Below are positions 1 through 64,000 of a DNA stretch of 64,000 nt, piece after piece. The notes under the pieces are model-generated. The model was given only the letters and a program-made list of their open reading frames with translations, was not told the DNA's origin and ran no database searches. The number at the start of each line of letters is the position of its first letter. Position 1 is the first letter of the stretch. Made by a program: the position numbers and the translations under genes. Source of the DNA: Planotetraspora mira. GTDB lineage: Bacteria > Actinomycetota > Actinomycetes > Streptosporangiales > Streptosporangiaceae. Location: positions 62,001 through 126,000 of the forward strand of contig NZ_BOOO01000008.1 in the NCBI RefSeq assembly GCF_016863275.1, written 5' to 3'.

Positions 1-975
1 GCCCTCCTCGTGGTGCTCTGCCTGCTGTCGATAGCACTCGGCGCGCTGAACATCCCGCTCGACCAGGTCGTCCGCACGCTGTTCGGCCACCCCGACAGCA
101 CGCGCGTGGAGAACGTCATCTGGTCGGTGCGGATCCCCCGCACGGCCCTCGGTCTCGCGGCCGGTGCGGCGCTCGGCCTGTCCGGCGCCCTCATGCAGGC
201 ACTCACCCGCAATCCGCTCGCCGACCCCGGGGTGCTCGGAGTCAGCGCGGGCGCCTCGTTCGCGATCGTCTTGTCGGTGGCGGTCCTGGGCGTCGGGTCG
301 GTGTTGGGTTACATCTGGTTCGCCTTCGCGGGAGCGCTCGTGGCGAGCGTGCTCGTCTACCTGCTCGGCGGCCTGGGCCGTTCGGGGCAGACACCGGTGA
401 AGCTGGCGCTGGCCGGAGTCGCCGTCACCTCGTTGCTCACCTCGCTCACCAGCGCGATCGCGTTGACCGATCCCGACGCGCTCAACCGCTACCGGTTCTG
501 GAACGCGGGATCGCTCGCCGACAGGGACGGCGGCGTGGTGCTTCAGGTCCTGCCCTTCCTCATCGTGGGCGCCGTTCTGGCGTTGTCGAGCGCGCCCGCG
601 CTCAACAGCCTCGCGCTCGGCGACGACGTGGCGGCCTCGCTCGGCCGGCGGCTCGGCCTGGTGCGGCTGCAGGGGGTGGCCGCGGTCACCTTGCTGACGG
701 GAGGCGCGGTGGTGGCCATCGGGCCCGTCGTGTTCGTCGGGCTGGTGGTCCCGCATGTCGCACGGGTCCTCGCCCAGCAGGCCGGCATCGGCCCCGACCA
801 TCGGTGGCTGCTGCCGCTGTCGGCGGTGCTCGCACCCTGCCTGGTCCTCACCGCGGACGTCATCGGACGCCTCGTCGTCCGGCCGAGCGAGATCCAGGCG
901 GGGGTCCTGGTCGCGTTCATCGGCGCGCCGTTCTTCATCGCCCTGGTGCGCCGCCGACGGCTCGCGGAGGTGTGA
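1..975 (+). CDS. FecCD-family Fe3+-siderophore ABC permease, 5' end cut by window
   Basis: This is an integral membrane permease subunit of an iron-siderophore ABC importer. The reading frame is open from base 1, and family members normally carry another 15-25 N-terminal residues, so the start lies outside the window. The protein shows the typical hydrophobic helices and the FecCD signatures RIPRTALGLAAGAALGLSGA and TRNPLADPGVLGVSAGAS, with the cytoplasmic ATPase-coupling region ALGDDVAASLGRRLG near residue 200. It is followed after 2 nt by a second permease and then by the ATPase, the usual permease-permease-ATPase order. The formyltransferase and hydroxylase genes downstream imply a formyl-hydroxyornithine siderophore such as coelichelin as the substrate; that is inferred from context. 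The binding lipoprotein and the NRPS would be expected to the left. Confidence 0.93.
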   Translation, partial: ALLVVLCLLSIALGALNIPLDQVVRTLFGHPDSTRVENVIWSVRIPRTALGLAAGAALGLSGALMQALTRNPLADPGVLGVSAGASFAIVLSVAVLGVGSVLGYIWFAFAGALVASVLVYLLGGLGRSGQTPVKLALAGVAVTSLLTSLTSAIALTDPDALNRYRFWNAGSLADRDGGVVLQVLPFLIVGAVLALSSAPALNSLALGDDVAASLGRRLGLVRLQGVAAVTLLTGGAVVAIGPVVFVGLVVPHVARVLAQQAGIGPDHRWLLPLSAVLAPCLVLTADVIGRLVVRPSEIQAGVLVAFIGAPFFIALVRRRRLAEV

Positions 976-977
976 GC

Positions 978-2048
978 GTGACCCCGTCCCCATCTGTGCT
1001 CACGGGCTCCTCGCGGCGCACATTCCGGCTGGCCGTACCACCCGTCTCCGGTGTGCTGCGGCCCCGGCTCGTCGCGGTCTGCGTGACCCTCGCCGTCGGC
1101 GCCTTCCTGGTCTTCTGCTGGGGCGTCGCCATCGGCGACTACCCGGTCGGCCTGGCCGACGTGATGAAGGCGCTCGCCGGCTCGGGGGATCCCGGGACGC
1201 TGCTGGTCGTCAGAGAGCTGCGGTTGCCTCGCGCCATGGTCGGCCTGCTGGCGGGCGTCGCGTTCGCCCTGTCCGGCGCGCTGTTCCAGACCATGACCCG
1301 CAATCCGCTGGCCAGCCCGGACATGATCGGCATCATCGAGGGCGCGGGGACCGCGGTGGTGGCCGGCATCGTCCTCGGCTGGGACGGCGGTCTCAGCACC
1401 CAGGCGCTGGGCCTGCTCGGGGCCCTCGCCACCGCCCTGCTGGTCTACCTGCTGGCCTGGCGCCGCGGGACCACCGGCTACCGGATCATCCTGGTCGGCA
1501 TCGGGGTCGCGTGGATGTGCACGAGCGCGACCGACTTCCTCATGGCGCGCGGCGGACGGTTCCAGGCGCAGGCCGCGCTGGGCTGGCTCGTCGGCAACCT
1601 CAACGGCCGCGACTGGGCCCAGGTGGGTCCGCTGGCCGTCACCATGGCCGCCCTGGTGCCGGCCGCGCTGCTGCTCGGCCGCTGGATGCGGACGCTCCAA
1701 CTCGGCGACGACCTGGCCACGGGCCTCGGGACTCCGGTGCAAAGGGCCCGGCTCGCACTGCTGCTCGTCGGCGTCGGGCTGATCGCCTTCGCCACCGCCG
1801 CGGCGGGCCCGGTCGCGTTCGTCGCACTGGCGGCGCCGCAGATCGCACAGCGCCTGGCCGGTACGGCGTGGCCGCCGCTGGTGGCGTCCGGGCTGACCGG
1901 GGCGCTCGTCGTCCTGTCCGCCGACCTCATCGCGCGAACACTCATCCCCGGCACGGAACTTCCGGTCGGAATCGTCACCGGCGCCCTCGGCGCGCCGGTC
2001 CTGCTCTGGCTACTCATCCGCGCGAACCGCGCGGGCTCAGGAGGCTGA
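978..2048 (+). CDS. FecCD-family Fe3+-siderophore ABC permease, second subunit
   Basis: This is the second membrane subunit of the iron-siderophore importer, expected to pair with the preceding permease. I place the start at GTG 978, 2 nt after the previous stop. An earlier in-frame ATG would lie deep inside the upstream gene. The protein of about 356 residues is mostly hydrophobic. It carries the family motifs RELRLPRAMVGLLAGVAFAL and TRNPLASPDMIGIIEGAG and the coupling segment QLGDDLATGLGTPVQRAR, followed by the GPVAFVALAAPQIAQRL helix. Tight spacing on both sides indicates one polycistronic unit with translational coupling. In the coelichelin locus the equivalent pair is cchC/cchD; orthology cannot be proven from this window alone. 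Confidence 0.93.
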   Translation: MTPSPSVLTGSSRRTFRLAVPPVSGVLRPRLVAVCVTLAVGAFLVFCWGVAIGDYPVGLADVMKALAGSGDPGTLLVVRELRLPRAMVGLLAGVAFALSGALFQTMTRNPLASPDMIGIIEGAGTAVVAGIVLGWDGGLSTQALGLLGALATALLVYLLAWRRGTTGYRIILVGIGVAWMCTSATDFLMARGGRFQAQAALGWLVGNLNGRDWAQVGPLAVTMAALVPAALLLGRWMRTLQLGDDLATGLGTPVQRARLALLLVGVGLIAFATAAAGPVAFVALAAPQIAQRLAGTAWPPLVASGLTGALVVLSADLIARTLIPGTELPVGIVTGALGAPVLLWLLIRANRAGSGG

Positions 2049-2052
2049 ACGG

Positions 2053-2904
2053 ATGTCGACCACAAGCCCGGACCTGCGGGCGAGCGGGCTGCGTCTGGCG
2101 TACGACGACCGGCTGATCGTCGACGACCTCGATCTGGCGGTCCCGCCCGGCCGGGTGACCGCCATCGTCGGCGCCAACGCCTGCGGCAAGTCGACGCTGC
2201 TGCGGGCACTGGCCCGGCTGCTCACGCCCCGCGGCGGTGCCGTACGGCTCGACGGGCGGGCGCTACAGTCCGTGCCGACGAGGGAGCTGGCCCAGCGCCT
2301 CGGCATCCTGCCGCAGTCTCCTGTGGCCCCGGAGGGCCTGACCGTCATCGACCTCGTCAGCCGCGGCCGGTCTCCCCACCAGACGTGGTGGCGGCAGTGG
2401 TCGGAGGCCGACGAGCGCGCCGTCGCCGGCGCGCTGGCCGCAACAGGACTGACCGGCCTCGCCGACCGTCTGGTCGACGAGTTGTCCGGCGGCCAGCGTC
2501 AGCGCGCCTGGATCGCGATGGCCGTGGCTCAGGGCACCGAGGTGCTGTTGCTGGACGAGCCGACCACCTACCTGGACCTGGCCCACCAGATCGACGTCCT
2601 GGACCTCGTCGCCGACCTCAACCGGCGCGAGAACCGCACGGTCGTGATGGTCCTGCACGACCTCAACCAGGCCTGTCGTTACGCCGATCACGTCGTCGCC
2701 ATGAAGTCGGGCCGGATCGTGGCGGAGGGCGCGCCCGCCGACGTCATCACCGCCCAGTCGGTCGAGGAGGTCTTCGACCTGCGTTGTCAGGTGATGACGG
2801 ATCCGGTCAGCGGCACGCCCCTGGTCATCCCGATGGGCCGCCACCACGACGGCGCGGCCCAGGAGACGGCGGACGGCGGCACGGAGGTCAGGGCCGGGCG
2901 GTGA
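2053..2904 (+). CDS. Fe3+-siderophore ABC transporter ATP-binding protein (FecE/CchE-like)
   Basis: This cytoplasmic ATPase of 283 residues powers the two permeases just upstream. It has Walker A GANACGKST near residue 37, the Q-loop around LPQSP, the ABC signature LSGGQRQRAW near residue 144, Walker B VLLLDEPTTYLD and the switch histidine in MVLHDLNQ. The start is the ATG 4 nt after the second permease stop, so the three genes form one operon. Its 3' end overlaps the 3' end of the convergent formyltransferase gene by 17 bp. The overlap leaves no room for a separate terminator and may make transcription of the two genes interfere. Confidence 0.94.
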   Translation: MSTTSPDLRASGLRLAYDDRLIVDDLDLAVPPGRVTAIVGANACGKSTLLRALARLLTPRGGAVRLDGRALQSVPTRELAQRLGILPQSPVAPEGLTVIDLVSRGRSPHQTWWRQWSEADERAVAGALAATGLTGLADRLVDELSGGQRQRAWIAMAVAQGTEVLLLDEPTTYLDLAHQIDVLDLVADLNRRENRTVVMVLHDLNQACRYADHVVAMKSGRIVAEGAPADVITAQSVEEVFDLRCQVMTDPVSGTPLVIPMGRHHDGAAQETADGGTEVRAGR

Positions 2905-3835
2905 GATAGCCGCCCATGGCCGTGAAGTAGTCGGCGGCCGCGTGCTCCGTGCCGTCGTCGGTGCGCAGCCGCCTGATGGCCAGTCCCCGCCTCCTGCCGT
3001 TCCTGGCGTCGGCGCCGGCGACGATGACCACGCCGTCGTCTTCGCGGATGAAGACGCGCCCCGGCGTCCCTCCGTACCGTGCCTCGGACACCGCCGCCGA
3101 CACGATCCGGATCCGCTCGCCGTGGTGGTAGGTGAACGCGTTGGGGTACGGGTCGGACTGCGCGCGCACCAGGCGCTCCAGGTCCTCCGCCGGCCAGGTC
3201 CAGTCGATCCGGCTGTCCTCGAGTGACCGCTTGTGGAAGAAGCTCGCGTCGGCGCGATTCTGCGGGATCCACTCGGCACGCCCCGACGCGATGAGGTCGA
3301 GCCCGTCACGCACGATCGGGCCGATCAGGTCGACCGTACGGTGGAAGAGGTCGGTCGCGGTGTCCGCCGGCCCCACGGGCACGGCCCGTTGCAGCAGGAT
3401 GTCGCCGGCGTCCAACTCGGCGTTCATGCGGTGGGCGGTGACGCCGACCTCGGCCTCCCCGTTGATGAGCGCCCAGATGAGCGGGGAGAAGCCGGCGTAG
3501 GCCGGCAGCAGCGAGTCGTGCACGTTGAGCGTGCCGTGCGGCGGGAGATCGAAGACCTCGGGGGGCAGCCAGGTCCGCCAGTTGTTGGCCACGATGATGT
3601 CCGGCGCCGCGTCCCGGATCGCGGCGAGCAGGTCGCCGTCGTCGGGCCGGTTGCGCAACAGCACCGGGACGCCGTGCTTGTCGGCGAGTTCCGCGACCGA
3701 GTCGTCCCAGATCTTCTCGTACGCGTGGTCGCTCTTGGGGTGGGTGACGACGAGCACCACCTCGTGGTCGGAGTCCAGCAGTGCCTGCAGCGTGCGATGG
3801 CCCCAGGTCTGGTAGCCGAACATGGCGACCCGCAT
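2888..3835 (-). CDS. N5-hydroxyornithine formyltransferase-like protein (CchA-like)
   Basis: This protein has the formyl-THF transferase fold of methionyl-tRNA formyltransferase and is about 315 residues long. The start is ATG 3835 (MRVAMFGYQTWGHRTLQ), preceded by GGAGAGG; a longer open frame upstream crosses the iron box and is unlikely to be translated. The N-terminal domain holds the catalytic region, with NNWRTWLPPE, the HDSLLPAYAGFSP segment (family consensus HxSLLPxYRGxxP, active-site His present) and the Asp in ELDAGDILLQ. A C-terminal Fmt-like domain follows. In coelichelin-type pathways this enzyme (CchA) formylates N5-hydroxyornithine for the NRPS. It diverges from the ornithine hydroxylase across an iron box, which supports that role over initiator-tRNA formylation. 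Confidence 0.87.
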   Translation of the reverse strand: MRVAMFGYQTWGHRTLQALLDSDHEVVLVVTHPKSDHAYEKIWDDSVAELADKHGVPVLLRNRPDDGDLLAAIRDAAPDIIVANNWRTWLPPEVFDLPPHGTLNVHDSLLPAYAGFSPLIWALINGEAEVGVTAHRMNAELDAGDILLQRAVPVGPADTATDLFHRTVDLIGPIVRDGLDLIASGRAEWIPQNRADASFFHKRSLEDSRIDWTWPAEDLERLVRAQSDPYPNAFTYHHGERIRIVSAAVSEARYGGTPGRVFIREDDGVVIVAGADARNGRRRGLAIRRLRTDDGTEHAAADYFTAMGGYLTARP

Positions 3836-3868
3836 GGTGTGAATCCTCTCCGTCAAAACCTGTTCTTG

Positions 3869-3887
3869 CAAGGTAAGGCTAACCTTA
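3869..3887. promoter_or_regulatory. IdeR/DmdR1-type iron box between siderophore genes
   Basis: The 19-mer CAAGGTAAGGCTAACCTTA matches the DtxR/IdeR/DmdR consensus TTAGGTTAGGCTAACCTAA at 15 of 19 positions by eye. It lies in the roughly 90-bp divergent gap between the formyltransferase (minus) and the ornithine hydroxylase (plus). Binding by Fe2+-loaded repressor here would silence both genes when iron is sufficient. Confidence 0.85.
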
Positions 3888-3923
3888 TCTAGCATGTGGC
3901 CCGCTGAGGGAGGCGATGCCGCG

Positions 3924-5249
3924 GTGAAGACACTGCAGAGTGGTCCGGACACCATCTATGACGTCCTGGGGGTCGGCTTCGGGCCGTCGAATCTGGCGCT
4001 CGCGATAGCCGTGGAGGAGCACAACGCAGGACTGCCCGCAGGTGAGCGCATACGTGCCGGGTTCCTGGAGAAGCAGCCGCGCTTCGGCTGGCACCGGGGG
4101 ATGCTCATCGACGACGCCACGATGCAGGTGTCCTTCCTGAAGGACCTGGTCACCATGCGCGACCCGACGAGTGACTACAGCTTCCTGTCCTACCTGCGGG
4201 AACAGGACAGGCTCGTGGACTTCCTCAACCAGAAGACCCTTTTCCCGCTGCGCGTCGAGTTCCACGACTACTTCGAGTGGGCCGCCGCCCGAGTGGGGCA
4301 CCTGGTCGGGTACTCCTCGGAGGTGGTGGCCGTGGAACCGGTGACGACCGAGGACGGCGAGATCCGCTGGTTCGACGTCGTCAGCCGCGACCTGTCCGCC
4401 CCCGGGGGCACGGTCGTCCGGCGGGCCCGCAACATCTCCGTGGCCATCGGTCTCGAACCCCACCTGCCGCCGGGCACCGTCCTGTCCGAACGGGTCTGGC
4501 ACAACAGCGAACTGATCCCGCGCGTCGCCGAACTGGCCGGCACCGGGGCTCCCGTCCGCCGGGCCATCGTCCTCGGCGCCGGGCAGAGCGCCGCCGAGGC
4601 GGTCGACTACCTGCACCGCACCTTCCCGGAGGCCGAGGTCTGCGCGGTCTTCGCCAAGTACGGTTACACCCCCGCGGACGACAGCCCGTTCGCCAACAGG
4701 ATCTTCGACCCGGAAGCGGTCGACGTGTACTTCAACTCCCCGCCCGGCGTGAAGCAGTCACTCATCGACTATCACCGCGGCACCAACTACTCGGTGGTCG
4801 ACATGGACCTCATCGAGTCGCTGTACGCGGCGATGTACCGCGAGAAGGTCCAGGGGCGCGAGCGCCTGCGCATGCTCAACGTCTCCCGCATCAGGGACGT
4901 CCGTCCCGTGGACAGCCGGCTGGACGTCACGGTGGAGTTCCTGCCGACCGGCGAGCGCGAGGTCCTCAGCTCCGACGTCCTGGTGCACGCGACGGGCTAC
5001 CGCCCGCACGACATCGGCACGCTCCTCGGCGAGGCGGCCAAGCTCTGCCTGCGGGACGAGGAGGACGCCGTCCGCGTCGCCCGCGACCACCGCCTGGAAC
5101 TGACCCCGGGCGTGACGGCGGGCATCTACCTCCAGGGCGGAACCGAGCACAGCCACGGTCTCACCTCGACCCTGCTGTCCACGACGGCCGTCCGGGCGGG
5201 CGAGATCCGCGACTCCCTGCTCACCCGCCGCCTCCCCCGGGCCTCCTGA
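3924..5249 (+). CDS. L-ornithine N5-monooxygenase (CchB-like)
   Basis: This FAD- and NADPH-dependent flavoprotein hydroxylates the delta-amino group of ornithine, the first committed step of hydroxamate siderophore synthesis. The likely start is GTG 3924 (VKTLQSGPD), 10 nt after GGGAGG; an ATG at 3894 abuts the iron box. The protein of about 441 residues shows the FAD-binding GVGFGPSNLALA near residue 17 and LEKQPRFGWH. It also has the NADPH-binding VLGAGQSAAEAVDYL near residue 213, the conserved NSPPG segment and the C-terminal ATGYRPHD and HGLTSTLLS motifs of the SidA/PvdA/IucD family. With the adjacent formyltransferase it points to a coelichelin- or foroxymithine-like product. A lysine hydroxylase is the main alternative, and the formyltransferase argues against it. 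Confidence 0.92.
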   Translation: MKTLQSGPDTIYDVLGVGFGPSNLALAIAVEEHNAGLPAGERIRAGFLEKQPRFGWHRGMLIDDATMQVSFLKDLVTMRDPTSDYSFLSYLREQDRLVDFLNQKTLFPLRVEFHDYFEWAAARVGHLVGYSSEVVAVEPVTTEDGEIRWFDVVSRDLSAPGGTVVRRARNISVAIGLEPHLPPGTVLSERVWHNSELIPRVAELAGTGAPVRRAIVLGAGQSAAEAVDYLHRTFPEAEVCAVFAKYGYTPADDSPFANRIFDPEAVDVYFNSPPGVKQSLIDYHRGTNYSVVDMDLIESLYAAMYREKVQGRERLRMLNVSRIRDVRPVDSRLDVTVEFLPTGEREVLSSDVLVHATGYRPHDIGTLLGEAAKLCLRDEEDAVRVARDHRLELTPGVTAGIYLQGGTEHSHGLTSTLLSTTAVRAGEIRDSLLTRRLPRAS

Positions 5250-5351
5250 TCCTCAGGGCTACGGGGCTACGGCGGGGATCGCCGTCGCGACGTACGTCGC
5301 CCACGGGCTCGGCTCCGCGGGCGACGTCCGCCGCAGAGGAGTCGCGAGTGT

Positions 5352-5387
5352 CCGGTCGGCCGTGCGGCGTCGCACGCGGCCGACCGG
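5352..5387. terminator. Hairpin between convergent genes
   Basis: CCGGTCGGCCGTGCG pairs with CGCACGCGGCCGACCGG across a 4-nt loop with a 2-nt bulge. It lies between the convergent hydroxylase and DUF4190-like genes, so a bidirectional terminator is likely. There is no U-tract, as is common in actinomycetes. Confidence 0.6.
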
Positions 5388-5418
5388 AACGCCCGCCTCC
5401 CCGGCGACCGCGAACCGC

Positions 5419-6012
5419 TTACTGCTGCGCGCCGCCGATGGTGCACAGGGCATCGAGGTCGTTGCCGTGCTGGGTGACCCTGGTCTGGAGGTCCGCGGGC
5501 GGCGCCTCCTTGTTCTCGAGCGCCTTCACGAGCGAGTCGTAGTCCGACGCCAGTGCCGTCAGGGACTTGCGGACGTCGTCGCTGTTCGCCTTGGCGGCGG
5601 CCGCGTTGAGCTTGTCGACGGTGGTCCCGAGTTGCTTCTTCAGCGTCTCCGGGTCCGAGGAGAGGTTGGTGGCGTCCTCACTCAGGATCACGGCCTTACC
5701 CTCGGTGCAGCCCGGGTCGAGGATGGTGGCGGCGTTCTTGAAGACGGTGACGACCAGGGCGACACCGGCCACCATGGCGAGCAGCGAGATGATGATGCCC
5801 GCGATCGCCAGACCCTTGCCCTTCTGGCCGCGCCTGCCCGCCGTGACAAGGCCGATGATGCTGAGGATGAACCCGATCGGGGCGACGAAGAACGCCAGGA
5901 TGAAGCCGGCGATGGAGAGCCCGTTCGTGGTCCTGGGCTGCGGCGCGGCGCCGGGGTCTGCGTACGGGTACGGAGACTGGGGCTGGTCGGGGAGAACCAT
6001 TGTGTCGTCCAT
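5419..6012 (-). CDS. DUF4190-like membrane protein
   Basis: This protein of about 197 residues has a Pro/Tyr-rich cytoplasmic N-terminus (DQPQSPYPYADPGAAPQP). A first hydrophobic hairpin, SIAGFILAFFVAPIGFILSI, is followed by a basic linker (GRRGQKGKG). A second membrane helix, AGIIISLLAMVAGVALVVTV, leads into an extracytoplasmic, Lys/Asp-rich, probably helical domain ending in one Cys. The two-helix core resembles the DUF4190 family, whose function is unknown. I chose ATG 6012 because the residues before it look like leader noise; the ribosome binding site is weak. It converges with the siderophore hydroxylase and no functional link is evident. Confidence 0.75.
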   Translation of the reverse strand: MDDTMVLPDQPQSPYPYADPGAAPQPRTTNGLSIAGFILAFFVAPIGFILSIIGLVTAGRRGQKGKGLAIAGIIISLLAMVAGVALVVTVFKNAATILDPGCTEGKAVILSEDATNLSSDPETLKKQLGTTVDKLNAAAAKANSDDVRKSLTALASDYDSLVKALENKEAPPADLQTRVTQHGNDLDALCTIGGAQQ

Positions 6013-6203
6013 TCGAGATGATTCGGTGATCCGGGGCGCACCGGGGGGACGCGGATCAGCGACGGGCGCCCCTGCGCCGCTGATCGGGGTTGCCTGACGC
6101 CCCTCACTGCTCGCAGGATGTCGAGCGGCTGGGCGATAAAGAGCCGTTGATGTCACATCGTTGCCAAATGGGCCCATATGGACACCATTTTGATGACAGG
6201 ACG

Positions 6204-6222
6204 TGACATCCCTGGGATGTCA
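6204..6222. promoter_or_regulatory. Perfect inverted repeat TGACATCC-N3-GGATGTCA
   Basis: Two perfect 8-bp arms flank a 3-bp spacer. A related GATGTCACATC palindrome lies 45 bp upstream, so the pair may bind one regulator. The cognate protein is unknown. The site could serve the DUF4190-like gene, whose start is about 190 bp away. Confidence 0.4.
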
Positions 6223-6660
6223 GCGAACGGATCCCGCTGAACCTGCCCGGCTCACCGCGCGAGCCGGTGAGCATGAGGAACACCAGCGCCGGCATATCCG
6301 GCATTCGCCCGGTGGCAGTTCATCCGAACCTCTCTCACGTTCTCGCATCCGCCGGCGTCATACCGCGAACACGATTCCGAGGAGTCGGGTCGAATGCGGC
6401 CGGAGCGCGACTTTACTGATACGACCTCTACGGGACAAGTCACGCATCAGCCATGTACTTCCGCGGATGAATACGTGGTGAAGAGTTGCCGAACCAGACC
6501 CCGCACGCCCCCTCCGTCGCCTAGCGGACCACGCCATATCCGCACGGTTCGGGACCTACTCCGCTGATCTCAACGTCTTGGGCACGTAGCCATGAAAACG
6601 ATGATCTATCACTTCGGTCTCCGGACCTACACATACCGGCCGCGAGTCCTGCCATATAGT

Positions 6661-6680
6661 TAGTTGACATTAGGTAACTA
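6661..6680. promoter_or_regulatory. Promoter/operator of the MFS gene
   Basis: TAGTTGACATTAGGTAACTA is a partial dyad with TAGTT and AACTA arms, and it contains the -35-like TTGACA at 6664-6669. It lies 28-47 bp upstream of the MFS start codon and is a candidate site for the downstream MarR repressor. Confidence 0.45.
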
Positions 6681-6707
6681 GTTGCGGAGTGCCGAGGGGG
6701 CTGGCCG

Positions 6708-8471
6708 ATGACGGCTGACGGAACGCTCGAGTCCACGTCGAAGCGCAGGTGGGGCGGTGCGCCACGGATCGACTCCGATCATCCCCACTACAAGTGGGTG
6801 GCCCTGTCCAACACGACATTGGGCACGCTGATCGCCACCATCAACAGCTCGATCGTGCTGATCTCGCTTCCGGCGATCTTCAACGGGATACGGCTCGACC
6901 CCTTGGAGCCCGGCAACGTCAGTTACCTGCTCTGGATGCTGATGGGCTACATGCTGGTCAGCGCCGTCCTCGTGGTCAGTCTGGGCCGGCTCGGCGACAT
7001 CTTCGGCCGGATCAAGATCTACAACGCCGGTTTCCTGCTGTTCACGCTGACCTCGATCGCGCTGTCGCTGGATCCGTACCACGGGGGCGCGGGCGCGCTC
7101 TGGCTGATCGGCTGGCGCGTCGCCCAGGCGATCGGCGGCTCGATGCTGATGGCGAACTCGGCGGCGATCATCACCGACGCGTTCCCCGCCCGGCAGCGCG
7201 GCATGGCGCTCGGCGTGAACATCGTGGCCGGCATCGCGGGCTCGTTCATCGGCCTCGTGCTGGGCGGCCTGCTCGCCGAGTGGAACTGGCGGTCGATCTT
7301 CTGGATCAACGTGCCGATCGGCATCGTGGGGACCATCTGGGCCTACCGCTCGCTGCACGACACCGGCGTGCGCAGGCCCGCGAAGATCGACTGGTGGGGC
7401 AACGTCACCTTCGCCGTCGGGCTCACCGCGCTGCTCGCCGGGATCACGTACGGCATCCAGCCGTACGGAGGGAACACGATGGGCTGGACGAACCCCTGGG
7501 TGCTCACGGGCATGATCGGCGGCGTCGTCCTGCTCGCGCTCTTCTGCTACATCGAGACCCGGGTCACCGACGCCATGTTCCCGCTCAAGCTGTTCCGGAA
7601 CGCGGTCTTCGCCGGCGGCAACGCCGCGACCCTGCTGGGATCGATCGGGCGCGGCGGCCTCCAGTTCATGCTGATCATCTGGTTGCAGGGGATCTGGCTG
7701 CCCCTGCACGGCTACAACTACGAGGACACTCCCCTGTGGGCCGGCATCTACCTGCTGCCGCTCACGGTCGGGTTCCTGGCCGCGGGGCCGCTCGCGGGTT
7801 ACCTGTCCGACAGGTTCGGCGCGCGCCTGTTCGCGGCGAGCGGGCTCGTGCTCATGGCGGTGTCGTTCCTCGGCCTGCTGGCGCTGCCGACGGACTTCGA
7901 CTACTGGGCCTTCGCGGCACTGATCTTCCTCAACGGCCTCAGCGGCGGCCTGTACGCCGCGCCCAACACGTCCCTGATCATGTCGGCCGTGCCCGCGGAG
8001 GCCCGCGGCGCCGCGTCCGGGATGCGGGCCACCTTCCAGAACGCCGGCATGGTGTTGTCGATCGGCGTCTTCTTCTCCCTGATGGTGGCCGGCCTCGCGA
8101 GTTCGCTGCCGCACACGCTCAGCACGGGTCTCACCGCGCAGGGAGTCCCCGCCGCGTCGGCGAACGCGATCGCCGCGCTGCCCCCGGTGGGCACCCTGTT
8201 CGCCGCCTTCCTCGGCTACAACCCCATCCAGCAACTCCTCGGCCCGCAGACGCTGGGCCAGTTGCCGGCGGCCAACGCGCACGCCCTCACCGGCAGAGAG
8301 TTCTTCCCCAACCTGATCTCCGGCCCGTTCCACGACGGACTGGTGGTGGTGTTCTGGCTCGCGATCGTCATCTCGCTCATCGCGGCGGCCGCCTCCCTCG
8401 TCCGCGGGCGCGACGGTGCGCAATCCCAGCCCGATAGCGTTGGCGGCCAGAGTCCCGCGCGCGTGGGCTGA
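6708..8471 (+). CDS. MFS drug exporter, DHA2/EmrB-QacA type
   Basis: This multipass inner-membrane proton antiporter has 587 residues, a length fitting the 14-helix DHA2 branch. Motif A reads [16 protein letters not shown] near residue 90. The antiporter motif C region [14 protein letters not shown] is followed by the typical [12 protein letters not shown] near residue 200. A second Asp/Arg loop, [16 protein letters not shown], sits in the C-terminal half. A MarR regulator follows about 140 bp downstream on the same strand, and both have palindromes in their promoters. That layout is typical of an inducible efflux pump. The substrate cannot be told from sequence. Confidence 0.9.
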
Positions 8472-8563
8472 GAGCACGCGGGCTGACGGGCCGTCACGGT
8501 CCCACCCGTACGGCGGGCGCATTGGATGTCCCGATCTGTGGGTGTATGGACCGGGCGGCCCAG

Positions 8564-8587
8564 CCCGTACGGTAGGGACCGTACGGG
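8564..8587. promoter_or_regulatory. Perfect 10-bp inverted repeat upstream of marR
   Basis: CCCGTACGGT and ACCGTACGGG are perfect complements separated by AGGG. The dyad ends 24 bp before the MarR start codon, the usual place for an autoregulatory MarR operator. Confidence 0.7.
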
Positions 8588-8611
8588 AGTCGGCAGAGGA
8601 CCGGAGGAACG

Positions 8612-9091
8612 ATGGGTGACCCGACCGGGCAGCACACCCGGCAGGCCACAGGCGGGGATCTCGACCCGGAGGAGGTGGGCAGGCTCCGGCTGGTGATCGC
8701 CCGGCTGCACCGCCAGATGGCCCAGGCCTCCGGCAGCCAGGACCTCACCTTCGCCCAGTTGTCGGCCCTCGCGCGGATCGAGCAGCGCGGGCCGATCCGC
8801 CTGGGCGAGCTGGCCACACGGGAGGGCGTCTCCGCGCCGTCCATGACCCGGACCATCACGCCCCTGTCGGCGGCCGGGCTCATCGGCAAGGCCGCCGACC
8901 CCGAGGACGGCCGGTCGTTCCTGGTGGACATCACGGCGAACGGCAGGAAGACCCTCGCGCGCATCCGCAGGGAGCGGTCGGCGCTGCTCAACCGGCGCAT
9001 CGACCGGCTGGACCGGGAACAGCGCGAGGCGCTCGCGGCGGCGATCCCGATCCTCGAGATCCTCGTGGACGAGTCGGCCGAACGATCCTGA
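8612..9091 (+). CDS. MarR-family transcriptional regulator
   Basis: This 159-residue winged-helix repressor begins at ATG 8612 after the strong site GGAGGAAC. Helices 3-4 (LGELATREGVSAPSMTRTIT, residues 67-86) form the recognition helix-turn-helix, and the wing is ADPEDGRSFLVDITANGR. A C-terminal dimerisation helix, NRRIDRLDREQREAL, follows. It lies behind an MFS exporter, and a perfect dyad sits just upstream of its own start. It therefore probably represses itself and perhaps the pump until a small ligand binds. The MFS dyad does not obviously match the marR dyad, so control of the pump is uncertain. Confidence 0.92.
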   Translation: MGDPTGQHTRQATGGDLDPEEVGRLRLVIARLHRQMAQASGSQDLTFAQLSALARIEQRGPIRLGELATREGVSAPSMTRTITPLSAAGLIGKAADPEDGRSFLVDITANGRKTLARIRRERSALLNRRIDRLDREQREALAAAIPILEILVDESAERS

Positions 9092-9181
9092 CCGGATTCC
9101 CCGGGCCTCCCTCCTCCACCCGTCGGCTGATCCACGCTTGAGACTCCCCGGCCTCCGGCCGGTCGATCTATGCTCGAGCCC

Positions 9182-10018
9182 ATGAACTCAGGCGAACGCG
9201 CCCTGTCGCACGAGGACCGCTGCTCGCTCCTCAGCGCCGAGATCGACCGGTTGGTGGACGGCGTGCGGGGCGGCGACCCCGTGGCCGAGGTCTCCACCTG
9301 CCCCGGGTGGACCCTGACGAGGCTGCTGAAGCACGTCGGCGTCGTTCACCGCTGGGTGCGCCATCTCGTCGCCGAGCGGGTCACCGAGCCCCTGTGGCCG
9401 CGCGACCTCCCGGTCACCATGCCCGGCGACCCCGGCGCGTACCCGGACTGGCTGGCGGAGGGAGGCGCCGACCTGGTCGCCGCATTGCGGGCCGCTGATC
9501 CCGGCACTGCGGTGTGGTCGTGGAGCGCGCGGCCCGATGCGGGTTTCTGGACTCGGCGGATGTTGCACGAGACCACGGTCCACCGCGCCGACGCCGAACT
9601 GGCCCTCGGCCGCGATCCTCACATCGAGGCCGGGACGGCCGCCGACGGCGTCGACGAGTTCCTCGCCAACATCAAGATGGCCCCGTGGATGACCGAGCCC
9701 CTGCGGGAACTGGCCGGGGCCGGGGAGACCCTCCACATCCACGCCACCGACGCCCCCGGTCGCGGCGCCGACGCCGCCGGTGCGGGCGTCCCCGGCGGCC
9801 ACCCGCACGACCGTGACTCCGGCGAGTGGACGATCACGCTGAGCCCCGGCGCGTTCACGTGGACGCGCGGCCACGGCAAGGGCGACGTCGCCGTACGCGG
9901 GCCGATGAGCGATCTCCTGCTCCTGCTGTACGGCCGCCGGGAGCCGTCCGACGGGCGCTTCGAGGTGTTCGGCGACCGCGACCTGCTCGCCCACTGGCTG
10001 GCGAAGACCGCCCTCTGA
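9182..10018 (+). CDS. Maleylpyruvate isomerase-family protein (mycothiol-dependent fold)
   Basis: This soluble protein of about 278 residues has the TIGR03083/MDMPI layout. Its N-terminal DinB-like four-helix domain carries STCPGWTLTRLLKHVG and, further on, the metal-ligand region MLHETTVHRADAE. The C-terminal MDMPI_C domain includes ITLSPGAFTWTRGHGKGDVA and GPMSDLLLLLYGR. Family members use mycothiol as cofactor and coordinate a metal through His/Glu/His. Some isomerise maleylpyruvate, but most actinobacterial paralogues are uncharacterised thiol transferases. ATG 9182 is preferred; ATG 9170, 12 nt earlier, is also possible, and neither has a clear ribosome binding site. No gentisate-pathway genes are nearby. 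Confidence 0.82.
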   Translation: MNSGERALSHEDRCSLLSAEIDRLVDGVRGGDPVAEVSTCPGWTLTRLLKHVGVVHRWVRHLVAERVTEPLWPRDLPVTMPGDPGAYPDWLAEGGADLVAALRAADPGTAVWSWSARPDAGFWTRRMLHETTVHRADAELALGRDPHIEAGTAADGVDEFLANIKMAPWMTEPLRELAGAGETLHIHATDAPGRGADAAGAGVPGGHPHDRDSGEWTITLSPGAFTWTRGHGKGDVAVRGPMSDLLLLLYGRREPSDGRFEVFGDRDLLAHWLAKTAL

Positions 10019-10066
10019 GACATCCCTGGGGGCGCCGTCTGAGACACCCCCGGAAGCACCCGGGGC

Positions 10067-10312
10067 TCAGTCGAGCTTCTCCGGCGGCCCCGGAACCATC
10101 CGGCATTGGTGGTCGCCCGTCTCGAGGCACTCCGCGCATGCCACCCGGCCATCCAGATGCCCGTCGCAGACGCGTCGTTCACGGGTGTGGAAGCAGCCGC
10201 ACGAGAAGACGGCGGACCAGGTCGCGATCGCGTCGCAGGTGCCTCCATACGGATGATTGATCACTTCACACCGAGGCGTCCTCGGCCGGGCGTGTTCCGG
10301 AGTTTCGGACAT
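10067..10312 (-). CDS. Cys-rich small protein, possible zinc-binding
   Basis: This is an 81-residue predicted protein with seven cysteines and several histidines (CEVINHPYGGTC, FSCGCFH, RVCDGH, CAEC, DHQC). The pattern suggests a small zinc-binding module. The composition does not look like the noncoding shadow of another gene, since nothing is annotated on the opposite strand here. It converges with the preceding isomerase-family gene and diverges from zwf. I do not recognise the family and propose no function beyond probable metal binding. Confidence 0.55.
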   Translation of the reverse strand: MSETPEHARPRTPRCEVINHPYGGTCDAIATWSAVFSCGCFHTRERRVCDGHLDGRVACAECLETGDHQCRMVPGPPEKLD

Positions 10313-10582
10313 CGGGGCTGGGCTCCCTCGCTCGGACTATGGCGAGCATCGTGCGTGCCGGCCCGAGCCGTCCAGGTCATCGCGAATTCCCCTGGCGTCC
10401 CAACCCTGCCCGCGTGGACGGGCCGGTCGACGATGTCGGTGAACCCTTTATCCCATCTCAACGCCATATAAGAGGTATGCGCGCTTTGCGTACCAATGGG
10501 TGGACTGTGGGTATAGGTGCCGAGAGGAATGTCCGGGGCAGGCCCCGCCTCTCATCCCGGCGGGACGGCGAGAGGGGGCACC

Positions 10583-11974
10583 GTGAACGAGCGACCGGGC
10601 CAGGTCTTGGTGCTGTACGGCATCACCGGGGACCTCGCCAGGAAACTGGTCCTCCCCGCGCTGTACCGCCTGACCCTCCACAAGAAGCTCGACCTGCCGA
10701 TCGTCGGCGTCGCCCACGGCCACCTGGATCACGATCAGCTCCGGCGGCACGTGCACGACAGCGTCGCCGCCGCATGCGGGCAGGTCGACGAGGCGGCCGC
10801 GGAGTCGCTCGTCTCCCGGATCGAACTGGTCTCCGGCGAACTCGCCGACCACGCCACCTACGAAAACGTCGGCCGGGCCATCGGCGACCGGGGATTCGCC
10901 GTCCATTACCTGGCCGTGCCGCCCTCCCTGTTCGCGCAGATAGCCGAGGGGCTGGACGCGGCGGGCCTCACCGCCGACGCGCGACTGGTGGTGGAGAAAC
11001 CGTTCGGCGACGACCTCGAGTCCGCCGAGCGCCTCAATGAGGAGCTCCATCGGCACTTCCCCGAGGAGCGGTTGTTGCGGGTCGACCACTTCCTCGGCAA
11101 GGACGCCGTCGAGAACCTCCTGATGTTCCGCTTCGCCAACAGCATCCTCGAGCCGGTCTGGAACCGCGCCCACGTCGCCTCCGTCCAGATCACGATGGCC
11201 GAGTCGTTCGACGTCGCCGACCGGGGCAGGTTCTACGACGCGGTCGGGACCGTCAGGGACGTCGTGCAGAACCACCTGCTCCAGGTGCTGGCCTACCTGG
11301 CGATGGACCCGCCGTCCGACGTCGGCGCCGAGGCCGAGCGCGACGAGAAGCGGCGGCTGCTGTGCGCGGTGCGGGCGATCGACCCCGGCGAGACGGTGCG
11401 CGGGCAGTACGCGGGCTACCTGGACACTCCGGGAGTCGCCGCGGGGTCGACGACGGAGACGTACGTGGCGACACGGCTCTGGATCGACAACTGGCGCTGG
11501 GCCGACGTCCCCTTCCTCATCAGGGCGGGCAAGGCGCTCGCGGTCACCACCACCGAGATAGCCGTCGAGTTCCGCAGGCCGCCGCGCGTCCTGTTCCTGT
11601 CCCGCGACTGCGAACGTCCCGCGCCCAACGTCGTGCGGTTCCGGCTCCAGCCCGGCCCGGGGGTGACGTTCAGCCTGCTCGCCAAGGATCCGAACACCCC
11701 CGTGGGCACCCGCGAGGTGAACGTCTCGGTCGACTTCGCCAGCCAGTTGGGCTACACCGAGAGTGCCTACGAGCGGATCTTCATCGGCGCGCTCTCCGGA
11801 GATCCGCGGCTGTTCGCCCGTGAGGACACCGTCGAGGAGGCCTGGCGCATCGTCGATCCCATCCTCGACGCCAAGGCTCCGCCGGAGCCGTACGAACGCG
11901 GCAGCTGGGGGCCTGCCGCGGCGGACCGGCTCGCCCCAGGCGGCCGCTGGCTACCGACCGAGGTGCGCCCATGA
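10583..11974 (+). CDS. zwf: Glucose-6-phosphate 1-dehydrogenase
   Basis: This enzyme oxidises glucose-6-phosphate to 6-phosphogluconolactone with NAD(P)+. The start is GTG 10583 ([13 protein letters not shown]) after an AGAGGGGG site. The protein of about 463 residues has the nucleotide-binding GITGDLARK near residue 13 (family GxxGDLxxR/K), EKPFGDD near residue 138 and the active-site [15 protein letters not shown] near residue 166. The last has Phe where most members have Tyr. The C-terminal RxGKAL reads [14 protein letters not shown]. Its stop overlaps the transketolase start as ATGA, so the two are translationally coupled. The common actinobacterial order tkt-tal-zwf-opcA-pgl is not seen here, so this may be a second, differently regulated pentose-phosphate locus. 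Confidence 0.95.
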
Positions 11975-14043
11975 CCGACCTCGACACGCTGTCGATCAAC
12001 ACCATCCGCGGTCTGTGCGTCGATGCCGTGCAGAAGGCGAACTCCGGGCACCCCGGCACCCCGCTCGACATCGCGCCCGTGGCGTACACGCTGTGGCAGC
12101 GCTTCCTGAGGTTCGATCCGGCCAACCCGATCTGGCCGAACCGCGACCGTTTCGTGCTCTCGGAGGGCCACGCCTCGGCCCTGCTGTGGTCCCTGCTCCA
12201 CCTGAGCGGCGTACGCGCCGTCGATCCCGACTACGAGATCCTCGGCCGTCCGGCCGTCACGCTCGAGGACCTCAAGACGTTCCGCCAGCTCGGGTCGCAC
12301 GCGCCGGGGCACCCCGAATACCGGCTGACCAGCGGCGTCGAGACGACCACCGGCCCGCTCGGCCAAGGCGTGGCGACGTCGGTCGGCATGGCGATCGCGG
12401 GCAGGTGGCTGGGCGCGCGCTACAACCGGAAAGGGTTCCCGCTGTTCGACTTCGACGTGTACGCGCTGGCGGGCGACGGCTGCATGATGGAGGGCGTCTC
12501 GTCGGAGGCCGCCTCGCTCGCGGGTCATCTGGGCCTGGCGAAGCTGTGCTGGATCTACGACTCCAACCGGGTGACGATCGAGGGCCGCACCGGGATCACC
12601 TTCACCGAGGACGTCGCCGCCCGCTTCATCGCGTACGGCTGGAACGTCACGACGGTGTCGGACGCGAACGACCTCAACCAGGTGAGCCGCGCCCTGCACG
12701 CGTTCAGGGCCGAGCACGAGCGGCCCACCCTCGTGGTGGTCCACAGCCACATCGGCTACGGCTCCCCCGTCGAGGACACCCCGAAGGCCCACGGGGAACC
12801 GCTCGGGCCCGACGGCGTCAGGGCGGCGAAACGCTTCTTCGGCCTGCCGGAGGACGCCGACTTCCACGTCCCGCCGGAGGTCTATGAGTGTTTCGCCCGG
12901 GGCATCGGCGAACGCGGGGCCAAGGCGAGGAGCGCCTGGGAGACGACCCTCGCGGCGTACCGGGACGTGCATCCCGACCTCGCCGACGAACTCGACCGGA
13001 TCCAGCGCAGGGAGCTTCCCGACGGATGGGAGGAGGCCCTGCCCGTCTTCCCGGCCGACCCCAAGGGCCTCGCCACCCGAGACTCCTCCGGCCACGTGCT
13101 CAACGCGCTCGCGCAGGCGATCCCGTGGCTGCTGGGCGGGTCCGCCGACCTTTCGCCCTCGACGAAGACACACCTGTCCTTCGAGGGCGCCGGCGACTTC
13201 CAACCAGGCGAGCCGGGCGGGCGCAACCTCCATTTCGGTGTGCGGGAACACGCGTCCGCCGCCGCCGCGAACGGCATGGCCCTCACCAAGCTCCGCCCGT
13301 TCTGGTCGGGCTTCCTGATCTTCTCCGACTACGCGCGGGGGGCCATCCGGTTGTCGGCGCTCATGGAGATCCCGGTTCTGCACATCTTCACGCACGACTC
13401 GATCGGCGTCGGCGAGGACGGGCCCACGCACCAGCCGGTCGAGCAACTGGCCTCGCTGCGCGCGATGCCCGGTCTGCTGGTCTTCCGGCCGGCCGACGCG
13501 AACGAGGTGGTGGAGACCTGGCGGATCGTGGCGGGACTGCGGCACGAGCCTGCCGCGCTGGTCCTGTCCCGGCAGGCGCTGCCCACGCTCGACCGGTCCC
13601 GGTACGGCGCCGCCTCCGGGGTGGCGAAGGGCGCCTACATTCTGGCGGAGGCGCCCTCGGGCGATCCGGACGTCATCATCCTCGCCACGGGTTCCGAGGT
13701 GTCGATCGCCCTCGCCGCCCGCGACGACCTGGCCGAGGAGGGCATCGGCGCCCGCGTGGTGAGCATGCCGTGCTGGGAGCTGTTCGACCGCCAGCCCAGG
13801 GAGTACCGCGACGAGGTCCTGCCGCCGGCGGTGAAGGCCAGGGTGGCGGTCGAGCAGGCCTCGACCCTCGGCTGGGACCGCTACGTCGGCGACGGGGGCG
13901 TCGTCGTCGGCATGCACACCTTCGGCGCCTCCGCGCCTCTCAAGCAGTTGCTCACGAAATTCGGCTTCACTCCGGAACGCGTGGCGGGGATCGCCCGCGA
14001 CCTCGTGGGGGGCACGCGTGTGTCCGATGCGGATCCCGGGTGA
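11971..14043 (+). CDS. tkt: Transketolase
   Basis: This TPP-dependent enzyme moves two-carbon ketol units between pentose- and triose-phosphates. The 690-residue length is normal. It shows the N-terminal substrate and TPP residues in [13 protein letters not shown] and [10 protein letters not shown], the TPP/Mg2+ motif GDGCMMEG near residue 168, the catalytic Glu region [14 protein letters not shown] and the pyrimidine-domain signature [15 protein letters not shown] near residue 475. The ATG start overlaps the zwf stop by 4 nt. No transaldolase gene follows; pgi comes next after about 100 bp, so C3/C7 exchange would rely on a transaldolase encoded elsewhere. Confidence 0.96.
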
Positions 14044-14142
14044 GCGGCGGACCGAACGCATGGGGAAGGATGCAATCACTGAGAAATCTCGCAGCGACCG
14101 CCCGCGCGGCGGCCACCTCGCCAGCGACCGGAGGAATTACCG

Positions 14143-15768
14143 ATGTCCACCACCCCGCTCCGTGACCGCGCCTCCTGGAAGGCGCTCGAGCGGCACCACG
14201 CCGAGATCAGCGGCCGCCACCTGCGTGAGCTGTTCGCCGAGGACCCCGGGCGGGGCGAGCGCATGTCCGCGGAAGCGGCCGGGCTGTATCTCGACTACTC
14301 GAAGAACCGCGTCACCGACGAGACGATGGGCCTGCTGGCCGATCTCGCGCGGGAGTCGGAGGTGGAGCGGCGCAGGGACCTGATGTTCCAGGGCGAAAAG
14401 ATCAACACCTCCGAGGGAAGGTCGGTGCTCCACGTCGCGCTCCGGATGCCGCGGGACGCCTCGCTCGTCATCGACGGAACCGACGTCGTCGCCGAGGTCC
14501 ACGACGTCCTCGACCGGATGGCCGACTTCGCCCGCCACGTCCGGTCGGGCCAGTGGAAGGGCCACACGGGCAAGCCCATCAAGAACATCGTCAACATCGG
14601 CATCGGCGGCTCCGACCTCGGGCCCGTCATGGCCTACGAGGCGCTGCGCCATTACACCAAGCGCGACCTGACGTTCCGTTTCGTCTCGAACGTCGACTCG
14701 ACCGACTTCGCCGAGGCGACCCACGACCTGTTCGCCGACGAGACGTTGTTCATCGTCTCGTCCAAGACGTTCGGCACGCTGGAGACGCTCACCAACGCCC
14801 ACTCCGCGCGTGACTGGGTCGTCGCCCAGTTGGGCACCGACGAGGCGGTCGCGCGGCACTTCGTCGCGGTCTCCACGAACGCCGAGCGCGTCGCGGAGTT
14901 CGGCATCGACACCGCCAACATGTTCGGCTTCTGGGACTGGGTCGGCGGCCGGTACTCGATGGACTCGGCCATCGGCCTGTCGACGATGCTCGCCATCGGG
15001 CCCGAGCACTTCGCCGAGATGCTGGCGGGCTTCCACGAGATGGACGAGCACTTCCGCACGGCGCCGCTCGCGGAGAACCTGCCGGTGATCATGGGGTTGC
15101 TCTCCGTGTGGTACGTGAACTTCTTCGGCGTGCAGAGCATCGGCGTCATGCCGTACGAGCAGTATCTGAAGCGGTTCCCCGCCTACCTCCAGCAGCTCAC
15201 CATGGAGTCGAACGGCAAGCACGTGACGCTGGACGGCCGGGCGGTCGACTACGACACCGGCCCCGTCTACTGGGGCGAGCCGGGCACGAACGGCCAGCAC
15301 AGCTTCTACCAGCTCATCCACCAGGGCACGCGGCTGATCCCCGTCGACCTGATCGGTTTCGGGAAGAGCCTCAACCCGCTGGGCGACCACCACGACCTGC
15401 TGATGGCCAACGTCTTCGCGCAGGCGCAGGCCCTCGCCTTCGGCAAGACCGAGGAGGAGGTCAGGGCCGAGGGCACCCCGGACCACGTGGTGCCGCACCG
15501 GGTCATGGAGGGCAACCGGCCGACCAACGTGCTGCTCGCCGAACGGCTCACCCCCCACCTGCTCGGGGCACTGGTGGCGCTCTACGAGCACATCGTCTTC
15601 GTCCAGGGGACGATCTGGGGCGTCGACTCCTTCGACCAGTGGGGCGTGGAGCTCGGCAAGGTGCTCGCCGGCCAGATCGCCCCGGAACTGCTGAGCGACG
15701 AGGAGCCCGAACTCGCCCACGACTCGTCCACCGACACCCTCATCCGCCGATACCGGGGGCTCAAGTAG
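14143..15768 (+). CDS. pgi: Glucose-6-phosphate isomerase
   Basis: This cytosolic enzyme interconverts glucose-6-phosphate and fructose-6-phosphate. It has 541 residues and starts at ATG 14143 after CCGGAGGAATT. Family motifs are [16 protein letters not shown] near residue 152, [13 protein letters not shown] near residue 207, [12 protein letters not shown] near residue 268, ESNGK near residue 353, and the [17 protein letters not shown] signature near residue 380 with the catalytic Glu and His. Placed between transketolase and 6-phosphogluconate dehydrogenase, it would return fructose-6-phosphate from the non-oxidative branch to glucose-6-phosphate, allowing cycling through the oxidative branch for reductant. 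Confidence 0.96.
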
Positions 15769-15789
15769 GCCCCACCTGAGCCCGGCGAA

Positions 15790-15875
15790 GCCCGGGCGCG
15801 ATGCTCGGGGCGGCCCGGGCGGGACGCTCGGACTTCGCCGGGCGCGACGCTCGGGCAAGACCCGGGCGGGACGGG
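15790..15875 (+). repeat. Degenerate 23-24 bp tandem repeat running into the gnd ribosome binding site
   Basis: About four imperfect units occupy the pgi-gnd gap. They begin at 15790, 15813, 15837 and 15860 and share the core CCCGGGCGSGACGCTCGG. The last unit merges into the GGGAGGAGC ribosome binding site of gnd. Repeat-number change could alter pgi-gnd spacing or mRNA structure. Confidence 0.7.
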
Positions 15876-15882
15876 AGGAGCA

Positions 15883-16932
15883 ATGGCGACGGACAGGCCC
15901 ATGCAGCTCGGCATGATCGGCCTCGGCCGGATGGGGGCCAACCTCGTCCGCCGGCTCATGCGGGACGGCCATCGCTGTGTCGTCTACGACGTCGACGAGA
16001 GCGCCGTGCGCGGACTCGAAGGCGAGGGCGCCACCGGCGCCACCTCCCTCCAGGACTTCGTGGCCAAGCTGGACAGGCCGCGGGCGATCTGGCTCATGCT
16101 GCCCGCGGCCGTCGTCGAGCCGATGCTCGGCAAGCTCACCGATCTGCTCGACGAGGACGACGTCGTGATCGACGGCGGCAACTCCTACTACCGGGACGAC
16201 ATCGCCCGGGCCAAACGGCTCGCCGCGAAGCGCATCCACTACGTCGACTGCGGCACGTCAGGCGGGGTCTGGGGCCTCGATCGCGGGTACTGCCTCATGA
16301 TCGGTGGCCAGGCCGCGGCGGTCGAGCGGCTTGATTCGATCTTCCGTACGATCGCGCCCGGCGCCGGCGGCGTGGAACCCACGCCGAGCAGGGCCAAGAG
16401 CGATGGGACCGCCGCGGAGGGCTACCTTCACTGTGGTTCCAGCGGCGCGGGGCACTTCGTGAAGATGATCCACAACGGCGTCGAGTACGGAATGATGGGC
16501 GCGATCGCCGAGGGCCTGTCCATCATCCGCCACGCCAACGTGGGCAAGCAGGGCCGCGAGATCGACGCCGAGACGGCGCCGCTCCGCGACCCCGAGGCGT
16601 ACCAGTACGACATCGACGTCGCCGAGGTCGCGGAGGTCTGGCGCCGCGGCTCCGTCATCTCGTCGTGGCTCGTCGACCTGCTCGCCGACGCGCTCGCCCG
16701 CTCGCCCCAACTCGACGGCTTCGAGGGGCGCGTCTCCGACTCCGGCGAGGGCCGCTGGACGGTGGACGCGGCGATCGACGAGGGCGTCCCCGCCCCGGTC
16801 ATCACGGCGGCCCTCATCGAGCGCTTCGAATCGCGCGGGCTCGGGCAGTTCACCGACGCGGCCCTGTCCGCGATGCGCAGCGAGTTCGGCGGCCACGCCG
16901 AAAAACCCACCCGCCCCACCCCTCCGGCGTGA
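15883..16932 (+). CDS. gnd: 6-phosphogluconate dehydrogenase, decarboxylating, short form
   Basis: This enzyme converts 6-phosphogluconate to ribulose-5-phosphate and CO2. At about 349 residues it belongs to the short (GndA/YqeC-like, often NAD+-preferring) branch rather than the 470-residue NADP+ enzymes. It has the Rossmann motif GLGRMGANLVRRL near residue 10, IDGGNSYYRDDIARAK near residue 97 and CGTSGGVWGLDRG near residue 122. The catalytic segment HCGSSGAGHFVKMIHNGVEY near residue 182 contains the Lys and Asn. The start is ATG 15883 after GGGAGGAGC. The stop codon TGA (16930-16932) is itself the first three bases of the 53-bp repeat core, so the gene ends inside the first repeat of an array. 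Confidence 0.94.
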   Translation: MATDRPMQLGMIGLGRMGANLVRRLMRDGHRCVVYDVDESAVRGLEGEGATGATSLQDFVAKLDRPRAIWLMLPAAVVEPMLGKLTDLLDEDDVVIDGGNSYYRDDIARAKRLAAKRIHYVDCGTSGGVWGLDRGYCLMIGGQAAAVERLDSIFRTIAPGAGGVEPTPSRAKSDGTAAEGYLHCGSSGAGHFVKMIHNGVEYGMMGAIAEGLSIIRHANVGKQGREIDAETAPLRDPEAYQYDIDVAEVAEVWRRGSVISSWLVDLLADALARSPQLDGFEGRVSDSGEGRWTVDAAIDEGVPAPVITAALIERFESRGLGQFTDAALSAMRSEFGGHAEKPTRPTPPA

Positions 16933-17099
16933 TCATGCACACCTTCGGCAAAAGCACGCGTGACCTGCCCCAACCCCGGGCGTGATCATGCACACATTCG
17001 GTCACGGCATCACTGACCTGGCCAAACCCCATCCGTGATCATGCACACTTTCCGCGACAGTGTCGCCGACCTGCTCAGATCTCTTCCGTGATCATGCAC
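16928..17099 (+). repeat. 53-bp repeat array A, four cores, sense to gnd
   Basis: The core TGATCATGCAC begins at 16930, 16983, 17036 and 17089, exactly 53 bp apart. Between cores the sequence is only partly conserved: TTCG or a variant just after the core and GACCTG about 31 nt in. The first core supplies the gnd stop codon, and the last is truncated just upstream of the next gene. Confidence 0.93.
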
Positions 17100-17171
17100 T
17101 GGCGGTATCGCAGGAGACGAGATCCGGGCGATCCCGGAGAAATGTCGGAGCGCTCTGGTACATGTAAAGCC

Positions 17172-17516
17172 ATGGGTGTGACCGTCGACGAGTTCCTGAA
17201 GATGCTGGGCGATCTCCCTGAGGTCAAGCTGAGCGACAGCGACAGCTGGATCGCGCTGAAGGTGCGGGGCAAGGGCTTCGGCTACCTGTGGGAGCGGACC
17301 GAGACCGTGGGCCTCAAGGCGACGATCGAGGAGCAGATCGCGCTGGTGGCCGAGCGCCCCGACGTGTTCGAGGTCCAGTTCACCACGGGCAGATTCGGCT
17401 GGGTCGTCGTGCATCTGGCGAAGATCGATCGGGAGGAGCTGTTCGAGCTCGTCACCGAGGCATGGTGCCTGACCGCCCCCAAACAACTCGTCACCGCCCA
17501 CGAATCCCGCCGCTGA
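17172..17516 (+). CDS. MmcQ/YjbR-family protein
   Basis: This small protein of 114 residues starts at ATG 17172 (MGVTVDEFLKMLGDLPEVK). An upstream in-frame start at 17088 lies in the repeat array and is rejected. It matches the MmcQ/YjbR CyaY-like fold: an N-terminal helix with LPEV, then ALKVRGKGFGYLWERT, a middle helix with EEQIALVAERPDVFEVQF, and the C-terminal GWVVVHLAKIDREELFELVTEAW. Family members have been called DNA-binding on structural grounds, but their function is not settled. It is bracketed by 53-bp repeat arrays on both sides. Confidence 0.85.
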   Translation: MGVTVDEFLKMLGDLPEVKLSDSDSWIALKVRGKGFGYLWERTETVGLKATIEEQIALVAERPDVFEVQFTTGRFGWVVVHLAKIDREELFELVTEAWCLTAPKQLVTAHESRR

Positions 17517-17534
17517 CCCTCCATCTCTCCCCGG

Positions 17535-17997
17535 CGTGATCATGCATACATTCGGGAAAACCGCCCCCGACCAGCCCCGACCTTGTTCGTGATCATGCAC
17601 ACATTCGGGAAAACCGCCCCCGACTAGCCCCGACATCGGGCGTGATCATGCACAGGTTCGGCGGAACCCCCTCCGACCTGCTTGAATCCACCCCATGATC
17701 ACGCACAGGTTCGGTCGCATTGCCTCCGACCAGCAACAATGCCATCCGTGATCATGCAGGAATTCGTGGCTGAGATGCCGGACTCCCCACGTCGACGGTT
17801 AGTGATCCACGCACGCGACACGTACGTGCATGATCACCGAGCCATTCAGCCCAGGTCAGAGCCGCATTCCCCGAACCTGTGCATGATCACGAACAACAAA
17901 GCGCCACGTCAAGGCAGCCTTCACCGAATGCGTGCATGATCACGGCCCAAGATGTGGCCGGTCAGGGACACTTCTGTCGAACCTGTGCATGATCACG
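17535..17997. repeat. 53-bp repeat array B, two arrays facing each other
   Basis: Plus-strand cores begin at 17537, 17590, 17643, 17696 and 17749, all 53 bp apart, with a degenerate sixth at 17803. Minus-strand cores (GTGCATGATCA on the plus strand) begin at 17826, 17879, 17932 and 17985, again exactly 53 bp apart. The first half follows the YjbR-like gene in its sense direction. The second half follows the convergent DeoR gene in its own sense direction. The innermost opposed cores at 17802-17837 form a long imperfect hairpin. Confidence 0.93.
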
Positions 17998-18029
17998 CTT
18001 CCTGGCTGTGCGTCACGCTCTGGTCATGC

Positions 18030-18800
18030 TCACACCCTGGTCACGGTGACGCCTGCCTCGGTGAGACGAGCCGCAGCGTCATCGGACAGCCCGTCGTCGG
18101 TGATCAAGGTGTCGATCGCGTCGATCGCGCAGATCCGCGCGAACGCCCGGCGGCCGACCTTGGACGCGTCTGCGACGACCACCACGCGGCCGGCCCGCTC
18201 GATGAGCTGGCTGTTGACGCTCGCCTCCCCCTCGTGATGCGCGGTCGCCCCCGCGTCGACGTCGATCGCGTCGACCCCGAGGAAGGCGACGTCGATCGCC
18301 ACCTGCTCCAGCACCCCCGACGCCAGCGGGCCGATCAGCTCGTATGACTGCGGCCGGGCCACCCCGCCGGTGACCACGATCTTCACGTGCTGGCGGACGG
18401 TCAACTCCGCCGCGATGTTCAGCGCATTGGTGACGATCGTGAAGCCGACCTCCGGATCCGCCACCGTGGCCAGCGCTCGCGCCACCTCCGAGGTGGTCGT
18501 GCCACCGTTCATCCCGACCACGGCGCCCGGCTCCACCAGGGCCGCGGCCGCCTTGGCGATGCGCTGCTTCTCCCCCGCGTGCCTGGCCGTCTTGTACCGC
18601 AGGGGGAGGTCGTAGCTCACACTCTGGGTGACCGCGCCGCCCCGCGTCCGCATCAGCAACTGCTGGCCCGCCAGTTCGTCGAAATCACGCCGGATCGTCG
18701 CGGTGGAGACCTCCAGCGACTGCGCGGCCTGCTCGACCGACAACCGGCCCTCCTCCGCGAGGAGTTCGAGGATGGCGTTCCACCGCTCGTACCTGCTCAC
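18030..18800 (-). CDS. DeoR-family transcriptional repressor
   Basis: This 256-residue regulator starts at GTG 18800. Its N-terminal DeoR helix-turn-helix includes GRLSVEQAAQSLEVSTATIR (residues 18-37) and RRDFDELAGQQLLMRTRGGA. The C-terminal sugar-phosphate-sensing domain has the DeoR features GMNGGTTTSEVARAL, TNALNIAAEL, VTGGVARPQSYELIGPLA and FLGVDAID, with the usual VVVADASKVGRRAFA near the end. It is transcribed divergently from the SIS-domain gene. A conserved 49-bp region in that gap recurs upstream of the sugar-kinase operon at 24.45 kb. It is therefore the best candidate for controlling both units, sensing a tagatose or galactosamine phosphate; the effector is inferred. Confidence 0.92.
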   Translation of the reverse strand: MSRYERWNAILELLAEEGRLSVEQAAQSLEVSTATIRRDFDELAGQQLLMRTRGGAVTQSVSYDLPLRYKTARHAGEKQRIAKAAAALVEPGAVVGMNGGTTTSEVARALATVADPEVGFTIVTNALNIAAELTVRQHVKIVVTGGVARPQSYELIGPLASGVLEQVAIDVAFLGVDAIDVDAGATAHHEGEASVNSQLIERAGRVVVVADASKVGRRAFARICAIDAIDTLITDDGLSDDAAARLTEAGVTVTRV

Positions 18801-18891
18801 CGTGCCTCACCCTGCCTACTCACGCTGCCCCGCCTCCCGGCGCACCCGCCGCGCAACAGCCTGGCACACACACCGGATCCCACCCCCAGCT

Positions 18892-18940
18892 CTGCACAAA
18901 GCTGTTCAATAATGCTATGAAATATGCAGAAACGAACCAT
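18892..18940 (+). promoter_or_regulatory. Conserved 49-bp control region, copy 1 (SIS gene)
   Basis: It matches 24452-24500 at 44 of 49 positions by eye, including the blocks CTGCACAAA, AATGCTATGAAA and AAACGAACCAT. It ends 13 bp before the start codon of the SIS gene. This is the probable promoter plus DeoR operator. Within it ATGAAATATGCA and GAAACGAAC look like spaced direct half-sites. Confidence 0.85.
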
Positions 18941-18953
18941 ACCTGGAGGCGGC

Positions 18954-19838
18954 ATGACCACCCATACCGAGGCCGAGATCGCCTCACAACCGGACTGCTG
19001 GCGCGAGGTGGCCGCCATTCCGGCCCAGGCCCTGCCCGCCCCCGGTGAACGCGTCGCCGTCGTCGGCTGCGGCACCTCCTGGTTCATCGCCCAGAGCTAC
19101 GCGGCCCTCCGCGAGCGTGCGGGACACGGGGAGACCGACGCATTCCCCGCTTCCGAGACGCCCCTCCGGCGGCCCTACGACCGCATCCTCGCCCTCACCC
19201 GGTCGGGGACCACCACCGAGGTCCTCGATCTCCTTCGCCAAGTGAAGGAGTCCGGCTCCTCCACCAGGACGACCGCCATCACCGCGGACGCGGACACGCC
19301 GGTGACCGGGCTGGCGGACGAGACGATCGTCCTCGGCTTCGCCGACGAGCGGTCCGTGGTGCAGACCCGCTTCGCCACGACCCAGCTCGCCCTCCTCCGC
19401 ACGCACCTCGGCGAGAACCTGGCCTCCGCCATCGCGGACGCCGAGCACGCGCTCGCCGAACCGCTACCGGAGTCGCTGATCGCCGCCGAGCAGTTTTCCT
19501 TCCTCGGCACCGGCTGGACGTACGGCATCGCCCAGGAGGCGGCGCTGAAGATGCGGGAGGCGTGCCGGGCCTGGACCGAGGCCCACCTCGCCATGGAATA
19601 CCGCCACGGCCCCATCGCCATCGCGGGACCGGGACGGATCACCTGGACGCTCGGCGCGGCTCCCAGCGGGATGCGCGACCAGGTCGAGGCCACCGGCGGC
19701 ACGCTCCTGGAGACGACCCTCGATCCCATGGCCGAACTCATCCGCGTCCAGCGGGTGGCTGTCGCCCGCGCCCACGCCGCCGGTCTGGACCCCGACCGGC
19801 CGTTGCACCTCACCCGGTCGGTGATCCTCCCCGCCTGA
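18954..19838 (+). CDS. SIS-domain aminosugar isomerase/deaminase (AgaS/GlmS-C like)
   Basis: This soluble protein of 294 residues contains two sugar-isomerase (SIS) domains. The first has VVGCGTSWFIAQSYAALRE near residue 34 and LTRSGTTTEVLDLL near residue 80. The second has FLGTGWTYGIAQEAALKMRE near residue 182 and the conserved Glu in AHLAMEYRHGPIA. The start is ATG 18954 after TGGAGGCGGC; the frame extends upstream to 18924, but that codon lies in the conserved operator. It shares its control region with the kinase-aldolase unit, so it probably converts galactosamine-6-phosphate to tagatose-6-phosphate plus ammonia. Other ketose-amine phosphates (FrlB-like) are possible substrates. Confidence 0.83.
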   Translation: MTTHTEAEIASQPDCWREVAAIPAQALPAPGERVAVVGCGTSWFIAQSYAALRERAGHGETDAFPASETPLRRPYDRILALTRSGTTTEVLDLLRQVKESGSSTRTTAITADADTPVTGLADETIVLGFADERSVVQTRFATTQLALLRTHLGENLASAIADAEHALAEPLPESLIAAEQFSFLGTGWTYGIAQEAALKMREACRAWTEAHLAMEYRHGPIAIAGPGRITWTLGAAPSGMRDQVEATGGTLLETTLDPMAELIRVQRVAVARAHAAGLDPDRPLHLTRSVILPA

Positions 19839-20017
19839 CGGCACACTCCATAACGCGAGAGCACCCCGGCCGTCGCCCCGCTTCCGTACGGCGGGACGGC
19901 GGGACGGGGCCTCGCCGTCCACGCGCCCGGCAGGCCGAAACCGAAACCGAGCAGCACCATCGGCACCGCGATCGAGGCGAGCAAGGTACGGCGCAAACCA
20001 TACCTATACGGGGCGGA

Positions 20018-20593
20018 TCAGGCCTCGTGAAGGCCGTCGGCGATCAGCCGACGCACGGCGTCGACGACGGTGCGCCTACGGCGGTCGCGGTCGGCCGGAG
20101 CGTTCGTGCCCAACTCGGGGGTGACCGATGCCCACGCCCCCGCCACCGAGATGACGAGCGTCAGGAGTTCGACCGGCGTGTAGTGATCTGACAAGACGCC
20201 CTCTCGCTGCGCCCGCGCCACCTTCTCCAGCTTCCCGACGTTGGACGTCACGATGGCCTGCAGCGGAGCCCCGTTCGGCCGCTCCAGCCGGTACCAGGTG
20301 GCCAGGCGGACGGTCGCGGGATCGTCCTCGTAACGGTCGAACAGCCGCCCGGCGTACCCCGGCAGGTCGGCGGCGTCGAACGGCACGTGCTCGATGGTCG
20401 CGGCGACCAGGGCGGTGAAGACCGCGTCGAACAACTGGTCCTTGTTGCCGAAGTACGCGTAGATCATCGCCTTGTTGCATCCGGCGGCTTCGGCGATGCG
20501 ATCGACCCGGGCCCCCGCGATGCCGCGCGCGGCGAACTCGTCGGCCGCCGCCTCCAGGAGTCGCTTCTTCGTCCGATCCGCATCCCGCACCAT
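20018..20593 (-). CDS. TetR-family repressor
   Basis: This regulator of about 191 residues starts at ATG 20593 (MVRDADRTKKRLLEAAADEF). The N-terminal helix-turn-helix reads VDRIAEAAGCNKAMIYAYFG (residues 31-50) and then NKDQLFDAVF. The C-terminal ligand domain resembles the TetR_C_41 type, with AAVRLATWYRLERPNG-like text, a dimerisation region and a basic tail. It is divergent from an SDR gene, and the shared gap carries two matching dyads. It most likely represses itself and the SDR in response to a small molecule. Confidence 0.92.
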   Translation of the reverse strand: MVRDADRTKKRLLEAAADEFAARGIAGARVDRIAEAAGCNKAMIYAYFGNKDQLFDAVFTALVAATIEHVPFDAADLPGYAGRLFDRYEDDPATVRLATWYRLERPNGAPLQAIVTSNVGKLEKVARAQREGVLSDHYTPVELLTLVISVAGAWASVTPELGTNAPADRDRRRRTVVDAVRRLIADGLHEA

Positions 20594-20619
20594 GCCCGCG
20601 ACCCTACCACTCGGGCCAA

Positions 20620-20686
20620 CCAACCGGTTAGTTGACACAACCCGCCGGGCGGGTGTTTCCTGGCTCGTATCCAACTGGTCAGTTAG
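20620..20686. promoter_or_regulatory. Paired operators between tetR and SDR genes
   Basis: CCAACCGGTTAGTTG at 20620-20634 and CCAACTGGTCAGTTAG at 20671-20686 are variants of one 15-16-mer, about 51 bp apart. The first overlaps TTGACA (20632-20637), a -35-like element. The arrangement fits TetR binding at two sites in the divergent promoter. Confidence 0.75.
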
Positions 20687-20704
20687 TTAATGAAGGAACT
20701 CCTC

Positions 20705-21547
20705 ATGTCCAAGACCTGGCTCATCACCGGCAGCTCCCGGGGCTTCGGCCGGGAGCTCGCCAAGGCGGCGCTCGACAACGGCGACAGGGTCGTCGCGACC
20801 GCGCGGCGTCCGGAGCAGCTCGACGATCTCGTGAAGGAGTACGGCGACGCCGTACGGGCGATCGCGCTCGACGTCACCGACGCGGCTGCCGCCCGCGCCG
20901 CCGTACAGACCGCGATCGACGAGTTCGGGACGCTCGACGTCGTGGTGAACAACGCCGGCTACGCCAACAGCGCCTCCATCGAGGACACCCCCGACGACGA
21001 TTTCCGCGCCCAGATCGAGACGAACCTGTTCGGCGTCGTCAACGTCACCAAGGCCGCCCTCCCCGTGCTGCACCGGCAGCGGTCGGGGCACTTCATCCAG
21101 TTCTCCTCCATCGGCGGACGCGTCGGCGGCACCCCGGGGATGGGCGCGTACCAGACCGCCAAGTGGGCCGTCGAAGGCTTCTCGGAGGTCCTCAGCAACG
21201 AGGTGAAGCCCTTCGGCGTCAAGGTCACGATCATCGAGCCCGGCGGTTTCCGCACCGACTGGGGCGGCTCCTCGATGCGCACCCCGCCGGTGAGCGAGGA
21301 CTACGACGAGACGGTCGGTGCGATGAACCGCTACCGGGAGTCCACCGTGCACCGGTGGGCGGGCGACCCGGAACGCGCGGCCAGGATCATCACCGACGTC
21401 GTGAGTCTCGACGAGCCGCCGCTGCGCCTCCTGCTCGGCGCAGGCGCGGTCGAGTTGGCGGAGCAGGCCTCCAAGGCGCGCGCCGCGGAAGCCGAGAAGT
21501 GGGCCGACGTCAGCAGGTCCGCCGACTTCCCCGCCGACGAGTCCTGA
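20705..21547 (+). CDS. SDR-family oxidoreductase
   Basis: This classical short-chain dehydrogenase has 280 residues and starts at ATG 20705 (MSKTWLITGSSRGFGREL) after GAAGGAA; the 20690 ATG overlaps the operator region. It has the TGSSRGFG nucleotide-binding motif, VVNNAGYAN near residue 82, the catalytic Ser in IQFSSIGGRVG and YQTAKWAVEGFSE with Tyr-x-x-x-Lys, and EPGGFRTDW afterwards. It is controlled by the adjacent TetR, judging from the paired operators. The substrate is unknown. This TetR-SDR pair splits the aminosugar catabolic genes and looks like an insertion relative to them. Confidence 0.9.
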   Translation: MSKTWLITGSSRGFGRELAKAALDNGDRVVATARRPEQLDDLVKEYGDAVRAIALDVTDAAAARAAVQTAIDEFGTLDVVVNNAGYANSASIEDTPDDDFRAQIETNLFGVVNVTKAALPVLHRQRSGHFIQFSSIGGRVGGTPGMGAYQTAKWAVEGFSEVLSNEVKPFGVKVTIIEPGGFRTDWGGSSMRTPPVSEDYDETVGAMNRYRESTVHRWAGDPERAARIITDVVSLDEPPLRLLLGAGAVELAEQASKARAAEAEKWADVSRSADFPADES

Positions 21548-21641
21548 CGGGGCACCCGGACCACCCGTCGTACATCCAGAGCTGTACGGCACGGCGGCGG
21601 ATCGGCGGCCGGCTCACCGGGCAGGACCTGGAGCTCGCAGG

Positions 21642-22775
21642 TCACCGGTAGACGCTGGCGATCGCACGCAGGTCGGGGTGCGTATTCGAGGCCGGGCGCA
21701 GGCGCGGCGCGAGGGAACGCTTCACCTTCCGGGGCACGCCCGGGCCCAGACCCACATATTCCAGGCGGGTGCCGGCGGGGACACCTTCCAGCAGGGTCGT
21801 GGCGCCCCTTCCGGTCACCCCGGTGTGGCGGAGCTCGAGCCGGCGGAGCGGGCTGCCCGCGAGGGCGCTGGTGAGCGCCTCCACACCGAGGTCCCCGGTG
21901 ACGTTGGCGGGTGCGCCGAGGGCACGCTCGGACGGCGGCCGGCCGAGGTCCAGCACCTCGATCCCATCGAGAGCCGCGGCCAGCGCACGCGCACCGGCGG
22001 GTCCGATCCCGTTGCCGCCGAGGCCGAGCCCTATCGGCCGCGCGGGGTCGGCCGCCGCCGCGAGCGCCGCGGCACCCTCGTCGCCCAGATGATTGGCCGC
22101 CAGGTAGAGCTCGCGGACACCCGCGTCGCGAATCAGCGCGGCCAGCAAGGGGGCGGCGTCGGGACCGAGGCCGTTGCCTCCGAGGAAGAGCCGCTCGATC
22201 GGCCGGGCCCTGCCGGTGAGGGCGGCGAGCAGCGCACCCAGCCCGTCCACGGTGAGCCCGGTGTTCACCAGGTCGAGCGTGCGTAGCGTGGTGTTGCGGC
22301 GCACCATCGTGGCGAGCGCCCGGACTCCCGCGTCGCCGATCGGATTGCGCTTGAGCCAGAGGCCGTGGACGGTGTCGTCGCCGGCCAGCCGGTCGGCCAA
22401 CGCGGCGGCTCCACCCGGGTCGATGCGGTTGCAGCCGAGATACAACGTCCGCAGCGAGTGGCCCGGCTTCAGCGCCCCGGCGATCGTCCGGGCCCCCTCG
22501 GAGCCGATGGCGTTGGTGCCGAGCAGCAGGTGAGCGACGTGGGGCGAGGCGGTCACCACAGGCAGCAGCCGGATGACGCCCGCCGCGCCGAGTCCCTGCT
22601 TGCAGAGGTCGACCCGCCCGTCCGGCCGTACGGTTCCCACCGGGAACGTCTCGTCGGCGCCGACCGGGACCGAGGTCGCCAGCCTGGCGAGAAGCGGGCT
22701 GAGCGCCGCGGGGTCGACGAGCGGCATATCGGGATGCTCGATCACGGGGCAGCGCACGGGCGTCGGCTGGGTCAT
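21642..22775 (-). CDS. Leucine-rich-repeat (ribonuclease-inhibitor-like) protein
   Basis: This protein of about 377 residues starts at MTQPTPVRCPVIEHPDMPLV and is built from roughly ten 28-residue LRR units. Clear examples are SLRTLYLGCNRIDPGGAAAL, TLRTLDLVNTGLTVDGLGAL, RPIERLFLGGNGLGPDAAPL and VRELYLAANHLGDEGAAALA, the RNI/GALA subtype with LxLxxNxIGxxGA. There is no signal peptide or membrane segment, so it is probably cytoplasmic. LRRs normally make protein-protein contacts. The start overlaps the stop of the upstream zinc-ribbon SDR by one base (TGATG), so the two are translated together and may act as a complex. I know no characterised pair of this kind. Confidence 0.85.
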   Translation of the reverse strand: MTQPTPVRCPVIEHPDMPLVDPAALSPLLARLATSVPVGADETFPVGTVRPDGRVDLCKQGLGAAGVIRLLPVVTASPHVAHLLLGTNAIGSEGARTIAGALKPGHSLRTLYLGCNRIDPGGAAALADRLAGDDTVHGLWLKRNPIGDAGVRALATMVRRNTTLRTLDLVNTGLTVDGLGALLAALTGRARPIERLFLGGNGLGPDAAPLLAALIRDAGVRELYLAANHLGDEGAAALAAAADPARPIGLGLGGNGIGPAGARALAAALDGIEVLDLGRPPSERALGAPANVTGDLGVEALTSALAGSPLRRLELRHTGVTGRGATTLLEGVPAGTRLEYVGLGPGVPRKVKRSLAPRLRPASNTHPDLRAIASVYR

Positions 22776-24241
22776 CACCACTCCACCGGTTGGAAGTCCT
22801 TCAGGAACAGGCCGGACATCCGCTGCCCGCCGACGCCCCGTACGACGGGGTCGTAGACGCGCGCGGCGCCGTCGATGACGTCCAGCGGCGGCCGGAACCC
22901 GGACTCCCGCTGCGCCGTCTTCGCAGGATGAGGACGTTCGTCGGTCACCCAGCCTGTGTCCACGCTGTTCATGTGAATCCCCGAGGCCGCATAGTCGGCG
23001 GCCGCCGTACGGGTCAGCATGTTCAGCGAAGCCTTCGCCATGTTCGTGTGCGGGTGCCGGACGGTCTTGTTCACTCGCGAGAAGCTCCCCTCCATGGCCG
23101 AGACCTGCACCACGTAGCGATCCGGGAACGGCGACGCCTCCATGAGCCCGCGCAGCCGGGACGTGAGGAGGAAGGGCCCGAAGGCGTTCACCGTCTGCAC
23201 CTCCAGCCACTCCACGGGATCGACCTCGTGCAGGCGCAGATTCCAGGTGTTGCGCGCGCGCAGGTCCAGCGGCTGGCCCGTCTCGTCCGTACGGCCGGCC
23301 GGGAAGAGCGACTCCATCCCGTCCTCACCAGCCGCGAGCGCACGGCCGGCGGGGCCGAGCGCGGCGACCTCCACCACCTCGCGGAAGGCGATCGCGGCCG
23401 GCCTCGCGGGAGCCGTGATCCGGACCCGCGCCGCCGCCCCCGTCAGCGGCTCGTTCTCTTTCGAGCAAACCTCACGGTGATACGCCTGGGGCCGTCTGAT
23501 CGTCTGTGCCGCGTTGTTCACCAGGATGTCGAGGTGCTCGAAACGGTCGTGCACCGATTCGAGCAGGCCGGCCAAGCCGGCGAAGTCCAGCAGGTCGACG
23601 CCGTGGATGTGTAAGCGGTCCAGCCACTCCGCGGAGTCGGGCACCGCCGCGAAACGGCGGGCGGCGTCGCGGGGGAAGCGGGAGGTGACCAGAACCTCGG
23701 CGCCGTCACGCAACATCTTCAGCACGAGATGGAAGCCGATCTTGATGCGGCCGCCGGTGACGAGCGCCCGCCGCCCGCGCAGATCGCATCGCGCGTGACG
23801 GCGGCTCAGGCTCTCGGCCGCACAGTCCGGGCACATGAGGTGGTAGACGGGGTGCACGTGGCCGTACATCGTCTTGCACACGTAGCACCGGTGGGCGCCG
23901 ACCAGCGGCCTCAGGACCGCGGGCGCCGGCGCGGCGTCCCCGGCGCCGACCGGATGTCCCGCGTCCAGCCTCGGCGGCTCGGGACCGGGATCCTGCTCCT
24001 GGTAACGCTCGGAGGCCGCCATGGCCTCACGGTCGCGGCGCCTGCGGTCCGCGCGCCTGGCCGCCTTCCGCGCCCTCCTGCCCGCCCGGTAGACCTCCGC
24101 CACGGCCTCGTGCACGGCCGCCCACCGCGGGTCCGCGGGGTCCGTCGCGCGCGCCTGAGCGAGCACCTGCAGACAGGTCTCGATCTCCGGCCGGGTGAGG
24201 GCGTCCGCGATCACGTCCGCATCCGGGGCGTTCGACGCCAT
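22775..24241 (-). CDS. Large SDR oxidoreductase with N-terminal zinc-ribbon extension
   Basis: The protein has 488 residues, twice the usual SDR length. Residues 1-130 are acidic then strongly basic (RAGRRARKAARRADRRRRDR), followed by a CYVCK...CPDC ribbon (residues 119-142) that should bind one zinc. The SDR core starts with RRALVTGGRIKIGFHLVLKM near residue 155 and has DILVNNAAQTIRRP and the Tyr-less QVSAMEGSFSRVNK segment. It ends with NMAKASLNMLTRTAAADYA, which retains the Lys, then DTGWVTDE. TGGRIKIG replaces the usual TGxxxGxG. A Tyr-x-x-x-Lys catalytic pair is not evident, as the residue at that place is Asn or His. The start is ATG 24241 after GAGGAGAG, 23 nt from a tRNA-like element. 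The function is unknown. Confidence 0.82.
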   Translation of the reverse strand: MASNAPDADVIADALTRPEIETCLQVLAQARATDPADPRWAAVHEAVAEVYRAGRRARKAARRADRRRRDREAMAASERYQEQDPGPEPPRLDAGHPVGAGDAAPAPAVLRPLVGAHRCYVCKTMYGHVHPVYHLMCPDCAAESLSRRHARCDLRGRRALVTGGRIKIGFHLVLKMLRDGAEVLVTSRFPRDAARRFAAVPDSAEWLDRLHIHGVDLLDFAGLAGLLESVHDRFEHLDILVNNAAQTIRRPQAYHREVCSKENEPLTGAAARVRITAPARPAAIAFREVVEVAALGPAGRALAAGEDGMESLFPAGRTDETGQPLDLRARNTWNLRLHEVDPVEWLEVQTVNAFGPFLLTSRLRGLMEASPFPDRYVVQVSAMEGSFSRVNKTVRHPHTNMAKASLNMLTRTAAADYAASGIHMNSVDTGWVTDERPHPAKTAQRESGFRPPLDVIDGAARVYDPVVRGVGGQRMSGLFLKDFQPVEW

Positions 24242-24264
24242 CGACTCTCCTCACGAATGAGCGG

Positions 24265-24345
24265 CACGGCAGGCCGGATTCGAACCGGCGTCCTCCCCCG
24301 GGCAAAGGGCACGACGGCCTCTGCACGACAGCCTCGCCTTCGGTC
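24265..24345 (-). ncRNA. tRNA-like element in the leader of the SDR-LRR operon
   Basis: Read on the minus strand, the 3' half is close to a tRNA(Ala-UGC). It has a TTTGCCC loop with U33 and anticodon UGC, a GGGGG half-stem, an AGGAC variable region and a perfect T-arm GCCGG-TTCGAAT-CCGGC (24273-24289). Then come 7 acceptor-like bases and G73. The 5' half does not fold well: no 7-bp acceptor partner is found and the D-arm is poor. It ends 23 nt before the SDR start codon, so it should lie in the mRNA leader. It could be a tRNA remnant or a tRNA-mimic regulatory element. Confidence 0.35.
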
Positions 24346-24451
24346 ACCTTAGCGACATTTCCGACATCTGATCTATCGCTCGCGGGCCTGCACGGATCGG
24401 CTAGATCATCCGATGGGCGTCGCTGTGACGCACATCACGCACGGTTCATCG

Positions 24452-24500
24452 CTGCACAAATCTGCTCATTAATGCTATGAAAGATGCATAAACGAACCAT
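24452..24500 (+). promoter_or_regulatory. Conserved 49-bp control region, copy 2 (kinase-aldolase unit)
   Basis: It matches the control region of the SIS gene (18892-18940) at 44 of 49 positions, with no indel. The similarity appears to continue weakly through the ribosome binding site into the first codons, suggesting that one promoter arose by duplication of the other. Confidence 0.85.
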
Positions 24501-24519
24501 CCTCCGTCGGGAGGCCGCA

Positions 24520-24567
24520 GTGATCTCCCCCACCGACGCATGCGACCAGGCAGAACTCGCGGCATGA
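24520..24567 (+). CDS. Possible 15-codon leader ORF coupled to the kinase
   Basis: GTG 24520 lies 5 nt after a strong GGGAGG and encodes VISPTDACDQAELAA. Its TGA overlaps the kinase ATG as ATGA. The kinase start has no good ribosome binding site of its own, so its translation may depend on this short frame. The peptide vaguely resembles the first residues of the SIS protein (MTTHTEAEIAS), which would fit a duplicated promoter plus gene start. Confidence 0.4.
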   Translation: MISPTDACDQAELAA

Positions 24568-25529
24568 TCCTCACCGTCACCCTCAACCTGGCTCTCGACG
24601 TGACCTACGTGGTCGGCGATGTCGACTGGAACGGCATGAACCGCGTCAGCGCGGTCCACCGCCGCGCGGGCGGCAAGGGCGTGAACGTCGCCCGCGTGCT
24701 CACTTCTCTCGGCCACGAGGTCCTCGCCACGGGCCTCGCCGGAGGCCGTACCGGCGACGCCGTTCTGGCCGACCTCGCCCTCGCGGGCGTCGCCGCGGAC
24801 TTCACCCCCATAGCCGCCGAGTCACGCACCACCCTCGTGGTCTCCGACCCCGGCGCGTCCGCGTCCGGTGCGGCCGCAGCCCCACGGAACGCGCTGTTCA
24901 ACGAGCCGGGCCCGGTGGTGACCGACGAGGACCTCGTCCGCTTCACCCGCCACTTCACCCGTCTCGCCAGCCGGGCGGACGCCGTCGTGATCTCCGGGAG
25001 CCTGCCGCCCGGCGTTCCCGCCGACTTCTACGCCGGGCTCGCGGCCATGGCCGCGGAGCGAGGCGTGCCCGCGATCGTGGACGCCGACGGCGCGCCGCTC
25101 CGCCACGCCCTGAGCGGCCGTCCCGCGATCGTCAAACCCAACGCGGAGGAACTCGCGCGGGCCATGCCCGGCGAGGGCCGGGTGACGTCGCACCCGTCTC
25201 CCGACGCGGCCCGGGCGGAGGCGTTGCGGAGAGCCGGCGCGGAGTCCGTCGTGGTCTCACTCGGAGCAGGCGGGGCGCTCGCGGTGACACCTGGCGGATC
25301 CTGGCGGGCCCACATGCCGCGCGAGATCTCGGGAAACCCGACCGGCGCGGGAGACGCCCTGGTGGCGGGGCTCGCCCTCGGCCTCGTGGAAGCCACCCCC
25401 TGGCCGGACCGGCTGCGCCGCGCCACCGCGCTGGGAGCCGCCGCCGTCGCCGCTCCCCTCGCCGGCGACTTCGACCCCGGCGTCTACCGGACCCTCCACC
25501 CCGCGATCAGCATCGAGCCCGTCGCCTGA
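24564..25529 (+). CDS. PfkB-family tagatose-6-phosphate/1-phosphofructokinase
   Basis: This sugar-phosphate kinase of about 321 residues belongs to the LacC/FruK branch of the PfkB (ribokinase) family. It starts at ATG 24564 (MILTVTLNLALDVTYVVGD). It has the N-terminal signature GGKGVNVARVLTSLG near residue 38, ISGSLPPGVPADFY near residue 145, PNAEELARA, and the C-terminal ATP-site motif NPTGAGDALVAGLALG near residue 262, whose Asp is the catalytic base. The aldolase gene follows after 37 bp. The shared control region with the SIS gene suggests it phosphorylates tagatose-6-phosphate to the 1,6-bisphosphate. Fructose-1-phosphate is the other candidate substrate, but no PTS genes are present. 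Confidence 0.87.
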   Translation: MILTVTLNLALDVTYVVGDVDWNGMNRVSAVHRRAGGKGVNVARVLTSLGHEVLATGLAGGRTGDAVLADLALAGVAADFTPIAAESRTTLVVSDPGASASGAAAAPRNALFNEPGPVVTDEDLVRFTRHFTRLASRADAVVISGSLPPGVPADFYAGLAAMAAERGVPAIVDADGAPLRHALSGRPAIVKPNAEELARAMPGEGRVTSHPSPDAARAEALRRAGAESVVVSLGAGGALAVTPGGSWRAHMPREISGNPTGAGDALVAGLALGLVEATPWPDRLRRATALGAAAVAAPLAGDFDPGVYRTLHPAISIEPVA

Positions 25530-25566
25530 CCCCCCACCCGAAGCACCACAGAAACGGAGGCCGGCC

Positions 25567-26388
25567 ATGCCCCTCGTCGGCATCGGCGACATCACCCGTC
25601 ACGCTCCGGCGGGCGTCGGCGCCTTCAACGTCATCCTGCTGGAGCACGCCGAGGCGATCGTCGCGGGAGCGGAGGCCGCGGACACCCCCGTGGTCCTGCA
25701 GATCAGCGAGAACGCGGTCCGCTACCACGGGGCTCTGGCCCCGATCGCGGTGGCCTCACTGGCCGTCGCCCGCGCCGCGGCCGTGCCCGTCGCCGTACAT
25801 CTCGACCACGCCACCGACCGCGCCCTGGTCGAGGAGGCCGTCACGCTCGGGCTCGGCTCGGTCATGTTCGACGCCTCCGCGCTCGACGACGAGGCCAACG
25901 TGGCGGCCACAGCGGACGTCGTCGCCTGGTGCCACGAGCGCGGCGTGTGGGTGGAGGCCGAGCTCGGCGAGGTCGGCGGGAAGGACGGGGTGCACGCGCC
26001 GGGCGCCCGCACCAAACCACACGAGGCCGCCGACTATGTGGCGCGTACGGGTGTCGACGCCCTGGCGGTGGCCGTCGGCAGCTCCCACGCGATGACCACC
26101 AAGGACGCCGTGCTCGACCTCGACCTCATCGCGGAGCTCCACGCAGCGGTGCCGGTCCCGCTCGTGCTGCACGGCTCCTCGGGAGTGCCCGACGACACCC
26201 TCCGCGCCGCCGTACGGCACGGCATGAAGAAGATCAACATCGCCACGCATCTCAACAAGGCCTTCACCGAGGCCGTCCGCGGTCACCTCGACACGCACCC
26301 GTCGGTGGTCGACTCCCGGGCGTACGTCAGGGTCGGGCGCGACGCCGTCGCCCGCGAGGTCACCCATCTCCTCAACGTCCTGTCATGA
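25567..26388 (+). CDS. Class II tagatose/fructose-bisphosphate aldolase
   Basis: This zinc-dependent ketose-bisphosphate aldolase has 273 residues, close to KbaY/GatY/FbaA length. It shows the metal-binding HLDHATDRALVEEAV near residue 78, EAELGEVGGKDG near residue 133, AVAVGSSHA with a metal His, and LVLHGSSGVPDDTLRAAVRHG with another His near residue 202. The NIATHLNKAF phosphate-binding segment follows. ATG 25567 follows ACGGAGG. It completes the route from tagatose-6-phosphate via the bisphosphate to DHAP plus glyceraldehyde-3-phosphate. A 53-bp repeat array starts 17 nt after the stop codon. Confidence 0.9.
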   Translation: MPLVGIGDITRHAPAGVGAFNVILLEHAEAIVAGAEAADTPVVLQISENAVRYHGALAPIAVASLAVARAAAVPVAVHLDHATDRALVEEAVTLGLGSVMFDASALDDEANVAATADVVAWCHERGVWVEAELGEVGGKDGVHAPGARTKPHEAADYVARTGVDALAVAVGSSHAMTTKDAVLDLDLIAELHAAVPVPLVLHGSSGVPDDTLRAAVRHGMKKINIATHLNKAFTEAVRGHLDTHPSVVDSRAYVRVGRDAVAREVTHLLNVLS

Positions 26389-26402
26389 CCCCCACCGCAT
26401 GC

Positions 26403-26620
26403 CGTGATCATGCACAGGTTCGTGCGCAGCCATGCTGACCTGCGCAAACCTCCGCCGTGATCATGCACGGATTCGTACGCGGCCGTGCTGACCTGCGCAT
26501 ACGGTCCGCGTGATCATGCACGGATTCGCTGACGGCCGCTCTGACCTGGGCATTCCTCTTGCGTGATCATGCGCAAGATGCGGGGCCCAATTGACCTGTG
26601 CGCAACTTCCGCGAGAACGC
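26403..26620 (+). repeat. 53-bp repeat array C, four cores, sense to the aldolase
   Basis: Cores begin at 26405, 26458, 26511 and 26564, each 53 bp apart; the last reads TGATCATGCGCAAG. The unit sequences TTCGTnCGC...GCTGACCTG are more alike here than in arrays A and B. From 26458 onward the array is part of the long inverted repeat that recurs at 30.08-30.45 kb. Confidence 0.93.
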
Positions 26621-26826
26621 TGCGACCATAGCCGCAGCGACCGCGCGCAGGTTACTTCGCGTTCTCTGCTCGACGGGCGATGTGTCCGCCGAAACTATTC
26701 GGGCGCCCCTTCGATGTCGCCGATCGAATAGGTGGAGACAATGAACTCCCGCAACCGTGTGCGTGCCGCGTATAGAGCGCGCGTGGTTTCCACGGCGTTA
26801 TCGATCAGAGCTCTAAGCTCATTCTC
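26458..26826. repeat. 369-bp inverted repeat, left arm
   Basis: This arm matches the reverse complement of 30080-30448 with no indel and about five mismatches by eye. It comprises two and a half repeat units, about 80 bp of unique spacer and the last 44 codons of the hypothetical gene ending at 26695. Confidence 0.92.
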
Positions 26827-27282
26827 TGAATTCGGAAGACCGTCGACCTGCGCCTTGTATCGGAGAATCCATTCCGCACGATCCTCTGTGGCGTTGACGA
26901 CCTGATCGAACACTTCAGGACAATAGATCTTGAGGAACGTCCGGAGGCTGCGACGGGCCGCCTGACGACGCTTCGAAGCCCGCCAGCGCACCAGTATCGG
27001 CGCCTTCTCCGTGTAGACGCCGTCGATATCCTTCAAGGTCACCCGAAGGACATCGGCACGCAACTGCCGGGGACCGATTCGTAGCTCTCGGGGATCAATT
27101 CCTGGCGTGAGGAAGACCGCCGTCTCCTCCGCCATGTCGCACCAGTCGTCGAGAATCGCGAAGAGCTCCATAAGTGATTCGCGTACGTCTTGCCGTAAAT
27201 GCTGGTCGGATTTTCTCACCGCGCCGAGAATTGTAGACCCGCCGCGGGCGATTGCTTCCACATCGGCCAGTCCAGGAATCAA
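26695..27282 (-). CDS. Hypothetical protein, lower-GC accessory gene
   Basis: The predicted protein has 195 residues and starts at TTG 27282, 6 nt after GGAG; an in-frame TAG lies not far upstream. It is mostly helical and charged, with no signal peptide or membrane segment (QDVRESLMELFAILDDWCDM, ELRALIDNAVETTRALYAAR). I do not recognise the family. GC content and codon usage are visibly lower than in the catabolic genes around it, suggesting recent acquisition. Its last 44 codons lie in the left inverted-repeat arm, and a second, truncated copy of them lies at 30080-30211 in the opposite orientation. Confidence 0.65.
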   Translation of the reverse strand: MIPGLADVEAIARGGSTILGAVRKSDQHLRQDVRESLMELFAILDDWCDMAEETAVFLTPGIDPRELRIGPRQLRADVLRVTLKDIDGVYTEKAPILVRWRASKRRQAARRSLRTFLKIYCPEVFDQVVNATEDRAEWILRYKAQVDGLPNSENELRALIDNAVETTRALYAARTRLREFIVSTYSIGDIEGAPE

Positions 27283-27438
27283 TTCCGTCTCCGTCGCCAG
27301 TGTCGATATGCCGACCCTACTTGTGCCGCTCTACATTGAGCCATTTTCATCGTGATGATGGTGGGCATCGACGGTGTGGCCGATGAGGGTTCCTCCTGCA
27401 GCGGATGTTTGTCCGTGAGCGTGGACGTTGGGTTCAGA

Positions 27439-27771
27439 TCAGCCTGCCTCGGGCGTCAGGCGGTATCGGTTGCAGACGTCCAGCAACAGAGCAGTCCTGA
27501 TCTCGAGTGGCTTGTCGATGCCGTCCAACTCCACGTCGACCAGCACTGTGTCGTCCGTGCGAGTGCGCGCGAAGTGCATCTCGACGCGGGGCCGCCCGTC
27601 CAGGACGAACGTGAACCAGCTGTCGTCGTCGGCGTCGGAGCCCTCGACGCCGGCAGTGAGCGTGCCGTCATCGAGTCGGCACCGGACAAGATCGGCAATC
27701 GTCTGGGCGAACGGCAACAGATTCGCACGCCAGATCCAGCCGTGCATCGTGCCGCGTGGCTCGGCCTGCAT
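27439..27771 (-). CDS. Hypothetical small protein
   Basis: The predicted protein has 110 residues and starts at ATG 27771, with a second Met 8 codons in. It has an acidic middle (GSDADDDSWFTFVLDGRPRVEMHF) and alternating hydrophobic strands, which resembles a small beta-sandwich. I see no signal peptide or membrane segment and do not recognise the family. It lies inside the segment bounded by the inverted repeats, just before the transposase remnant, so it may be a passenger gene. Confidence 0.5.
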   Translation of the reverse strand: MQAEPRGTMHGWIWRANLLPFAQTIADLVRCRLDDGTLTAGVEGSDADDDSWFTFVLDGRPRVEMHFARTRTDDTVLVDVELDGIDKPLEIRTALLLDVCNRYRLTPEAG

Positions 27772-27885
27772 CCGTGCAGGCTAGATTCCGGCCCGGTGCG
27801 GCCGCAAGGAAAGCGCGATGAAGACATTCTCATGCTGCGTCATGGCGGGTCTCGACGTCGCCTTTGCGCGCCGGTACGGGTCCAG

Positions 27886-28425
27886 CGAGGCTGCTGGACA
27901 TGATCCCGGGCCGCTCCAAGGCCGCGTTCAAGGCCTGGCTTACCCAGCGCCCCCAGGCGTGGCGCGAGGCCGTGGAAGTCGTCGCGATGGACGGGTTCAC
28001 CGGCTTCAAGACCGCCGCCGCTGAGGAGATCCCCGCCGCGGTCGCGGTGATGGACCCCTTCCACATGGTGCGCCTTGCCGGCGACGCCCTCAACGACTGC
28101 CGCCGCCGCGTTCAGCAGACCACCCGCGGCCGCCGCGGCCGTAAGAACGACCCGCTCTACCGTGCCCGGCGAACCCTGCACACCGATGCCGACCTGCTCA
28201 CCGACAAGCAGGCCGCCCGACTCACGGCCCTGTTCGCCATCGATGAGCACGTCGAGGTCGAGGCCACCTGGGGCATCTACCAGCGGATGATCGCCGCTTG
28301 CCGGCACCCGACCCAGCCGCAGGCCGCGAGCTGATGGTCAAGCTGATCGAGTCGCTCAGCGCCGGCGTCCCCAGGCCGCTGGTCGAGATCGCCAAGCTCG
28401 GCCGCACCCTGAGCAAGTTGCCGCC
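27886..28425 (+). pseudogene. ISL3-family transposase remnant, truncated and frameshifted
   Basis: The frame through 28310 encodes the middle of an ISL3-type transposase: RSKAAFKAWLTQRPQAWREA, the catalytic VAMDGFTGFKTA and VMDPFHMVRLAGDALNDCRR, then VEATWGIYQRMIAA. Around 28305-28310 the match jumps to another frame (DPAAGRELMVKLIESLSAGV, EIAKLGRTLSK), so a frameshift is present. Everything N-terminal to ARLLDM and C-terminal to GRTLSK is missing, including the last DDE-domain residues. No terminal inverted repeats were found. The element is dead, and its position marks this segment as a hot spot for insertions. Confidence 0.85.
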
Positions 28426-28551
28426 AGGTGAGGTGCTGGGGCGGATCGGTGTCGGCTGCCCAACCAGGGACAGCGATGCGCAAACGCAGCCGGAGGCCCG
28501 ATCTTGTGTCACCGTTCGCAGTGGACTTCTTCGCGTACCCGCTCAGATCGG

Positions 28552-29133
28552 TCAACGGCGCACCCGATAGCGCAGGTGAAGCACCCGGTTGCCCTGAATC
28601 ACCACCTCAGGATCCTCCAACAGGTGCTGCGCGTGGACCGACCCGAAGTAGCGCTTGCCGGACCCGAACACGACGGGTACGACGTCCATGCGCACCTCGT
28701 CGATCAGGCCCGCGGCAAGCACCTGGCCACCGACGTCGCCAGCGGCGACCTCGACCATGCGGTCACCCGCAAGCTCCTGCGCCTTGGCCACGGCTGCCTC
28801 GACGCCGTCGACGAAGTGAAACGGCGCCTCGGGGTCCCAGCCCTCGGGCATCGGCCGGTGCGACACGACGACCACGTGATCGATCCCGCCCGGAGGCTTC
28901 CCGTCCCAGCCGTCCGTCATGTCGAAGACGTGGCGGCCGACGATCGTGACTCCGATCTGGTCCCAGTACGGCCGGGTGTAGTCGTAGGACGTCTGCGACA
29001 CCTTCAGCTCGCCGCTCTCGTCCAACGGGACGTCACCGCTGGACAACCAGTCGAACAGCGGTCCGGGCTGGTCATTCTCGTCCGCGACGAAGCCGTCCAC
29101 CGACACCGAGCTGTACATGACCACCTTGCCCAC
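28552..29133 (-). CDS. Dihydrofolate reductase-family protein (RibD C-terminal fold)
   Basis: This protein of 193 residues begins MGKVVMYSSVSVDGFVADEN, the typical opening of the DHFR-like/RibD_C family (YxSxSLDGFIA). It continues with IGVTIVGRHVFDMTDGWDG, the NADPH-binding MVEVAAGDVGGQVLAAGLID and VPVVFGSGKRYFG. Family members are NADPH-dependent reductases of pteridine- or pyrimidine-like compounds, usually of unknown substrate. The canonical folate reductases differ clearly, so this is not the housekeeping folA. The adjacent AraC gene on the same strand, 67 bp upstream, is a frequent partner in actinomycetes. Confidence 0.88.
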   Translation of the reverse strand: MGKVVMYSSVSVDGFVADENDQPGPLFDWLSSGDVPLDESGELKVSQTSYDYTRPYWDQIGVTIVGRHVFDMTDGWDGKPPGGIDHVVVVSHRPMPEGWDPEAPFHFVDGVEAAVAKAQELAGDRMVEVAAGDVGGQVLAAGLIDEVRMDVVPVVFGSGKRYFGSVHAQHLLEDPEVVIQGNRVLHLRYRVRR

Positions 29134-29200
29134 GGGGCTCTCCTCTGCTTTGGGGTGCCCTCAAATTAGCGTGTCGTGAGCTGTCGCTTCTTGTAAGAAA

Positions 29201-30046
29201 TCAATCGGCCGGCAGCGGCCAGCCGTCCATCACGTGGCCGGGATGTTCGCGCAGGAACCGCCGCCGGACTTCGACGTACCGGGTCGGCGTGAGCCCGGTG
29301 AACGCCCGGAACTCGTGGCCGAAGTGGGCCTGGTCGAAGTAGCCTGCGCCACCGGCGAGGTCGCCCCAGTCGATCGGTCCGGCGGGGTTGATCGCGAAAA
29401 CGGTGGCGGCGAAGCGGTAGGTTCGGGCCAGCCGCTTCGGCGTGACGCCGATGAGCTCCTTGAACCGCTGTGCCAGATGAGTGCTGCTGACACCGGCTGC
29501 CACCCTCAGGTCGCCGATCGCCACCGCCCCGCTGGTCGCCGCGATGACACTGCTCGTATGGCGGACCAGCCCCAGGCCGGCGGTCTCGCACAGCCGTCGC
29601 ATCAGCTCCTCCTCGAGCAGCGTCAGCATCTCGTGCGGTCCGTCCGCCGTGGCCAGCCGGTCTCGCAGCTCAGCAATGGCGGGCCGGCCCCAAACCTGCT
29701 CTACCGTCACAGGCCGGTCACACAGCTCGGCCGCGGGCATCGGCAGGAACGGCGCCAGCCCCCACGGCTTGACGTGCACGCCGACGGACCGGGTCCGGAG
29801 TGGGTAGCCGAACTCCAACGCGCGGGTGGGCATGGTGACCACGCAGCCGTCGGCGTACTCGGCCGTCTCGATGTCGGTGCCCGCGCGGATGCGGAACGGC
29901 GCCCCGAGGTTGACGATGAGCAACGCCGACGGCATCGGCGGCAGCATCAGCCGGGCGTACGGCGGCGCACCCTCCAGGTAGTAAAGGTCGTCGATCAGCC
30001 CGTCCAGCGGCGGTCGCGGCACTCTGGACACGTACTCCACGCCCAC
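29201..30046 (-). CDS. AraC-family transcriptional regulator
   Basis: The regulator has about 281 residues. Its N-terminal ligand domain has GAPPYARLMLPPMPSALLIV and LRTRSVGVHVKPWGLAPFL, as in the ThuR/DUF6597-type sensory domain. The C-terminal double helix-turn-helix includes VAAGVSSTHLAQRFKELIGV and the conserved GYFDQAHFGHEFRAFTGLTP. The start is taken at GTG 30046; other GTGs lie nearby and no strong ribosome binding site is visible. It probably regulates the reductase gene downstream. Its upstream edge is 4 nt from a 30-bp inverted copy of part of its own coding region, and 34 nt from the right inverted-repeat arm. Confidence 0.86.
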   Translation of the reverse strand: MGVEYVSRVPRPPLDGLIDDLYYLEGAPPYARLMLPPMPSALLIVNLGAPFRIRAGTDIETAEYADGCVVTMPTRALEFGYPLRTRSVGVHVKPWGLAPFLPMPAAELCDRPVTVEQVWGRPAIAELRDRLATADGPHEMLTLLEEELMRRLCETAGLGLVRHTSSVIAATSGAVAIGDLRVAAGVSSTHLAQRFKELIGVTPKRLARTYRFAATVFAINPAGPIDWGDLAGGAGYFDQAHFGHEFRAFTGLTPTRYVEVRRRFLREHPGHVMDGWPLPAD

Positions 30047-30079
30047 AGCATCGCCGCCACCGTGTTCGCGATCAACTCC

Positions 30080-30448
30080 GAGAATGAGCCTAGAGCTCTG
30101 ATCGATGACGCCGTGGAAACCACGCGCGCTCTATACGCGGCACGCACACGGTTGCGGGAGTTCATTGTCTCCACCTATTCGATCGGCGACATCGAAGGGG
30201 CGCCCGAATAGTTTCGGCGGACACATCGCCCGTCGAGCAGAGAACGCGAAGTAACCTGCGCGCGGTCGCTGCGGCTATGGTCGCAGCGTTCTCGCGGAAG
30301 TTGCGCACAGGTCAATTGGGCCCCGCATCTTGCGCATGATCACGCAAGAGGAATGCCCAGGTCAGAGCGGCCGTCAGCGAATCCGCGCATGATCACGCGG
30401 ACCGTATGCACAGGTCAGCACGGCCGCGTACGAATCCATGCATGATCA
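30080..30448. repeat. 369-bp inverted repeat, right arm, with truncated gene copy
   Basis: This is the reverse complement of 26458-26826, about 98.6% identical by eye. Bases 30080-30211 on the plus strand hold the last 43-44 codons of the hypothetical gene (ALIDDAVETTRALYAAR to the same TAG stop) without its first 150 codons, so this copy is a pseudogene fragment. Beyond 30211 the copy runs into the repeat array. Confidence 0.92.
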
Positions 30449-30560
30449 CGACAGAGGTTCACGCAGGTCAACACCGCCGCACACGAACCTGCGCATGATC
30501 ACGACAGAGGTTTGCGCAGGCCAGCACCGCCGCACACGAACCTGTGCATGATCACGGCGG
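30335..30560 (-). repeat. 53-bp repeat array D, five cores, sense to the oxidoreductase
   Basis: The plus-strand TGATCA begins at 30337, 30390, 30443, 30496 and 30549, always 53 bp apart; the minus-strand core is TGATCATGCRCA. The outermost core provides the TGA stop codon of the oxidoreductase gene. The two outer units are nearly identical to each other, which suggests recent unit duplication. Confidence 0.93.
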
Positions 30561-31802
30561 GGGTAGGGGGATGACGGTGGCGGATTGGCGGGCTTGTTCT
30601 GCGGCCCATACGACGCGGTGGGAGGCGAGGCTCGTGGCGGCGTCTGTCCAGACCAGCGAAGGGTCGCCCGCGGCCACGGCCCGGAGGAAGGCGTCCACGA
30701 GGGCTCCGTCTCCCCCACCGTGGCCCTCGGCCGCCGAGGCTCCGCTCTCCGCGCTCGTGTCGACGACCTCCTCCCGGCCCGTACGGAAGTCGGTGAGCTT
30801 CAGCAGGGTGCCGTCGCCCTCCAGGTAGCCGTGCGTGCCGAAGATCCTGGTCCTGCGCTGCTCCTGCGGCGTGAACGCCGTCATGGTGAACGAGACGGTG
30901 CCGCCCCCGGCGAACTCCCAGGAGACCACCTGATGGTCGACGACGGAGTTGTCGCAGGCGTAGACGCACCGGCCGTAGGGCCCCTCGCGCAGGGCCCGCC
31001 GCACGCCCTCCTCGGTGTGGTCGGAGGTGACCACGCTCAACGGCCAGAACGTGCGGTCCGGATCGTTCAGGCAGTCGAGGTAGAGCCGGGGCGCCGAATA
31101 GGGGCAGGTGGCCTCGACCGCGCAGTCGAGACACCGGTCGGCGGCGCCCTCCGGCCGGTTGGCCGCGGTGAAGTGTTTCAGCGACCCGAACGACGAGACG
31201 CGTTCGACCGGGCGGCCGGTGATGTGGAGCAGCCAGTCGATGTCGTGGCACGACTTCGCGAGCAACATGGGCGCGTCCTGTTCACGCCGCCAGTTGCCGC
31301 GCACGAACGAGTGGGCCTGATGCCACCAGCCGACCGGCTCGAGGTGTTGCACGCTCACGATCTCGCCGACCCGTCCGGCCGCGAGAAGCGAGGTGAGCAC
31401 GCGGGTGTAGACGGTGTAGCGGAGCACGTGGCAGACCGTGAGGATCACTCCGGCCGCCTCCACCGCGTCCACGATGCGCCGTGCGTCGGCCTCCGAGGTG
31501 GCCATCGGCTTCTCCAGCAGGAGGTGGTGGCCCGTACGGGCGAACGCCACCGCCTGTTCGGCGTGCTGTCCGTCCGGGCTGGCGATGACGGCGGCGTCCG
31601 CCGCCCGCTGGGCGGCCAGGGCCGTCCAGTCGGCGTGGACGTGTTCCGGCGCCAGCCCGTGCTCGGCGGCGAAGGCCGCCCGGCGCGCCGGGTCGGGATC
31701 GGCGACGGCGACCACTCGGGCGCCCGCGGCCGCGGCGTGGCGCGCGTAGACCGTGCCCCGCATGCCCGCTCCGACGACGACCAGTGTGACCGGCCGGCTC
31801 AT
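30552..31802 (-). CDS. Gfo/Idh/MocA-family NAD-dependent oxidoreductase (GH109-like possibility)
   Basis: This cytosolic protein of 416 residues has an N-terminal Rossmann fold (VVVGAGMRGTVYARHAAAAG). The family EKPMATSEADARRIVDAVEA segment is near residue 95, followed by CHVLRYTVY and the LLAKSCHDIDWLLHITG motif near residue 183. A cysteine cluster, CLDCAVEATC, near residue 225 recurs in sugar-active members. It is the last gene of the ABC-transporter operon, 19 nt downstream of the permease. It could be a sugar dehydrogenase or a GH109-type NAD-dependent alpha-N-acetylgalactosaminidase; the context fits either. Its stop codon is the TGA of a 53-bp repeat core. Confidence 0.87.
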   Translation of the reverse strand: MSRPVTLVVVGAGMRGTVYARHAAAAGARVVAVADPDPARRAAFAAEHGLAPEHVHADWTALAAQRAADAAVIASPDGQHAEQAVAFARTGHHLLLEKPMATSEADARRIVDAVEAAGVILTVCHVLRYTVYTRVLTSLLAAGRVGEIVSVQHLEPVGWWHQAHSFVRGNWRREQDAPMLLAKSCHDIDWLLHITGRPVERVSSFGSLKHFTAANRPEGAADRCLDCAVEATCPYSAPRLYLDCLNDPDRTFWPLSVVTSDHTEEGVRRALREGPYGRCVYACDNSVVDHQVVSWEFAGGGTVSFTMTAFTPQEQRRTRIFGTHGYLEGDGTLLKLTDFRTGREEVVDTSAESGASAAEGHGGGDGALVDAFLRAVAAGDPSLVWTDAATSLASHRVVWAAEQARQSATVIPLPPP

Positions 31803-31821
31803 GCTCGATCCTCTCCGCGGG

Positions 31822-32634
31822 TCATCCCTTGAGCCCGCTGAACGACATGGTCGCGATGAAGTGCCGCTGGGCCACGACGAACGCCGCGATCAGCGGGAAG
31901 GTCGCCAGCACGTTGCCGGCCATCAGCGCCGACCACTGGGTGTGCCGTGCTCCCGCGAACGTCGTGAGACCCACCTGCAGGGTGTACGTCTCCTCGGAGT
32001 TGATGGCGATCAGCGGCCAGATCAGGTCGTTCCACGCGCCGAGGAACGTGAAGACGGCCAGGGTCGCGAGCGCGGGACGGGCGAGCGGCAACACCACGCG
32101 GAAGAACACGCCGAGGCGGTTGCAGCCGTCGATCCGGGCGGCCTCCTCCAGTTCGCGCGGCAGGCTGAGGAAGAACTGCCTCATCAGGAAGACCCCGAAC
32201 GCCGTCGCCAGCCACGGCAGGAACGCCGCGGCCAGCGTGTCGATCAGGCCGAAGCTCTTGAAGACGAGGAACGTCGGGATCATCAGCACCTGGGTCGGCA
32301 CCATGACGGTCGCCATGATGGCCACGAAGGCGACGCCCCTGCCGCGGAAGCGCAGCCGGGCGAAGCCGTACCCGGCGAGGGAGCACAACACCAGGTGGGA
32401 GACGACGGCGACGGCGGTGACCAGCAGCGTGTTGCCGAACCACCGCGGGTAGCTGTCCTCGGTGAGGACCTTGAGGTACCCGCCGAAGTCGATGTGGCTG
32501 GGCCACAGGCGCGGCGGGAAGGCGTTGATCTCGGCGTCGGGCATGAACGACGTGATGAGCATCCACACCAGCGGCGCCGCGAACAACAACGACAGCGGCA
32601 TGAGGATCAGGTGGTAGGGCCACTGACGCTTCAT
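31822..32634 (-). CDS. Carbohydrate ABC permease (MalG/LacG type)
   Basis: This inner-membrane permease has 270 residues and six predicted helices. The first is YHLILMPLSLLFAAPLVWML, and the EAA coupling loop reads LEEAARIDGCNRLGVFFRVV near residue 170. The start overlaps the end of the partner permease by 4 nt. It belongs to the CUT1 class that imports di- and oligosaccharides with a separate binding lipoprotein. No dedicated MsiK-type ATPase lies in the operon. Actinomycetes commonly share one multiple-sugar ATPase among such systems. Confidence 0.93.
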   Translation of the reverse strand: MKRQWPYHLILMPLSLLFAAPLVWMLITSFMPDAEINAFPPRLWPSHIDFGGYLKVLTEDSYPRWFGNTLLVTAVAVVSHLVLCSLAGYGFARLRFRGRGVAFVAIMATVMVPTQVLMIPTFLVFKSFGLIDTLAAAFLPWLATAFGVFLMRQFFLSLPRELEEAARIDGCNRLGVFFRVVLPLARPALATLAVFTFLGAWNDLIWPLIAINSEETYTLQVGLTTFAGARHTQWSALMAGNVLATFPLIAAFVVAQRHFIATMSFSGLKG

Positions 32635-33548
32635 GAGGGCGCCTCCCCTCGCCGGGCGTACCAGAGCGCGCCCCCGGACACGACCAGGGTGACCACGAAC
32701 AGCGCGTAGGCCACGGCCGCCCCGTATCCGGCGTGGAACAGCTGGAAGGCCTGCTGGTACAGGTAGAACACGATCACGGTGGTGGAGTCGAGAGGCTGCC
32801 CCTTGGTGGTCGTGTACACCAGGTCGAACAGTTGCAGCGCGTCGATCGTCTGCCAGATCACCAGGAAGACGGTGGCGGGCCTGAGCTGGGGCAGGGTCAC
32901 CGCCCGGAAGACCCGGAACGCGCCCGCGCCGTCGACCCGCGCCGCTTCGAGCAGTTCACGCGGGATGTCCTGCAACGCGGCCAGGTAGACCACGATGGGC
33001 AGGCCCACCGAGCCCCAGAGCGACACCACGACCAAGGTGAGCAAGGCCTGCGAGGGGTCCTGCAGGAACCCCTGGCGGGCGATGCCCGCGCCCGCGAGCA
33101 GGTCGTTCACGATGCCGAACTGCGGATCGAGGATGAAGTTGGCGAGGATGCCCGTGGCGGCCGCCGAGACGACGTACGGCACGAACAGACAGGTCCGGTA
33201 GAACGCGCGGAACCGGATCGGCCGGTTGAGCGCGAGGGCGATCGGCAGCCCGATGATGAGCGACCCCGGGACGTACAGGACGGAGTACAGCAGGGTGTGC
33301 AGGGTCGCCGCCCGCAGATCCGGATCGTCGAGCAGGTCGCGGTAGTTCTGCAGCCCCACGAACGAGCCGGGCGCCAGCAGGTTGTCGTCCCGCAGCGAGA
33401 GGATCAGCGCCCAGACCGCCGGGAAGATCGACAGGCCGACGATGACGAGCGTCGCCGGCCCGACGAAGCCCCACCCGGTCAGGTGGGGCATCAGCCGTAC
33501 CCGTGGCCTGGCCCGCCGTCCGCGCATCGTGAGCGCGTCGGCGGCCAT
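32631..33548 (-). CDS. Carbohydrate ABC permease (MalF/LacF type)
   Basis: This CUT1 permease of about 305 residues starts at ATG 33548 (MAADALTMRGRRARPRVRLM), with one base between it and the TGA of the upstream binding protein. Helix 1 is GWGFVGPATLVIVGLSIFPA. The N-terminal periplasmic loop GLQNYRDLLDDPDLRAATLH is typical, and the EAA loop reads LLEAARVDGAGAFRVFRAVT near residue 205. It forms the heterodimeric channel with the next gene. The tight spacing shows co-translation. Confidence 0.93.
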   Translation of the reverse strand: MAADALTMRGRRARPRVRLMPHLTGWGFVGPATLVIVGLSIFPAVWALILSLRDDNLLAPGSFVGLQNYRDLLDDPDLRAATLHTLLYSVLYVPGSLIIGLPIALALNRPIRFRAFYRTCLFVPYVVSAAATGILANFILDPQFGIVNDLLAGAGIARQGFLQDPSQALLTLVVVSLWGSVGLPIVVYLAALQDIPRELLEAARVDGAGAFRVFRAVTLPQLRPATVFLVIWQTIDALQLFDLVYTTTKGQPLDSTTVIVFYLYQQAFQLFHAGYGAAVAYALFVVTLVVSGGALWYARRGEAPS

Positions 33549-33549
33549 G

Positions 33550-34830
33550 TCAGCCCTTCGCCAGGATCTTGTCGGCCTCCGCGGCGGCGCCGGAGAGTGC
33601 CTGCTGGGCCGTCTCCTGGCCGAGGAGTGCCCGGTCGATCGCATCGCCGACCTTCGCCGAGATGTCGGGATACCCCGCGATCGACGGGCGGGCCTGCACC
33701 GCGTTGGCCTGGTTGGCCAGGAACGCGTCCGCCCCGGTGAACTGCTCCGCGAACTTCTTGTAGGCGGGCAGCTTCGAGGTCGCCTGGCGGATGGGCAGGT
33801 TGCCCGATCCGAGCGACCAGCGGGCGTCCTGTTCCGGCTTGGTCAGCCAGGCGAGGAAGTCCTTGGCCGCCTGGGCCCGCTTGGAGCCGTTGTCGAACAC
33901 CACCCAGTTGTCCGGGCCGGAGATCGTCTGGTGGTTGCCGCCATAACCCGGGAGCGGCACCACGCCGTAGTCGACGTTGTGGTCGGCCAGGTCGCGCATC
34001 GCCCAGGGGCCCGCCATCTCCATGCCGACCTTGCCGCTGTAGAAGAGCGGCAGGAACTTCTCGCCGTTCTGGTCCAGGTAGACCGACTTGTCGTCGACGG
34101 CCATGGCCCGCCACAGGTCGAGGCTCTGCACGGCCTGCGGCGAGGCGAAGGCGGCGGTCTTGCCGTCGGAGTTCAGGATCGCCCCGCCCTGCTGCCAAAC
34201 CATGGGCCAGAAGCGCCAGACGGTGTCCTCGTCACCGGTGACCACGTATGACGTGCCGAAGACGCCCTTGCCGGGATCGGTCAGCCTCTTCGCCGCCGTG
34301 CGGAAGTCGTCCCAGGTCCAGTCCTTCGTCGGGTACGGCATGCCCGCGGCGTCGAAGAGCTTCTTGTTGTAGATCAGTCCCAGGTTGTCGACGACGGACG
34401 GGACGCCGATGACCTTGCCGTCGACCGTGGCAGCCTCACGCGCGGCGGGCCAGAAGTCGTCCCAGCCGAACGCCGGGTCCTTCACCATCGAGGACAGGTC
34501 GACGACCTTGGGCGTGTCGGCGAGGGTCGAGGACCAGGAGCCGTACATGTACGCGACGTCCGGCGGCTCGCCGCCCGCCAGCGCGGCCTGGACCTTCTGC
34601 AGCATCTCGTCCACGTTGGTCGTGCCGACCTCGGGGTCGACCTCAACCCCCGGGTGCGACTTGTTGTACTCGTCGGCGAGGTCCTTGAGGATCTGGCCTT
34701 CGGCCTCGGTCTGGCCGTGCCACCACACGACCTTGACCTTGCCTCCGTCATCGCCGGACTGGCCGCCGCACGCTGTCGCGAAGCCGAGCGCGGGGACGAT
34801 GGCAAGGACGATGGCGAGCTTGCGGATCAT
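33550..34830 (-). CDS. Sugar-binding lipoprotein of ABC importer
   Basis: This extracytoplasmic solute-binding protein has 426 residues and starts at ATG 34830. The signal peptide MIRKLAIVLAIVPALGFATA ends in a lipobox (FATAC), so the mature protein should be lipid-anchored at Cys21. The family-1 binding fold is shown by VWWHGQTEAEGQILKDLADE, PDVAYMYGSWSSTLAD, GVPSVVDNLGLIYNKKLFDA, FYSGKVGMEMAGPWAMRDLA and the C-terminal FLAWLTKPEQDARW. Many exposed aromatics would suit oligosaccharide binding. With the GH114 and GH4 enzymes in the same operon, galactosamine-containing oligosaccharides are the likely ligand. Its start overlaps the GH4 stop by 4 nt. Confidence 0.93.
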   Translation of the reverse strand: MIRKLAIVLAIVPALGFATACGGQSGDDGGKVKVVWWHGQTEAEGQILKDLADEYNKSHPGVEVDPEVGTTNVDEMLQKVQAALAGGEPPDVAYMYGSWSSTLADTPKVVDLSSMVKDPAFGWDDFWPAAREAATVDGKVIGVPSVVDNLGLIYNKKLFDAAGMPYPTKDWTWDDFRTAAKRLTDPGKGVFGTSYVVTGDEDTVWRFWPMVWQQGGAILNSDGKTAAFASPQAVQSLDLWRAMAVDDKSVYLDQNGEKFLPLFYSGKVGMEMAGPWAMRDLADHNVDYGVVPLPGYGGNHQTISGPDNWVVFDNGSKRAQAAKDFLAWLTKPEQDARWSLGSGNLPIRQATSKLPAYKKFAEQFTGADAFLANQANAVQARPSIAGYPDISAKVGDAIDRALLGQETAQQALSGAAAEADKILAKG

Positions 34831-36110
34831 GGCTTCATCTCCTCTCGGAGCGACTCGGGCAGCAGGTCGGAGTGCGCGCGCACCATCTCGTCGCACAACT
34901 CCCAGATCTGCTCCAGGGTGAGGGTCGCCGCGGTGTTCGGGTCCACCATCGCGGCGTGGCGGATGTGCTCGGGCCTGCCGTCGACGGCGGCCCGGACGGT
35001 GAGTTCGCCGACGGTGGCGAAGGAGCGGTTCAGCGCCGCGCACTGCGGCGGGAGGTCCCCGACGGCCATCGGACGCACGCCCAGCCGGTCCACCAGGCAG
35101 GGGACCTCCACGGCGTAGCCGGAGGGCAGGTTGGAGATCAGCCCGTGGTTCGGCAGGTTGCCGTAGACCACTCGGGGCCGGCCGGTCACCATTGCGTGGA
35201 TGATCTGCGGGGCGTACTCCATCGTGGCGTCGGGCGGCTCGAACTCCCCCGCGCGGGCGCGCTCGTACGTGGCCACGTTGTCCGCGCTGATCTGGAGGTA
35301 CTCGCCGACGTTCAGCCGGAACCGCTCGATCTCCTCGTCGTGGCGCAGGAACCAGGGGAGGTATTCGGAGGAGTGCTCGCTGGACTCGGTGGGGTAGTAG
35401 CCGAGCCGCCGGTACATCTCCACCCGGACGCGCCGCCGCAGTTCGGGGTCCTTCTCGATGGCCGCGTCCAGACGCGGGTAGAGGTCCTCCCCGTTCGCCG
35501 AGAAACGCAACACCCACGACTGGTGGTTGACGCCGGCGCACAGGTAGTCGATCTCTTCGTACGGCACGCCGACCAGGTCGGCCAGGCCGTCCATCGTCCA
35601 GTAGACCGAATGGCACAGGCCGACCACCCTGGGCAGCTTGCGCGCCAGGTAGGTGATGTTCATGGCCATCGGGTTGGTGTAGTTGAGCAGCCACGCGCCG
35701 GGACAGACGTCGGCGATGTCGGCCGCCAGCGCGTCCAGGAAGGGGAAGGTGCGCAGCGCCCGGAAGATCCCGCCCACGCCCAGCGTGTCGCCGATCGTCT
35801 GGCGCAGGCCGTACCGTGCGGGGATCGCGAAGTCGGTCACGGTGGCGGCGTGCATGCCCACCTGGACCATGTTGATCACGAAGTCGGCTCCGGCGAGCGC
35901 CTCGCGCCGGTCGCGGTGAGTGGTGATGACCAGACCGGTACGGCTCTCGCCGGCGATCCTGCGCGCTCCGGTCTCCGCGACCGCGAGCCGTTCCGCCGAG
36001 ATGTCGTGGAGGGCGATCTCACTTTCCGCGAGCTCCGGGAAGCTCGCCAGGTCGGCCAGCAGGCCCTGGGTGAACACGACGCTGCCGGCGCCGATGAAAA
36101 CGATCTTCAA
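34827..36110 (-). CDS. GH4-family alpha-galactosidase/6-phospho-glycosidase
   Basis: This intracellular NAD+- and Mn2+-dependent glycosidase is about 427 residues long. I place the start at TTG 36110 (LKIVFIGAGS), 7 nt after AGGAG; the longer frame would need the preceding spacer to be coding. It has the Rossmann motif GAGSVVFTQ (residues 7-15), VINMVQVG, GDTLGVGGIFRALRTFP, NYTNPMAMN (143-151), the metal ligand Cys166 in LCHSVYW and the metal His in GVNHQSWVLRF (193-203). These are the GH4 hallmarks, with the MelA-like CHS form rather than the phospho-glucosidase CN form. It should cleave imported galactose- or galactosamine-type oligomers by the redox elimination mechanism. Confidence 0.92.
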   Translation of the reverse strand: MKIVFIGAGSVVFTQGLLADLASFPELAESEIALHDISAERLAVAETGARRIAGESRTGLVITTHRDRREALAGADFVINMVQVGMHAATVTDFAIPARYGLRQTIGDTLGVGGIFRALRTFPFLDALAADIADVCPGAWLLNYTNPMAMNITYLARKLPRVVGLCHSVYWTMDGLADLVGVPYEEIDYLCAGVNHQSWVLRFSANGEDLYPRLDAAIEKDPELRRRVRVEMYRRLGYYPTESSEHSSEYLPWFLRHDEEIERFRLNVGEYLQISADNVATYERARAGEFEPPDATMEYAPQIIHAMVTGRPRVVYGNLPNHGLISNLPSGYAVEVPCLVDRLGVRPMAVGDLPPQCAALNRSFATVGELTVRAAVDGRPEHIRHAAMVDPNTAATLTLEQIWELCDEMVRAHSDLLPESLREEMKP

Positions 36111-36159
36111 TGGGTCGCTCCTAGCGGGTGGGCCCAGATGAGGGCCCACCCCGGGTGGT

Positions 36160-37008
36160 TCAGACGCCGCGGCAGGCCACGCGGTAGGCGTCCAGTTCCA
36201 GATGTTTCTTCAATGAGTTGAAGTTCTGCGCGTTGGCCTTCGCGCAGAACTTGGACGTGGCGAGGTCGTACTCGACCTGCATGACGGCCTTGCCCGCGGC
36301 GACGAACTGGTCGTAGCCGTAGCCGCCGTTGTCCGCGGTCGTGCACTCCTTGTATGTGAAGCACTCCTCGTTCAGCGCCCAGTCGAAGTACGGCAACAGC
36401 TGCGGGATCTGGGCGTTGTCGTTCTTCAGGGCCACGGAGAGGCCTCTCTTGTGGGCCTCGTTCGCCAGCCACGAGTTGTAGGCGAGCTGGTCGGCCTTCG
36501 TGAGGGGGAAGCCCGTCTTGTTGGTGTAGCCGTCGACGTTGTCGGGTTCGACCGCGTCGAAGCCCTTCGCCTTGCACATGTCGAGACGGGCCCGCATGAT
36601 CGCGCCGAGGGGGCCGTCGTACCGGCGGATGTCCAGCCAGCGCTCCCCCGCCCAGCCGTCGAGGTCCTTGCCCAGCACCGCGGCCGGGAACCGGCCGGCG
36701 TCGGGCCGCCAGTCCTCGAAGGAACCGGCGCTGATGTAGCAGACGACCTTGCGGCCCTGCCTCGTGCCGTGCAGATCGGAGACCAGAGCGGCGGGGGCAT
36801 CAAATCCATCGATATCGTACATATCGACATTTAGATAGGGGCTCGTCGGCAGCGACGACAGCTGCCACTGCCAACTGGTCCGCAGGGCGGGATGCCAGCA
36901 GCCGGGGCAGGCGACGGGGGCCGGCAGGGCGGCGCCCTGCGCGGGGCTCGCGGTGACGATCAGGCTGACCGCGAAGACGGCGGTGAACAACGCCTTGAGA
37001 TAGCGCAT
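36160..37008 (-). CDS. Secreted GH114 endo-alpha-1,4-polygalactosaminidase
   Basis: This protein of about 282 residues starts at ATG 37008 after GAGGAGTG. The Sec signal peptide is MRYLKALFTAVFAVSLIVTA with probable cleavage after AQG-A. The mature TIM-barrel domain has the GH114 features WQWQLSS, NVDMYDIDGFD, VCYISAGSFEDWRPD, WLDIRRYD, the acidic FDAVEPDNVDGY near residue 150 and the conserved LKND, FNEEC-like ALNEECF and MQVEYD. In related fungal and bacterial enzymes this family cleaves alpha-1,4-galactosamine stretches of galactosaminogalactan. It is the first gene of the operon; GH4 follows after 49 bp. It would generate the oligomers taken up by the ABC system. Confidence 0.9.
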   Translation of the reverse strand: MRYLKALFTAVFAVSLIVTASPAQGAALPAPVACPGCWHPALRTSWQWQLSSLPTSPYLNVDMYDIDGFDAPAALVSDLHGTRQGRKVVCYISAGSFEDWRPDAGRFPAAVLGKDLDGWAGERWLDIRRYDGPLGAIMRARLDMCKAKGFDAVEPDNVDGYTNKTGFPLTKADQLAYNSWLANEAHKRGLSVALKNDNAQIPQLLPYFDWALNEECFTYKECTTADNGGYGYDQFVAAGKAVMQVEYDLATSKFCAKANAQNFNSLKKHLELDAYRVACRGV

Positions 37009-37202
37009 GTGCACTCCTCGCATGGACTGACGTTCAGGCAAGGGGCGTCATGCGTGCTGTTCCTCACTCTCCCTCACCGCTCGGCCCACGATGCGGTGGG
37101 AGTGACATGACCCATAGTGATCAGCAGGACCATGTCAGCACGCCTCGTCCGGCTTCCTTCCTCGAGACTGGCTCAAGACTTGCGCGTATTAGCTCGATTC
37201 GC

Positions 37203-37218
37203 AATGCTTTCGAGCATT
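37203..37218. promoter_or_regulatory. Inverted repeat AATGCT-TTCG-AGCATT before the second kinase
   Basis: This perfect 6-bp dyad lies 28 bp before the kinase start in the divergent GH114/kinase gap. Its reverse strand, ATTAATGCTCGAAAG, resembles ATTAATGCTATGAAAG in the 24.47-kb control region, so the same DeoR repressor may act here. The similarity is short and could be chance. Confidence 0.45.
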
Positions 37219-37245
37219 AATTCGCACGAAATGGAGTCCCGAGCG

Positions 37246-38370
37246 ATGTTCGACCTCCTCGTGGTGGGCGACGCCAATCCCGACGTGATCCTCTCGGGCG
37301 TCCCCCGGCGTCCGGCGTACGGCCAGCGCGAGGAACTCGTCGACACCGGCGTCCTCACCGTCGGCGGCTCCGGCGCGATCATGGCGTGCGGAGCGGCGCG
37401 ACTCGGTCTGCGCACGGCGTTCGTGGGCCGGGTGGGCGACGACGACGCCGGCCGCTTCATGTTGTCCTCGCTGGAGGCACGGGGCGTCGACGTGTCGGCC
37501 TGCGTCGTGGACCCCGCGCTGCCGACTGCGCTGACGGTCGTGCTGGTCGACGGAGGCCGTGGCGGTCGGCCGAGCCGAGCCGAGGCGCGGACCCCGGCCG
37601 GAGCGCCAGGCGACGCGGGAGGCCCACGCGGGGAGGTGGGCGATGACACGGTCGAGGGGCCGATCGGCGAGGGCGGCGGGGACCGGGCCATCCTCACCGC
37701 GCCGGGGTGCCTGCCGTATCTGTCCGGAGCGGACGTCCCCCGGGAACTTCTCGCGTCCGCCCGTCACGTGCACGCGGCGTCGTTCTTCCTCCAGCCTCGG
37801 CTGGCCGCGGACCTTCCGTCCCTCTTCTCCGTCGCGCGATCTCACGGGGCGACCACGTCACTCGACACCAACGACGACCCGTCGGGCCGATGGGAGGGGC
37901 TGGCGGAGGTCCTCGCGGAGACCGACATATTGCTGCCCAACGAGGCCGAAGTGCTGGCGATCACCGCCGCCGAGGGCTCGCGGTCCGCTCATGCGCCGTC
38001 GACTCTTGTGCCCCCGACCCTCTCGGCCGGCGCCTCCGCGGGGCCCTCCGCCGTCGAGGCCGCCGCGCGTGATCTGGCCGCGCGGGGCATGCTCCCCGTC
38101 GTCAAGCTCGGACGGGACGGCGTGCTCGCGTGGACGGATGCGGGAGCCGTACGCGCTCCGGCTGTGGCGGTCACCCCGGTCGACACGGTCGGGGCCGGTG
38201 ACAGTCTCGACGCCGGGTTCGTCGCGGCGCTGCTGCGGGGGTTGCCTCCGGCCGCCGCGCTGCGGATCGCCGCGGCCTGCGGTTCACTGTCGACTCGGGC
38301 GGCGGGGGGCACCTCGGCCCAGGCGACCTGGGAGGAGGCGGTGAGCGCCGCCTCCGTTCCCTTCCCGTAA
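37246..38370 (+). CDS. PfkB-family carbohydrate kinase
   Basis: This ribokinase-like enzyme of about 374 residues starts at ATG 37246 (MFDLLVVGDANPDVILSG). It shows the N-terminal GG signature VGGSGAIMACGAARLGLRTA and the C-terminal anion-hole motif DTVGAGDSLDAGFVAALLRG near residue 315, and it contains LLPNEAEVLAIT. Two Gly/Ala/Pro-rich low-complexity insertions (residues about 104-140 and 250-268) are unusual and probably surface loops. It is divergent from the GH114 operon. It could phosphorylate a sugar released by that pathway, or a related ketose; the exact substrate is unknown. A small dyad precedes it. Confidence 0.85.
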   Translation: MFDLLVVGDANPDVILSGVPRRPAYGQREELVDTGVLTVGGSGAIMACGAARLGLRTAFVGRVGDDDAGRFMLSSLEARGVDVSACVVDPALPTALTVVLVDGGRGGRPSRAEARTPAGAPGDAGGPRGEVGDDTVEGPIGEGGGDRAILTAPGCLPYLSGADVPRELLASARHVHAASFFLQPRLAADLPSLFSVARSHGATTSLDTNDDPSGRWEGLAEVLAETDILLPNEAEVLAITAAEGSRSAHAPSTLVPPTLSAGASAGPSAVEAAARDLAARGMLPVVKLGRDGVLAWTDAGAVRAPAVAVTPVDTVGAGDSLDAGFVAALLRGLPPAAALRIAAACGSLSTRAAGGTSAQATWEEAVSAASVPFP

Positions 38371-38737
38371 TCCCTGGATCGTGGCGCAGGCGGCAGCGCA
38401 GACTTCGACTGCCCTCGCCCCAGGCGGTCCCGCCTGACCGGCGCTTTCCTAGGCCGGCCGCAGGGCTGCCGCCACGGCGGCCACGCCAGGAAATGAGAGA
38501 CCGCTCGCGGATGCGGGAACAAGGGGCCGTTGTTTCGTTTCTCATGGAATCTCGGACGGCTTCCGTGAGAAACGAAAAAGCTCGGGATGAGTGCGGATTT
38601 CCGCACGGCATTACTTCAGCGGCCTTCTGCGCTTTCCCGAGGGAGTCCGCCGGCCCAGAGACGGGCGGTGCCGGTCGTCTCGGCGTGCACGCGTCGAGGC
38701 CCCACGCCGGATAGGGCGCGGGGCCTCGGCGAGGGCT
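38371..38737. other. Intergenic region between convergent genes
   Basis: No gene is seen in this stretch of about 370 bp. It contains the long hairpin at 38533-38577. Confidence 0.6.
38533..38577. terminator. 17-bp near-perfect stem-loop
   Basis: TTTCGTTTCTCATGGAA pairs with TTCCGTGAGAAACGAAA over an 11-nt loop with a single G.U. It sits between convergent genes and is much less GC-rich than usual terminators here. A bidirectional terminator is likely; there is no U-tract. Confidence 0.6.
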
Positions 38738-39088
38738 TTAGTCCTCGGCCTCCGCCTCCGACTTGGAGTCGCCGTCCTGCTTCTGCCACGGGGTGGCCTC
38801 GTTGTCGTTGCGCTGGAACGGCGACACGACCAAGGTGAAGTCGCGCATCAGGTGCTGGCTCTGGTGCTCGTGCTGGCGTGCCTGCTGCCACTGCCTGTTG
38901 TGGTTGCGGTTGTGGTTGCTGTTCCGGTGGCTCCGGCCCCAACCGCCGCCGCATCCGCCACCGCCGCAGCCCATGACCGTGGCGGCGCTCGCAGTGCTGG
39001 TGGTGACCGCTGCGCCGAGGGCGACCGCCCCGCCGGTCAGCGCGGTGCTGATGGCGAGAGCGCCGACGAGGCTCTTGAAGTTGGGCAT
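38738..39088 (-). CDS. Secreted small Asn/His/Gln-rich protein
   Basis: The predicted protein has 116 residues and starts at ATG 39088 (preceded by AAGGGAG). A Sec signal peptide (MPNFKSLVGALAISTALTGG onward, probable cleavage after ASA near residue 34) is followed by GCGGGGCGGGWGRSHR. An Asn/His/Gln/Arg-rich stretch (NSNHNRNHNRQWQQARQHEH) comes next, and then a mixed C-terminus with an acidic end (SKSEAEAED). The two Cys in a Gly run and the His-rich segment could bind metal. I do not know the family. It stands alone, with an AT-rich promoter region upstream. Confidence 0.72.
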   Translation of the reverse strand: MPNFKSLVGALAISTALTGGAVALGAAVTTSTASAATVMGCGGGGCGGGWGRSHRNSNHNRNHNRQWQQARQHEHQSQHLMRDFTLVVSPFQRNDNEATPWQKQDGDSKSEAEAED

Positions 39089-39614
39089 TTAATTTCTCCC
39101 TTGAAAGGACTGTCGCCCTATATGCTCTGACTTTTTCCAAACACTATGGAAAATGTCTTTCTATCGACCTTTGATAGGCCGTGCCTGCAATGCCTTGATT
39201 TCCGCGCCATCCAGTCGACAAACGGTGAGCATCGCCTTTTATCCAGCACTTATCAATCTATTGACGATGTTGACCCTATAAATATTGTTTTGATCTGAAA
39301 TGTCATTTATATCCGATTTCGGATGCCCTTTATGGGTGCTATGACCGCTTTCAAGTCGAGCAATCACCGCCGTGATCCTTAGAGGTCATCTCATTGCGTG
39401 AGCCGGCGGCAGCAAAGGAGGGCGACAACGGCGGCACCGAAGTGGTCGGCTCGGCGTACGCGGCGTCGGCGTAGTCGCCGGCAGTCGGCGAGCCTGGCCG
39501 CGACTTGGCTGCGGCCTGGCTGCGGCCTGGCTGCGGCAGCCCGCCGGAGTCGCTGGTGCCGCGTCGCGCGGGAGGGTCTTGCGCACTAACTCTATCTAGG
39601 TAGATATTAGAGTC
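39089..39614. other. AT-rich intergenic island
   Basis: Bases about 39110-39350 are far richer in A+T than anything else in the window and carry no gene. It is the promoter region of the minus-strand secreted protein and perhaps a transferred segment. Bases 39500-39540 carry three short tandem GGCTGCGGCCT copies. Confidence 0.7.
39593..39606. promoter_or_regulatory. PadR operator TATCTA-GG-TAGATA
   Basis: This perfect 6-bp dyad with a 2-bp spacer lies 8 bp before the padR start codon. Its position over the likely transcription start suggests autorepression. Confidence 0.75.
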
Positions 39615-39944
39615 ATGGCACGCGCACGACGTCCCTCCCCGCAGACCGCGGCCGTGCTCACCACCCTCGCCGAGACGGGCGTGGGCTGGAGCCACGGCTA
39701 CGACCTGTGCCGCGCCCTCGGCCTGAAGGCAGGCACGGTCTACCCGATCCTCATCCGCCTCTTCGAGCGCGGGCTGGTGGAGACCTCCTGGGAGACCGAC
39801 CCGCCACGCGGGCGGCCGGCCCGGCACCTGTACCGGCTCACCATCGCGGGCGCCGAGCTCGCGCGCTCCGTCGCCGTACCGGCGCGCGCCGGTGACAGTG
39901 CACCCGCCCCCGGCGCGGCCCGGCTCGCGCCCAGAACCACCTGA
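39615..39944 (+). CDS. PadR-family transcriptional regulator
   Basis: This short winged-helix regulator has 109 residues. The DNA-binding domain reads SPQTAAVLTTLAETGVGWSH, GYDLCRALGLKAGTVYPILI, RLFERGLVETSWE and the wing RGRPARHLYRLTIAGAE. The C-terminus is Ala/Pro-rich and lacks the long dimerisation helices of PadR-s2. The protein is preceded by a perfect dyad overlapping its probable transcription start. It likely controls itself and the membrane protein gene about 160 bp downstream, the common PadR plus DUF1700-like permease arrangement. Confidence 0.9.
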   Translation: MARARRPSPQTAAVLTTLAETGVGWSHGYDLCRALGLKAGTVYPILIRLFERGLVETSWETDPPRGRPARHLYRLTIAGAELARSVAVPARAGDSAPAPGAARLAPRTT

Positions 39945-40102
39945 CCCCGCGACAACCCGACTCGCGACCGCCTGACCCACGACCACCCGAGACTGCTCGA
40001 CCCGCGGTCCACCTGACCCGTGACCACTCGACGCTCGACCCGCGGACCACCCGGCCCGCAACCATCCGACCCCCGGCCCGCCCTGTCGTTCGGAGGCCCT
40101 CG
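39945..40102 (+). repeat. Low-complexity intergenic DNA
   Basis: This is a degenerate run of short units resembling GACCACCYGACCCGCG between padR and the membrane-protein gene. No gene is seen. Confidence 0.5.
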
Positions 40103-41359
40103 ATGCTCGATTTCCTCCTCTTCCTGGGGGTGCTCGCGCCCGCGCCCCTGCTTGCGATCGTCGTGCTCGCGGCCCGGCTGCGTGGCGCCGTACGCCGGGG
40201 CGGTGTGGGCACGCTCGCCGCCCGCATCCGCGCAGCATGGCGGGGCGGCACCCGACGCCCGGTGTGGCCGGCGCTGATCGGTGTCGCCGCCGGTGCGGCG
40301 CTCACCACCGGCGGCCTGGGGCGCGCGTACCTGGCCACGGTCACGAACGGCCCGCGCTGGGGCTTCGACGTGGTGCTGCTGTCCATCGTGCTCGGACTGC
40401 TCGCGGCGGCCGGGTGTGGCGCGTTCGCCGGCCTGGCCGCCGCCGCGGTGGCCCGCGCCCGCGGATTCGGAGCCGGGACCATCGCCGGGCTGCTCGCCCT
40501 CGTCGCCGTCGCCGCGGGCACCGCATCCGTGCACCTGCCGCTGCGCGCCGCCTTCCTGGCGGCGCCCGGCGATTTTCCCGTCGTCGTGAACCTCGCCGGC
40601 GGCGACCTGCTCATACCGTTCGAGGTGTTCCTCGCCGCGCTGATCTGGGCCCTGCCGTGGCCCGTCCTCGGAGCAGCGCTCGGCGCCCGCGCCGATACCG
40701 CGGGCCGCCGGCACGCGGTACGCGACGTGTGGCAACTCCTGCTCGACCTGGCCACCGCCGACCTGCCCGGCAACCGGTCCGCGTGGGGTGCCGCGCTGCG
40801 GTCCGAGCTCGCGGCGATCGACCCGCCGGCCGAGCGCCGCAGGTTCGCCTTCGGAGGGGCGTGGGCCGCGCTGCGGTCCGGGCGGCCGCACGGCGCGTGG
40901 ATGCAGGCGGCCGGGGTGGCACTCCTCATGGCGGGTGGGTCGTTCGCCGCCTCGCGCTGGTCGCTCGCGCATGACCGGGGCGGCATACTCGGCTTCTGGG
41001 TGCCCGCCCCGAGCGCACTGCTGCTCGCCGTCGCGCTCGCCACGGCCTGGCGCGACCGATCCTTCGGGTCGGGGCTGCGCGCCGGAGCGCTGGGAGGGAT
41101 CGGGGCCCTGGTGGCCATACTCGCCGTCGGCATCCCCGAGGCCGTGGTCTGGATGCGCGAGCGGGCCGGCTACCTGAGCACCGGCGACGCCGTCCCGCCG
41201 ACGTGGCAGGCGGCGGTCCTCGACGTGCTGCGCCCCGAGTTCATCGTCGTCATGATCGTCTTTTGGGCCATGGGTGTGGTCGCCGGCTCGGCACTCGGCT
41301 TGGCACTCGGGCGCCGGCGCGCCGACGAACCTGACGACCTCCCCGCGGCCGCCCGCTGA
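40103..41359 (+). CDS. Polytopic membrane protein
   Basis: This is a 418-residue integral membrane protein starting at ATG 40103 after CGGAGGCC. It has about nine hydrophobic segments, such as FLLFLGVLAPAPLLAIVVLA, FDVVLLSIVLGLLAAAGCGA and EFIVVMIVFWAMGVVAGSAL. A cytoplasmic middle section (RHAVRDVWQLLLDLATADLP, ELAAIDPPAERRRFAFGGAW) resembles segments of proteins encoded next to PadR regulators. The function is unknown; a role in envelope homeostasis is only a guess. It is probably in one operon with padR. Confidence 0.82.
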   Translation: MLDFLLFLGVLAPAPLLAIVVLAARLRGAVRRGGVGTLAARIRAAWRGGTRRPVWPALIGVAAGAALTTGGLGRAYLATVTNGPRWGFDVVLLSIVLGLLAAAGCGAFAGLAAAAVARARGFGAGTIAGLLALVAVAAGTASVHLPLRAAFLAAPGDFPVVVNLAGGDLLIPFEVFLAALIWALPWPVLGAALGARADTAGRRHAVRDVWQLLLDLATADLPGNRSAWGAALRSELAAIDPPAERRRFAFGGAWAALRSGRPHGAWMQAAGVALLMAGGSFAASRWSLAHDRGGILGFWVPAPSALLLAVALATAWRDRSFGSGLRAGALGGIGALVAILAVGIPEAVVWMRERAGYLSTGDAVPPTWQAAVLDVLRPEFIVVMIVFWAMGVVAGSALGLALGRRRADEPDDLPAAAR

Positions 41360-41436
41360 CGCCGCTCTACAGCCCCGGCAGCGGATTCGCCGCCTGGCGG
41401 CGCGCGGTCCGCGGACGCGGCCACCTCTGGCGGATC

Positions 41437-41464
41437 GATGCGCGGGCGGGCAGGCCCGCGCATC
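41437..41464. terminator. Perfect 11-bp hairpin
   Basis: GATGCGCGGGC and GCCCGCGCATC enclose a 6-nt loop between two convergent genes, a likely bidirectional terminator. Confidence 0.7.
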
Positions 41465-41476
41465 GCCGTACAGGCG

Positions 41477-42166
41477 TCAGACCGAGGCCGCCAGGGGTGC
41501 GGACAGGTTCTGCTTGGCGAGGCGGCTGCCTTCGTCGGCGATGATCTCCGGTGTCCCGGCGGTGATCCCGTCGAGGGCCGCCGACGCGACGATCGCCGGG
41601 TCGATCTTGTGGGCCGGGTCGACGTAGGAGGCCATGTCGGTGTCCATGTAGCCGACGTGCAGAGCGGCGACGTGGATGCCCTTGGGGGTCAGTTGCTGCC
41701 GCACCACGTTGGTCATCGCCCACGCCGCGGCCTTCGCCGCGGAGTACGCGCCGTAGTCGACCGGGTGGACCCACGAGAGCACGGACAACACATTGAGGAT
41801 CGCGCCCCCGCCGTTGGACTCGATGATCGGCGCGAACGCCCGCGTCACGGCGAGGGTCCCGAAGTAGTGGGTCTCCATCTCAAGACGGATCGTGTCGAAA
41901 TCACCGTCGATCAACGGCGTATGGGTGGAGATGCCCGCGTTGTTGATCAGCAGGGTCGCGTCAGTGGCGATCCGTGCCGCCTCCGCCACGGACTCCGGGT
42001 CGGTGAGATCCAGCCGCAGCGGCACCGCCCCCGGAACGTCCACCGTCTCGGGCCTGCGAGCGGCGGCGTACACCTTCGCTCCGCGTTCGATCAGCTGTGC
42101 GACGAACTGACGGCCGAGCCCGCGGTTGCCGCCGGTCACGATCGCCACAGAGTTCTCGATCTTCAT
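41477..42166 (-). CDS. SDR-family oxidoreductase
   Basis: This classical short-chain dehydrogenase has about 229 residues and starts at ATG 42166 (MKIENSVAIVTGGNRGLGRQ) after AAGGGAGC. It has TGGNRGLG, the LLINNAGIST motif near residue 73, the catalytic region SVLSWVHPVDYGAYSAAKAA with Tyr-x-x-x-Lys, and HVGYMDTDM. The divergent neighbour is an HxlR regulator, and an 8-bp dyad lies between them, so the SDR is probably induced by a reactive carbonyl or quinone. The substrate is unknown. Confidence 0.91.
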   Translation of the reverse strand: MKIENSVAIVTGGNRGLGRQFVAQLIERGAKVYAAARRPETVDVPGAVPLRLDLTDPESVAEAARIATDATLLINNAGISTHTPLIDGDFDTIRLEMETHYFGTLAVTRAFAPIIESNGGGAILNVLSVLSWVHPVDYGAYSAAKAAAWAMTNVVRQQLTPKGIHVAALHVGYMDTDMASYVDPAHKIDPAIVASAALDGITAGTPEIIADEGSRLAKQNLSAPLAASV

Positions 42167-42284
42167 GGTGCTCCCTTTCACAGTGGGACCTGACATCGCC
42201 GGCCGACGGTCAGCGACCGGCCGTACGCGTCGGATTTCCGAAGTGACCGGTCATCTCAAGCGATACGGTCATCTAGGTCCGGCA

Positions 42285-42311
42285 ATCCAAGCTAGCCACT
42301 CTTGCTTGGAT
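42285..42311. promoter_or_regulatory. HxlR operator ATCCAAGC-N11-GCTTGGAT
   Basis: A perfect 8-bp dyad lies in the divergent SDR/HxlR gap, 28 bp before the regulator start. A further GCAAG repeat follows at once. It is a probable binding site of the adjacent HxlR protein. Confidence 0.7.
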
Positions 42312-42339
42312 AAAGCAAGTCAGGAGGTACATTGGTCGC

Positions 42340-42804
42340 GTGAGAAGGACCACCCGTGACGCCCTGCAGGACTCCGCGTGCTCGATCCAGCGCAGCCTGG
42401 AGGTCGTCGGAGATCCCTGGACGATTCTCATCCTGCGCGAGGCGTTCATGGGAGTCACGAGATTCGGCGACTTCGGGGCCGCCCTCGGCATCTCCACCGA
42501 TCTGCTCTCCGACCGCCTGACGACTCTGGTCGAGGCCGGTGTCATGGAGAAGCGCCCCTACAACGAGCCCGGCAAGCGTGCGCGGCACAGCTACCACCTC
42601 ACCCCCACGGGCAGGGAACTGCGTCTCGTGCTCGGCGCACTTCAGCAGTGGGGTGATCGGCACCGTCTCGGCGACGACTCTCCTTCCTCGGAACGTCGCA
42701 GCCGCGCCACCGACGAGCGCCTCTCGGTGGCCTTCGTCGACGAGTCGGGCAACGCGGTGGCGCTGGACGACGTCGACTTCGTTCCCGTGACCGATCCGCA
42801 CTGA
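42340..42804 (+). CDS. HxlR-family transcriptional regulator
   Basis: This winged-helix regulator has 154 residues and starts at GTG 42340 after AGGAGG. The HxlR domain begins CSIQRSLEVVGDPWTILILR and continues GVTRFGDFGAALGISTDLLS, DRLTTLVEAGVMEKRPYNEP and the wing YHLTPTGRELRLVLGAL. One Cys at residue 14 is positioned like the redox-sensing Cys of HypR/YodB-type members. It diverges from an SDR, which is the usual target of such regulators. Confidence 0.92.
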   Translation: MRRTTRDALQDSACSIQRSLEVVGDPWTILILREAFMGVTRFGDFGAALGISTDLLSDRLTTLVEAGVMEKRPYNEPGKRARHSYHLTPTGRELRLVLGALQQWGDRHRLGDDSPSSERRSRATDERLSVAFVDESGNAVALDDVDFVPVTDPH

Positions 42805-42859
42805 CCAGGGCCCGACCCGCACACCCCATGCCCGCGCCACGCCGGCCGGGTCCCTCCGC

Positions 42860-43408
42860 TCACCCCAGGTCGAGCTCGACCTCCACGCCGACAGGGTCGG
42901 CCAGCCGCAGCGCGCCGAAGAACGCGCTGTACGGCTTGATGCCGTGGTCGGACTGCATGACCGTGCCCGTCCCCCGGAGACGGCCCGTCTCCGTCCGGGT
43001 GACCTGAAGCCGGAACGGCCGTTCCACACCGCGAACGGACAGCGTGCCCTCGACGACGCCCTCGTCAGGACCAGTGGCGGTGATCCCGCTGGAGACGAAT
43101 CTCACCTCAGGATGCCGGTCCGCGTCCAGCAGCTTCCCGGCGGTCTGCGTGATCTCCCGCTTGTCCCTGTCCATGAGGGGAACGGCGCCGCCCGTGCCTT
43201 CCACGACCCGCAGGGATCCCATCTCGGCCGTGACGGTCACGGTGCTCGCCGCGAGGTCGTCCTCCGCCACGAAGACCTCGCCCGCCCACCGCCGCACCTC
43301 GATGGTGAGATCGTGGCCCATCCGCCCGGCGAGGCCCTGCCGTGAGGTCTTCACGACCAGCGTGCCGCAATCGGGGCCGATCCGATGGTGTTGTCCAGGT
43401 ACCGACAT
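42860..43408 (-). CDS. YceI-family lipid-binding-like protein
   Basis: The protein has 182 residues and no signal peptide. The YceI beta-barrel is shown by the LVVKTSRQGLAGRMGHDLTI opening, RDKREITQTAGKLLDADRHP, EVRFVSSGITATGPDEGVVE, GTLSVRGVERPFRLQV and the DHGIKPYSAFFGALRLADPV ending. Members bind isoprenoid-like lipids; the cytoplasmic ones have no settled role. It stands alone behind the convergent HxlR gene. Its ribosome binding site is weak. Confidence 0.9.
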   Translation of the reverse strand: MSVPGQHHRIGPDCGTLVVKTSRQGLAGRMGHDLTIEVRRWAGEVFVAEDDLAASTVTVTAEMGSLRVVEGTGGAVPLMDRDKREITQTAGKLLDADRHPEVRFVSSGITATGPDEGVVEGTLSVRGVERPFRLQVTRTETGRLRGTGTVMQSDHGIKPYSAFFGALRLADPVGVEVELDLG

Positions 43409-43529
43409 ACACGCACCGTAGGACCGCGGACACGTGGCGCAAAGGCTCCGCGCCGTGTCCCTGCACCACCTTCACCCAGCCGCGCCGCAGCCCGCGCCCC
43501 GCCGCCGGCAGCCGTCCCCGGACCTGCCC

Positions 43530-45935
43530 TCAGCCGTCCCCGGTCACCGGAAGGCGGTCCCTCGCCGCTGCGACGGCCGCCTGCCCGACGCTGATCCCGC
43601 CGTCGTTCGTCGGCACCCGGACGTGCGTGAGCACCCGGAAGCCGCTCGCGTTCAGCCCGCCGACGGTCCGCCCGAGCAGCAGCAGGTTCTGGAAGACCCC
43701 TCCGGACAGCGCCACGACCGAGACGCCGGAAGAGTCGCGCAGGATCTCGCAGGTCCGCACGATGACATCGGCTGCCCCGTTGTGGAACCGGGCGGCGACG
43801 ACCCCGGGCTCCACACCCGCGAGCACGTCCTCCGCCGCCGCTCGGACCAGGTCCGCGCCGGCCACCTGGAGCGGGCGTCCACGCGAGATCGCCGCGCGGT
43901 AGGCGCCGCGCTCGGCGGGGTCGGCGCGCTGCTCCAGTTCGACCGCCGCCTGCCCCTCGTAGGTGATCGTGTCGCGCAGGCCGAGCACGGCGGACACCGC
44001 GTCGAACAGCCGCCCCGCGCTGGAGGTCGCCGGAGAGTTCAGGCCGGCCCTGCCGAGCGTGAGGACGTCCGCCCACGCCGCCTGGTTGCGGCGGACCACG
44101 TCCAGGCCCTGGGGCGCCCGACCGCCGTACGCCGCGTCGAGATAGGCGGCCGCCATCCGCCACGGCTGCCGGATCGCCGCCGTGCCGCCCGGCATGGGGA
44201 CCGGTGCGAGGTGGCCGAGCCGTTCGAAGGAGACCAGGTCGGCGAGCAGGAACTCGCCACCCCAGATGGTGCCGTCGGCGCCGTAGCCGAGCCCGTCGAA
44301 GGCCACGCCGAGCACCGGACCCGCCTCTCCGTTGTCGGCGAGGCAGGACGCGATGTGCGCGTGGTGGTGCTGCACACCGGTCAGTTCGACACCGGTCATC
44401 TCCAGCGCGTGCTTGGTCGACAGGTATTCGGGGTGCAGATCGTGCGCCACGAGTTCGGGCCGGACGTCGAAGAGTTTCGTGAAGTGGTCGATGCCAGTGA
44501 CGAACGACCGCATCGTCTCGTAGTTCTCCAGATCTCCGATGTGGTGCGAGACGAACGCGTGCCGCCCCTTGACGAGGCAGAACGTGTTCTTGAGCTCGGC
44601 GCCGCACGCGAGTATCGGCCGGCGCGCCGGAGGGCCGAGCCGTACGGGGTCGGGCACGTGGCCCCGGGAGCGGCGCAGCACCGACTCCCTGCCCAGGAAC
44701 GGGCGCACGACGGAGTCGTCGGTGCGGATGTGGATGGGCCGGTCGTGGACGAGGAAGGCGTCCGCGATGCCCGAGAGCCGCCCCAGCGCGTCGGCGTCGT
44801 CGTACGCGATCGGCTCATCGGACACGTTGCCGCTGGTCAAAACGATCGGGACGCCCAGCTCCGCGAGCAGCAGAAGGTGGACGGGCGTGTACGGAAGCAT
44901 GAGGCCGAGCCGGCGGTTCCCCGGAGCCACGGAGGGCGCCACGGGCGGCCGTTCGACCGGCTCAGCGAACGGCGACGGCCCAGGAAACGACCCAGGCGGC
45001 GGCTGAGGAGACGGCCCAGGAGACGGCCCCGCAGGTGACCACAGGGTCGCGGCGCCCCGTCGCGGGAGCAGCACGATGGGCCGGGCCCTGCCGGTGAGCG
45101 AGGCGGCGGCGGTCTCGTCGACCTCACAGAGCGCGGCGGCCGTCTCCACGTCGGGGACCATCACCGCCAACGGCTTGTCCTCACGATGCTTGCGGGCCCG
45201 CAACGTCGACGCGGCGACCTCGTCGTCGGCTCTGACCGCCAGGTGGTAGCCGCCGAGGCCTTTGATCGCCAGGACCCCGCTCCCCCGCAACAACGCCGCG
45301 GCCTCCCGCACGGGATCGCCAGGGAGATCGGCCCCGTGCGCGTCCACCAGCCGGAGCCTGGGGCCGCAGTCCCAGCAGGAGATCGGCTGCGCGTGGAACC
45401 GCCGGTCGGCCGGGTCGCTGTACTCGGCCGCGCAGGCCGGGCACATCGGGAAGGCCGCCATCGTCGTGTTCGGGCGGTCGTACGGCACGTCGCGCACGAT
45501 CGTGAAGCGCGGCCCGCAGTTGGTGCAGTTGATGAACGGGTAGCCGAAGCGGCGGTCGGCGGGATCGGCCAGCTCGGCCAGGCAGTCGTCGCAGGTCGCA
45601 CCGTCCGGGGAGACGAGGGCCCGCCGCGGTCCCGAGCCGTCGCTGTCCACGATCGTGAACCCGCCGGCGCCGCCGGGCTCGCCGGCTCTGACGGTGACCC
45701 GCTCGATCTCGGCCAGCGGAGGTGCGTCACGTTCGAGCGCGGCCAGGAAGGCGTCGACACCGGCGGGGGTCCCCTCGACCTCCACGAACACGCCGCCCGC
45801 GTCGTTCCCCACTCTGCCCGCGAGGCCGAGCCGGGTGGCCAGGCCGTACACGAAGGGCCGGAAGCCGACGCCCTGGACGACGCCCTCCACCCGCACGTCG
45901 CGGCGTATCCGCCCGTCGAGTGGCTCAGTGTGCAT
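43530..45935 (-). CDS. hypF: Carbamoyltransferase HypF, apparently orphan
   Basis: HypF makes the carbamoyl group that becomes cyanide in [NiFe]-hydrogenases. This 801-residue protein has all four modules. They are the acylphosphatase domain (GVVQGVGFRPFVY near residue 20), two zinc fingers (CDDC/CTNC near 108-137 and CPAC/CWDC near 160-187), a YrdC-like ATP site (SGVLAIKGLGGYHLAVRADD) and a Kae1-like domain (QHHHAHIASC, VLGVAFDGLGYG, ALSGGVFQNLLL). A Pro/Gly/Ser-rich insert of about 40 residues (296-337) splits the YrdC module and is odd. No other hyp or hydrogenase genes lie in the window. It overlaps the upstream NmrA-like gene by 11 bp. Confidence 0.93.
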   Translation of the reverse strand: MHTEPLDGRIRRDVRVEGVVQGVGFRPFVYGLATRLGLAGRVGNDAGGVFVEVEGTPAGVDAFLAALERDAPPLAEIERVTVRAGEPGGAGGFTIVDSDGSGPRRALVSPDGATCDDCLAELADPADRRFGYPFINCTNCGPRFTIVRDVPYDRPNTTMAAFPMCPACAAEYSDPADRRFHAQPISCWDCGPRLRLVDAHGADLPGDPVREAAALLRGSGVLAIKGLGGYHLAVRADDEVAASTLRARKHREDKPLAVMVPDVETAAALCEVDETAAASLTGRARPIVLLPRRGAATLWSPAGPSPGPSPQPPPGSFPGPSPFAEPVERPPVAPSVAPGNRRLGLMLPYTPVHLLLLAELGVPIVLTSGNVSDEPIAYDDADALGRLSGIADAFLVHDRPIHIRTDDSVVRPFLGRESVLRRSRGHVPDPVRLGPPARRPILACGAELKNTFCLVKGRHAFVSHHIGDLENYETMRSFVTGIDHFTKLFDVRPELVAHDLHPEYLSTKHALEMTGVELTGVQHHHAHIASCLADNGEAGPVLGVAFDGLGYGADGTIWGGEFLLADLVSFERLGHLAPVPMPGGTAAIRQPWRMAAAYLDAAYGGRAPQGLDVVRRNQAAWADVLTLGRAGLNSPATSSAGRLFDAVSAVLGLRDTITYEGQAAVELEQRADPAERGAYRAAISRGRPLQVAGADLVRAAAEDVLAGVEPGVVAARFHNGAADVIVRTCEILRDSSGVSVVALSGGVFQNLLLLGRTVGGLNASGFRVLTHVRVPTNDGGISVGQAAVAAARDRLPVTGDG

Positions 45936-46866
45936 TCGGCGGGCCTTCCGGCCCGGTGAACAGGTAGGCGTGTTCCGCGACGAACTGTTCGACGCTCTGC
46001 GCCGGAACCCCGGTGATCTCCTCGACGGTGCGCGTCGAACGGTCGTACCGGTTGTGCCGAGTCAGCCGGGCCATCGTGATGATGTGCTGGCACACGTGGG
46101 GCGGCAGTTCGGGGTGGGCGGCGAGCCGCCGGGCCCACACGTCAGGCGGCACGTCCACGTAGGTGACGGGCCTGCCGAGCGCGCGGGAGTACTCGGCGGC
46201 GACGCCGTTCATGTCCTGCGACCGCGGTCCCGTCAGCTCGAGCACCTGACCGATGTGGCGGCCCGGGTCGTCCAGGACGGCGAGCACCACGCGGGCGACG
46301 TCGGCCGCGGCGACCGGCGACGTGCGGCCGTCGCCGAAAGGCAGCGGAAGCGTCCCCGCCTCCGCGACCGGCCGTGCGACCAGGGTGGTGAAGAGCGGGT
46401 TGTCCAGGAAGGCCGTGGGGCGTACGTGCACGACCGGGAGCCCGGACCAGTCCAGCACCTGCTCCGACAACCAGTGCAGCCGTTGCTGGCTCGATTCCTC
46501 GGTGCTCACCGCGGTCATCTGGGACACGGTCATCTGCGAGATGTTGATCAGCGCTTCGAGGCCCCCGGCCGCGCGGGCCACCGTGGCGACGGTCGCCGTC
46601 GCCTCCAGGTAGGAGGACGACACGCTCAGGCTGAAGAACATCCGCTCGACGCCGTCGAGCGCCTCGGCCACGGCGTCCGGCCGCGTGAGGTCGCCCGCGA
46701 GCACCTCCGCGCCCAGGGCGCGCAGATGGGCGGCGCGCTCGTCGTCGCGATGCACCATCGCGCGTACCGGGACGCCCCGCTCGCGCAGCGACTCGACGAC
46801 CATGCGGCCGACGCCTCCGACACCGCCGCCCGCGCCGGTCACCAGAATGCGCGGCTTCGCCTCCAT
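45925..46866 (-). CDS. NmrA-like NAD(P)-binding oxidoreductase
   Basis: This 313-residue atypical SDR has the extended glycine motif ILVTGAGGGVGGVGRMVVES, the NADP-discriminating MVHRDDERAAHLRALG, VLAGDLTRPDAVAEALDGVE and the FFSLSVSSSYLE segment. It has no classical Tyr-x-x-x-Lys. HVRPTAFLDNP and a C-terminal substrate cap follow, as in NmrA/SDRa5 proteins. Its 3' end overlaps hypF by 11 bp, so the pair is co-transcribed. Nothing in sequence explains a link to hydrogenase maturation, and the substrate is unknown. Confidence 0.87.
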   Translation of the reverse strand: MEAKPRILVTGAGGGVGGVGRMVVESLRERGVPVRAMVHRDDERAAHLRALGAEVLAGDLTRPDAVAEALDGVERMFFSLSVSSSYLEATATVATVARAAGGLEALINISQMTVSQMTAVSTEESSQQRLHWLSEQVLDWSGLPVVHVRPTAFLDNPLFTTLVARPVAEAGTLPLPFGDGRTSPVAAADVARVVLAVLDDPGRHIGQVLELTGPRSQDMNGVAAEYSRALGRPVTYVDVPPDVWARRLAAHPELPPHVCQHIITMARLTRHNRYDRSTRTVEEITGVPAQSVEQFVAEHAYLFTGPEGPPNAH

Positions 46867-47246
46867 CGGGCCCGCCCCTCCTCCGTAGAACCTGCCCTGA
46901 CCTGCGGCGCAATCCTATGATCGTCTGCACCCCCAGAGACGGTACGGCACGGCACGCACGGGTCGCGGTTCCCCCACAGCTCGGCGAAACACGGGAGCCG
47001 CCCCCGGGCGGGCGGCCGCGGCGAGGCCGGCGCCCTCTCCGTCGCGCACCCGCTGGCCGTGCCGTACGGCCGGGCGGAACCGGGGCGGGCACCTGCCGGT
47101 CGGCCGGGACGAAGACGGCACTATCTTTCGAGACGGAAGGAAAGCGTGCCGTCCCGGGTGAAGTCCGGCGGCACGCAGGCGACTGGACATGATCGGCCGC
47201 CACACACCAGGGTCATACCGATCATCACCGCGGAGGGGGCTTTTCC
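46867..47246. other. Intergenic region, divergent promoters
   Basis: No gene is seen in about 380 bp between the divergent NmrA-like and DUF5709 genes. No clear operator stands out. Confidence 0.55.
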
Positions 47247-47750
47247 ATGGCCGACCAAGACGACGACTTCGACGGCGATTTCCAGGAGGACGTTCTTGAG
47301 GACGACGGAGTCCTGGAGCCTTCGGACTCCCTGCTGACCGACGACCTCGGCGACGACCCGCTCGACACCGGGCTGACGGCGGCCGAGCGCTGGTCGGCCG
47401 GTCAGAGGTACGGCACGACCGAGGCCGAGGCTGAGGAGGGCGAGTCGCTCGACCAACTGCTGGCCGAGGAGGAGCCCGAACTCGACCCGGCCCTGCTCGC
47501 CGGACGCTGGGACGAGGAGGAGCCGCGCAGCGGCCGGCTGATCGGCGAGGAGGGGGACCGTTCCGGGGAGCTCCTGGGTCGTGACGTGGGTATCGACTCC
47601 GGCGCGTCGAGCGCCGAGGAGGCCGCCGTGCACCTCACGGACGAGGACGTGGACCGGGACGCCGAGCTCGACGACCCCCTGGACGAGGATCTCGACGAGG
47701 CCCTGGCCAACCTCGCGGCCGACGAGGCCCGCGACGCCGGCGACGAGTGA
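47247..47750 (+). CDS. DUF5709-family acidic protein
   Basis: This 167-residue, very acidic protein starts at ATG 47247 after CGGAGGGGG. It has the DUF5709 opening with FQEDVLEDDGVLEPSDSLLT, DDLGDDPLDTGLTAAERWSA, then RSGRLIGEEG, and a Glu/Asp-rich tail (DRDAELDDPLDEDLDEALAN). There is no signal peptide, membrane segment or Cys. The family is confined to actinobacteria and its role is unknown. A strong hairpin ends the transcript, so it is probably monocistronic. Confidence 0.88.
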   Translation: MADQDDDFDGDFQEDVLEDDGVLEPSDSLLTDDLGDDPLDTGLTAAERWSAGQRYGTTEAEAEEGESLDQLLAEEEPELDPALLAGRWDEEEPRSGRLIGEEGDRSGELLGRDVGIDSGASSAEEAAVHLTDEDVDRDAELDDPLDEDLDEALANLAADEARDAGDE

Positions 47751-47754
47751 CCGA

Positions 47755-47779
47755 GGGCGGCCGCGTGACGCGGCCGCCC
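47755..47779 (+). terminator. Perfect 11-bp hairpin after DUF5709
   Basis: GGGCGGCCGCG and CGCGGCCGCCC enclose a 3-nt loop 5 bp after the stop codon. Confidence 0.8.
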
Positions 47780-47931
47780 CGTCGCTCGACGGCGTGAGAC
47801 CCTGGGAGCCGATCGTTGGCCGCCCGTTCACCCTCGCGTTCGGAACAAGGAAGTAACTGTTAAATCAGGCGGAATTGGGTTTCATCATCTGCACTCCAAA
47901 TCTGAACTTTTACGTCCAGAAAGGTGCACTT

Positions 47932-49356
47932 GTGACCTCTCCTATTTCTCGTCGAAACCTCCTCCGTTCCGGTGCGGTCGGCGGTCTGGGCATCGCCATC
48001 GGCGGCAGCATCGAGGCGATCGCCGGTCCCGCGGCGGCACAGGCCGCTCAGGCGGGCGCGGGCAGGACCGTCGGCTACGGGCCCGTCGTCGTGGACCCGA
48101 AGGGCCTCCTCTCACTTCCCCGGGGCTTCTCCTACAAGATCGTCGCCGAGGCCGGCAAGACCCTCCTCGAGACGGGCCAGCCCACACCCAGTGACGCCGA
48201 CGGCACCGGCTGCTTCCGCGGGCCCAAGGGCTTCGTCCTGGTGAACAACCATGAGATCGGCGGGGGCGAGCCGTACGGCGTGCCGCCCCTCCCCGGACTG
48301 ACCTACGACCCGGGGGCCCAGGGCGGCACCACCACCATCGAGGTCGACCGGCACGGCAACCGCGTCCGCGAGTACGTCAGCGTGGCCGGCACGCACAACA
48401 ACTGCGCGGGCGGCATCACGCCGTGGGGCACATGGCTCACGTGCGAGGAGACCGAACAGCGCGCGGGCGGCGTCTTCCAGAAGGACCACGGGTACGTCTT
48501 CGAGGTCGACCCGTTCGACCGGAAGGCCAATCAGAACCCGGTCCCGCTGAAGTTCCTCGGCCGGTACGCCCACGAGGCGGTCGCGGTCGACCCGCACACC
48601 TCGGCCATCTACCTGACCGAGGACGCGAGCGGCCCGAACGGGCTGTACTTCCGCTGGCTCCCCCCGAAGCACTTCCACGGCCGCAAGGGCGAACTGCGGG
48701 AGTTGGCGCTCGGCAGGGGCGGCGACACCGCGGGCAAGCTGCAGGCCATGAAGTGCTCCAAGGGCGGCAAGCACATCGGCGACCTGTCGGAGGCCACGGC
48801 CCCGGGCACGCGCTACAAGGTCACCTGGGTCGACGTCCCCGACCGCGACGCCAAGACCGTCTCGGTGCGCAAGCAGTTCACCGATGACCAGATCACCCGC
48901 AGCCGCAAGCTCGAGGGCGCCTGGTGGGGCGACGGCGGCGCCTACTTCGTCGCCAGCTACGCCCGCCACGACGACGGCAGCCGCAACGAGCACGACGGCC
49001 AGGTCTGGTTCTACGACCCCCACTCGGAGACGATCACGCTCAAGACGATCTTCGGCGTGAACCCGGACCCGGAGGCCGACACCGACTACGACGGCCCGGA
49101 CAACATCACCGTCTCACCGTACGGCGGCGTCATCCTGGCCGAGGACGGCGCGGGCCTGTCCCACCTGGTCGGCGTCACCGAGCAGGGCAAGCCGTACACG
49201 CTGGCGCGCAACGAACTCAACGACAGCGAGTTCACCGGCCCCACCTTCAGCCACGACGCGCAGATCCTGTTCGCCAACATCCAGACGCCCGGCTACGTCT
49301 TCGCCATCACCGGACCCTGGGGCCGCAAGGACGACCACGGCCACGACCACCACTGA
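47932..49356 (+). CDS. PhoX-like (DUF839) Tat-exported phosphatase family protein
   Basis: This exported protein of about 474 residues starts at GTG 47932, 9 nt after AAAGG. It has a Tat signal peptide with SRRNLLRSG followed by a hydrophobic stretch and cleavage near AAAQA. The DUF839/PhoX beta-propeller is indicated by GPKGFVLVNNHEIGGGEPYG, AGTHNNCAGGITPWGTWLTC followed by EE, GYVFEVDPFD, the conserved HEAVAVD and YLTEDA, and GPDNITVSPYGGVILAED. The TCEE and NNHE residues correspond to metal ligands of PhoX alkaline phosphatases (Fe/Ca). The C-terminus is His/Asp-rich (DDHGHDHH). A weak Pho-box-like pair lies near 47826, but phosphate control is not established. Confidence 0.88.
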   Translation: MTSPISRRNLLRSGAVGGLGIAIGGSIEAIAGPAAAQAAQAGAGRTVGYGPVVVDPKGLLSLPRGFSYKIVAEAGKTLLETGQPTPSDADGTGCFRGPKGFVLVNNHEIGGGEPYGVPPLPGLTYDPGAQGGTTTIEVDRHGNRVREYVSVAGTHNNCAGGITPWGTWLTCEETEQRAGGVFQKDHGYVFEVDPFDRKANQNPVPLKFLGRYAHEAVAVDPHTSAIYLTEDASGPNGLYFRWLPPKHFHGRKGELRELALGRGGDTAGKLQAMKCSKGGKHIGDLSEATAPGTRYKVTWVDVPDRDAKTVSVRKQFTDDQITRSRKLEGAWWGDGGAYFVASYARHDDGSRNEHDGQVWFYDPHSETITLKTIFGVNPDPEADTDYDGPDNITVSPYGGVILAEDGAGLSHLVGVTEQGKPYTLARNELNDSEFTGPTFSHDAQILFANIQTPGYVFAITGPWGRKDDHGHDHH

Positions 49357-49367
49357 GCCGCGACGCT

Positions 49368-49474
49368 GGTCGCGGGGGCAGGACCGTCCCCGCGACCGAC
49401 CCAGGCAACTCCCCCTGCCTGCGGAACCGCGGGCACGACGCCGCCCTCCCCCTTCAGGGACGGGCGGTGTCGTG
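49368..49474. terminator. Two tandem hairpins after the PhoX-like gene
   Basis: GGTCGCGGGG/CCCCGCGACC (49368-49397, loop 10) is perfect. A second stem, CACGACGCCGCCC/GGGCGGTGTCGTG (49434-49474), follows. They should insulate the PhoX gene from the SigK operon. Confidence 0.75.
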
Positions 49475-49521
49475 TCTCAGCCGCCGTCCGCCGCCCATCG
49501 CCGACGCGTCGCGTAACGGGA

Positions 49522-49549
49522 CCAATCCGCCAGACGTTCGGCTCCGAAG
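49522..49549 (+). promoter_or_regulatory. SigK-type promoter of sigK
   Basis: CCAATCC (-35) and CTCCGAAG (-10) begin exactly 20 bp apart, the same as in the promoter at 51016-51043. This resembles the mycobacterial SigK elements CCATCC/CCGAAT, so the sigma factor probably autoregulates. Transcription should begin near 49556, about 60 bp before the start codon. Confidence 0.75.
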
Positions 49550-49614
49550 TCTGGGCGGATGGTTCCGCCCGGTGATTTCATCGGGTGACTCGACGCTGCG
49601 ATGGGAGGGCGCGC

Positions 49615-50208
49615 ATGCGACCGGAGGACGAGTCTCCGCCGGAGGGGCGTCCGCATGCCGGCCCGCCCGGTTTGGACGAACTGCTGCGCCGGGTGGCGCG
49701 AGGTGACCGAGGTGCGTTCGAGCAGGTGTACGCGCTGGTCTCGGCACCCGTCTACGGGGTGGTGCTGCGCATCGTCCGTGATCGGGCCCAGAGCGAGGAA
49801 GTCACGCAGGAGGCCCTGGTGGAGGTGTGGCGCGCCGCCGCCCGTTACGACCGGGAGCGGGGCTCGGCGATGGCGTGGGTGATGACCATCGCCCATCGCC
49901 GCGCCATCGATCGAGTCCGTTCGGCCCAGGCCGGCGCCGACCGGGAGTCCCGTGCGGCGCGGATGGACGTGCACCGGCCGTTCGACGAGGTGGCCGAGTC
50001 GGTGGCCGCCCGGCTGGAGCAGGAACGGCTCCGGCGATGCCTGACGGGATTGACCGATCTTCAACGGGAATCGGTTACTTTCGCCTACTACGGCGGATAC
50101 TCCTATCGTGAGGTCGCCGAGCTGTTGAAGGTCCCGCTGGCGACGGTGAAGACACGGATGCGAGACGGGCTGATCCGCCTGCGCGACTGCCTGGGGGTGG
50201 AACGATGA
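49615..50208 (+). CDS. sigK: ECF sigma factor, SigK type
   Basis: This ECF sigma factor of 197 residues starts at ATG 49615 after GGGAGGGC; a longer frame from 49585 overlaps promoter DNA. Region 2 reads VARGDRGAFEQVYALVSAPV and EALVEVWRAAARYDRERGSA followed by MAWVMTIAHRRAIDRVRS. Region 4 reads LQRESVTFAYYGGYSYREVA and ELLKVPLATVKTRMRDGLIR. The stop codon overlaps the start of the downstream anti-sigma gene (ATGA), as expected for a regulator pair. Close relatives in mycobacteria are SigK, which drives mpt70/mpt83; the fasciclin lipoprotein two genes downstream supports that assignment. Confidence 0.92.
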   Translation: MRPEDESPPEGRPHAGPPGLDELLRRVARGDRGAFEQVYALVSAPVYGVVLRIVRDRAQSEEVTQEALVEVWRAAARYDRERGSAMAWVMTIAHRRAIDRVRSAQAGADRESRAARMDVHRPFDEVAESVAARLEQERLRRCLTGLTDLQRESVTFAYYGGYSYREVAELLKVPLATVKTRMRDGLIRLRDCLGVER

Positions 50209-50996
50209 GCGGCCAGGGCGGTGGGTCCGACGTGCACGCGCTGGCAGGGGCCTACGCGCTGCACGCCATCGACGACGACGGCGAACTGCGCCGGTTCGAA
50301 AGACATCTGGCCCGGTGCGCCGAGTGCTCCCAGGAGGTGCGCGGACTCGCGGAGACGGCATCGCGGCTGGGTCAGGCCGCGGCCGTGGTGCCCTCTCCCG
50401 CGCTGCGTGACCGGGTCATGGCGGAGATCGGCCAGGTCCGTCAGCTGCCTCCTCTCGTCGCGCCGTCGCCGCGTTCCGGGCTCTCCGGCTCTCCAGCTCG
50501 GTCATGGCGGGGCCTCCTGGCCGGATGGCTCCGCTGGCGGCCCCGGCTCGCCGCCGCGATCGCCGCGACGGCGGTGGCGGCCGCGGTCGTGCTCGGAGTC
50601 GTGACGGTCCGGACCCAGACAGGCCTCGATCAGCTGCGAGCGGCCGACCGGGAGGTCACCGCCGTCCTCGCGGCACCGGACGCGCGCTCGACCACGGTTC
50701 CGGCGGGAGCCGCGGGCGGAACCGTGGTGGTCTCCCGCTCCCAGGGCAAGATGGTGTTCCTCGCCTCGGGGCTGGCCGCCCTGCCGGACAGCAGCACCTA
50801 CCAGCTCTGGCAGATCGGCCCGCAGGGAGCCCGTTCGGCGGGTCTGCTCCGCCAGGACGGCACCGGCTACATAGCGCCGGTGGTGGCCGCGACGGCGGAC
50901 GGCGCGACCAGGGTCGGAGTGACCGTCGAACCCGCGGGCGGCTCGGAGCAGCCCACCACCCAGCCGCTTCTCCTGCTCGACCTGCCCACAGCCTGA
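50205..50996 (+). CDS. rskA: Anti-sigma-K factor RskA
   Basis: This membrane anti-sigma factor has 263 residues. The N-terminal cytoplasmic domain binds SigK and carries the zinc-type HxxxCxxC motif (HLARCAECSQEV, residues about 33-44). A single helix, RLAAAIAATAVAAAVVLGVV, near residue 120 is followed by the extracytoplasmic RskA domain (KMVFLASGLAALPDSSTYQL, WQIGPQGARSAGLL, GVTVEPAGGSEQPTT). In M. tuberculosis, RskA is released by Rip-type proteolysis. It overlaps sigK by 4 nt. Confidence 0.93.
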   Translation: MSGQGGGSDVHALAGAYALHAIDDDGELRRFERHLARCAECSQEVRGLAETASRLGQAAAVVPSPALRDRVMAEIGQVRQLPPLVAPSPRSGLSGSPARSWRGLLAGWLRWRPRLAAAIAATAVAAAVVLGVVTVRTQTGLDQLRAADREVTAVLAAPDARSTTVPAGAAGGTVVVSRSQGKMVFLASGLAALPDSSTYQLWQIGPQGARSAGLLRQDGTGYIAPVVAATADGATRVGVTVEPAGGSEQPTTQPLLLLDLPTA

Positions 50997-51015
50997 AAAC
51001 CGGATCGGCCACGGA

Positions 51016-51043
51016 CCAATCCGAAGTCGCGGGGGCTCCGAAG
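51016..51043 (+). promoter_or_regulatory. SigK-type promoter of the molybdopterin oxidoreductase, leaderless transcript
   Basis: CCAATCC and CTCCGAAG begin 20 bp apart, identical in sequence and spacing to the sigK promoter. The -10 element ends 8 bp before the GTG at 51051, so the mRNA should start at or beside the start codon. Confidence 0.78.
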
Positions 51044-51050
51044 CCCTGAT

Positions 51051-52634
51051 GTGACAGTCAAGAAGCGGGCTCGCCCTCCGATCGCAGCGGCCGTCTCCGG
51101 CCTGCTGGCGGCGACGGCGGCGCTGGGCGCGGCGGAACTGGCCGCCGCCCTGCTCCGGCCGCAGGCGAGCCCCCTTCTCGCGGTGGGCTCGGCGTTCATC
51201 GACCTCACCCCCGCATGGCTCAAGGACTTCGCGATCCGCACGTTCGGAGCCAATGACAAGCCCGTCCTGCTGCTCGGTCTGGTGACCGCGGTCGCCGCGT
51301 GCGCGGCCGCCGTCGGGGTCCTGTCGACCCGCCGGCCCCGCGTCGCGGCCGGGGGCCTGGCGGCGCTCGGCGCCATCGCGACCGTGGCGGCGCTGTCGCG
51401 CCCCGACGCGGTGCCCACCGACGCGCTGCCGTCACTGATTGCGGCCGTCACCGGTGTGCCGGCCCTTCTGGTGCTGCGCCGGGCCCGCCAACCGCAGATG
51501 CCGCGCCGCGAAACAGCGCCCCGGACGGCGCCCAAGACGGCGCCCGGGCCTCTGCCCGGGACGGTTCGTGCCGACAGGCGGGCACTGTTGCGAACGGGAG
51601 TCGCGGTGCTGGGCTTCGCCGCGATCAGCGGTGGGACCGCGCGTGCGGTGAACGCCGCGCGCGACGCCGCGGCAGGCGGCGCGGGCCTCACCCTGCCCCT
51701 GCCTTCCGATCCCGCACGGCCCCTGCCCCCGGGCAGCGACCTGCGCCTGCCCGGGCTGAGCTCCTTCACCACGCCGAACCGGAGCTTCTACCGCGTCGAC
51801 ACCGCCCTGGTCGTCCCGCGCGTGCCGTACCGGGACTGGCGGCTGCGCATCCACGGGCTCGTCGACCGGCCGGTCGAGCTGACCTTCGACCAGATCCTCT
51901 CCCGGCCGCTGCTCGAGCGGGACATCACGCTGACCTGTGTGTCGAACGAGGTCGGCAGCCCGTACGCCGGGCACGCGCGCTGGCTCGGCGTCGACCTGGC
52001 CGGGCTGCTGCGCGAGGCGGGAGTGCGGTCCGGGGCCGACCAGATCCTCTCGCGCTCCGCCGACGGATGGACCGGCGGCACTGCGGTGGAAGCCGTCCTG
52101 GACGGCCGCGACGCGCTGCTCGCCATCGGCATGAACGGCGAGGTCCTCCCCGCCGCGCACGGCTTCCCCGCCCGCATGATCGTCCCAGGCCTGTACGGCT
52201 ACGTCTCGGCGACCAAATGGGTGACCGAGATCAAACTCACCCGGTTCGCCGACGAGCAGGCCTACTGGACCCGCCGCGGATGGGCGGAGAGCGCCCCGAT
52301 CAAGACCGCCTCCCGCATCGAGGTTCCCAAGCCGTTCGCCCGCATCGCCGCGGGCCGTACGACCATCGCCGGGACCGCCTGGGCCCAGCACCGCGGGGTG
52401 GCCGCGGTCGAGGTCCGGGTGGATGAGGGGCCGTGGACACAGGCCCTTCTCGCCCCCACGCCGACGCCCGACACCTGGCGGCAGTGGCACCTGGACTGGG
52501 CGGCCACGCGCGGCGACCACCACCTGGAGGTCCGCGCCACCGACACCGCCGGCGAGGTCCAGCCGTCGCAGCGGACGCCGCCTTTCCCCGACGGCGCGAC
52601 CGGCCGCCACTCGGTCCTCGTGACCGTCCGATGA
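51051..52634 (+). CDS. Membrane-anchored molybdopterin-dependent oxidoreductase (sulfite-oxidase fold)
   Basis: This 527-residue protein starts at GTG 51051. The N-terminal part has four or five membrane helices (PPIAAAVSGLLAATAALGAA, VLLLGLVTAVAACAAAVGVL). A linker of about 50 residues with Pro/Thr/Ala repeats follows, then a second Tat-like RRALLRTGVAVLGFAAISGG. The oxidoreductase domain has FYRVDTALVVPRVPYRDWRL, RDITLTCVSNEVGSPYAGHA with the Mo-ligating Cys, and GMNGEVLPAAHGFPARMIVP. A C-terminal Ig-like dimerisation domain completes it. No ribosome binding site is needed if the transcript is leaderless. Its SigK promoter suggests an envelope redox role, for example methionine-sulfoxide repair. 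Confidence 0.9.
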   Translation: MTVKKRARPPIAAAVSGLLAATAALGAAELAAALLRPQASPLLAVGSAFIDLTPAWLKDFAIRTFGANDKPVLLLGLVTAVAACAAAVGVLSTRRPRVAAGGLAALGAIATVAALSRPDAVPTDALPSLIAAVTGVPALLVLRRARQPQMPRRETAPRTAPKTAPGPLPGTVRADRRALLRTGVAVLGFAAISGGTARAVNAARDAAAGGAGLTLPLPSDPARPLPPGSDLRLPGLSSFTTPNRSFYRVDTALVVPRVPYRDWRLRIHGLVDRPVELTFDQILSRPLLERDITLTCVSNEVGSPYAGHARWLGVDLAGLLREAGVRSGADQILSRSADGWTGGTAVEAVLDGRDALLAIGMNGEVLPAAHGFPARMIVPGLYGYVSATKWVTEIKLTRFADEQAYWTRRGWAESAPIKTASRIEVPKPFARIAAGRTTIAGTAWAQHRGVAAVEVRVDEGPWTQALLAPTPTPDTWRQWHLDWAATRGDHHLEVRATDTAGEVQPSQRTPPFPDGATGRHSVLVTVR

Positions 52635-52688
52635 CCGATCCCCACCATCAGTCCGACCCGACCCGACCCGACCCGAAGGAAGATCATC

Positions 52689-53306
52689 ATGAGGAAGACC
52701 CTGCTCGCCCTGCCCGTCCTCGCGGGAGCCCTCTGCCTGTCCGCGGCGTGCGGCGGCGGCACGGAGGCGACCCCGGCGTCCACCGCCGCCGCGCCGGCCA
52801 CCCAGGCCCCCATGTCACCGGCGCCCGCCGTGGCCATGCCGTTCGGCACCGCCTGCTCGGCCGTGCCCGCCTCCGGTGAGGGCAGCTTCACCGGGATGGC
52901 CGACGACCCGGTGGCGACGGCCGCCTCCAACAACCCCGTGCTGTCCACCCTGGTCACGGCGGTGAAGAAGGCCGGGCTCGTCGACACGCTCAACTCCGCC
53001 GAGGACATCACCGTCTTCGCGCCGACCAACGACGCCTTCGCCAAGATCCCGAAGGACACGCTGGACAAGGTGCTGGCCGACAAGAAGACGCTCACGAGCA
53101 TCCTCACCTACCACGTGGTCGCCGGCCGCAAGACTCCTGCCGACCTGGAGAACGGGTCGTTCACCACGCTGGAGGGCGCCAAGGTGACCACGACCGGCTC
53201 GGGCGAGAACTTCACGGCGGGCGGCGCCAACGTCGTCTGCGGCGACGTCCCGACCAGGAACGCGACCGTCTACATCATCGACACCGTCCTGATGCCGAAG
53301 AGCTGA
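52689..53306 (+). CDS. Fasciclin-domain lipoprotein (MPT83/MPT70-like)
   Basis: This secreted lipoprotein has 205 residues. The signal peptide MRKTLLALPVLAGALCLSAA is followed by a Cys (lipobox LSAAC), and an Ala/Pro/Thr-rich spacer comes next. The FAS1 domain (residues about 80-203) has the H1 and H2 boxes DITVFAPTNDAFAKIPKDTL and SILTYHVVAGR, and ends with YIIDTVLMPKS. Two Cys (residues 56 and 185) may form a disulfide as in MPT70. Mycobacterial mpt83/mpt70 belong to the SigK regulon, so its place after sigK-rskA is meaningful. ATG 52689 follows AAGGAAG; the upstream gap carries five CGACC tandem units. Confidence 0.92.
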   Translation: MRKTLLALPVLAGALCLSAACGGGTEATPASTAAAPATQAPMSPAPAVAMPFGTACSAVPASGEGSFTGMADDPVATAASNNPVLSTLVTAVKKAGLVDTLNSAEDITVFAPTNDAFAKIPKDTLDKVLADKKTLTSILTYHVVAGRKTPADLENGSFTTLEGAKVTTTGSGENFTAGGANVVCGDVPTRNATVYIIDTVLMPKS

Positions 53307-53331
53307 CCGTCTCCGGCTCCCGCGGGGCCGC

Positions 53332-53363
53332 GGCACCGCCCTTTGTTCCGGGAGGGCGGTGCC
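53332..53363 (+). terminator. Perfect 10-bp hairpin after fasciclin gene
   Basis: GGCACCGCCC and GGGCGGTGCC flank a 12-nt loop. It closes the SigK gene group. Confidence 0.8.
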
Positions 53364-53500
53364 GCCCTCACTCGCACATAAGGGGCAAAGTGCTCGTCAA
53401 CTGGTGTTACCGGAGACTCCACGCCGGGCATCGCGGGCATACGACGTGATTCATCACCGCCGTTCGACTCACGCTCGATATGTCGCCCTCGGAGGACGCC

Positions 53501-53758
53501 ATGGCCCAGACATCGCACGTCATCACCAGCGCACGCAGGCAACTGGACGAGCCGCACCTTGTCACCCTGCCGCTGGTCGGGACGGTGACCGTGCCTCCGC
53601 CCGACCGCCTCGCCTTCTATGCGGTGCTGGGACTGCTCGGGGTCCTGGAGATCGTCGAGTGGCCGATCGTGCTCCTCGTCGGGGCGGGCCACTTCCTCGC
53701 CCATCAGCGCCGGTACCCCACGCTGCAAGGGGTGGGCGAGGCCGCCGAGGCGGCCTAG
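53501..53758 (+). CDS. Small membrane protein
   Basis: The predicted protein has 85 residues and starts at ATG 53501 (MAQTSHVITSARRQLDEPHL) after GGAGGACGCC. One or two hydrophobic helices (RLAFYAVLGLLGVLEIVEWP, IVLLVGAGHFLA) follow a soluble N-terminus, and the tail is short and acidic. I do not recognise the family. It converges with the FMN-dependent hydroxyacid oxidase, with 4 bp between stop codons. It is credible because the start and ribosome binding site are good. Confidence 0.7.
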   Translation: MAQTSHVITSARRQLDEPHLVTLPLVGTVTVPPPDRLAFYAVLGLLGVLEIVEWPIVLLVGAGHFLAHQRRYPTLQGVGEAAEAA

Positions 53759-53762
53759 CGGG

Positions 53763-54926
53763 TCACGGATCGGCCAGAACCTCCGGAGTGATCTCCCCGA
53801 GGCTCGGGATGCCGCACACCATCATCGTGATGTCCAGGTCGGCCAGCAGGCTGCGGATCACGTGGCGGACGCCCGCCTCCCCCGCGAGCCCGAGCCCGTA
53901 GACGTAGGGACGGCCGAGCAGCACGGCCCGGGCGCCCAGGGCCAGCGCCTTGACCACATCGGACCCGGTGCGGATCCCGCTGTCGAACAGCACGCTGATC
54001 CGGTCCCCCACGGCGGCGGCCACCGCGGGCAGGGCGTCCAACGAGGCGATCGCCCCGTCGGCCTGCCGTCCGCCGTGGTTGGAGACGACGACGCCGTCCA
54101 TCCCCGCGGCGGCGGCGCGGCGCGCGTCGTCGGCGTGCAGGATGCCCTTCAGGATGATCGGGCCGTCCCAGCGTTCCCGCAGGAACGGAAGGTCCTTCCA
54201 GCTCAGTGACGCGTCGCCGAAGGTGGCCGTCCACGCGAGGACGGCGTCGTGCAGGTTGTGGTCGCCGATCGGAGAGCCGACCGCCTTCTGGAACACCGGA
54301 TCGGTGACGTAGTTGGCGATGCCGATCCCACGGAGGAACGGCAGGTACGCCTGGTCCAGGTCACGCGGCCGCCAGGCGAGCGTGTGGTTGTCCAGCGTGA
54401 CGACGAGGGCCCGATAGCCGGCCGCCCGCGCGCGGTCGAGGAAGCTCTCCGCCAGGTCGCGGTCCTTCGGCCAGTAGAGCTGGTACCACCGGGGGCCGCC
54501 CGCGCTCGCCTCCGCCACCTGCTCCATCGAGTGGGCGGCGGCCGTGCTCAGCACCATGGTCGTGCCGAGGCCTGCCGCGGCGCGGGCCACGGCGAGCTCC
54601 CCCTCGGAGTGCATGATCGCCAGAACGCCGACCGGGGCGAGCAGAACCGGCGCGGGCATCCGCTCGCCGAGCAGCTCCAGCGACGTGTCCGGCTCCGCGA
54701 CGCCGCTCAGCATCCTCGGGACGATCCGGTGACGCTCGAAGGCCGCGCGGTTGGCGCGCGCGGTGGACTCCGTGCCGGCGGCCCCGGCGACATAGGCGAA
54801 CGCCCGGGGCTCGAGCCGCTCCTCCGCCGTCCGTTCCAGCGCGTCGAGGTCGGTCGGCAGGCCGGGCAGCACGCCCTCGAGCCCGCGGAAGTAGATTTCG
54901 CGCTGATAATCGGCGAGCACGGCCAT
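53763..54926 (-). CDS. FMN-dependent alpha-hydroxyacid oxidase (lactate 2-monooxygenase-like)
   Basis: This TIM-barrel flavoenzyme has 387 residues and starts at ATG 54926. It has the FMN/substrate features LAPVGVLAIMHSEGELAVAR, TMVLSTAAAHSMEQVAEASA and WYQLYWPKDR, and LSWKDLPFLRERWDGPIILK with the flavin-binding Lys. The active-site DGVVVSNHGGRQADGA with His and Arg follows, then FDSGIRTGSDVVKALALGA and LGRPYVYGLGLAG. The order and length fit lactate 2-monooxygenase and related oxidases more than L-lactate dehydrogenase LldD. The true substrate is uncertain. It is monocistronic here. Confidence 0.92.
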   Translation of the reverse strand: MAVLADYQREIYFRGLEGVLPGLPTDLDALERTAEERLEPRAFAYVAGAAGTESTARANRAAFERHRIVPRMLSGVAEPDTSLELLGERMPAPVLLAPVGVLAIMHSEGELAVARAAAGLGTTMVLSTAAAHSMEQVAEASAGGPRWYQLYWPKDRDLAESFLDRARAAGYRALVVTLDNHTLAWRPRDLDQAYLPFLRGIGIANYVTDPVFQKAVGSPIGDHNLHDAVLAWTATFGDASLSWKDLPFLRERWDGPIILKGILHADDARRAAAAGMDGVVVSNHGGRQADGAIASLDALPAVAAAVGDRISVLFDSGIRTGSDVVKALALGARAVLLGRPYVYGLGLAGEAGVRHVIRSLLADLDITMMVCGIPSLGEITPEVLADP

Positions 54927-55219
54927 GATCGCTCCCCTTCCTGTGACGCGGCTCAGGCGGGTGTCGGGCCGTGTGGCCGCATCGGGCGATCAGCGAGTCT
55001 CCTGGGCGATGATCGACCGCCCCACCTCGCAACTTGCACTCCGCAAGATCTCGATACCGTCGACCCTACGCCTCCGGTTTTCGCCCGGGTAAGGCAGCTC
55101 GGCTCTCTCCACCGCGGTACGGACGAGTCGTGGCCGCGCCCCTGACGTCCGGCCGAGCCGTACGGCAGCCGGTCGGCGCCGGCGCCCACGTCCGGGACTC
55201 GGACCGTAGTCTCACCGGT

Positions 55220-55330
55220 ATGAATCTTGGACGGTTGAGCAGCGCGGGCCTGATGTCGTCCGACGGCACAGCGGCCCTGGTGTCCGCGCGTGCCCGGCGC
55301 CGGGCACGCGCGTCCGCCCAGACGCGATGA
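55220..55330 (+). CDS. Possible 36-codon ORF upstream of membrane protein
   Basis: ATG 55220 opens a short basic frame (MNLGRLSSAGLMSSDGTAAL then Arg-rich) whose TGA overlaps the next start codon as ATGA. No ribosome binding site is seen; TAGTCT 7 bp before the start could be a -10 of a leaderless transcript. It may be a leader or simply chance. Confidence 0.3.
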   Translation: MNLGRLSSAGLMSSDGTAALVSARARRRARASAQTR

Positions 55331-55734
55331 GCGGCACCACGGACACGGCCCCCGCACTGAGCCCGCACCGGCCCCTCGCCCTTCGTCTCCCCGCGGCGCT
55401 GCTGGCCTGCGTGGCCGTGCCGGTAGGGATGATCACGCTGCCGTGGGCGGCGTTCATCGTGGTGGCATGCGTGAGATCGCTGCTCCGCGGCTCCGAAGGG
55501 AACTGGCTCGGACTGGTGACGATGGGCGTGGCCCCCCTCGTCGGATACCCGGCAGCGGCCGTGTTGTGGTCGCGCTCCCGCCGGGCCGCGACCCTGCGCC
55601 GGGGATGGATCCTCGCGCTGCTGGGCGTCCTCGTGATCGTCGCCGTCTCCTTCATGTCCCTCTACGCGCTCGGATACGGCTTCTACGACGAGTGGAAGGA
55701 GACCCAGCCCGGCGGCCGGGGCTATCACCCCTGA
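55327..55734 (+). CDS. Small polytopic membrane protein
   Basis: The predicted protein has 135 residues with three hydrophobic helices (RLPAALLACVAVPVGMITLP, GLVTMGVAPLVGYPAAAVLW, GWILALLGVLVIVAVSFMSL) and a charged, Tyr-rich C-terminus. ATG 55327 overlaps the stop of a short upstream frame. The family is unknown to me. It lies between the divergent hydroxyacid oxidase and the LuxR regulator. Confidence 0.7.
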   Translation: MSGTTDTAPALSPHRPLALRLPAALLACVAVPVGMITLPWAAFIVVACVRSLLRGSEGNWLGLVTMGVAPLVGYPAAAVLWSRSRRAATLRRGWILALLGVLVIVAVSFMSLYALGYGFYDEWKETQPGGRGYHP

Positions 55735-55846
55735 CGAACCCGGCCTGCCGTACGAGCCCGCCCCTTCGAAGACCCGAAAATGTCGCATTGGGTGAGGTTG
55801 ACGACAATCGGTGTCCCTGTGATCGTCTCGCCGTAAGATCACAGGG

Positions 55847-58552
55847 GTGTTGCTGGGGAGAGACCCGGAGCTCGGGGTCATCGATCGGCTGGTTGATGAG
55901 GTCCGGGCGAGCACGGGCCGGGCCCTCGTGCTGAAGGGCGAGCCGGGAATCGGCAAGTCGGCTCTGCTGGACCATGCGGTGATGCGAGCCGGGCGGGACA
56001 TGCGTGTGCTCCGGGTGGCGGGTGTCGAGGGTGAGGCCGAGCTGCCCTACTCCGCCCTCCACCTCCTGCTGCGTTCCGTCATCGACCGGATCGGCGTGCT
56101 GCCCGCTCCCCAGGCGGCCGCGCTCCGCGGCGCCTTCGGGATGGGACCCGCCGCAGGCGCCGACCGGTTTCTGGTCGGGCTCGCCACCCTCACCCTGCTG
56201 TCCGAACTGGCCACGGAGCAGCCACTGTTGTGCCTGGTCGACGATGCCCACTGGGTCGACACCGCATCCGCCGACACCCTGCGTTTCGCGGGACGCCGCC
56301 TTGAGCACGACCCCGTCGGCCTGATGATGGCGGCCAGGGAGGGCGGGCGACCGGCCGGCCACGCGTCGTCCTCCACGGACCTTCCGGTCATGTGGCTCGG
56401 CGGGCTGCCGCACGACGCGGCGACGGCCCTGCTCGCCCAGGAGGCCCCCGGTTTGCCGGCGCGGCTCCGGGACCGGGTGCTGGCCGCCGCGGGCGGCAAT
56501 CCGCTCGCCCTGCGGGAACTGCCCAAGACGGTGGGCGACGAGGACTCGCCCACTGATCCACTGCCGATCACCGAACACCTGCAACGCGCCTTCACCGGGC
56601 AGATCGACCGATTGGAGGAGGCCACCAGGAATCTCCTCGTCATCGTCGCGGCGGAGGGCACCGGTGAGCTGGGCACGGTGATGCGGGCCGCCGACCTCCT
56701 CGATGTGCCGACGACGGCCCTGGCCGAAGCCGAGCGGGCCGGACTCGTCGTCGTCACCGCCGGCTCGGTGCGGTTCCGGCATCCGCTGGTGCGGACCGCG
56801 GCCTACCGGGGTGCCTTGTTCACCCAACGGCGTACCGTGCACCAAGCCCTTGCCGGGATCGTCGCCGGGAGCGATCCGCACCGATGGGCCTGGCATCTCG
56901 CCGCCGCGGCGTTCGGACCGGACGAGAGGGCCGCCGCCGCCTTGGAACGGACGGCGGAGAGCTCTGTACAGCGGGACGGCCAGGCCGCGGCCGTCGCGGC
57001 CTACGAGCGGGCGGCACAACTCAGCGAGGACGGCGCGGCGCAGAGCCGGCGCCTGTCGGCCGGCGCCGTGGCGGCGATCGAGGCCGGCCTGTTCCAGCGG
57101 GCCGAGGAGTTGTGCGACGCGGCCGCGCGGCTCACCGATGAGCCGGTCGTCCTCGCCCGGCTGGCCAACGCCCGTGGCCGGCTGGAGTTCGAGCATGGCA
57201 GCCCGCGAGTCGCCGCGTGCCTCATGCTCGACGGAGCCGTCAAAATCGCCGTCGAGGCGCCCGCGGAGGCCGCCGGAATGCTGGTGATGGCGACCTACTA
57301 CGCAGGGCACGGTGTGGACCTCCCGCTCGCGGGCCAGGCGGTGGCGATCCTGGACACGCTCGATCTGCCGGCGGACCACGACTTCCAGCCGTACATGCGT
57401 CAGGCACGCGGGTTCTACAAGATCATCGCGGGTGATGTCGCCGACCCCGCCATGTTCTTCGCGCTCCGTCCCACCTCGGTCTGGGAGCGGACCTGGACGG
57501 CGCGCGTGCTCACCGTCGCCGGGCACGCGTCGGCGGCGCTGGAGATGTCGGCGGCCATGGTCGCCGAGACGCGGACGACCGGCCTCATCGGGCACCTCGC
57601 CAACGCGCTCTTTCACCAGGCCTGCGCTCAGGCGCTGCTCGGGCGGCATCAGGCCGCGGCCGAGTCGGCCCAACAGGCCCTCACGATCGCGGCCGACACG
57701 GGCCAGGGCTCAGTCGCGACCTATCTGCGCGGCTTGCTCGCCTGGCTGGCGGCGCTGGACGGGGACGACGAGCGCTGCGTCGCCTACGCCGACGAGGCGA
57801 TCCGCCATGCCGATGACCATCGCGCCCCGCCCAGCGCGGCGGACGCCACCTGGGCGCTGGCCCTGCTCGATCTCGGTCGCGGCCGCTACGAATCCGCGCT
57901 GAGCCGAATGGAGAACCGGTGGCGCTCCTGGCCGTACAGCACCGCCTGGGCCCGGAGCACCGCCGACCATGTCGAGGCCGCGATCCGGGCCGGGAAGCCC
58001 GGCATCGCGGCCCGGCTCGTCGGCGAACTCGAAGCCGACATCGGGAAGCTCCTCGACCCGTGCGGCCCGTCCATCGTGGCCCGTTGCCGCGCCCTGGTCA
58101 GCCCGGCGGAGGAGGCCGAACACCACTTCAGGACGGCCCTGGGGCCGGGAGCGTGCGAGGACCGGCCGTTCGAGCGGGCACGCACACTACTCGTCTACGG
58201 CGAGTGGCTCCGGCGTGAGCATCGCAAGACCGAGGCGCGGGTCCAGCTCCGGGCGGCCCTGGAGATCTTCCGGCGCACCGGGGCGGAGCTCTGGGCGAGC
58301 CGCGCCCAGGCCGAACTGCGGGCCACCGGCGACCGCTCTGCCACCCGTGTCCCCGAGTCCCGCCTGGTCGGCCGGCTGACCCCTCAGGAACTCCAGGTCG
58401 TACGGCTCGCCGCGACCGGTGCCACCAACCGTGACATCGGAGCGCAGATGTTCCTCAGTCCGCGCACGGTGGCCCAGCACCTCTACCGGGCGTTCCCCAA
58501 GCTCGGCATCACCACCCGTACCGAACTCGCCGCCCTCGACCTCGATCTCTGA
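55847..58552 (+). CDS. LuxR-family LAL regulator with AAA-type ATPase
   Basis: This large ATP-binding LuxR regulator has 901 residues and starts at GTG 55847 (MLLGRDPELGVIDRLVDEVR). Walker A is GEPGIGKSALLDHA near residue 32, and Walker B is LLCLVDDAHWVD near residue 126. A long TPR-like middle (residues about 350-830) has many Ala-rich helices. The C-terminal LuxR helix-turn-helix (LTPQELQVVRLAATGATNRD and IGAQMFLSPRTVAQHLYRAF) ends the protein. Members often activate catabolic or antibiotic clusters. Its target is not evident here, as no operon partner follows and both neighbours look independent. Confidence 0.93.
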   Translation: MLLGRDPELGVIDRLVDEVRASTGRALVLKGEPGIGKSALLDHAVMRAGRDMRVLRVAGVEGEAELPYSALHLLLRSVIDRIGVLPAPQAAALRGAFGMGPAAGADRFLVGLATLTLLSELATEQPLLCLVDDAHWVDTASADTLRFAGRRLEHDPVGLMMAAREGGRPAGHASSSTDLPVMWLGGLPHDAATALLAQEAPGLPARLRDRVLAAAGGNPLALRELPKTVGDEDSPTDPLPITEHLQRAFTGQIDRLEEATRNLLVIVAAEGTGELGTVMRAADLLDVPTTALAEAERAGLVVVTAGSVRFRHPLVRTAAYRGALFTQRRTVHQALAGIVAGSDPHRWAWHLAAAAFGPDERAAAALERTAESSVQRDGQAAAVAAYERAAQLSEDGAAQSRRLSAGAVAAIEAGLFQRAEELCDAAARLTDEPVVLARLANARGRLEFEHGSPRVAACLMLDGAVKIAVEAPAEAAGMLVMATYYAGHGVDLPLAGQAVAILDTLDLPADHDFQPYMRQARGFYKIIAGDVADPAMFFALRPTSVWERTWTARVLTVAGHASAALEMSAAMVAETRTTGLIGHLANALFHQACAQALLGRHQAAAESAQQALTIAADTGQGSVATYLRGLLAWLAALDGDDERCVAYADEAIRHADDHRAPPSAADATWALALLDLGRGRYESALSRMENRWRSWPYSTAWARSTADHVEAAIRAGKPGIAARLVGELEADIGKLLDPCGPSIVARCRALVSPAEEAEHHFRTALGPGACEDRPFERARTLLVYGEWLRREHRKTEARVQLRAALEIFRRTGAELWASRAQAELRATGDRSATRVPESRLVGRLTPQELQVVRLAATGATNRDIGAQMFLSPRTVAQHLYRAFPKLGITTRTELAALDLDL

Positions 58553-58849
58553 CCGAGTCCGGGCACGTGCCCGTGTGGGGGCGATGCCGGCGGATGCAAG
58601 CGGCCCGCCGGACATTTCACACGCTCTTCGGTCGCACAAACGCACGCGGGGGAACGAATTGAGTCATCTGACTCAGTTCTCCGATCGCGGTCGAATTCGA
58701 AATGGCGACCGGTTTAACCCGCCACGGACCGCCGGTGAACGGCCGGAGCCGCCCTCGTGGCGATTTTGAGTATTCCGTCGGATTCATTTCAAGATCGCGC
58801 CCTCATAGCGTTGCCGATGGATAACGGCCAATTCGACGGGAAGGCCCCC

Positions 58850-59254
58850 ATGAAGAACATCTTGAAGCGGACCGCCGTGCTCGCGGGTGCCGCGGCCCTG
58901 GCCGGCACGGTGATGGCGGCTCCGGCCTCCGCCGCCACCCCCGCCGGCATCTGCGGCTCCGGTTACTACGTGCTCGACTCCCACGCCGTCGGCGCCTACG
59001 CGACGGTCTACGTGCTGTACAAGAGCGGCGGCGACAACTGCGCCGTCACCCTCCTGAAGAAGCCGGACGGCAAGAAGCACCAGCTCGGCGTCTACCTTCG
59101 GTACCAGGGTGGCACGATGCAGAAGGACGTGGACATGTACAGCACCTACGCCGGCCCTGTGTATGTGCACGCCCCGTCGAAGTGCATCGAGTGGAGCGGC
59201 CTTTCCGGCATCGACGACGGTACCTACGTCAGCCCTTGGGAGTTCTGCGACTGA
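58850..59254 (+). CDS. Small secreted protein
   Basis: This exported protein of 134 residues starts at ATG 58850 after GAAGG. A Sec signal peptide (KNILKRTAVLAGAAALAGTV, cleavage near ASA-A) precedes a mature domain of about 100 residues with four Cys (CGSGYYVLDSH, DNCAVTLLK, KCIEWSG, EFCD), probably two disulfides. The domain is rich in Tyr and beta-type alternation (AYATVYVLYKSGG). Related short secreted proteins are common in actinomycetes, but their function is unknown. A strong terminator follows. Confidence 0.82.
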   Translation: MKNILKRTAVLAGAAALAGTVMAAPASAATPAGICGSGYYVLDSHAVGAYATVYVLYKSGGDNCAVTLLKKPDGKKHQLGVYLRYQGGTMQKDVDMYSTYAGPVYVHAPSKCIEWSGLSGIDDGTYVSPWEFCD

Positions 59255-59273
59255 CCCGTCGCCCCGGTGCGTG

Positions 59274-59305
59274 GACCCCGCTCCCAGCCGATGGGATGCG
59301 GGGTC
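59274..59305 (+). terminator. Intrinsic terminator after small secreted protein
   Basis: GACCCCGC pairs with GCGGGGTC over a 16-nt loop and is followed by TTT, one of the few hairpins here with a short U-run. Confidence 0.8.
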
Positions 59306-59365
59306 TTTCCGATCACTGATTTCCGTACGGCAGGCCCGAACATGAGCGGGTGTCGTTCCCTACCG

Positions 59366-60583
59366 CTATCCACGGGTGGCGGAAAGATCATGGTCGTACG
59401 GTTTCAGGGTGATGGCGCTCGCCGTCTTTCTGATGCTCTTGATCAGGAGGCCCTTCCACGGGATGTAGGGCATCAGGCGGTAGTTCTGGTTGAGGAACCA
59501 GGCCATGAATCTGCTCTCGGGGACCGTCCACTTGGCCACTCCCTGGCCTGCCTTCTGGCAGCCTGCGACGTAGTTGCGCATCGTCTCCTGGTAGCCGGCG
59601 AAGCCGGCGCGGTAGTCGCCGCCGGCCGCGGCCAGTTCGCCCGCCAGGACGTACGCGCCGACCACGGCCAGGCCGGTGCCCATGCCCGACAGCGGCGAGG
59701 GTGAGTAGGCGGCGTCGCCGAGCAGCGTGACCCGGCCGCGCGACCAGGTGTCCAGATGGACCTGGCTGATCGAGTCGAAGTAGAAGTCGGGCGCGTCCCG
59801 CATGGCATCGAGCAGCCGGGGAGTCTCCCAGCCGACCCCGTCGAACACCTCGGCGACGATCTTCTTCTGCTGTTCGACGTCGCGCCGGTCGTAGGCCAGC
59901 GGGGGCGAGCCGAAGTAGAACAGGGCCTTGGCCTCGGTATTGTCTCGGGCGCTATAGACGTTGACGATCTTGCCGGGGACGCCGTACATCTGCCCGGTGT
60001 GGTCCAGCCCCAGATGGTTGTCCAGGGTGAAGATCGCGAGGTAGAGGCCCAGGTCCTCGACGAAGTCCCGCTCGGGGCCGAAGGCCAGCGCGCGCACGTT
60101 GGAGTGCAGCCCGTCGGCCCCCACGACCAGGTCGAACCGCCGGGGCGCGGCCCGCTCGAAGGTGACCGCCACGCCGTCGGCGTCTTCGGCGATGGCGGTG
60201 ATGGAGTCGTCGAAGAGGTATTCGGTGTGGTCCTTGGTGGCGTCGTACAGGATGCGGGCCAGGTCGCCGCGCAGGATCTCGAGATCGCCGCTGAACATGT
60301 CGGAGGGAATGGTGGCGACCTTCTTGCCCGCGGTGTTGACGTGAGACACGTCGCCCATTTGGGTCTGCAGGCGCTCGATGTCGGCCAGGATACCCATCCG
60401 CCGGAGCACGGTGAAGTGCACGTCGCCACGGAAGTCGACTGCGTAGCCGCCGTCGCGCAGGGCGGGGGCCCGTTCGACCACCGTGGGAGTGAACCCGTGC
60501 CGGCGCAGCCAGTAGGCAAGTGCCGGGCCGGCGATGCTCGCCCCCGAGATCAGAATGTTCGCGTTCGCTGGTTTGGTTGTCAT
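59366..60583 (-). CDS. FAD-dependent monooxygenase (PHBH/TetX-like)
   Basis: This flavoprotein of 405 residues starts at ATG 60583 (MTTKPANANILISGASIAGP). The Rossmann FAD motif ISGASIAGPALAYWLRRHG is near residue 12, followed by VVERAPALRDGG. The FAD/NADPH motif DLVVGADGLHSNVRALAFG lies near residue 150. GRVTLLGDAAYSPSPLSGMG near residue 282 binds the FAD ribityl moiety. This is the group A aromatic hydroxylase pattern. It lies downstream of a SARP/AfsR-like regulator on the same strand (45 bp gap) and may be its target. Substrate unknown; antibiotic inactivation or secondary-metabolite tailoring are options. Confidence 0.92.
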   Translation of the reverse strand: MTTKPANANILISGASIAGPALAYWLRRHGFTPTVVERAPALRDGGYAVDFRGDVHFTVLRRMGILADIERLQTQMGDVSHVNTAGKKVATIPSDMFSGDLEILRGDLARILYDATKDHTEYLFDDSITAIAEDADGVAVTFERAAPRRFDLVVGADGLHSNVRALAFGPERDFVEDLGLYLAIFTLDNHLGLDHTGQMYGVPGKIVNVYSARDNTEAKALFYFGSPPLAYDRRDVEQQKKIVAEVFDGVGWETPRLLDAMRDAPDFYFDSISQVHLDTWSRGRVTLLGDAAYSPSPLSGMGTGLAVVGAYVLAGELAAAGGDYRAGFAGYQETMRNYVAGCQKAGQGVAKWTVPESRFMAWFLNQNYRLMPYIPWKGLLIKSIRKTASAITLKPYDHDLSATRG

Positions 60584-60628
60584 GCGACGAGCGTGGCCGA
60601 CAGCGCTCACCGGCCGCTCACCGCTGGC

Positions 60629-63600
60629 TCACTGGTCTGGGGCTCTGCTCACGGCCAGGACTTTGATGGCCGACTCCGGTACGCCCGCCAGGCGAAGAGC
60701 GTCGGCCAGAGACATCCGCGCTCCCTCCTGGTAGGCGGCTTCGTACGGCGAGCCGCCCAGAGCGGTCCGGGCGGCGGCGGCGACCTTCGCGGCATCGGGA
60801 TCGGGCCCGGCGGCGCTTCCCCACAGTACGGTGGCCGCACCCAATAGCCGCGCCGCCCGCGCCGCGTCGTTCTCGGCGAGAGCGGTCCCGGCGAGGGCCT
60901 CGACCGCGCGGGAGCCTTCGGGGAGCGGGCCGGCCAGCGCCACCTCGACGGCGCGCACGTACCAGACCCGGGCCTCGCGGGGTACACCGGACGATTCGGC
61001 GACCTTGCCAAGTCCCATAAACGTGTTGAGACGGCTCTTGCTGCTCTTGAGCCAGTGTGTCTCGAATCGCTCCAGTGCCTGCTCGTACAGCCGGCGCGCC
61101 CCGGACAGGTCGCCGCTCAGCCGGGCGATGTCGCCGAAGCCGGTCATTGCGGCGGCGAGGTAGGTGGGACTGCCCGCGCGGCGCGCGATCTCGGCGGCCC
61201 GCTCATAGTCCGAGCGCGCTGCGGCGAGGTCTCTCGCCGACCCGGTCCGGGCGCGATGGACGCGATAGTCGCCCCGGTTGCACAGAAGGTCGGTGACGTC
61301 CTCCATCGCACCGAGCTGCTCGGTGTGGGCGAGGGCCTCGCCGGTCAGGACTATCGCCTTGTCGGGGTCGTCGCGCAGATATGCCAGGCCGGCCAGCGAG
61401 TCCAGCGCCAGCGCGGTCCCCCATCGGTCGCCGAGCGCCCGGAAGGTCTCGACAGCCGTGGCGAACGCCTCCTCGGCCGCCGCGAACCCACCCGTCAGGA
61501 GCTGCGGATAACCCCACACCACGTTGCTGATCGCCGCCTGCCACCGATCCGATGCCGCACGCCCACGTGTGATCACCGATATCACCACCGCGGGATCGCC
61601 CATCGGGGTATTGATCACGGGCCAGAGGAACGCGATGGCCGGATGGCCCAGCGGCCGATCCTCGCCGGCGACGATCGACTCGACCGCCGACCGGCACCGG
61701 TCCCACACTCGCAGTCCGCCACCGGCGGCCGCGATCAGCGCACAGAGCACATAGTCGGTTTCCAGCCCCGCGGGCGGAGTGGTGCCGGTCGCCTCCAGCA
61801 GTGCGGTCGCCCAGGGTGTCACCGAGGCGCGGGTGCCGCTCAACCAGATGTACCAGGCCATCGACGCGAGCAGCGCGAGCCCCAGCTCGGTCTCGCCCGA
61901 CTCGGCCGCCCACCGCAGCGCCGCGTGCAGGTTCCCCTCCTCCGCCTTGAGCGTCGCCAGCCACCGGAGCTGCTCGGGGCCTCGCAGGTGCGGATCGGCG
62001 GTTCTGGCCAGCTGCAGGTAGTGGTCGGCGTGCGCGCGCCGCACGGCGCCGGCCTCCCCCGCCTCCTCCAGCCGCTCGGCGCAGTAGGCGCGGATCGTCT
62101 CCAGCATGCGGTAGCGCCCATCAGCGATCTCGATCAGAGACTTGCCGACGAGGGAGTCCAGCACGTCCTCGGCACCCGGCACCGCGCAGACCCACCGCGC
62201 CGACTCGACGGTGGCGCCACCGTGGAAGACGGTCAGGCGCCTGGCCATCGCCCGCTCGGCCTCAGACAGCAGATCCCAGCTCCACGCCACGACCGCGCGC
62301 AGCGTCTGGTGCCTGGCCTCGGCGGTACGGCTGCCCCGCGACAGCAGCCGGAACCGGTCGTCCAGCCCGGCGGCGAGCTCCTCCACATCGTGCGTGCGCA
62401 GCCGCGCCGCCGCCAGTTCGATCGCCAGCGGCAGGCCGTCGAGGGCATGGCAGATCCGCCGCACGGCCTCGGCGTTGGCATCGTCCACGACGAAGCCCGG
62501 CCGTACCGCGGCGGCCCTGTCGGCGAACAGCCGCTCGGCCGGGGCCGGCGCGAGCGGCCGGACCGGCCACAAGTTCTCGCCGGTGATACCCAGCGCCTCC
62601 CGGCTCGTCGCCAGGACCCGCAGCGTAGGGCAGCGTTTCAGCAGCCGCTCGGCCAGCGCCGCCACGGCGTCGACCACATGCTCGCAGTTGTCGAGCAGCA
62701 ACAGCACCGCCCGCTCGGCCAGCGCCGCGACCAGACGCGACTCCGGCCTCACCCCAGCCCGCCCGGCATGAAAGCCACTCTCCCGCAATCCGAGCGCCCC
62801 GAGCACGGCCGCGGGCACCTCCGCCCCGTCACGCACCCGCGCCAGCTCCACTAGACACACCTCGAGCTCCGCGCTCGCGCTCACGGCCTCGATGGCCAGG
62901 CGGGTCTTGCCTGCGCCGCCGGCGCCGAGCAGGGTGACCAGGCGGGCTCGCGCCAGCAGGCCGTTGACCGCGGCCAGGTCGTCCGCACGGCCCACGAAGG
63001 TGGTGAGCTGGGCGGGGAGTGCGGGCGCGACCGGGTCGCCGCGTAGCAGGGAACGGTGGATCGCGGCGAGCTCGGGTGAGGGGTCCGCGCCGAGTTCGTC
63101 GACCAGGAGCCGCCGGATCTCCTCGAACGCGACCAGTGCCTCGGCCTGCCTGCCGTCGGCTCGCAGCGCGCGTATGAGCAGGCCCCACAGCCGTTCTCGT
63201 AGCGGATGCCGGGCGGTCAGTTCCCGCAGCTCCGGGACGACCGCCCGATGCCCGCCCTGCTGGAGTTCGGCCTCGATCCGGTCCTCCAGGGCGCCGAGTC
63301 TGCGCTCTTCGAGCCGAGCCGCCGCGGCCCGTACCGAGTCGGCGTCGGCGACGTCGGCGAGCGCGGGACCGCGCCAAAGGTCGAGCGCCGCGCGAAGGAG
63401 CTCCGCGGCCCGTGCGGGGTCGCCCCGCCCGAGGACCTGCCGCCCCTCGTCCGACAGCCGCTCGAAACGGTAGGCGTCGACGATTCCAGGATCGACCAGC
63501 AGCCGGTAACCGGCGGGGACGAACTCGATCGCGGCACCGGGGCGCAGCACCTGACGGAGCCGTGACACCTGTGACTGCAAGGCGTGAGCCGCCCCGTCGG

Positions 63601-63778
63601 GGGCTTGCCCGCCGTACAGATCGTCAATCAGCCGGTCGAGCGCCACCACCTCGCCGGCGCGGATCGACAGCAGAGCCAGGAGCGCCCGCCGCACCGGCCC
63701 GCCCAGCGCCACCTCACTCCCGTCATCACGCCACACCCGCGTGACACCCAGGATCCCGATCCGCATGCGTTCCATCAT
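60629..63778 (-). CDS. AfsR/SARP-family regulator with BTAD and NB-ARC-type ATPase
   Basis: This 1049-residue regulator begins at ATG 63778 or, four codons on, 63766 (MRIGILGVTRVWRDDGSEVA). The N-terminal OmpR-type winged helix includes ALGGPVRRALLALLSIRAGE and ALQSQVSRLRQVLRPG. The BTAD domain follows (residues about 100-250; FEEIRRLLVDELGADPSPEL). An ATPase domain has Walker A LLGAGGAGKTRLAIEA near residue 285, VLLLLDNCEHVVDA (Walker B) near 360, and GLPLAIELAAARLR. The C-terminal half has TPR-like repeats. Such proteins activate secondary metabolism or sense metabolites. It lies head-to-tail with the FAD monooxygenase. Confidence 0.93.
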   Translation of the reverse strand: MMERMRIGILGVTRVWRDDGSEVALGGPVRRALLALLSIRAGEVVALDRLIDDLYGGQAPDGAAHALQSQVSRLRQVLRPGAAIEFVPAGYRLLVDPGIVDAYRFERLSDEGRQVLGRGDPARAAELLRAALDLWRGPALADVADADSVRAAAARLEERRLGALEDRIEAELQQGGHRAVVPELRELTARHPLRERLWGLLIRALRADGRQAEALVAFEEIRRLLVDELGADPSPELAAIHRSLLRGDPVAPALPAQLTTFVGRADDLAAVNGLLARARLVTLLGAGGAGKTRLAIEAVSASAELEVCLVELARVRDGAEVPAAVLGALGLRESGFHAGRAGVRPESRLVAALAERAVLLLLDNCEHVVDAVAALAERLLKRCPTLRVLATSREALGITGENLWPVRPLAPAPAERLFADRAAAVRPGFVVDDANAEAVRRICHALDGLPLAIELAAARLRTHDVEELAAGLDDRFRLLSRGSRTAEARHQTLRAVVAWSWDLLSEAERAMARRLTVFHGGATVESARWVCAVPGAEDVLDSLVGKSLIEIADGRYRMLETIRAYCAERLEEAGEAGAVRRAHADHYLQLARTADPHLRGPEQLRWLATLKAEEGNLHAALRWAAESGETELGLALLASMAWYIWLSGTRASVTPWATALLEATGTTPPAGLETDYVLCALIAAAGGGLRVWDRCRSAVESIVAGEDRPLGHPAIAFLWPVINTPMGDPAVVISVITRGRAASDRWQAAISNVVWGYPQLLTGGFAAAEEAFATAVETFRALGDRWGTALALDSLAGLAYLRDDPDKAIVLTGEALAHTEQLGAMEDVTDLLCNRGDYRVHRARTGSARDLAAARSDYERAAEIARRAGSPTYLAAAMTGFGDIARLSGDLSGARRLYEQALERFETHWLKSSKSRLNTFMGLGKVAESSGVPREARVWYVRAVEVALAGPLPEGSRAVEALAGTALAENDAARAARLLGAATVLWGSAAGPDPDAAKVAAAARTALGGSPYEAAYQEGARMSLADALRLAGVPESAIKVLAVSRAPDQ

Positions 63779-63842
63779 CTCCCCTCGCCCTCACCCGATG
63801 GAGATCTCCGAGCTTGTCGGTGCCGTCTGGCAGACTGCCGCC

Positions 63843-64000
63843 ATGCTTGATCACGTGTCGATTCAGTGCGGAGATCTCGTCAAGAGCGCGGCCTTCTACG
63901 ACGCTGTTCTGGCGCCGCTCGGCGGTCGACGGATCATGGAATTCGGTCCAGTCATCGGATACGGCGTTGACCGCCCCACGTTCTGGATTGGCCGGCAGTC
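63843..64000 (+). CDS. VOC-family (glyoxalase-like) protein, 3' end cut by window
   Basis: The first 52 codons of a gene starting at ATG 63843 read MLDHVSIQCGDLVKSAAFYD followed by AVLAPLGGRRIMEFG. This is the standard opening of vicinal-oxygen-chelate proteins (HxxxxVxDxxxSxxFYxxVLxPLG), with the first metal ligand His4. It is divergent from the SARP-like regulator. Members include glyoxalases, dioxygenases and antibiotic-binding proteins; the subtype cannot be told from this fragment. Confidence 0.85.
   Translation, partial: MLDHVSIQCGDLVKSAAFYDAVLAPLGGRRIMEFGPVIGYGVDRPTFWIGRQ

Follow-up and report, generated by a model that had tools for sequence, protein, structure and literature searches.

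The arrays and their core motif

The 64,000 nt stretch of DNA from the soil actinobacterium Planotetraspora mira analysed here (the window) carries five arrays of an oriented core motif, all lying in sense orientation behind the 3′ ends of genes. Array 1 (16930–17099, + strand) has four cores, at 16930, 16983, 17036 and 17089, and the TGA of the first, at 16930, is the stop codon of a gene of the 6-phosphogluconate dehydrogenase type (15883–16932, +; PF03446/PF00393). Array 2a (17537–17759, +) has five cores, the first of them 20 nt past the stop (17516) of a YjbR gene (17172–17516, +; PF04237), and faces array 2b (17826–17995, −), the four cores of which lie 35 nt from the stop (18030) of a DeoR regulator gene (18030–18800, −; PF00455/PF08220). 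These two arrays are 87 bp apart and out of phase. Array 3 (26405–26574, +) has four cores, the last with one mismatch, and begins 16 nt past the stop (26388) of a class II aldolase gene (25567–26388, +; PF01116). Five cores make up array 4 (30332–30554, −), and its outermost TGA, at 30554, is the stop codon of a GFO/IDH/MocA oxidoreductase gene (30552–31802, −; PF01408). Arrays 3 and 4 are not independent, because 26400–26832 (+), which contains array 3, and 30074–30506 (−), which contains most of array 4, form a 433 bp inverted duplication (96% complementary).

The window thus holds 22 cores (4 + 5 + 4 + 4 + 5) with 0–1 mismatch, spaced at 53 bp inside every array. The original prediction had described four arrays with 22 clear cores, one degenerate core and a single 54 bp step. 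The repeat arrays are real, but the second is the facing pair 2a and 2b, 22 is the count of all cores, and no 54 bp step was found. It had also placed no copies elsewhere in the 64 kb, and a matrix search of the rest of the window returned no further unit.

The repeat is real and reaches far beyond the window. The 9.03 Mb P. mira genome (G000) has 739 exact copies of GTGATCATGCA, and four other Planotetraspora genomes have 290–1083, the reversed control giving 0 throughout. Within the window, 42 matches to TGATCATGCAC at up to two mismatches were counted, compared with 11.9 ± 3.2 in shuffled sequence (none of 100 shuffles reached 42). A weight matrix of 58 positions was built from 146 exact-core units, those of the window among them; it detects 19–20 units in the window and none in the reversed control. 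In profile the unit is oriented and only partly palindromic: CGTGATCATGCAC..TTCG is followed about 31 bp further on by TGACCTGC. Nine positions (TGATCATGC) are 97–100% conserved among 139 array units, a figure conditioned on the matrix by which the units were found, and the exact 11-mer is present in 107 of the same set. Some 20–30 of the 53 positions are conserved per unit, without adding up to a single identical repeat. In a sampled 833 kb of the genome there are 36 arrays of 2–5 units, 53 bp apart, which extrapolates to about 390 arrays and 1500 units in the whole genome.

One possible identity for the core is an ARG box, with the arrays binding the arginine repressor ArgR. A box (AB.SCO5864_0, listed in Table 1 of PMC5839063) within a fragment that Streptomyces coelicolor ArgR shifts in band-shift assays contains CCGTGATCATGCAC. 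With an ARG matrix of 36 boxes, from which the box holding the core had been left out, the median score at cores was 8.8 bits, a level reached at 453 other places on the two strands of 746 kb. Conservation of the core is highest in its left half (CGTGATC) rather than in the ATGCA half. All 47 genomes with an ArgR match have a single copy, whether or not they carry arrays, and three core-rich draft genomes (G086, G053 and G092) gave no match. Low ARG scores, and a copy number independent of the arrays, led us to reject ArgR operators as highly improbable.

Placement relative to gene ends

In 27 of the 36 arrays of the 833 kb sample, the first core falls between −35 and +110 nt relative to the stop codon of a gene on the same strand, and in eight the core TGA itself serves as the stop codon. 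For nine arrays no sense stop lies nearby, and some arrays are antisense; tandem gaps lacking a sense stop also hold arrays. The expectation that every array would follow a gene in sense is borne out for all five in the window but for only these 27 in the genome sample. Placement is nonetheless non-random. Among gaps of at least 100 bp, arrays occur in 9 of 48 convergent, 12 of 171 tandem and 2 of 105 divergent ones (convergent versus divergent, p = 0.0005); over all junctions the counts are 10/132, 12/466 and 2/131 (p = 0.03 for the same comparison). Genes were called by a simple caller, not taken from a curated annotation, so the context of some arrays may be wrong. Where neighbouring arrays of P. 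mira lie on opposite strands, the order is + then − in 11 of 11 cases. In the distant genome G325, minus-strand cores are present too (locus L255), and the order −− then ++ also occurs.

Arrays might be topological or nucleoid elements that attract gyrase in the manner of BIMEs, absorb positive supercoils between convergent genes or mark domains. Their enrichment in convergent gaps, the phased spacing and the arrays in tandem gaps without a sense stop are all consistent with this, but the + then − order in P. mira and the use of the core TGA as a stop codon point to gene ends. Sister species may also differ strongly (287 copies in G384, 1 in G340), which is odd for a general topological need, and we consider such a role rather improbable.

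The sense orientation behind stop codons also raises the possibility of action in RNA, as a 3′ untranslated region that loads Rho, blocks exonucleases or frees ribosomes at stop codons in all frames. The spacers are C-rich on their sense strand (C 1591 : G 1260; over the initial 60 nt of 3′ ends lacking an array the counts are 9826 : 9564). In G325 the bias towards C behind the cores is strong (C 1068 : G 493). Facing cores can also pair in RNA. TGA occurs in all three frames in 60 of 61 arrays of at least three units, as follows from 53 mod 3 being 2. An exact 53 bp spacing with unrelated spacers is hard to explain for unstructured RNA, however, and spacings of 52 and 54 bp occur, the latter keeping the frame. 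The nine arrays that do not follow a sense stop also count against an RNA role, and Rfam at gathering score gave 0 matches in the window. On balance this explanation is unlikely.

Spacing, turnover and spread

Core spacing is 53 bp in 104 of 114 cases in P. mira and in 303 of 347 at Planotetraspora loci, so that the exact spacing seen in the window extends genus-wide; two loci from metagenome-assembled genomes (L033 and L088) are single isolated cores and were left out of this count. A second genus (g59) has 20 spacings of 53 bp and 10 of 52 bp among 41. Overall, spacing is mostly 52–54 bp in three genera, of which g65 is biased since its loci were picked by a 52–54 bp pattern. This makes it plausible that the cores lie on one face of the helix, as had been proposed, but in distant genomes the core recurs at intervals of 22, 37–38, 45 or 54 bp and also in hairpin form. 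Sporadic expansion of the core is seen in four other families and, within this family, in seven further genera, plus an eighth that has a variant of it; extensions of the core are genus-specific.

Spacers at different loci are close to random in identity (averages of 0.37, 0.36 and 0.37 in three species). Core and spacing stay constant while the spacers are mostly unrelated, which suggests selection. Whole units are copied locally, both inside arrays and between facing arrays, and part of the 53 bp constancy may come from this. At orthologous gene ends the array was kept in 21 of 23 comparisons, with the number of units changed. Between P. mira and its relative G001, ordinary intergenic DNA is more alike (0.877) than the array spacers, so the spacers turn over by copying and loss, and the absence of indels is then less convincing, on its own, as proof that spacing is under selection. 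Unit identities depend on detection by the matrix and on identity-based pairing of units, and carry little weight.

Near-identical units (at least 0.75) at different loci amount to 1 pair in P. mira, 5 of 9867 pairs in P. silvatica and 2 of 9057 in P. kaengkrachanensis, with about 0.5 per species estimated by chance. These copies show some dispersal between loci, and as each sample covers about a tenth of the units, such pairs could number hundreds genome-wide. They give more weight to the view that a recombinase has spread the arrays as selfish or neutral repeats, which survive since gene ends are places where they do no harm. The sporadic occurrence in distant genera, the strong differences inside genera, the genus-specific core extensions and the local copying also fit. 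A recent burst would not leave between-locus spacers near random, however, and the retention at orthologous gene ends also argues against this view, as does the failure of two search patterns to match any of the viral contigs searched, on which a phage origin was also rejected. No RAYT transposase (PF01797) was found in P. mira (G000) or in G001, G002 and G003, and it is likewise absent from G062, G325, G384 and G531. The family occurs in 14 of 50 chosen genomes, namely 5 of 25 core-rich ones (G004, G037, G086, G091 and G120) and 9 of 25 others, and RAYT was rejected as the cause. We judge selfish spread to be improbable, at about the level of a topological role. Co-occurrence with a DNA-binding protein, a check proposed with the original prediction, was not found: RAYT and ArgR, the two candidates tried, both fail.

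Hairpins and comparison with known systems

Strong hairpins are rare at Planotetraspora array ends. In the first 110 nt behind the gene end, a hairpin of −25 kcal/mol or below is present at 1 of 38 array ends and 101 of 328 array-free ends (P. mira and G001 pooled, p = 7e-5), and at 1 of 25 and 63 of 206, respectively, in P. mira alone (p = 0.004). Array ends are lower in GC, which in itself makes for weaker hairpins (shuffled means of −14.7 and, at array-free ends, −18.3). A strong hairpin follows 8 of 54 arrays. No hairpin depletion was seen near the elements of G325 (3 of 25 ends versus 8 of 62), and in both G325 and G531 a hairpin seems to precede some of the elements, as read directly at loci L255 and L239. 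In 19 kb of the window there are six terminator-like sites, one inside array 2b, compared with 5.2 expected by chance, and a simple intrinsic terminator within the arrays was rejected on this count. A within-unit hairpin, CAGGTT/GACCTG, was also dropped on the reading of G004 units, which have AGAAGTT there and would pair poorly.

In another genus, array and hairpin replace one another at a single orthologous gene pair (L212). Three genomes (G120, G215 and G186) carry an array, whereas in four relatives without it (G099, G154, G068 and G139) the interval between these genes holds a hairpin of −27.7 to −32.1; 1 of 20 shuffles matches that of G099 (−30.2 against −30.1). At a second locus (L224), of the four species that lack the array, G099 alone has a hairpin that stands out (−38.2), those of G154 (−24.0) and of G068 and G139 (−20.5) being no stronger than shuffles, and the array region itself reaches −24.4. 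A G384 locus had only a one-sided match in G340 and was left out of the swap evidence.

Arrays at gene ends, with a hairpin in place of the array at one locus, suggest an undescribed way to mark the ends of genes. Our preferred reading, to which we assign a probability of roughly 0.38, is that the arrays are polar, phased binding arrays that end or insulate transcription through a putative factor. The 2–5 oriented sites, 53 bp or about five helical turns apart and mostly directly behind the stop codon, would be filled side by side by a sequence-specific DNA-binding protein, and the filled sites would stop or slow RNA polymerase coming from the gene. An array would then take the place of an intrinsic terminator, acting with polarity and through a protein. 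Between convergent genes, arrays are often found as facing pairs. Protein binding, action on DNA rather than RNA, and the effect on termination are the three parts of this reading that we infer. A wider proposal is more tentative: some Actinomycetes may end or insulate many genes by protein-dependent, orientation-specific phased arrays instead of hairpin terminators, sister species may switch genome-wide, and the core CGTGATCATGCA may be a site of ancient origin recognised by a factor yet to be discovered, with the spacing built per genus.

The arrays combine one motif with one spacing, sit mostly at gene ends and are largely conserved between species, and to our knowledge transcript ends in high-GC actinobacteria are poorly mapped. 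Sister species with and without arrays offer a natural experiment for finding the factor via gene content. The original observation is confirmed with the corrections given above, and its interpretation is partly supported. Its proposal of an undescribed element agrees with the lack of a named repeat match (Rfam in the window, and the literature): a literature search gave no description of these arrays among the matches listed, part of it being too broad to exclude much.

REP and BIME elements are placed at the 3′ ends of genes. Roles proposed for them in PMC3733652 include termination, mRNA stability and supercoiling. The present arrays are likewise extragenic, clustered, found in hundreds of copies and located at gene ends, but their units are tandem direct repeats with a fixed 53 bp period and mostly unrelated spacers, rather than single palindromes ending in GTAG or CGTC. 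Palindromes do form where two cores face each other and in the hairpin versions seen in other genera, and the first unit of g65 contains GTAG. Bidirectional intrinsic terminators occupy the same position between convergent genes, and a hairpin replaces the array in four relatives at one locus, but array ends rarely have a strong one. CRISPR does not fit the anatomy, as had been noted at the outset, there being no identical 24–48 bp repeat, but 36 loci of 2–5 units in 833 kb. MITEs and other transposon-derived elements would leave similar whole copies at separate loci; here spacer identity between loci averages 0.36–0.37, yet a few near-identical units do recur from one locus to another. The MIRU repeats of mycobacteria include a 53 bp variant, have a relation to stop codons and consist of near-identical whole units. 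By this description, rather than by sequence, they resemble the arrays in unit length, stop-codon relation and actinobacterial host, but differ in that here it is mainly the core, not the whole unit, that is fixed. In eukaryotic rRNA genes, Sal boxes bound by TTF-I form tandem, polar protein-binding sites directly after the gene. The likeness to tandem polar boxes directly behind a gene is one of analogy only, but if the arrays do stop RNA polymerase, they would be a bacterial counterpart of such protein-bound terminator boxes.

Repeat arrays and unit structure

The exact 53 bp periodicity of the original prediction was borne out: the window holds 22 cores (short, oriented repeat signals), spaced 53 bp core to core within every array. 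The arrays number five rather than the four proposed, since the block at 17.5–18.0 kb is a facing pair: array 1 (16930–17099, + strand), 2a (17537–17759, +), 2b (17826–17995, −), 3 (26405–26574, +) and 4 (30332–30554, −). A weight matrix trained on 146 seed units from the window and contig C1 of both G000 (the genome holding the window) and G001 (another Planotetraspora genome) found 19–20 units in the window and 0 in the reversed sequence. Arrays 3 and 4 sit in opposite arms of a 433 bp inverted duplication (96%; 26400–30506) and were therefore counted as one event. The duplication may have divided what was a single facing pair of arrays, and encloses a partial ISL3 transposase (PF01610; 27900–28334), a RibD-C-like gene (28552–29133) and an AraC-type regulator (29201–30046). 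Another tandem repeat of about 38 bp, of the ACCACCCGACCCGCG type, lies at 39936–40081 and is apparently unrelated to the arrays.

Units are laid out as CGTGATCATGCACA-N2-TTCG-N13-TGACCTGC-N~13. Among 139 G000 units found by, and so conditioned on, the matrix, positions TGATCATGC are 97–100% conserved and exact GTGATCATGCA occurs in 107. The TTCG and GACCTG blocks are weak at the terminal core of arrays, and a C-rich stretch precedes the first. Of 114 G000 intervals of up to 120 bp, 104 measure 53 bp and four of the remainder are 106 bp.

The window spans positions 62001–126000 of contig C8 in the G000 genome (9.03 Mb, 100 contigs). This genome contains 739 copies of GTGATCATGCA (reversed control, 0), and all five Planotetraspora genomes examined carry it (290 to 1083 copies each). 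The matches listed for a longer pattern include P. silvatica, P. kaengkrachanensis, P. phitsanulokensis and P. thailandica and, outside the genus, a single match in each of two MAGs from other phyla. At the Planotetraspora loci among these listed matches (MAG loci L033 and L088 left out), 303 of 347 intervals are 53 bp.

Placement at gene ends and hairpins

Placement was scored in 833 kb of G000 (C1, C3, the first 300 kb of C2, and the window), which holds 36 arrays of at least two units, one of them unplaceable in a gap. The first core lies −35 to +110 nt from a same-strand stop in 27 of the 36, and in eight the core's own TGA is the stop codon. Nine have no sense stop nearby, and some arrays are antisense to genes or upstream of them, so the proposed sense placement behind gene 3′ ends holds throughout the window but not throughout the genome. 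The genome scan did reveal non-random placement at gene ends, with convergent gaps favoured over divergent ones. Among gaps of at least 100 bp, arrays occupy 9/48 convergent, 12/171 tandem and 2/105 divergent (convergent versus divergent, p = 0.0005); a tenth convergent array gap is under 100 bp. Because arrays themselves lengthen gaps, counts for all junctions are also given: 10/132, 12/466 and 2/131, respectively (convergent versus divergent, p = 0.03; versus tandem, p = 0.015). Neighbouring arrays on opposite strands are in + then − order in 11 of 11 cases, and one additional neighbouring pair in G000 is ++. The best single reading of the arrays, at a probability of roughly 0.4, is termination or insulation via a phased, DNA-bound candidate factor; a topological role of the arrays is an unlikely alternative.

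Strong hairpins (folding energy of −25 kcal/mol or below in a 40-nt window, at most 110 nt from the stop) were found at 1/38 array ends versus 101/328 array-free ends (Fisher p = 7 × 10−5; G000 and G001 pooled, orthologues counted twice), and at 1/25 versus 63/206 in G000 by itself (p = 0.004). Base composition accounts for part of this rarity; shuffled mean hairpin energies are −14.7 at array ends and −18.3 at array-free ends. Downstream of arrays, strong hairpins occur in 8/54 cases. In G325, a distant actinomycete, hairpin depletion near the elements was not found (3/25 versus 8/62). Action of the arrays through RNA is rather doubtful, ranking below termination or insulation by a bound factor and a little above the topological role.

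Arrays and hairpins replace each other at a locus of genus g65. At L212, an array lies between two convergent genes in G120, G215 and G186 and is absent from G099, G154, G068 and G139, whose flanks are 97.2–97.7% (G099), 96.5–97.0% (G154) and 91.0–92.8% (G068 and G139) identical to G120. Homology breaks off at most about 10 bp from the two apparent stop codons, and all four array-free genomes have a strong palindromic hairpin in the array's place (−27.7 to −32.1 kcal/mol; shuffled means −21.0 to −24.4), that of G099 being −30.1 against −30.2 for the most extreme of 20 shuffles. The G120 array region reaches −20.0. A second locus, L224, is mixed: G099 has a hairpin of −38.2, those of G154 (−24.0) and of G068 and G139 (−20.5) are not beyond shuffles, and the G120 array region reaches −24.4. 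Here an array unit is coding sequence (G120 contig C55, about 1340–1376); the upstream gene's high-GC3 frame enters the first unit and, in G120, G215 and G186, terminates at the TGA in that unit's TGACC block. Past a common anchor, gene tails are about 38 residues long with the array; in array-free relatives they are different and longer, at 62–84 residues. Array-free G068 and G139 retain TARDLV where the array-bearing species read it, which hints that they once carried the array.

Array evolution and spread in other genera

Orthologous flanks of 19 of the 36 G000 arrays were matched in the G001 stretch examined, and four of those 19 also in G003 (a further Planotetraspora genome). The array was kept in 21 of 23 comparisons, often with a changed unit number; the sole locus without an array in G001 accounts for two comparisons and is occupied there by a different segment that carries genes. 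Unconserved spacer positions average 37% identity between arrays (103 G000 units). Fifteen G000 unit pairs are at least 75% identical: seven between facing arrays of one locus, five within one array, two from the window's inverted duplication and one (0.76) between different loci. Between-locus pairs reaching 75% number 5/9867 in P. silvatica (mean 0.36; 143 units, 36 loci) and 2/9057 in P. kaengkrachanensis (mean 0.37; 137 units, 35 loci). Similar pairs being mostly same-locus, unit copying is mainly local, both tandem and inverted, while between-locus copying is rare in the samples yet present; as each sample covers some 10% of the units in a genome, such copies could total hundreds of pairs genome-wide.

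Spacers of orthologous arrays are mostly 0.4–0.8 identical, below intergenic DNA lacking arrays in the same two species (G000–G001: 0.877, with 0.136 gaps per mismatch; 132 regions), and motif and spacing persist despite this divergence. The simplest interpretation is that core and spacing are under selection; the regular spacing is explained in part by copying of whole 53 bp units. An origin as selfish or neutral repeats is improbable, on a par with the topological role and likewise below termination or insulation.

Core enrichment across genera is sporadic. In a family survey of 160 genomes (reversed control, 0–2), CGTGATCWTGYA counts were 717 in genus g59, 100–283 in g34, 146 in g51, 25–234 in g50, 35–165 in g48 and 86 in g25. 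A single genome each of g65 and g46 had 103 and 54, respectively; the rest of the family outside Planotetraspora had 0–13 per genome. CGTGATCWTGCA is almost absent from G090 (g46), so the core form there is different. A class-wide draw of 345 genomes gave six with expanded CGTGATCWTGCA, from four other families (G325, 289; G384, 287; G531, 101; G323, 35; G443, 29; G366, 22). Within genus g106, G384 has 287 copies and G340, of similar genome size, has 1; the two are a good pair for finding any binding factor through gene content.

Layouts vary as well. The 41 intervals of g59 include 20 of 53 bp and 10 of 52 bp, and the 19 of g65, from loci preselected by a 52–54 bp pattern, comprise 15 of 53 bp and four of 54 bp. 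Arrays at the g65 loci viewed have a special first unit, CGTGATCTTGTAGTTTGTCGCA, with one base altered in some. Hairpins at L205, L210 and L228 are formed by two facing cores, and tandem units of 22 bp occur in G323 (L237). G325 has ATCCCGCCACCC units with a spacing specific to each array, and −− then ++ order also occurs; in C1 (1–400000), spacing is fixed within an array and varies among arrays (38,38; 54,54; 34,35; 45,45), as if each had grown by its own tandem duplication.

Candidate factors and known systems

A RAYT transposase as the cause of the arrays was rejected by a search of 50 genomes, and tests did not support ArgR as the binding factor. Arg_repressor_C was matched in 47 of 50 genomes searched, with no match in the draft assemblies of core-rich G086, G053 and G092. 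Viral contigs gave no match to either of the two array patterns searched.

The gene-end element is real, probably under selection, strongest in Planotetraspora and, as far as searched, undescribed. It fails tests that define BIMEs and tests that define terminators, yet in its working it is somewhat like either.
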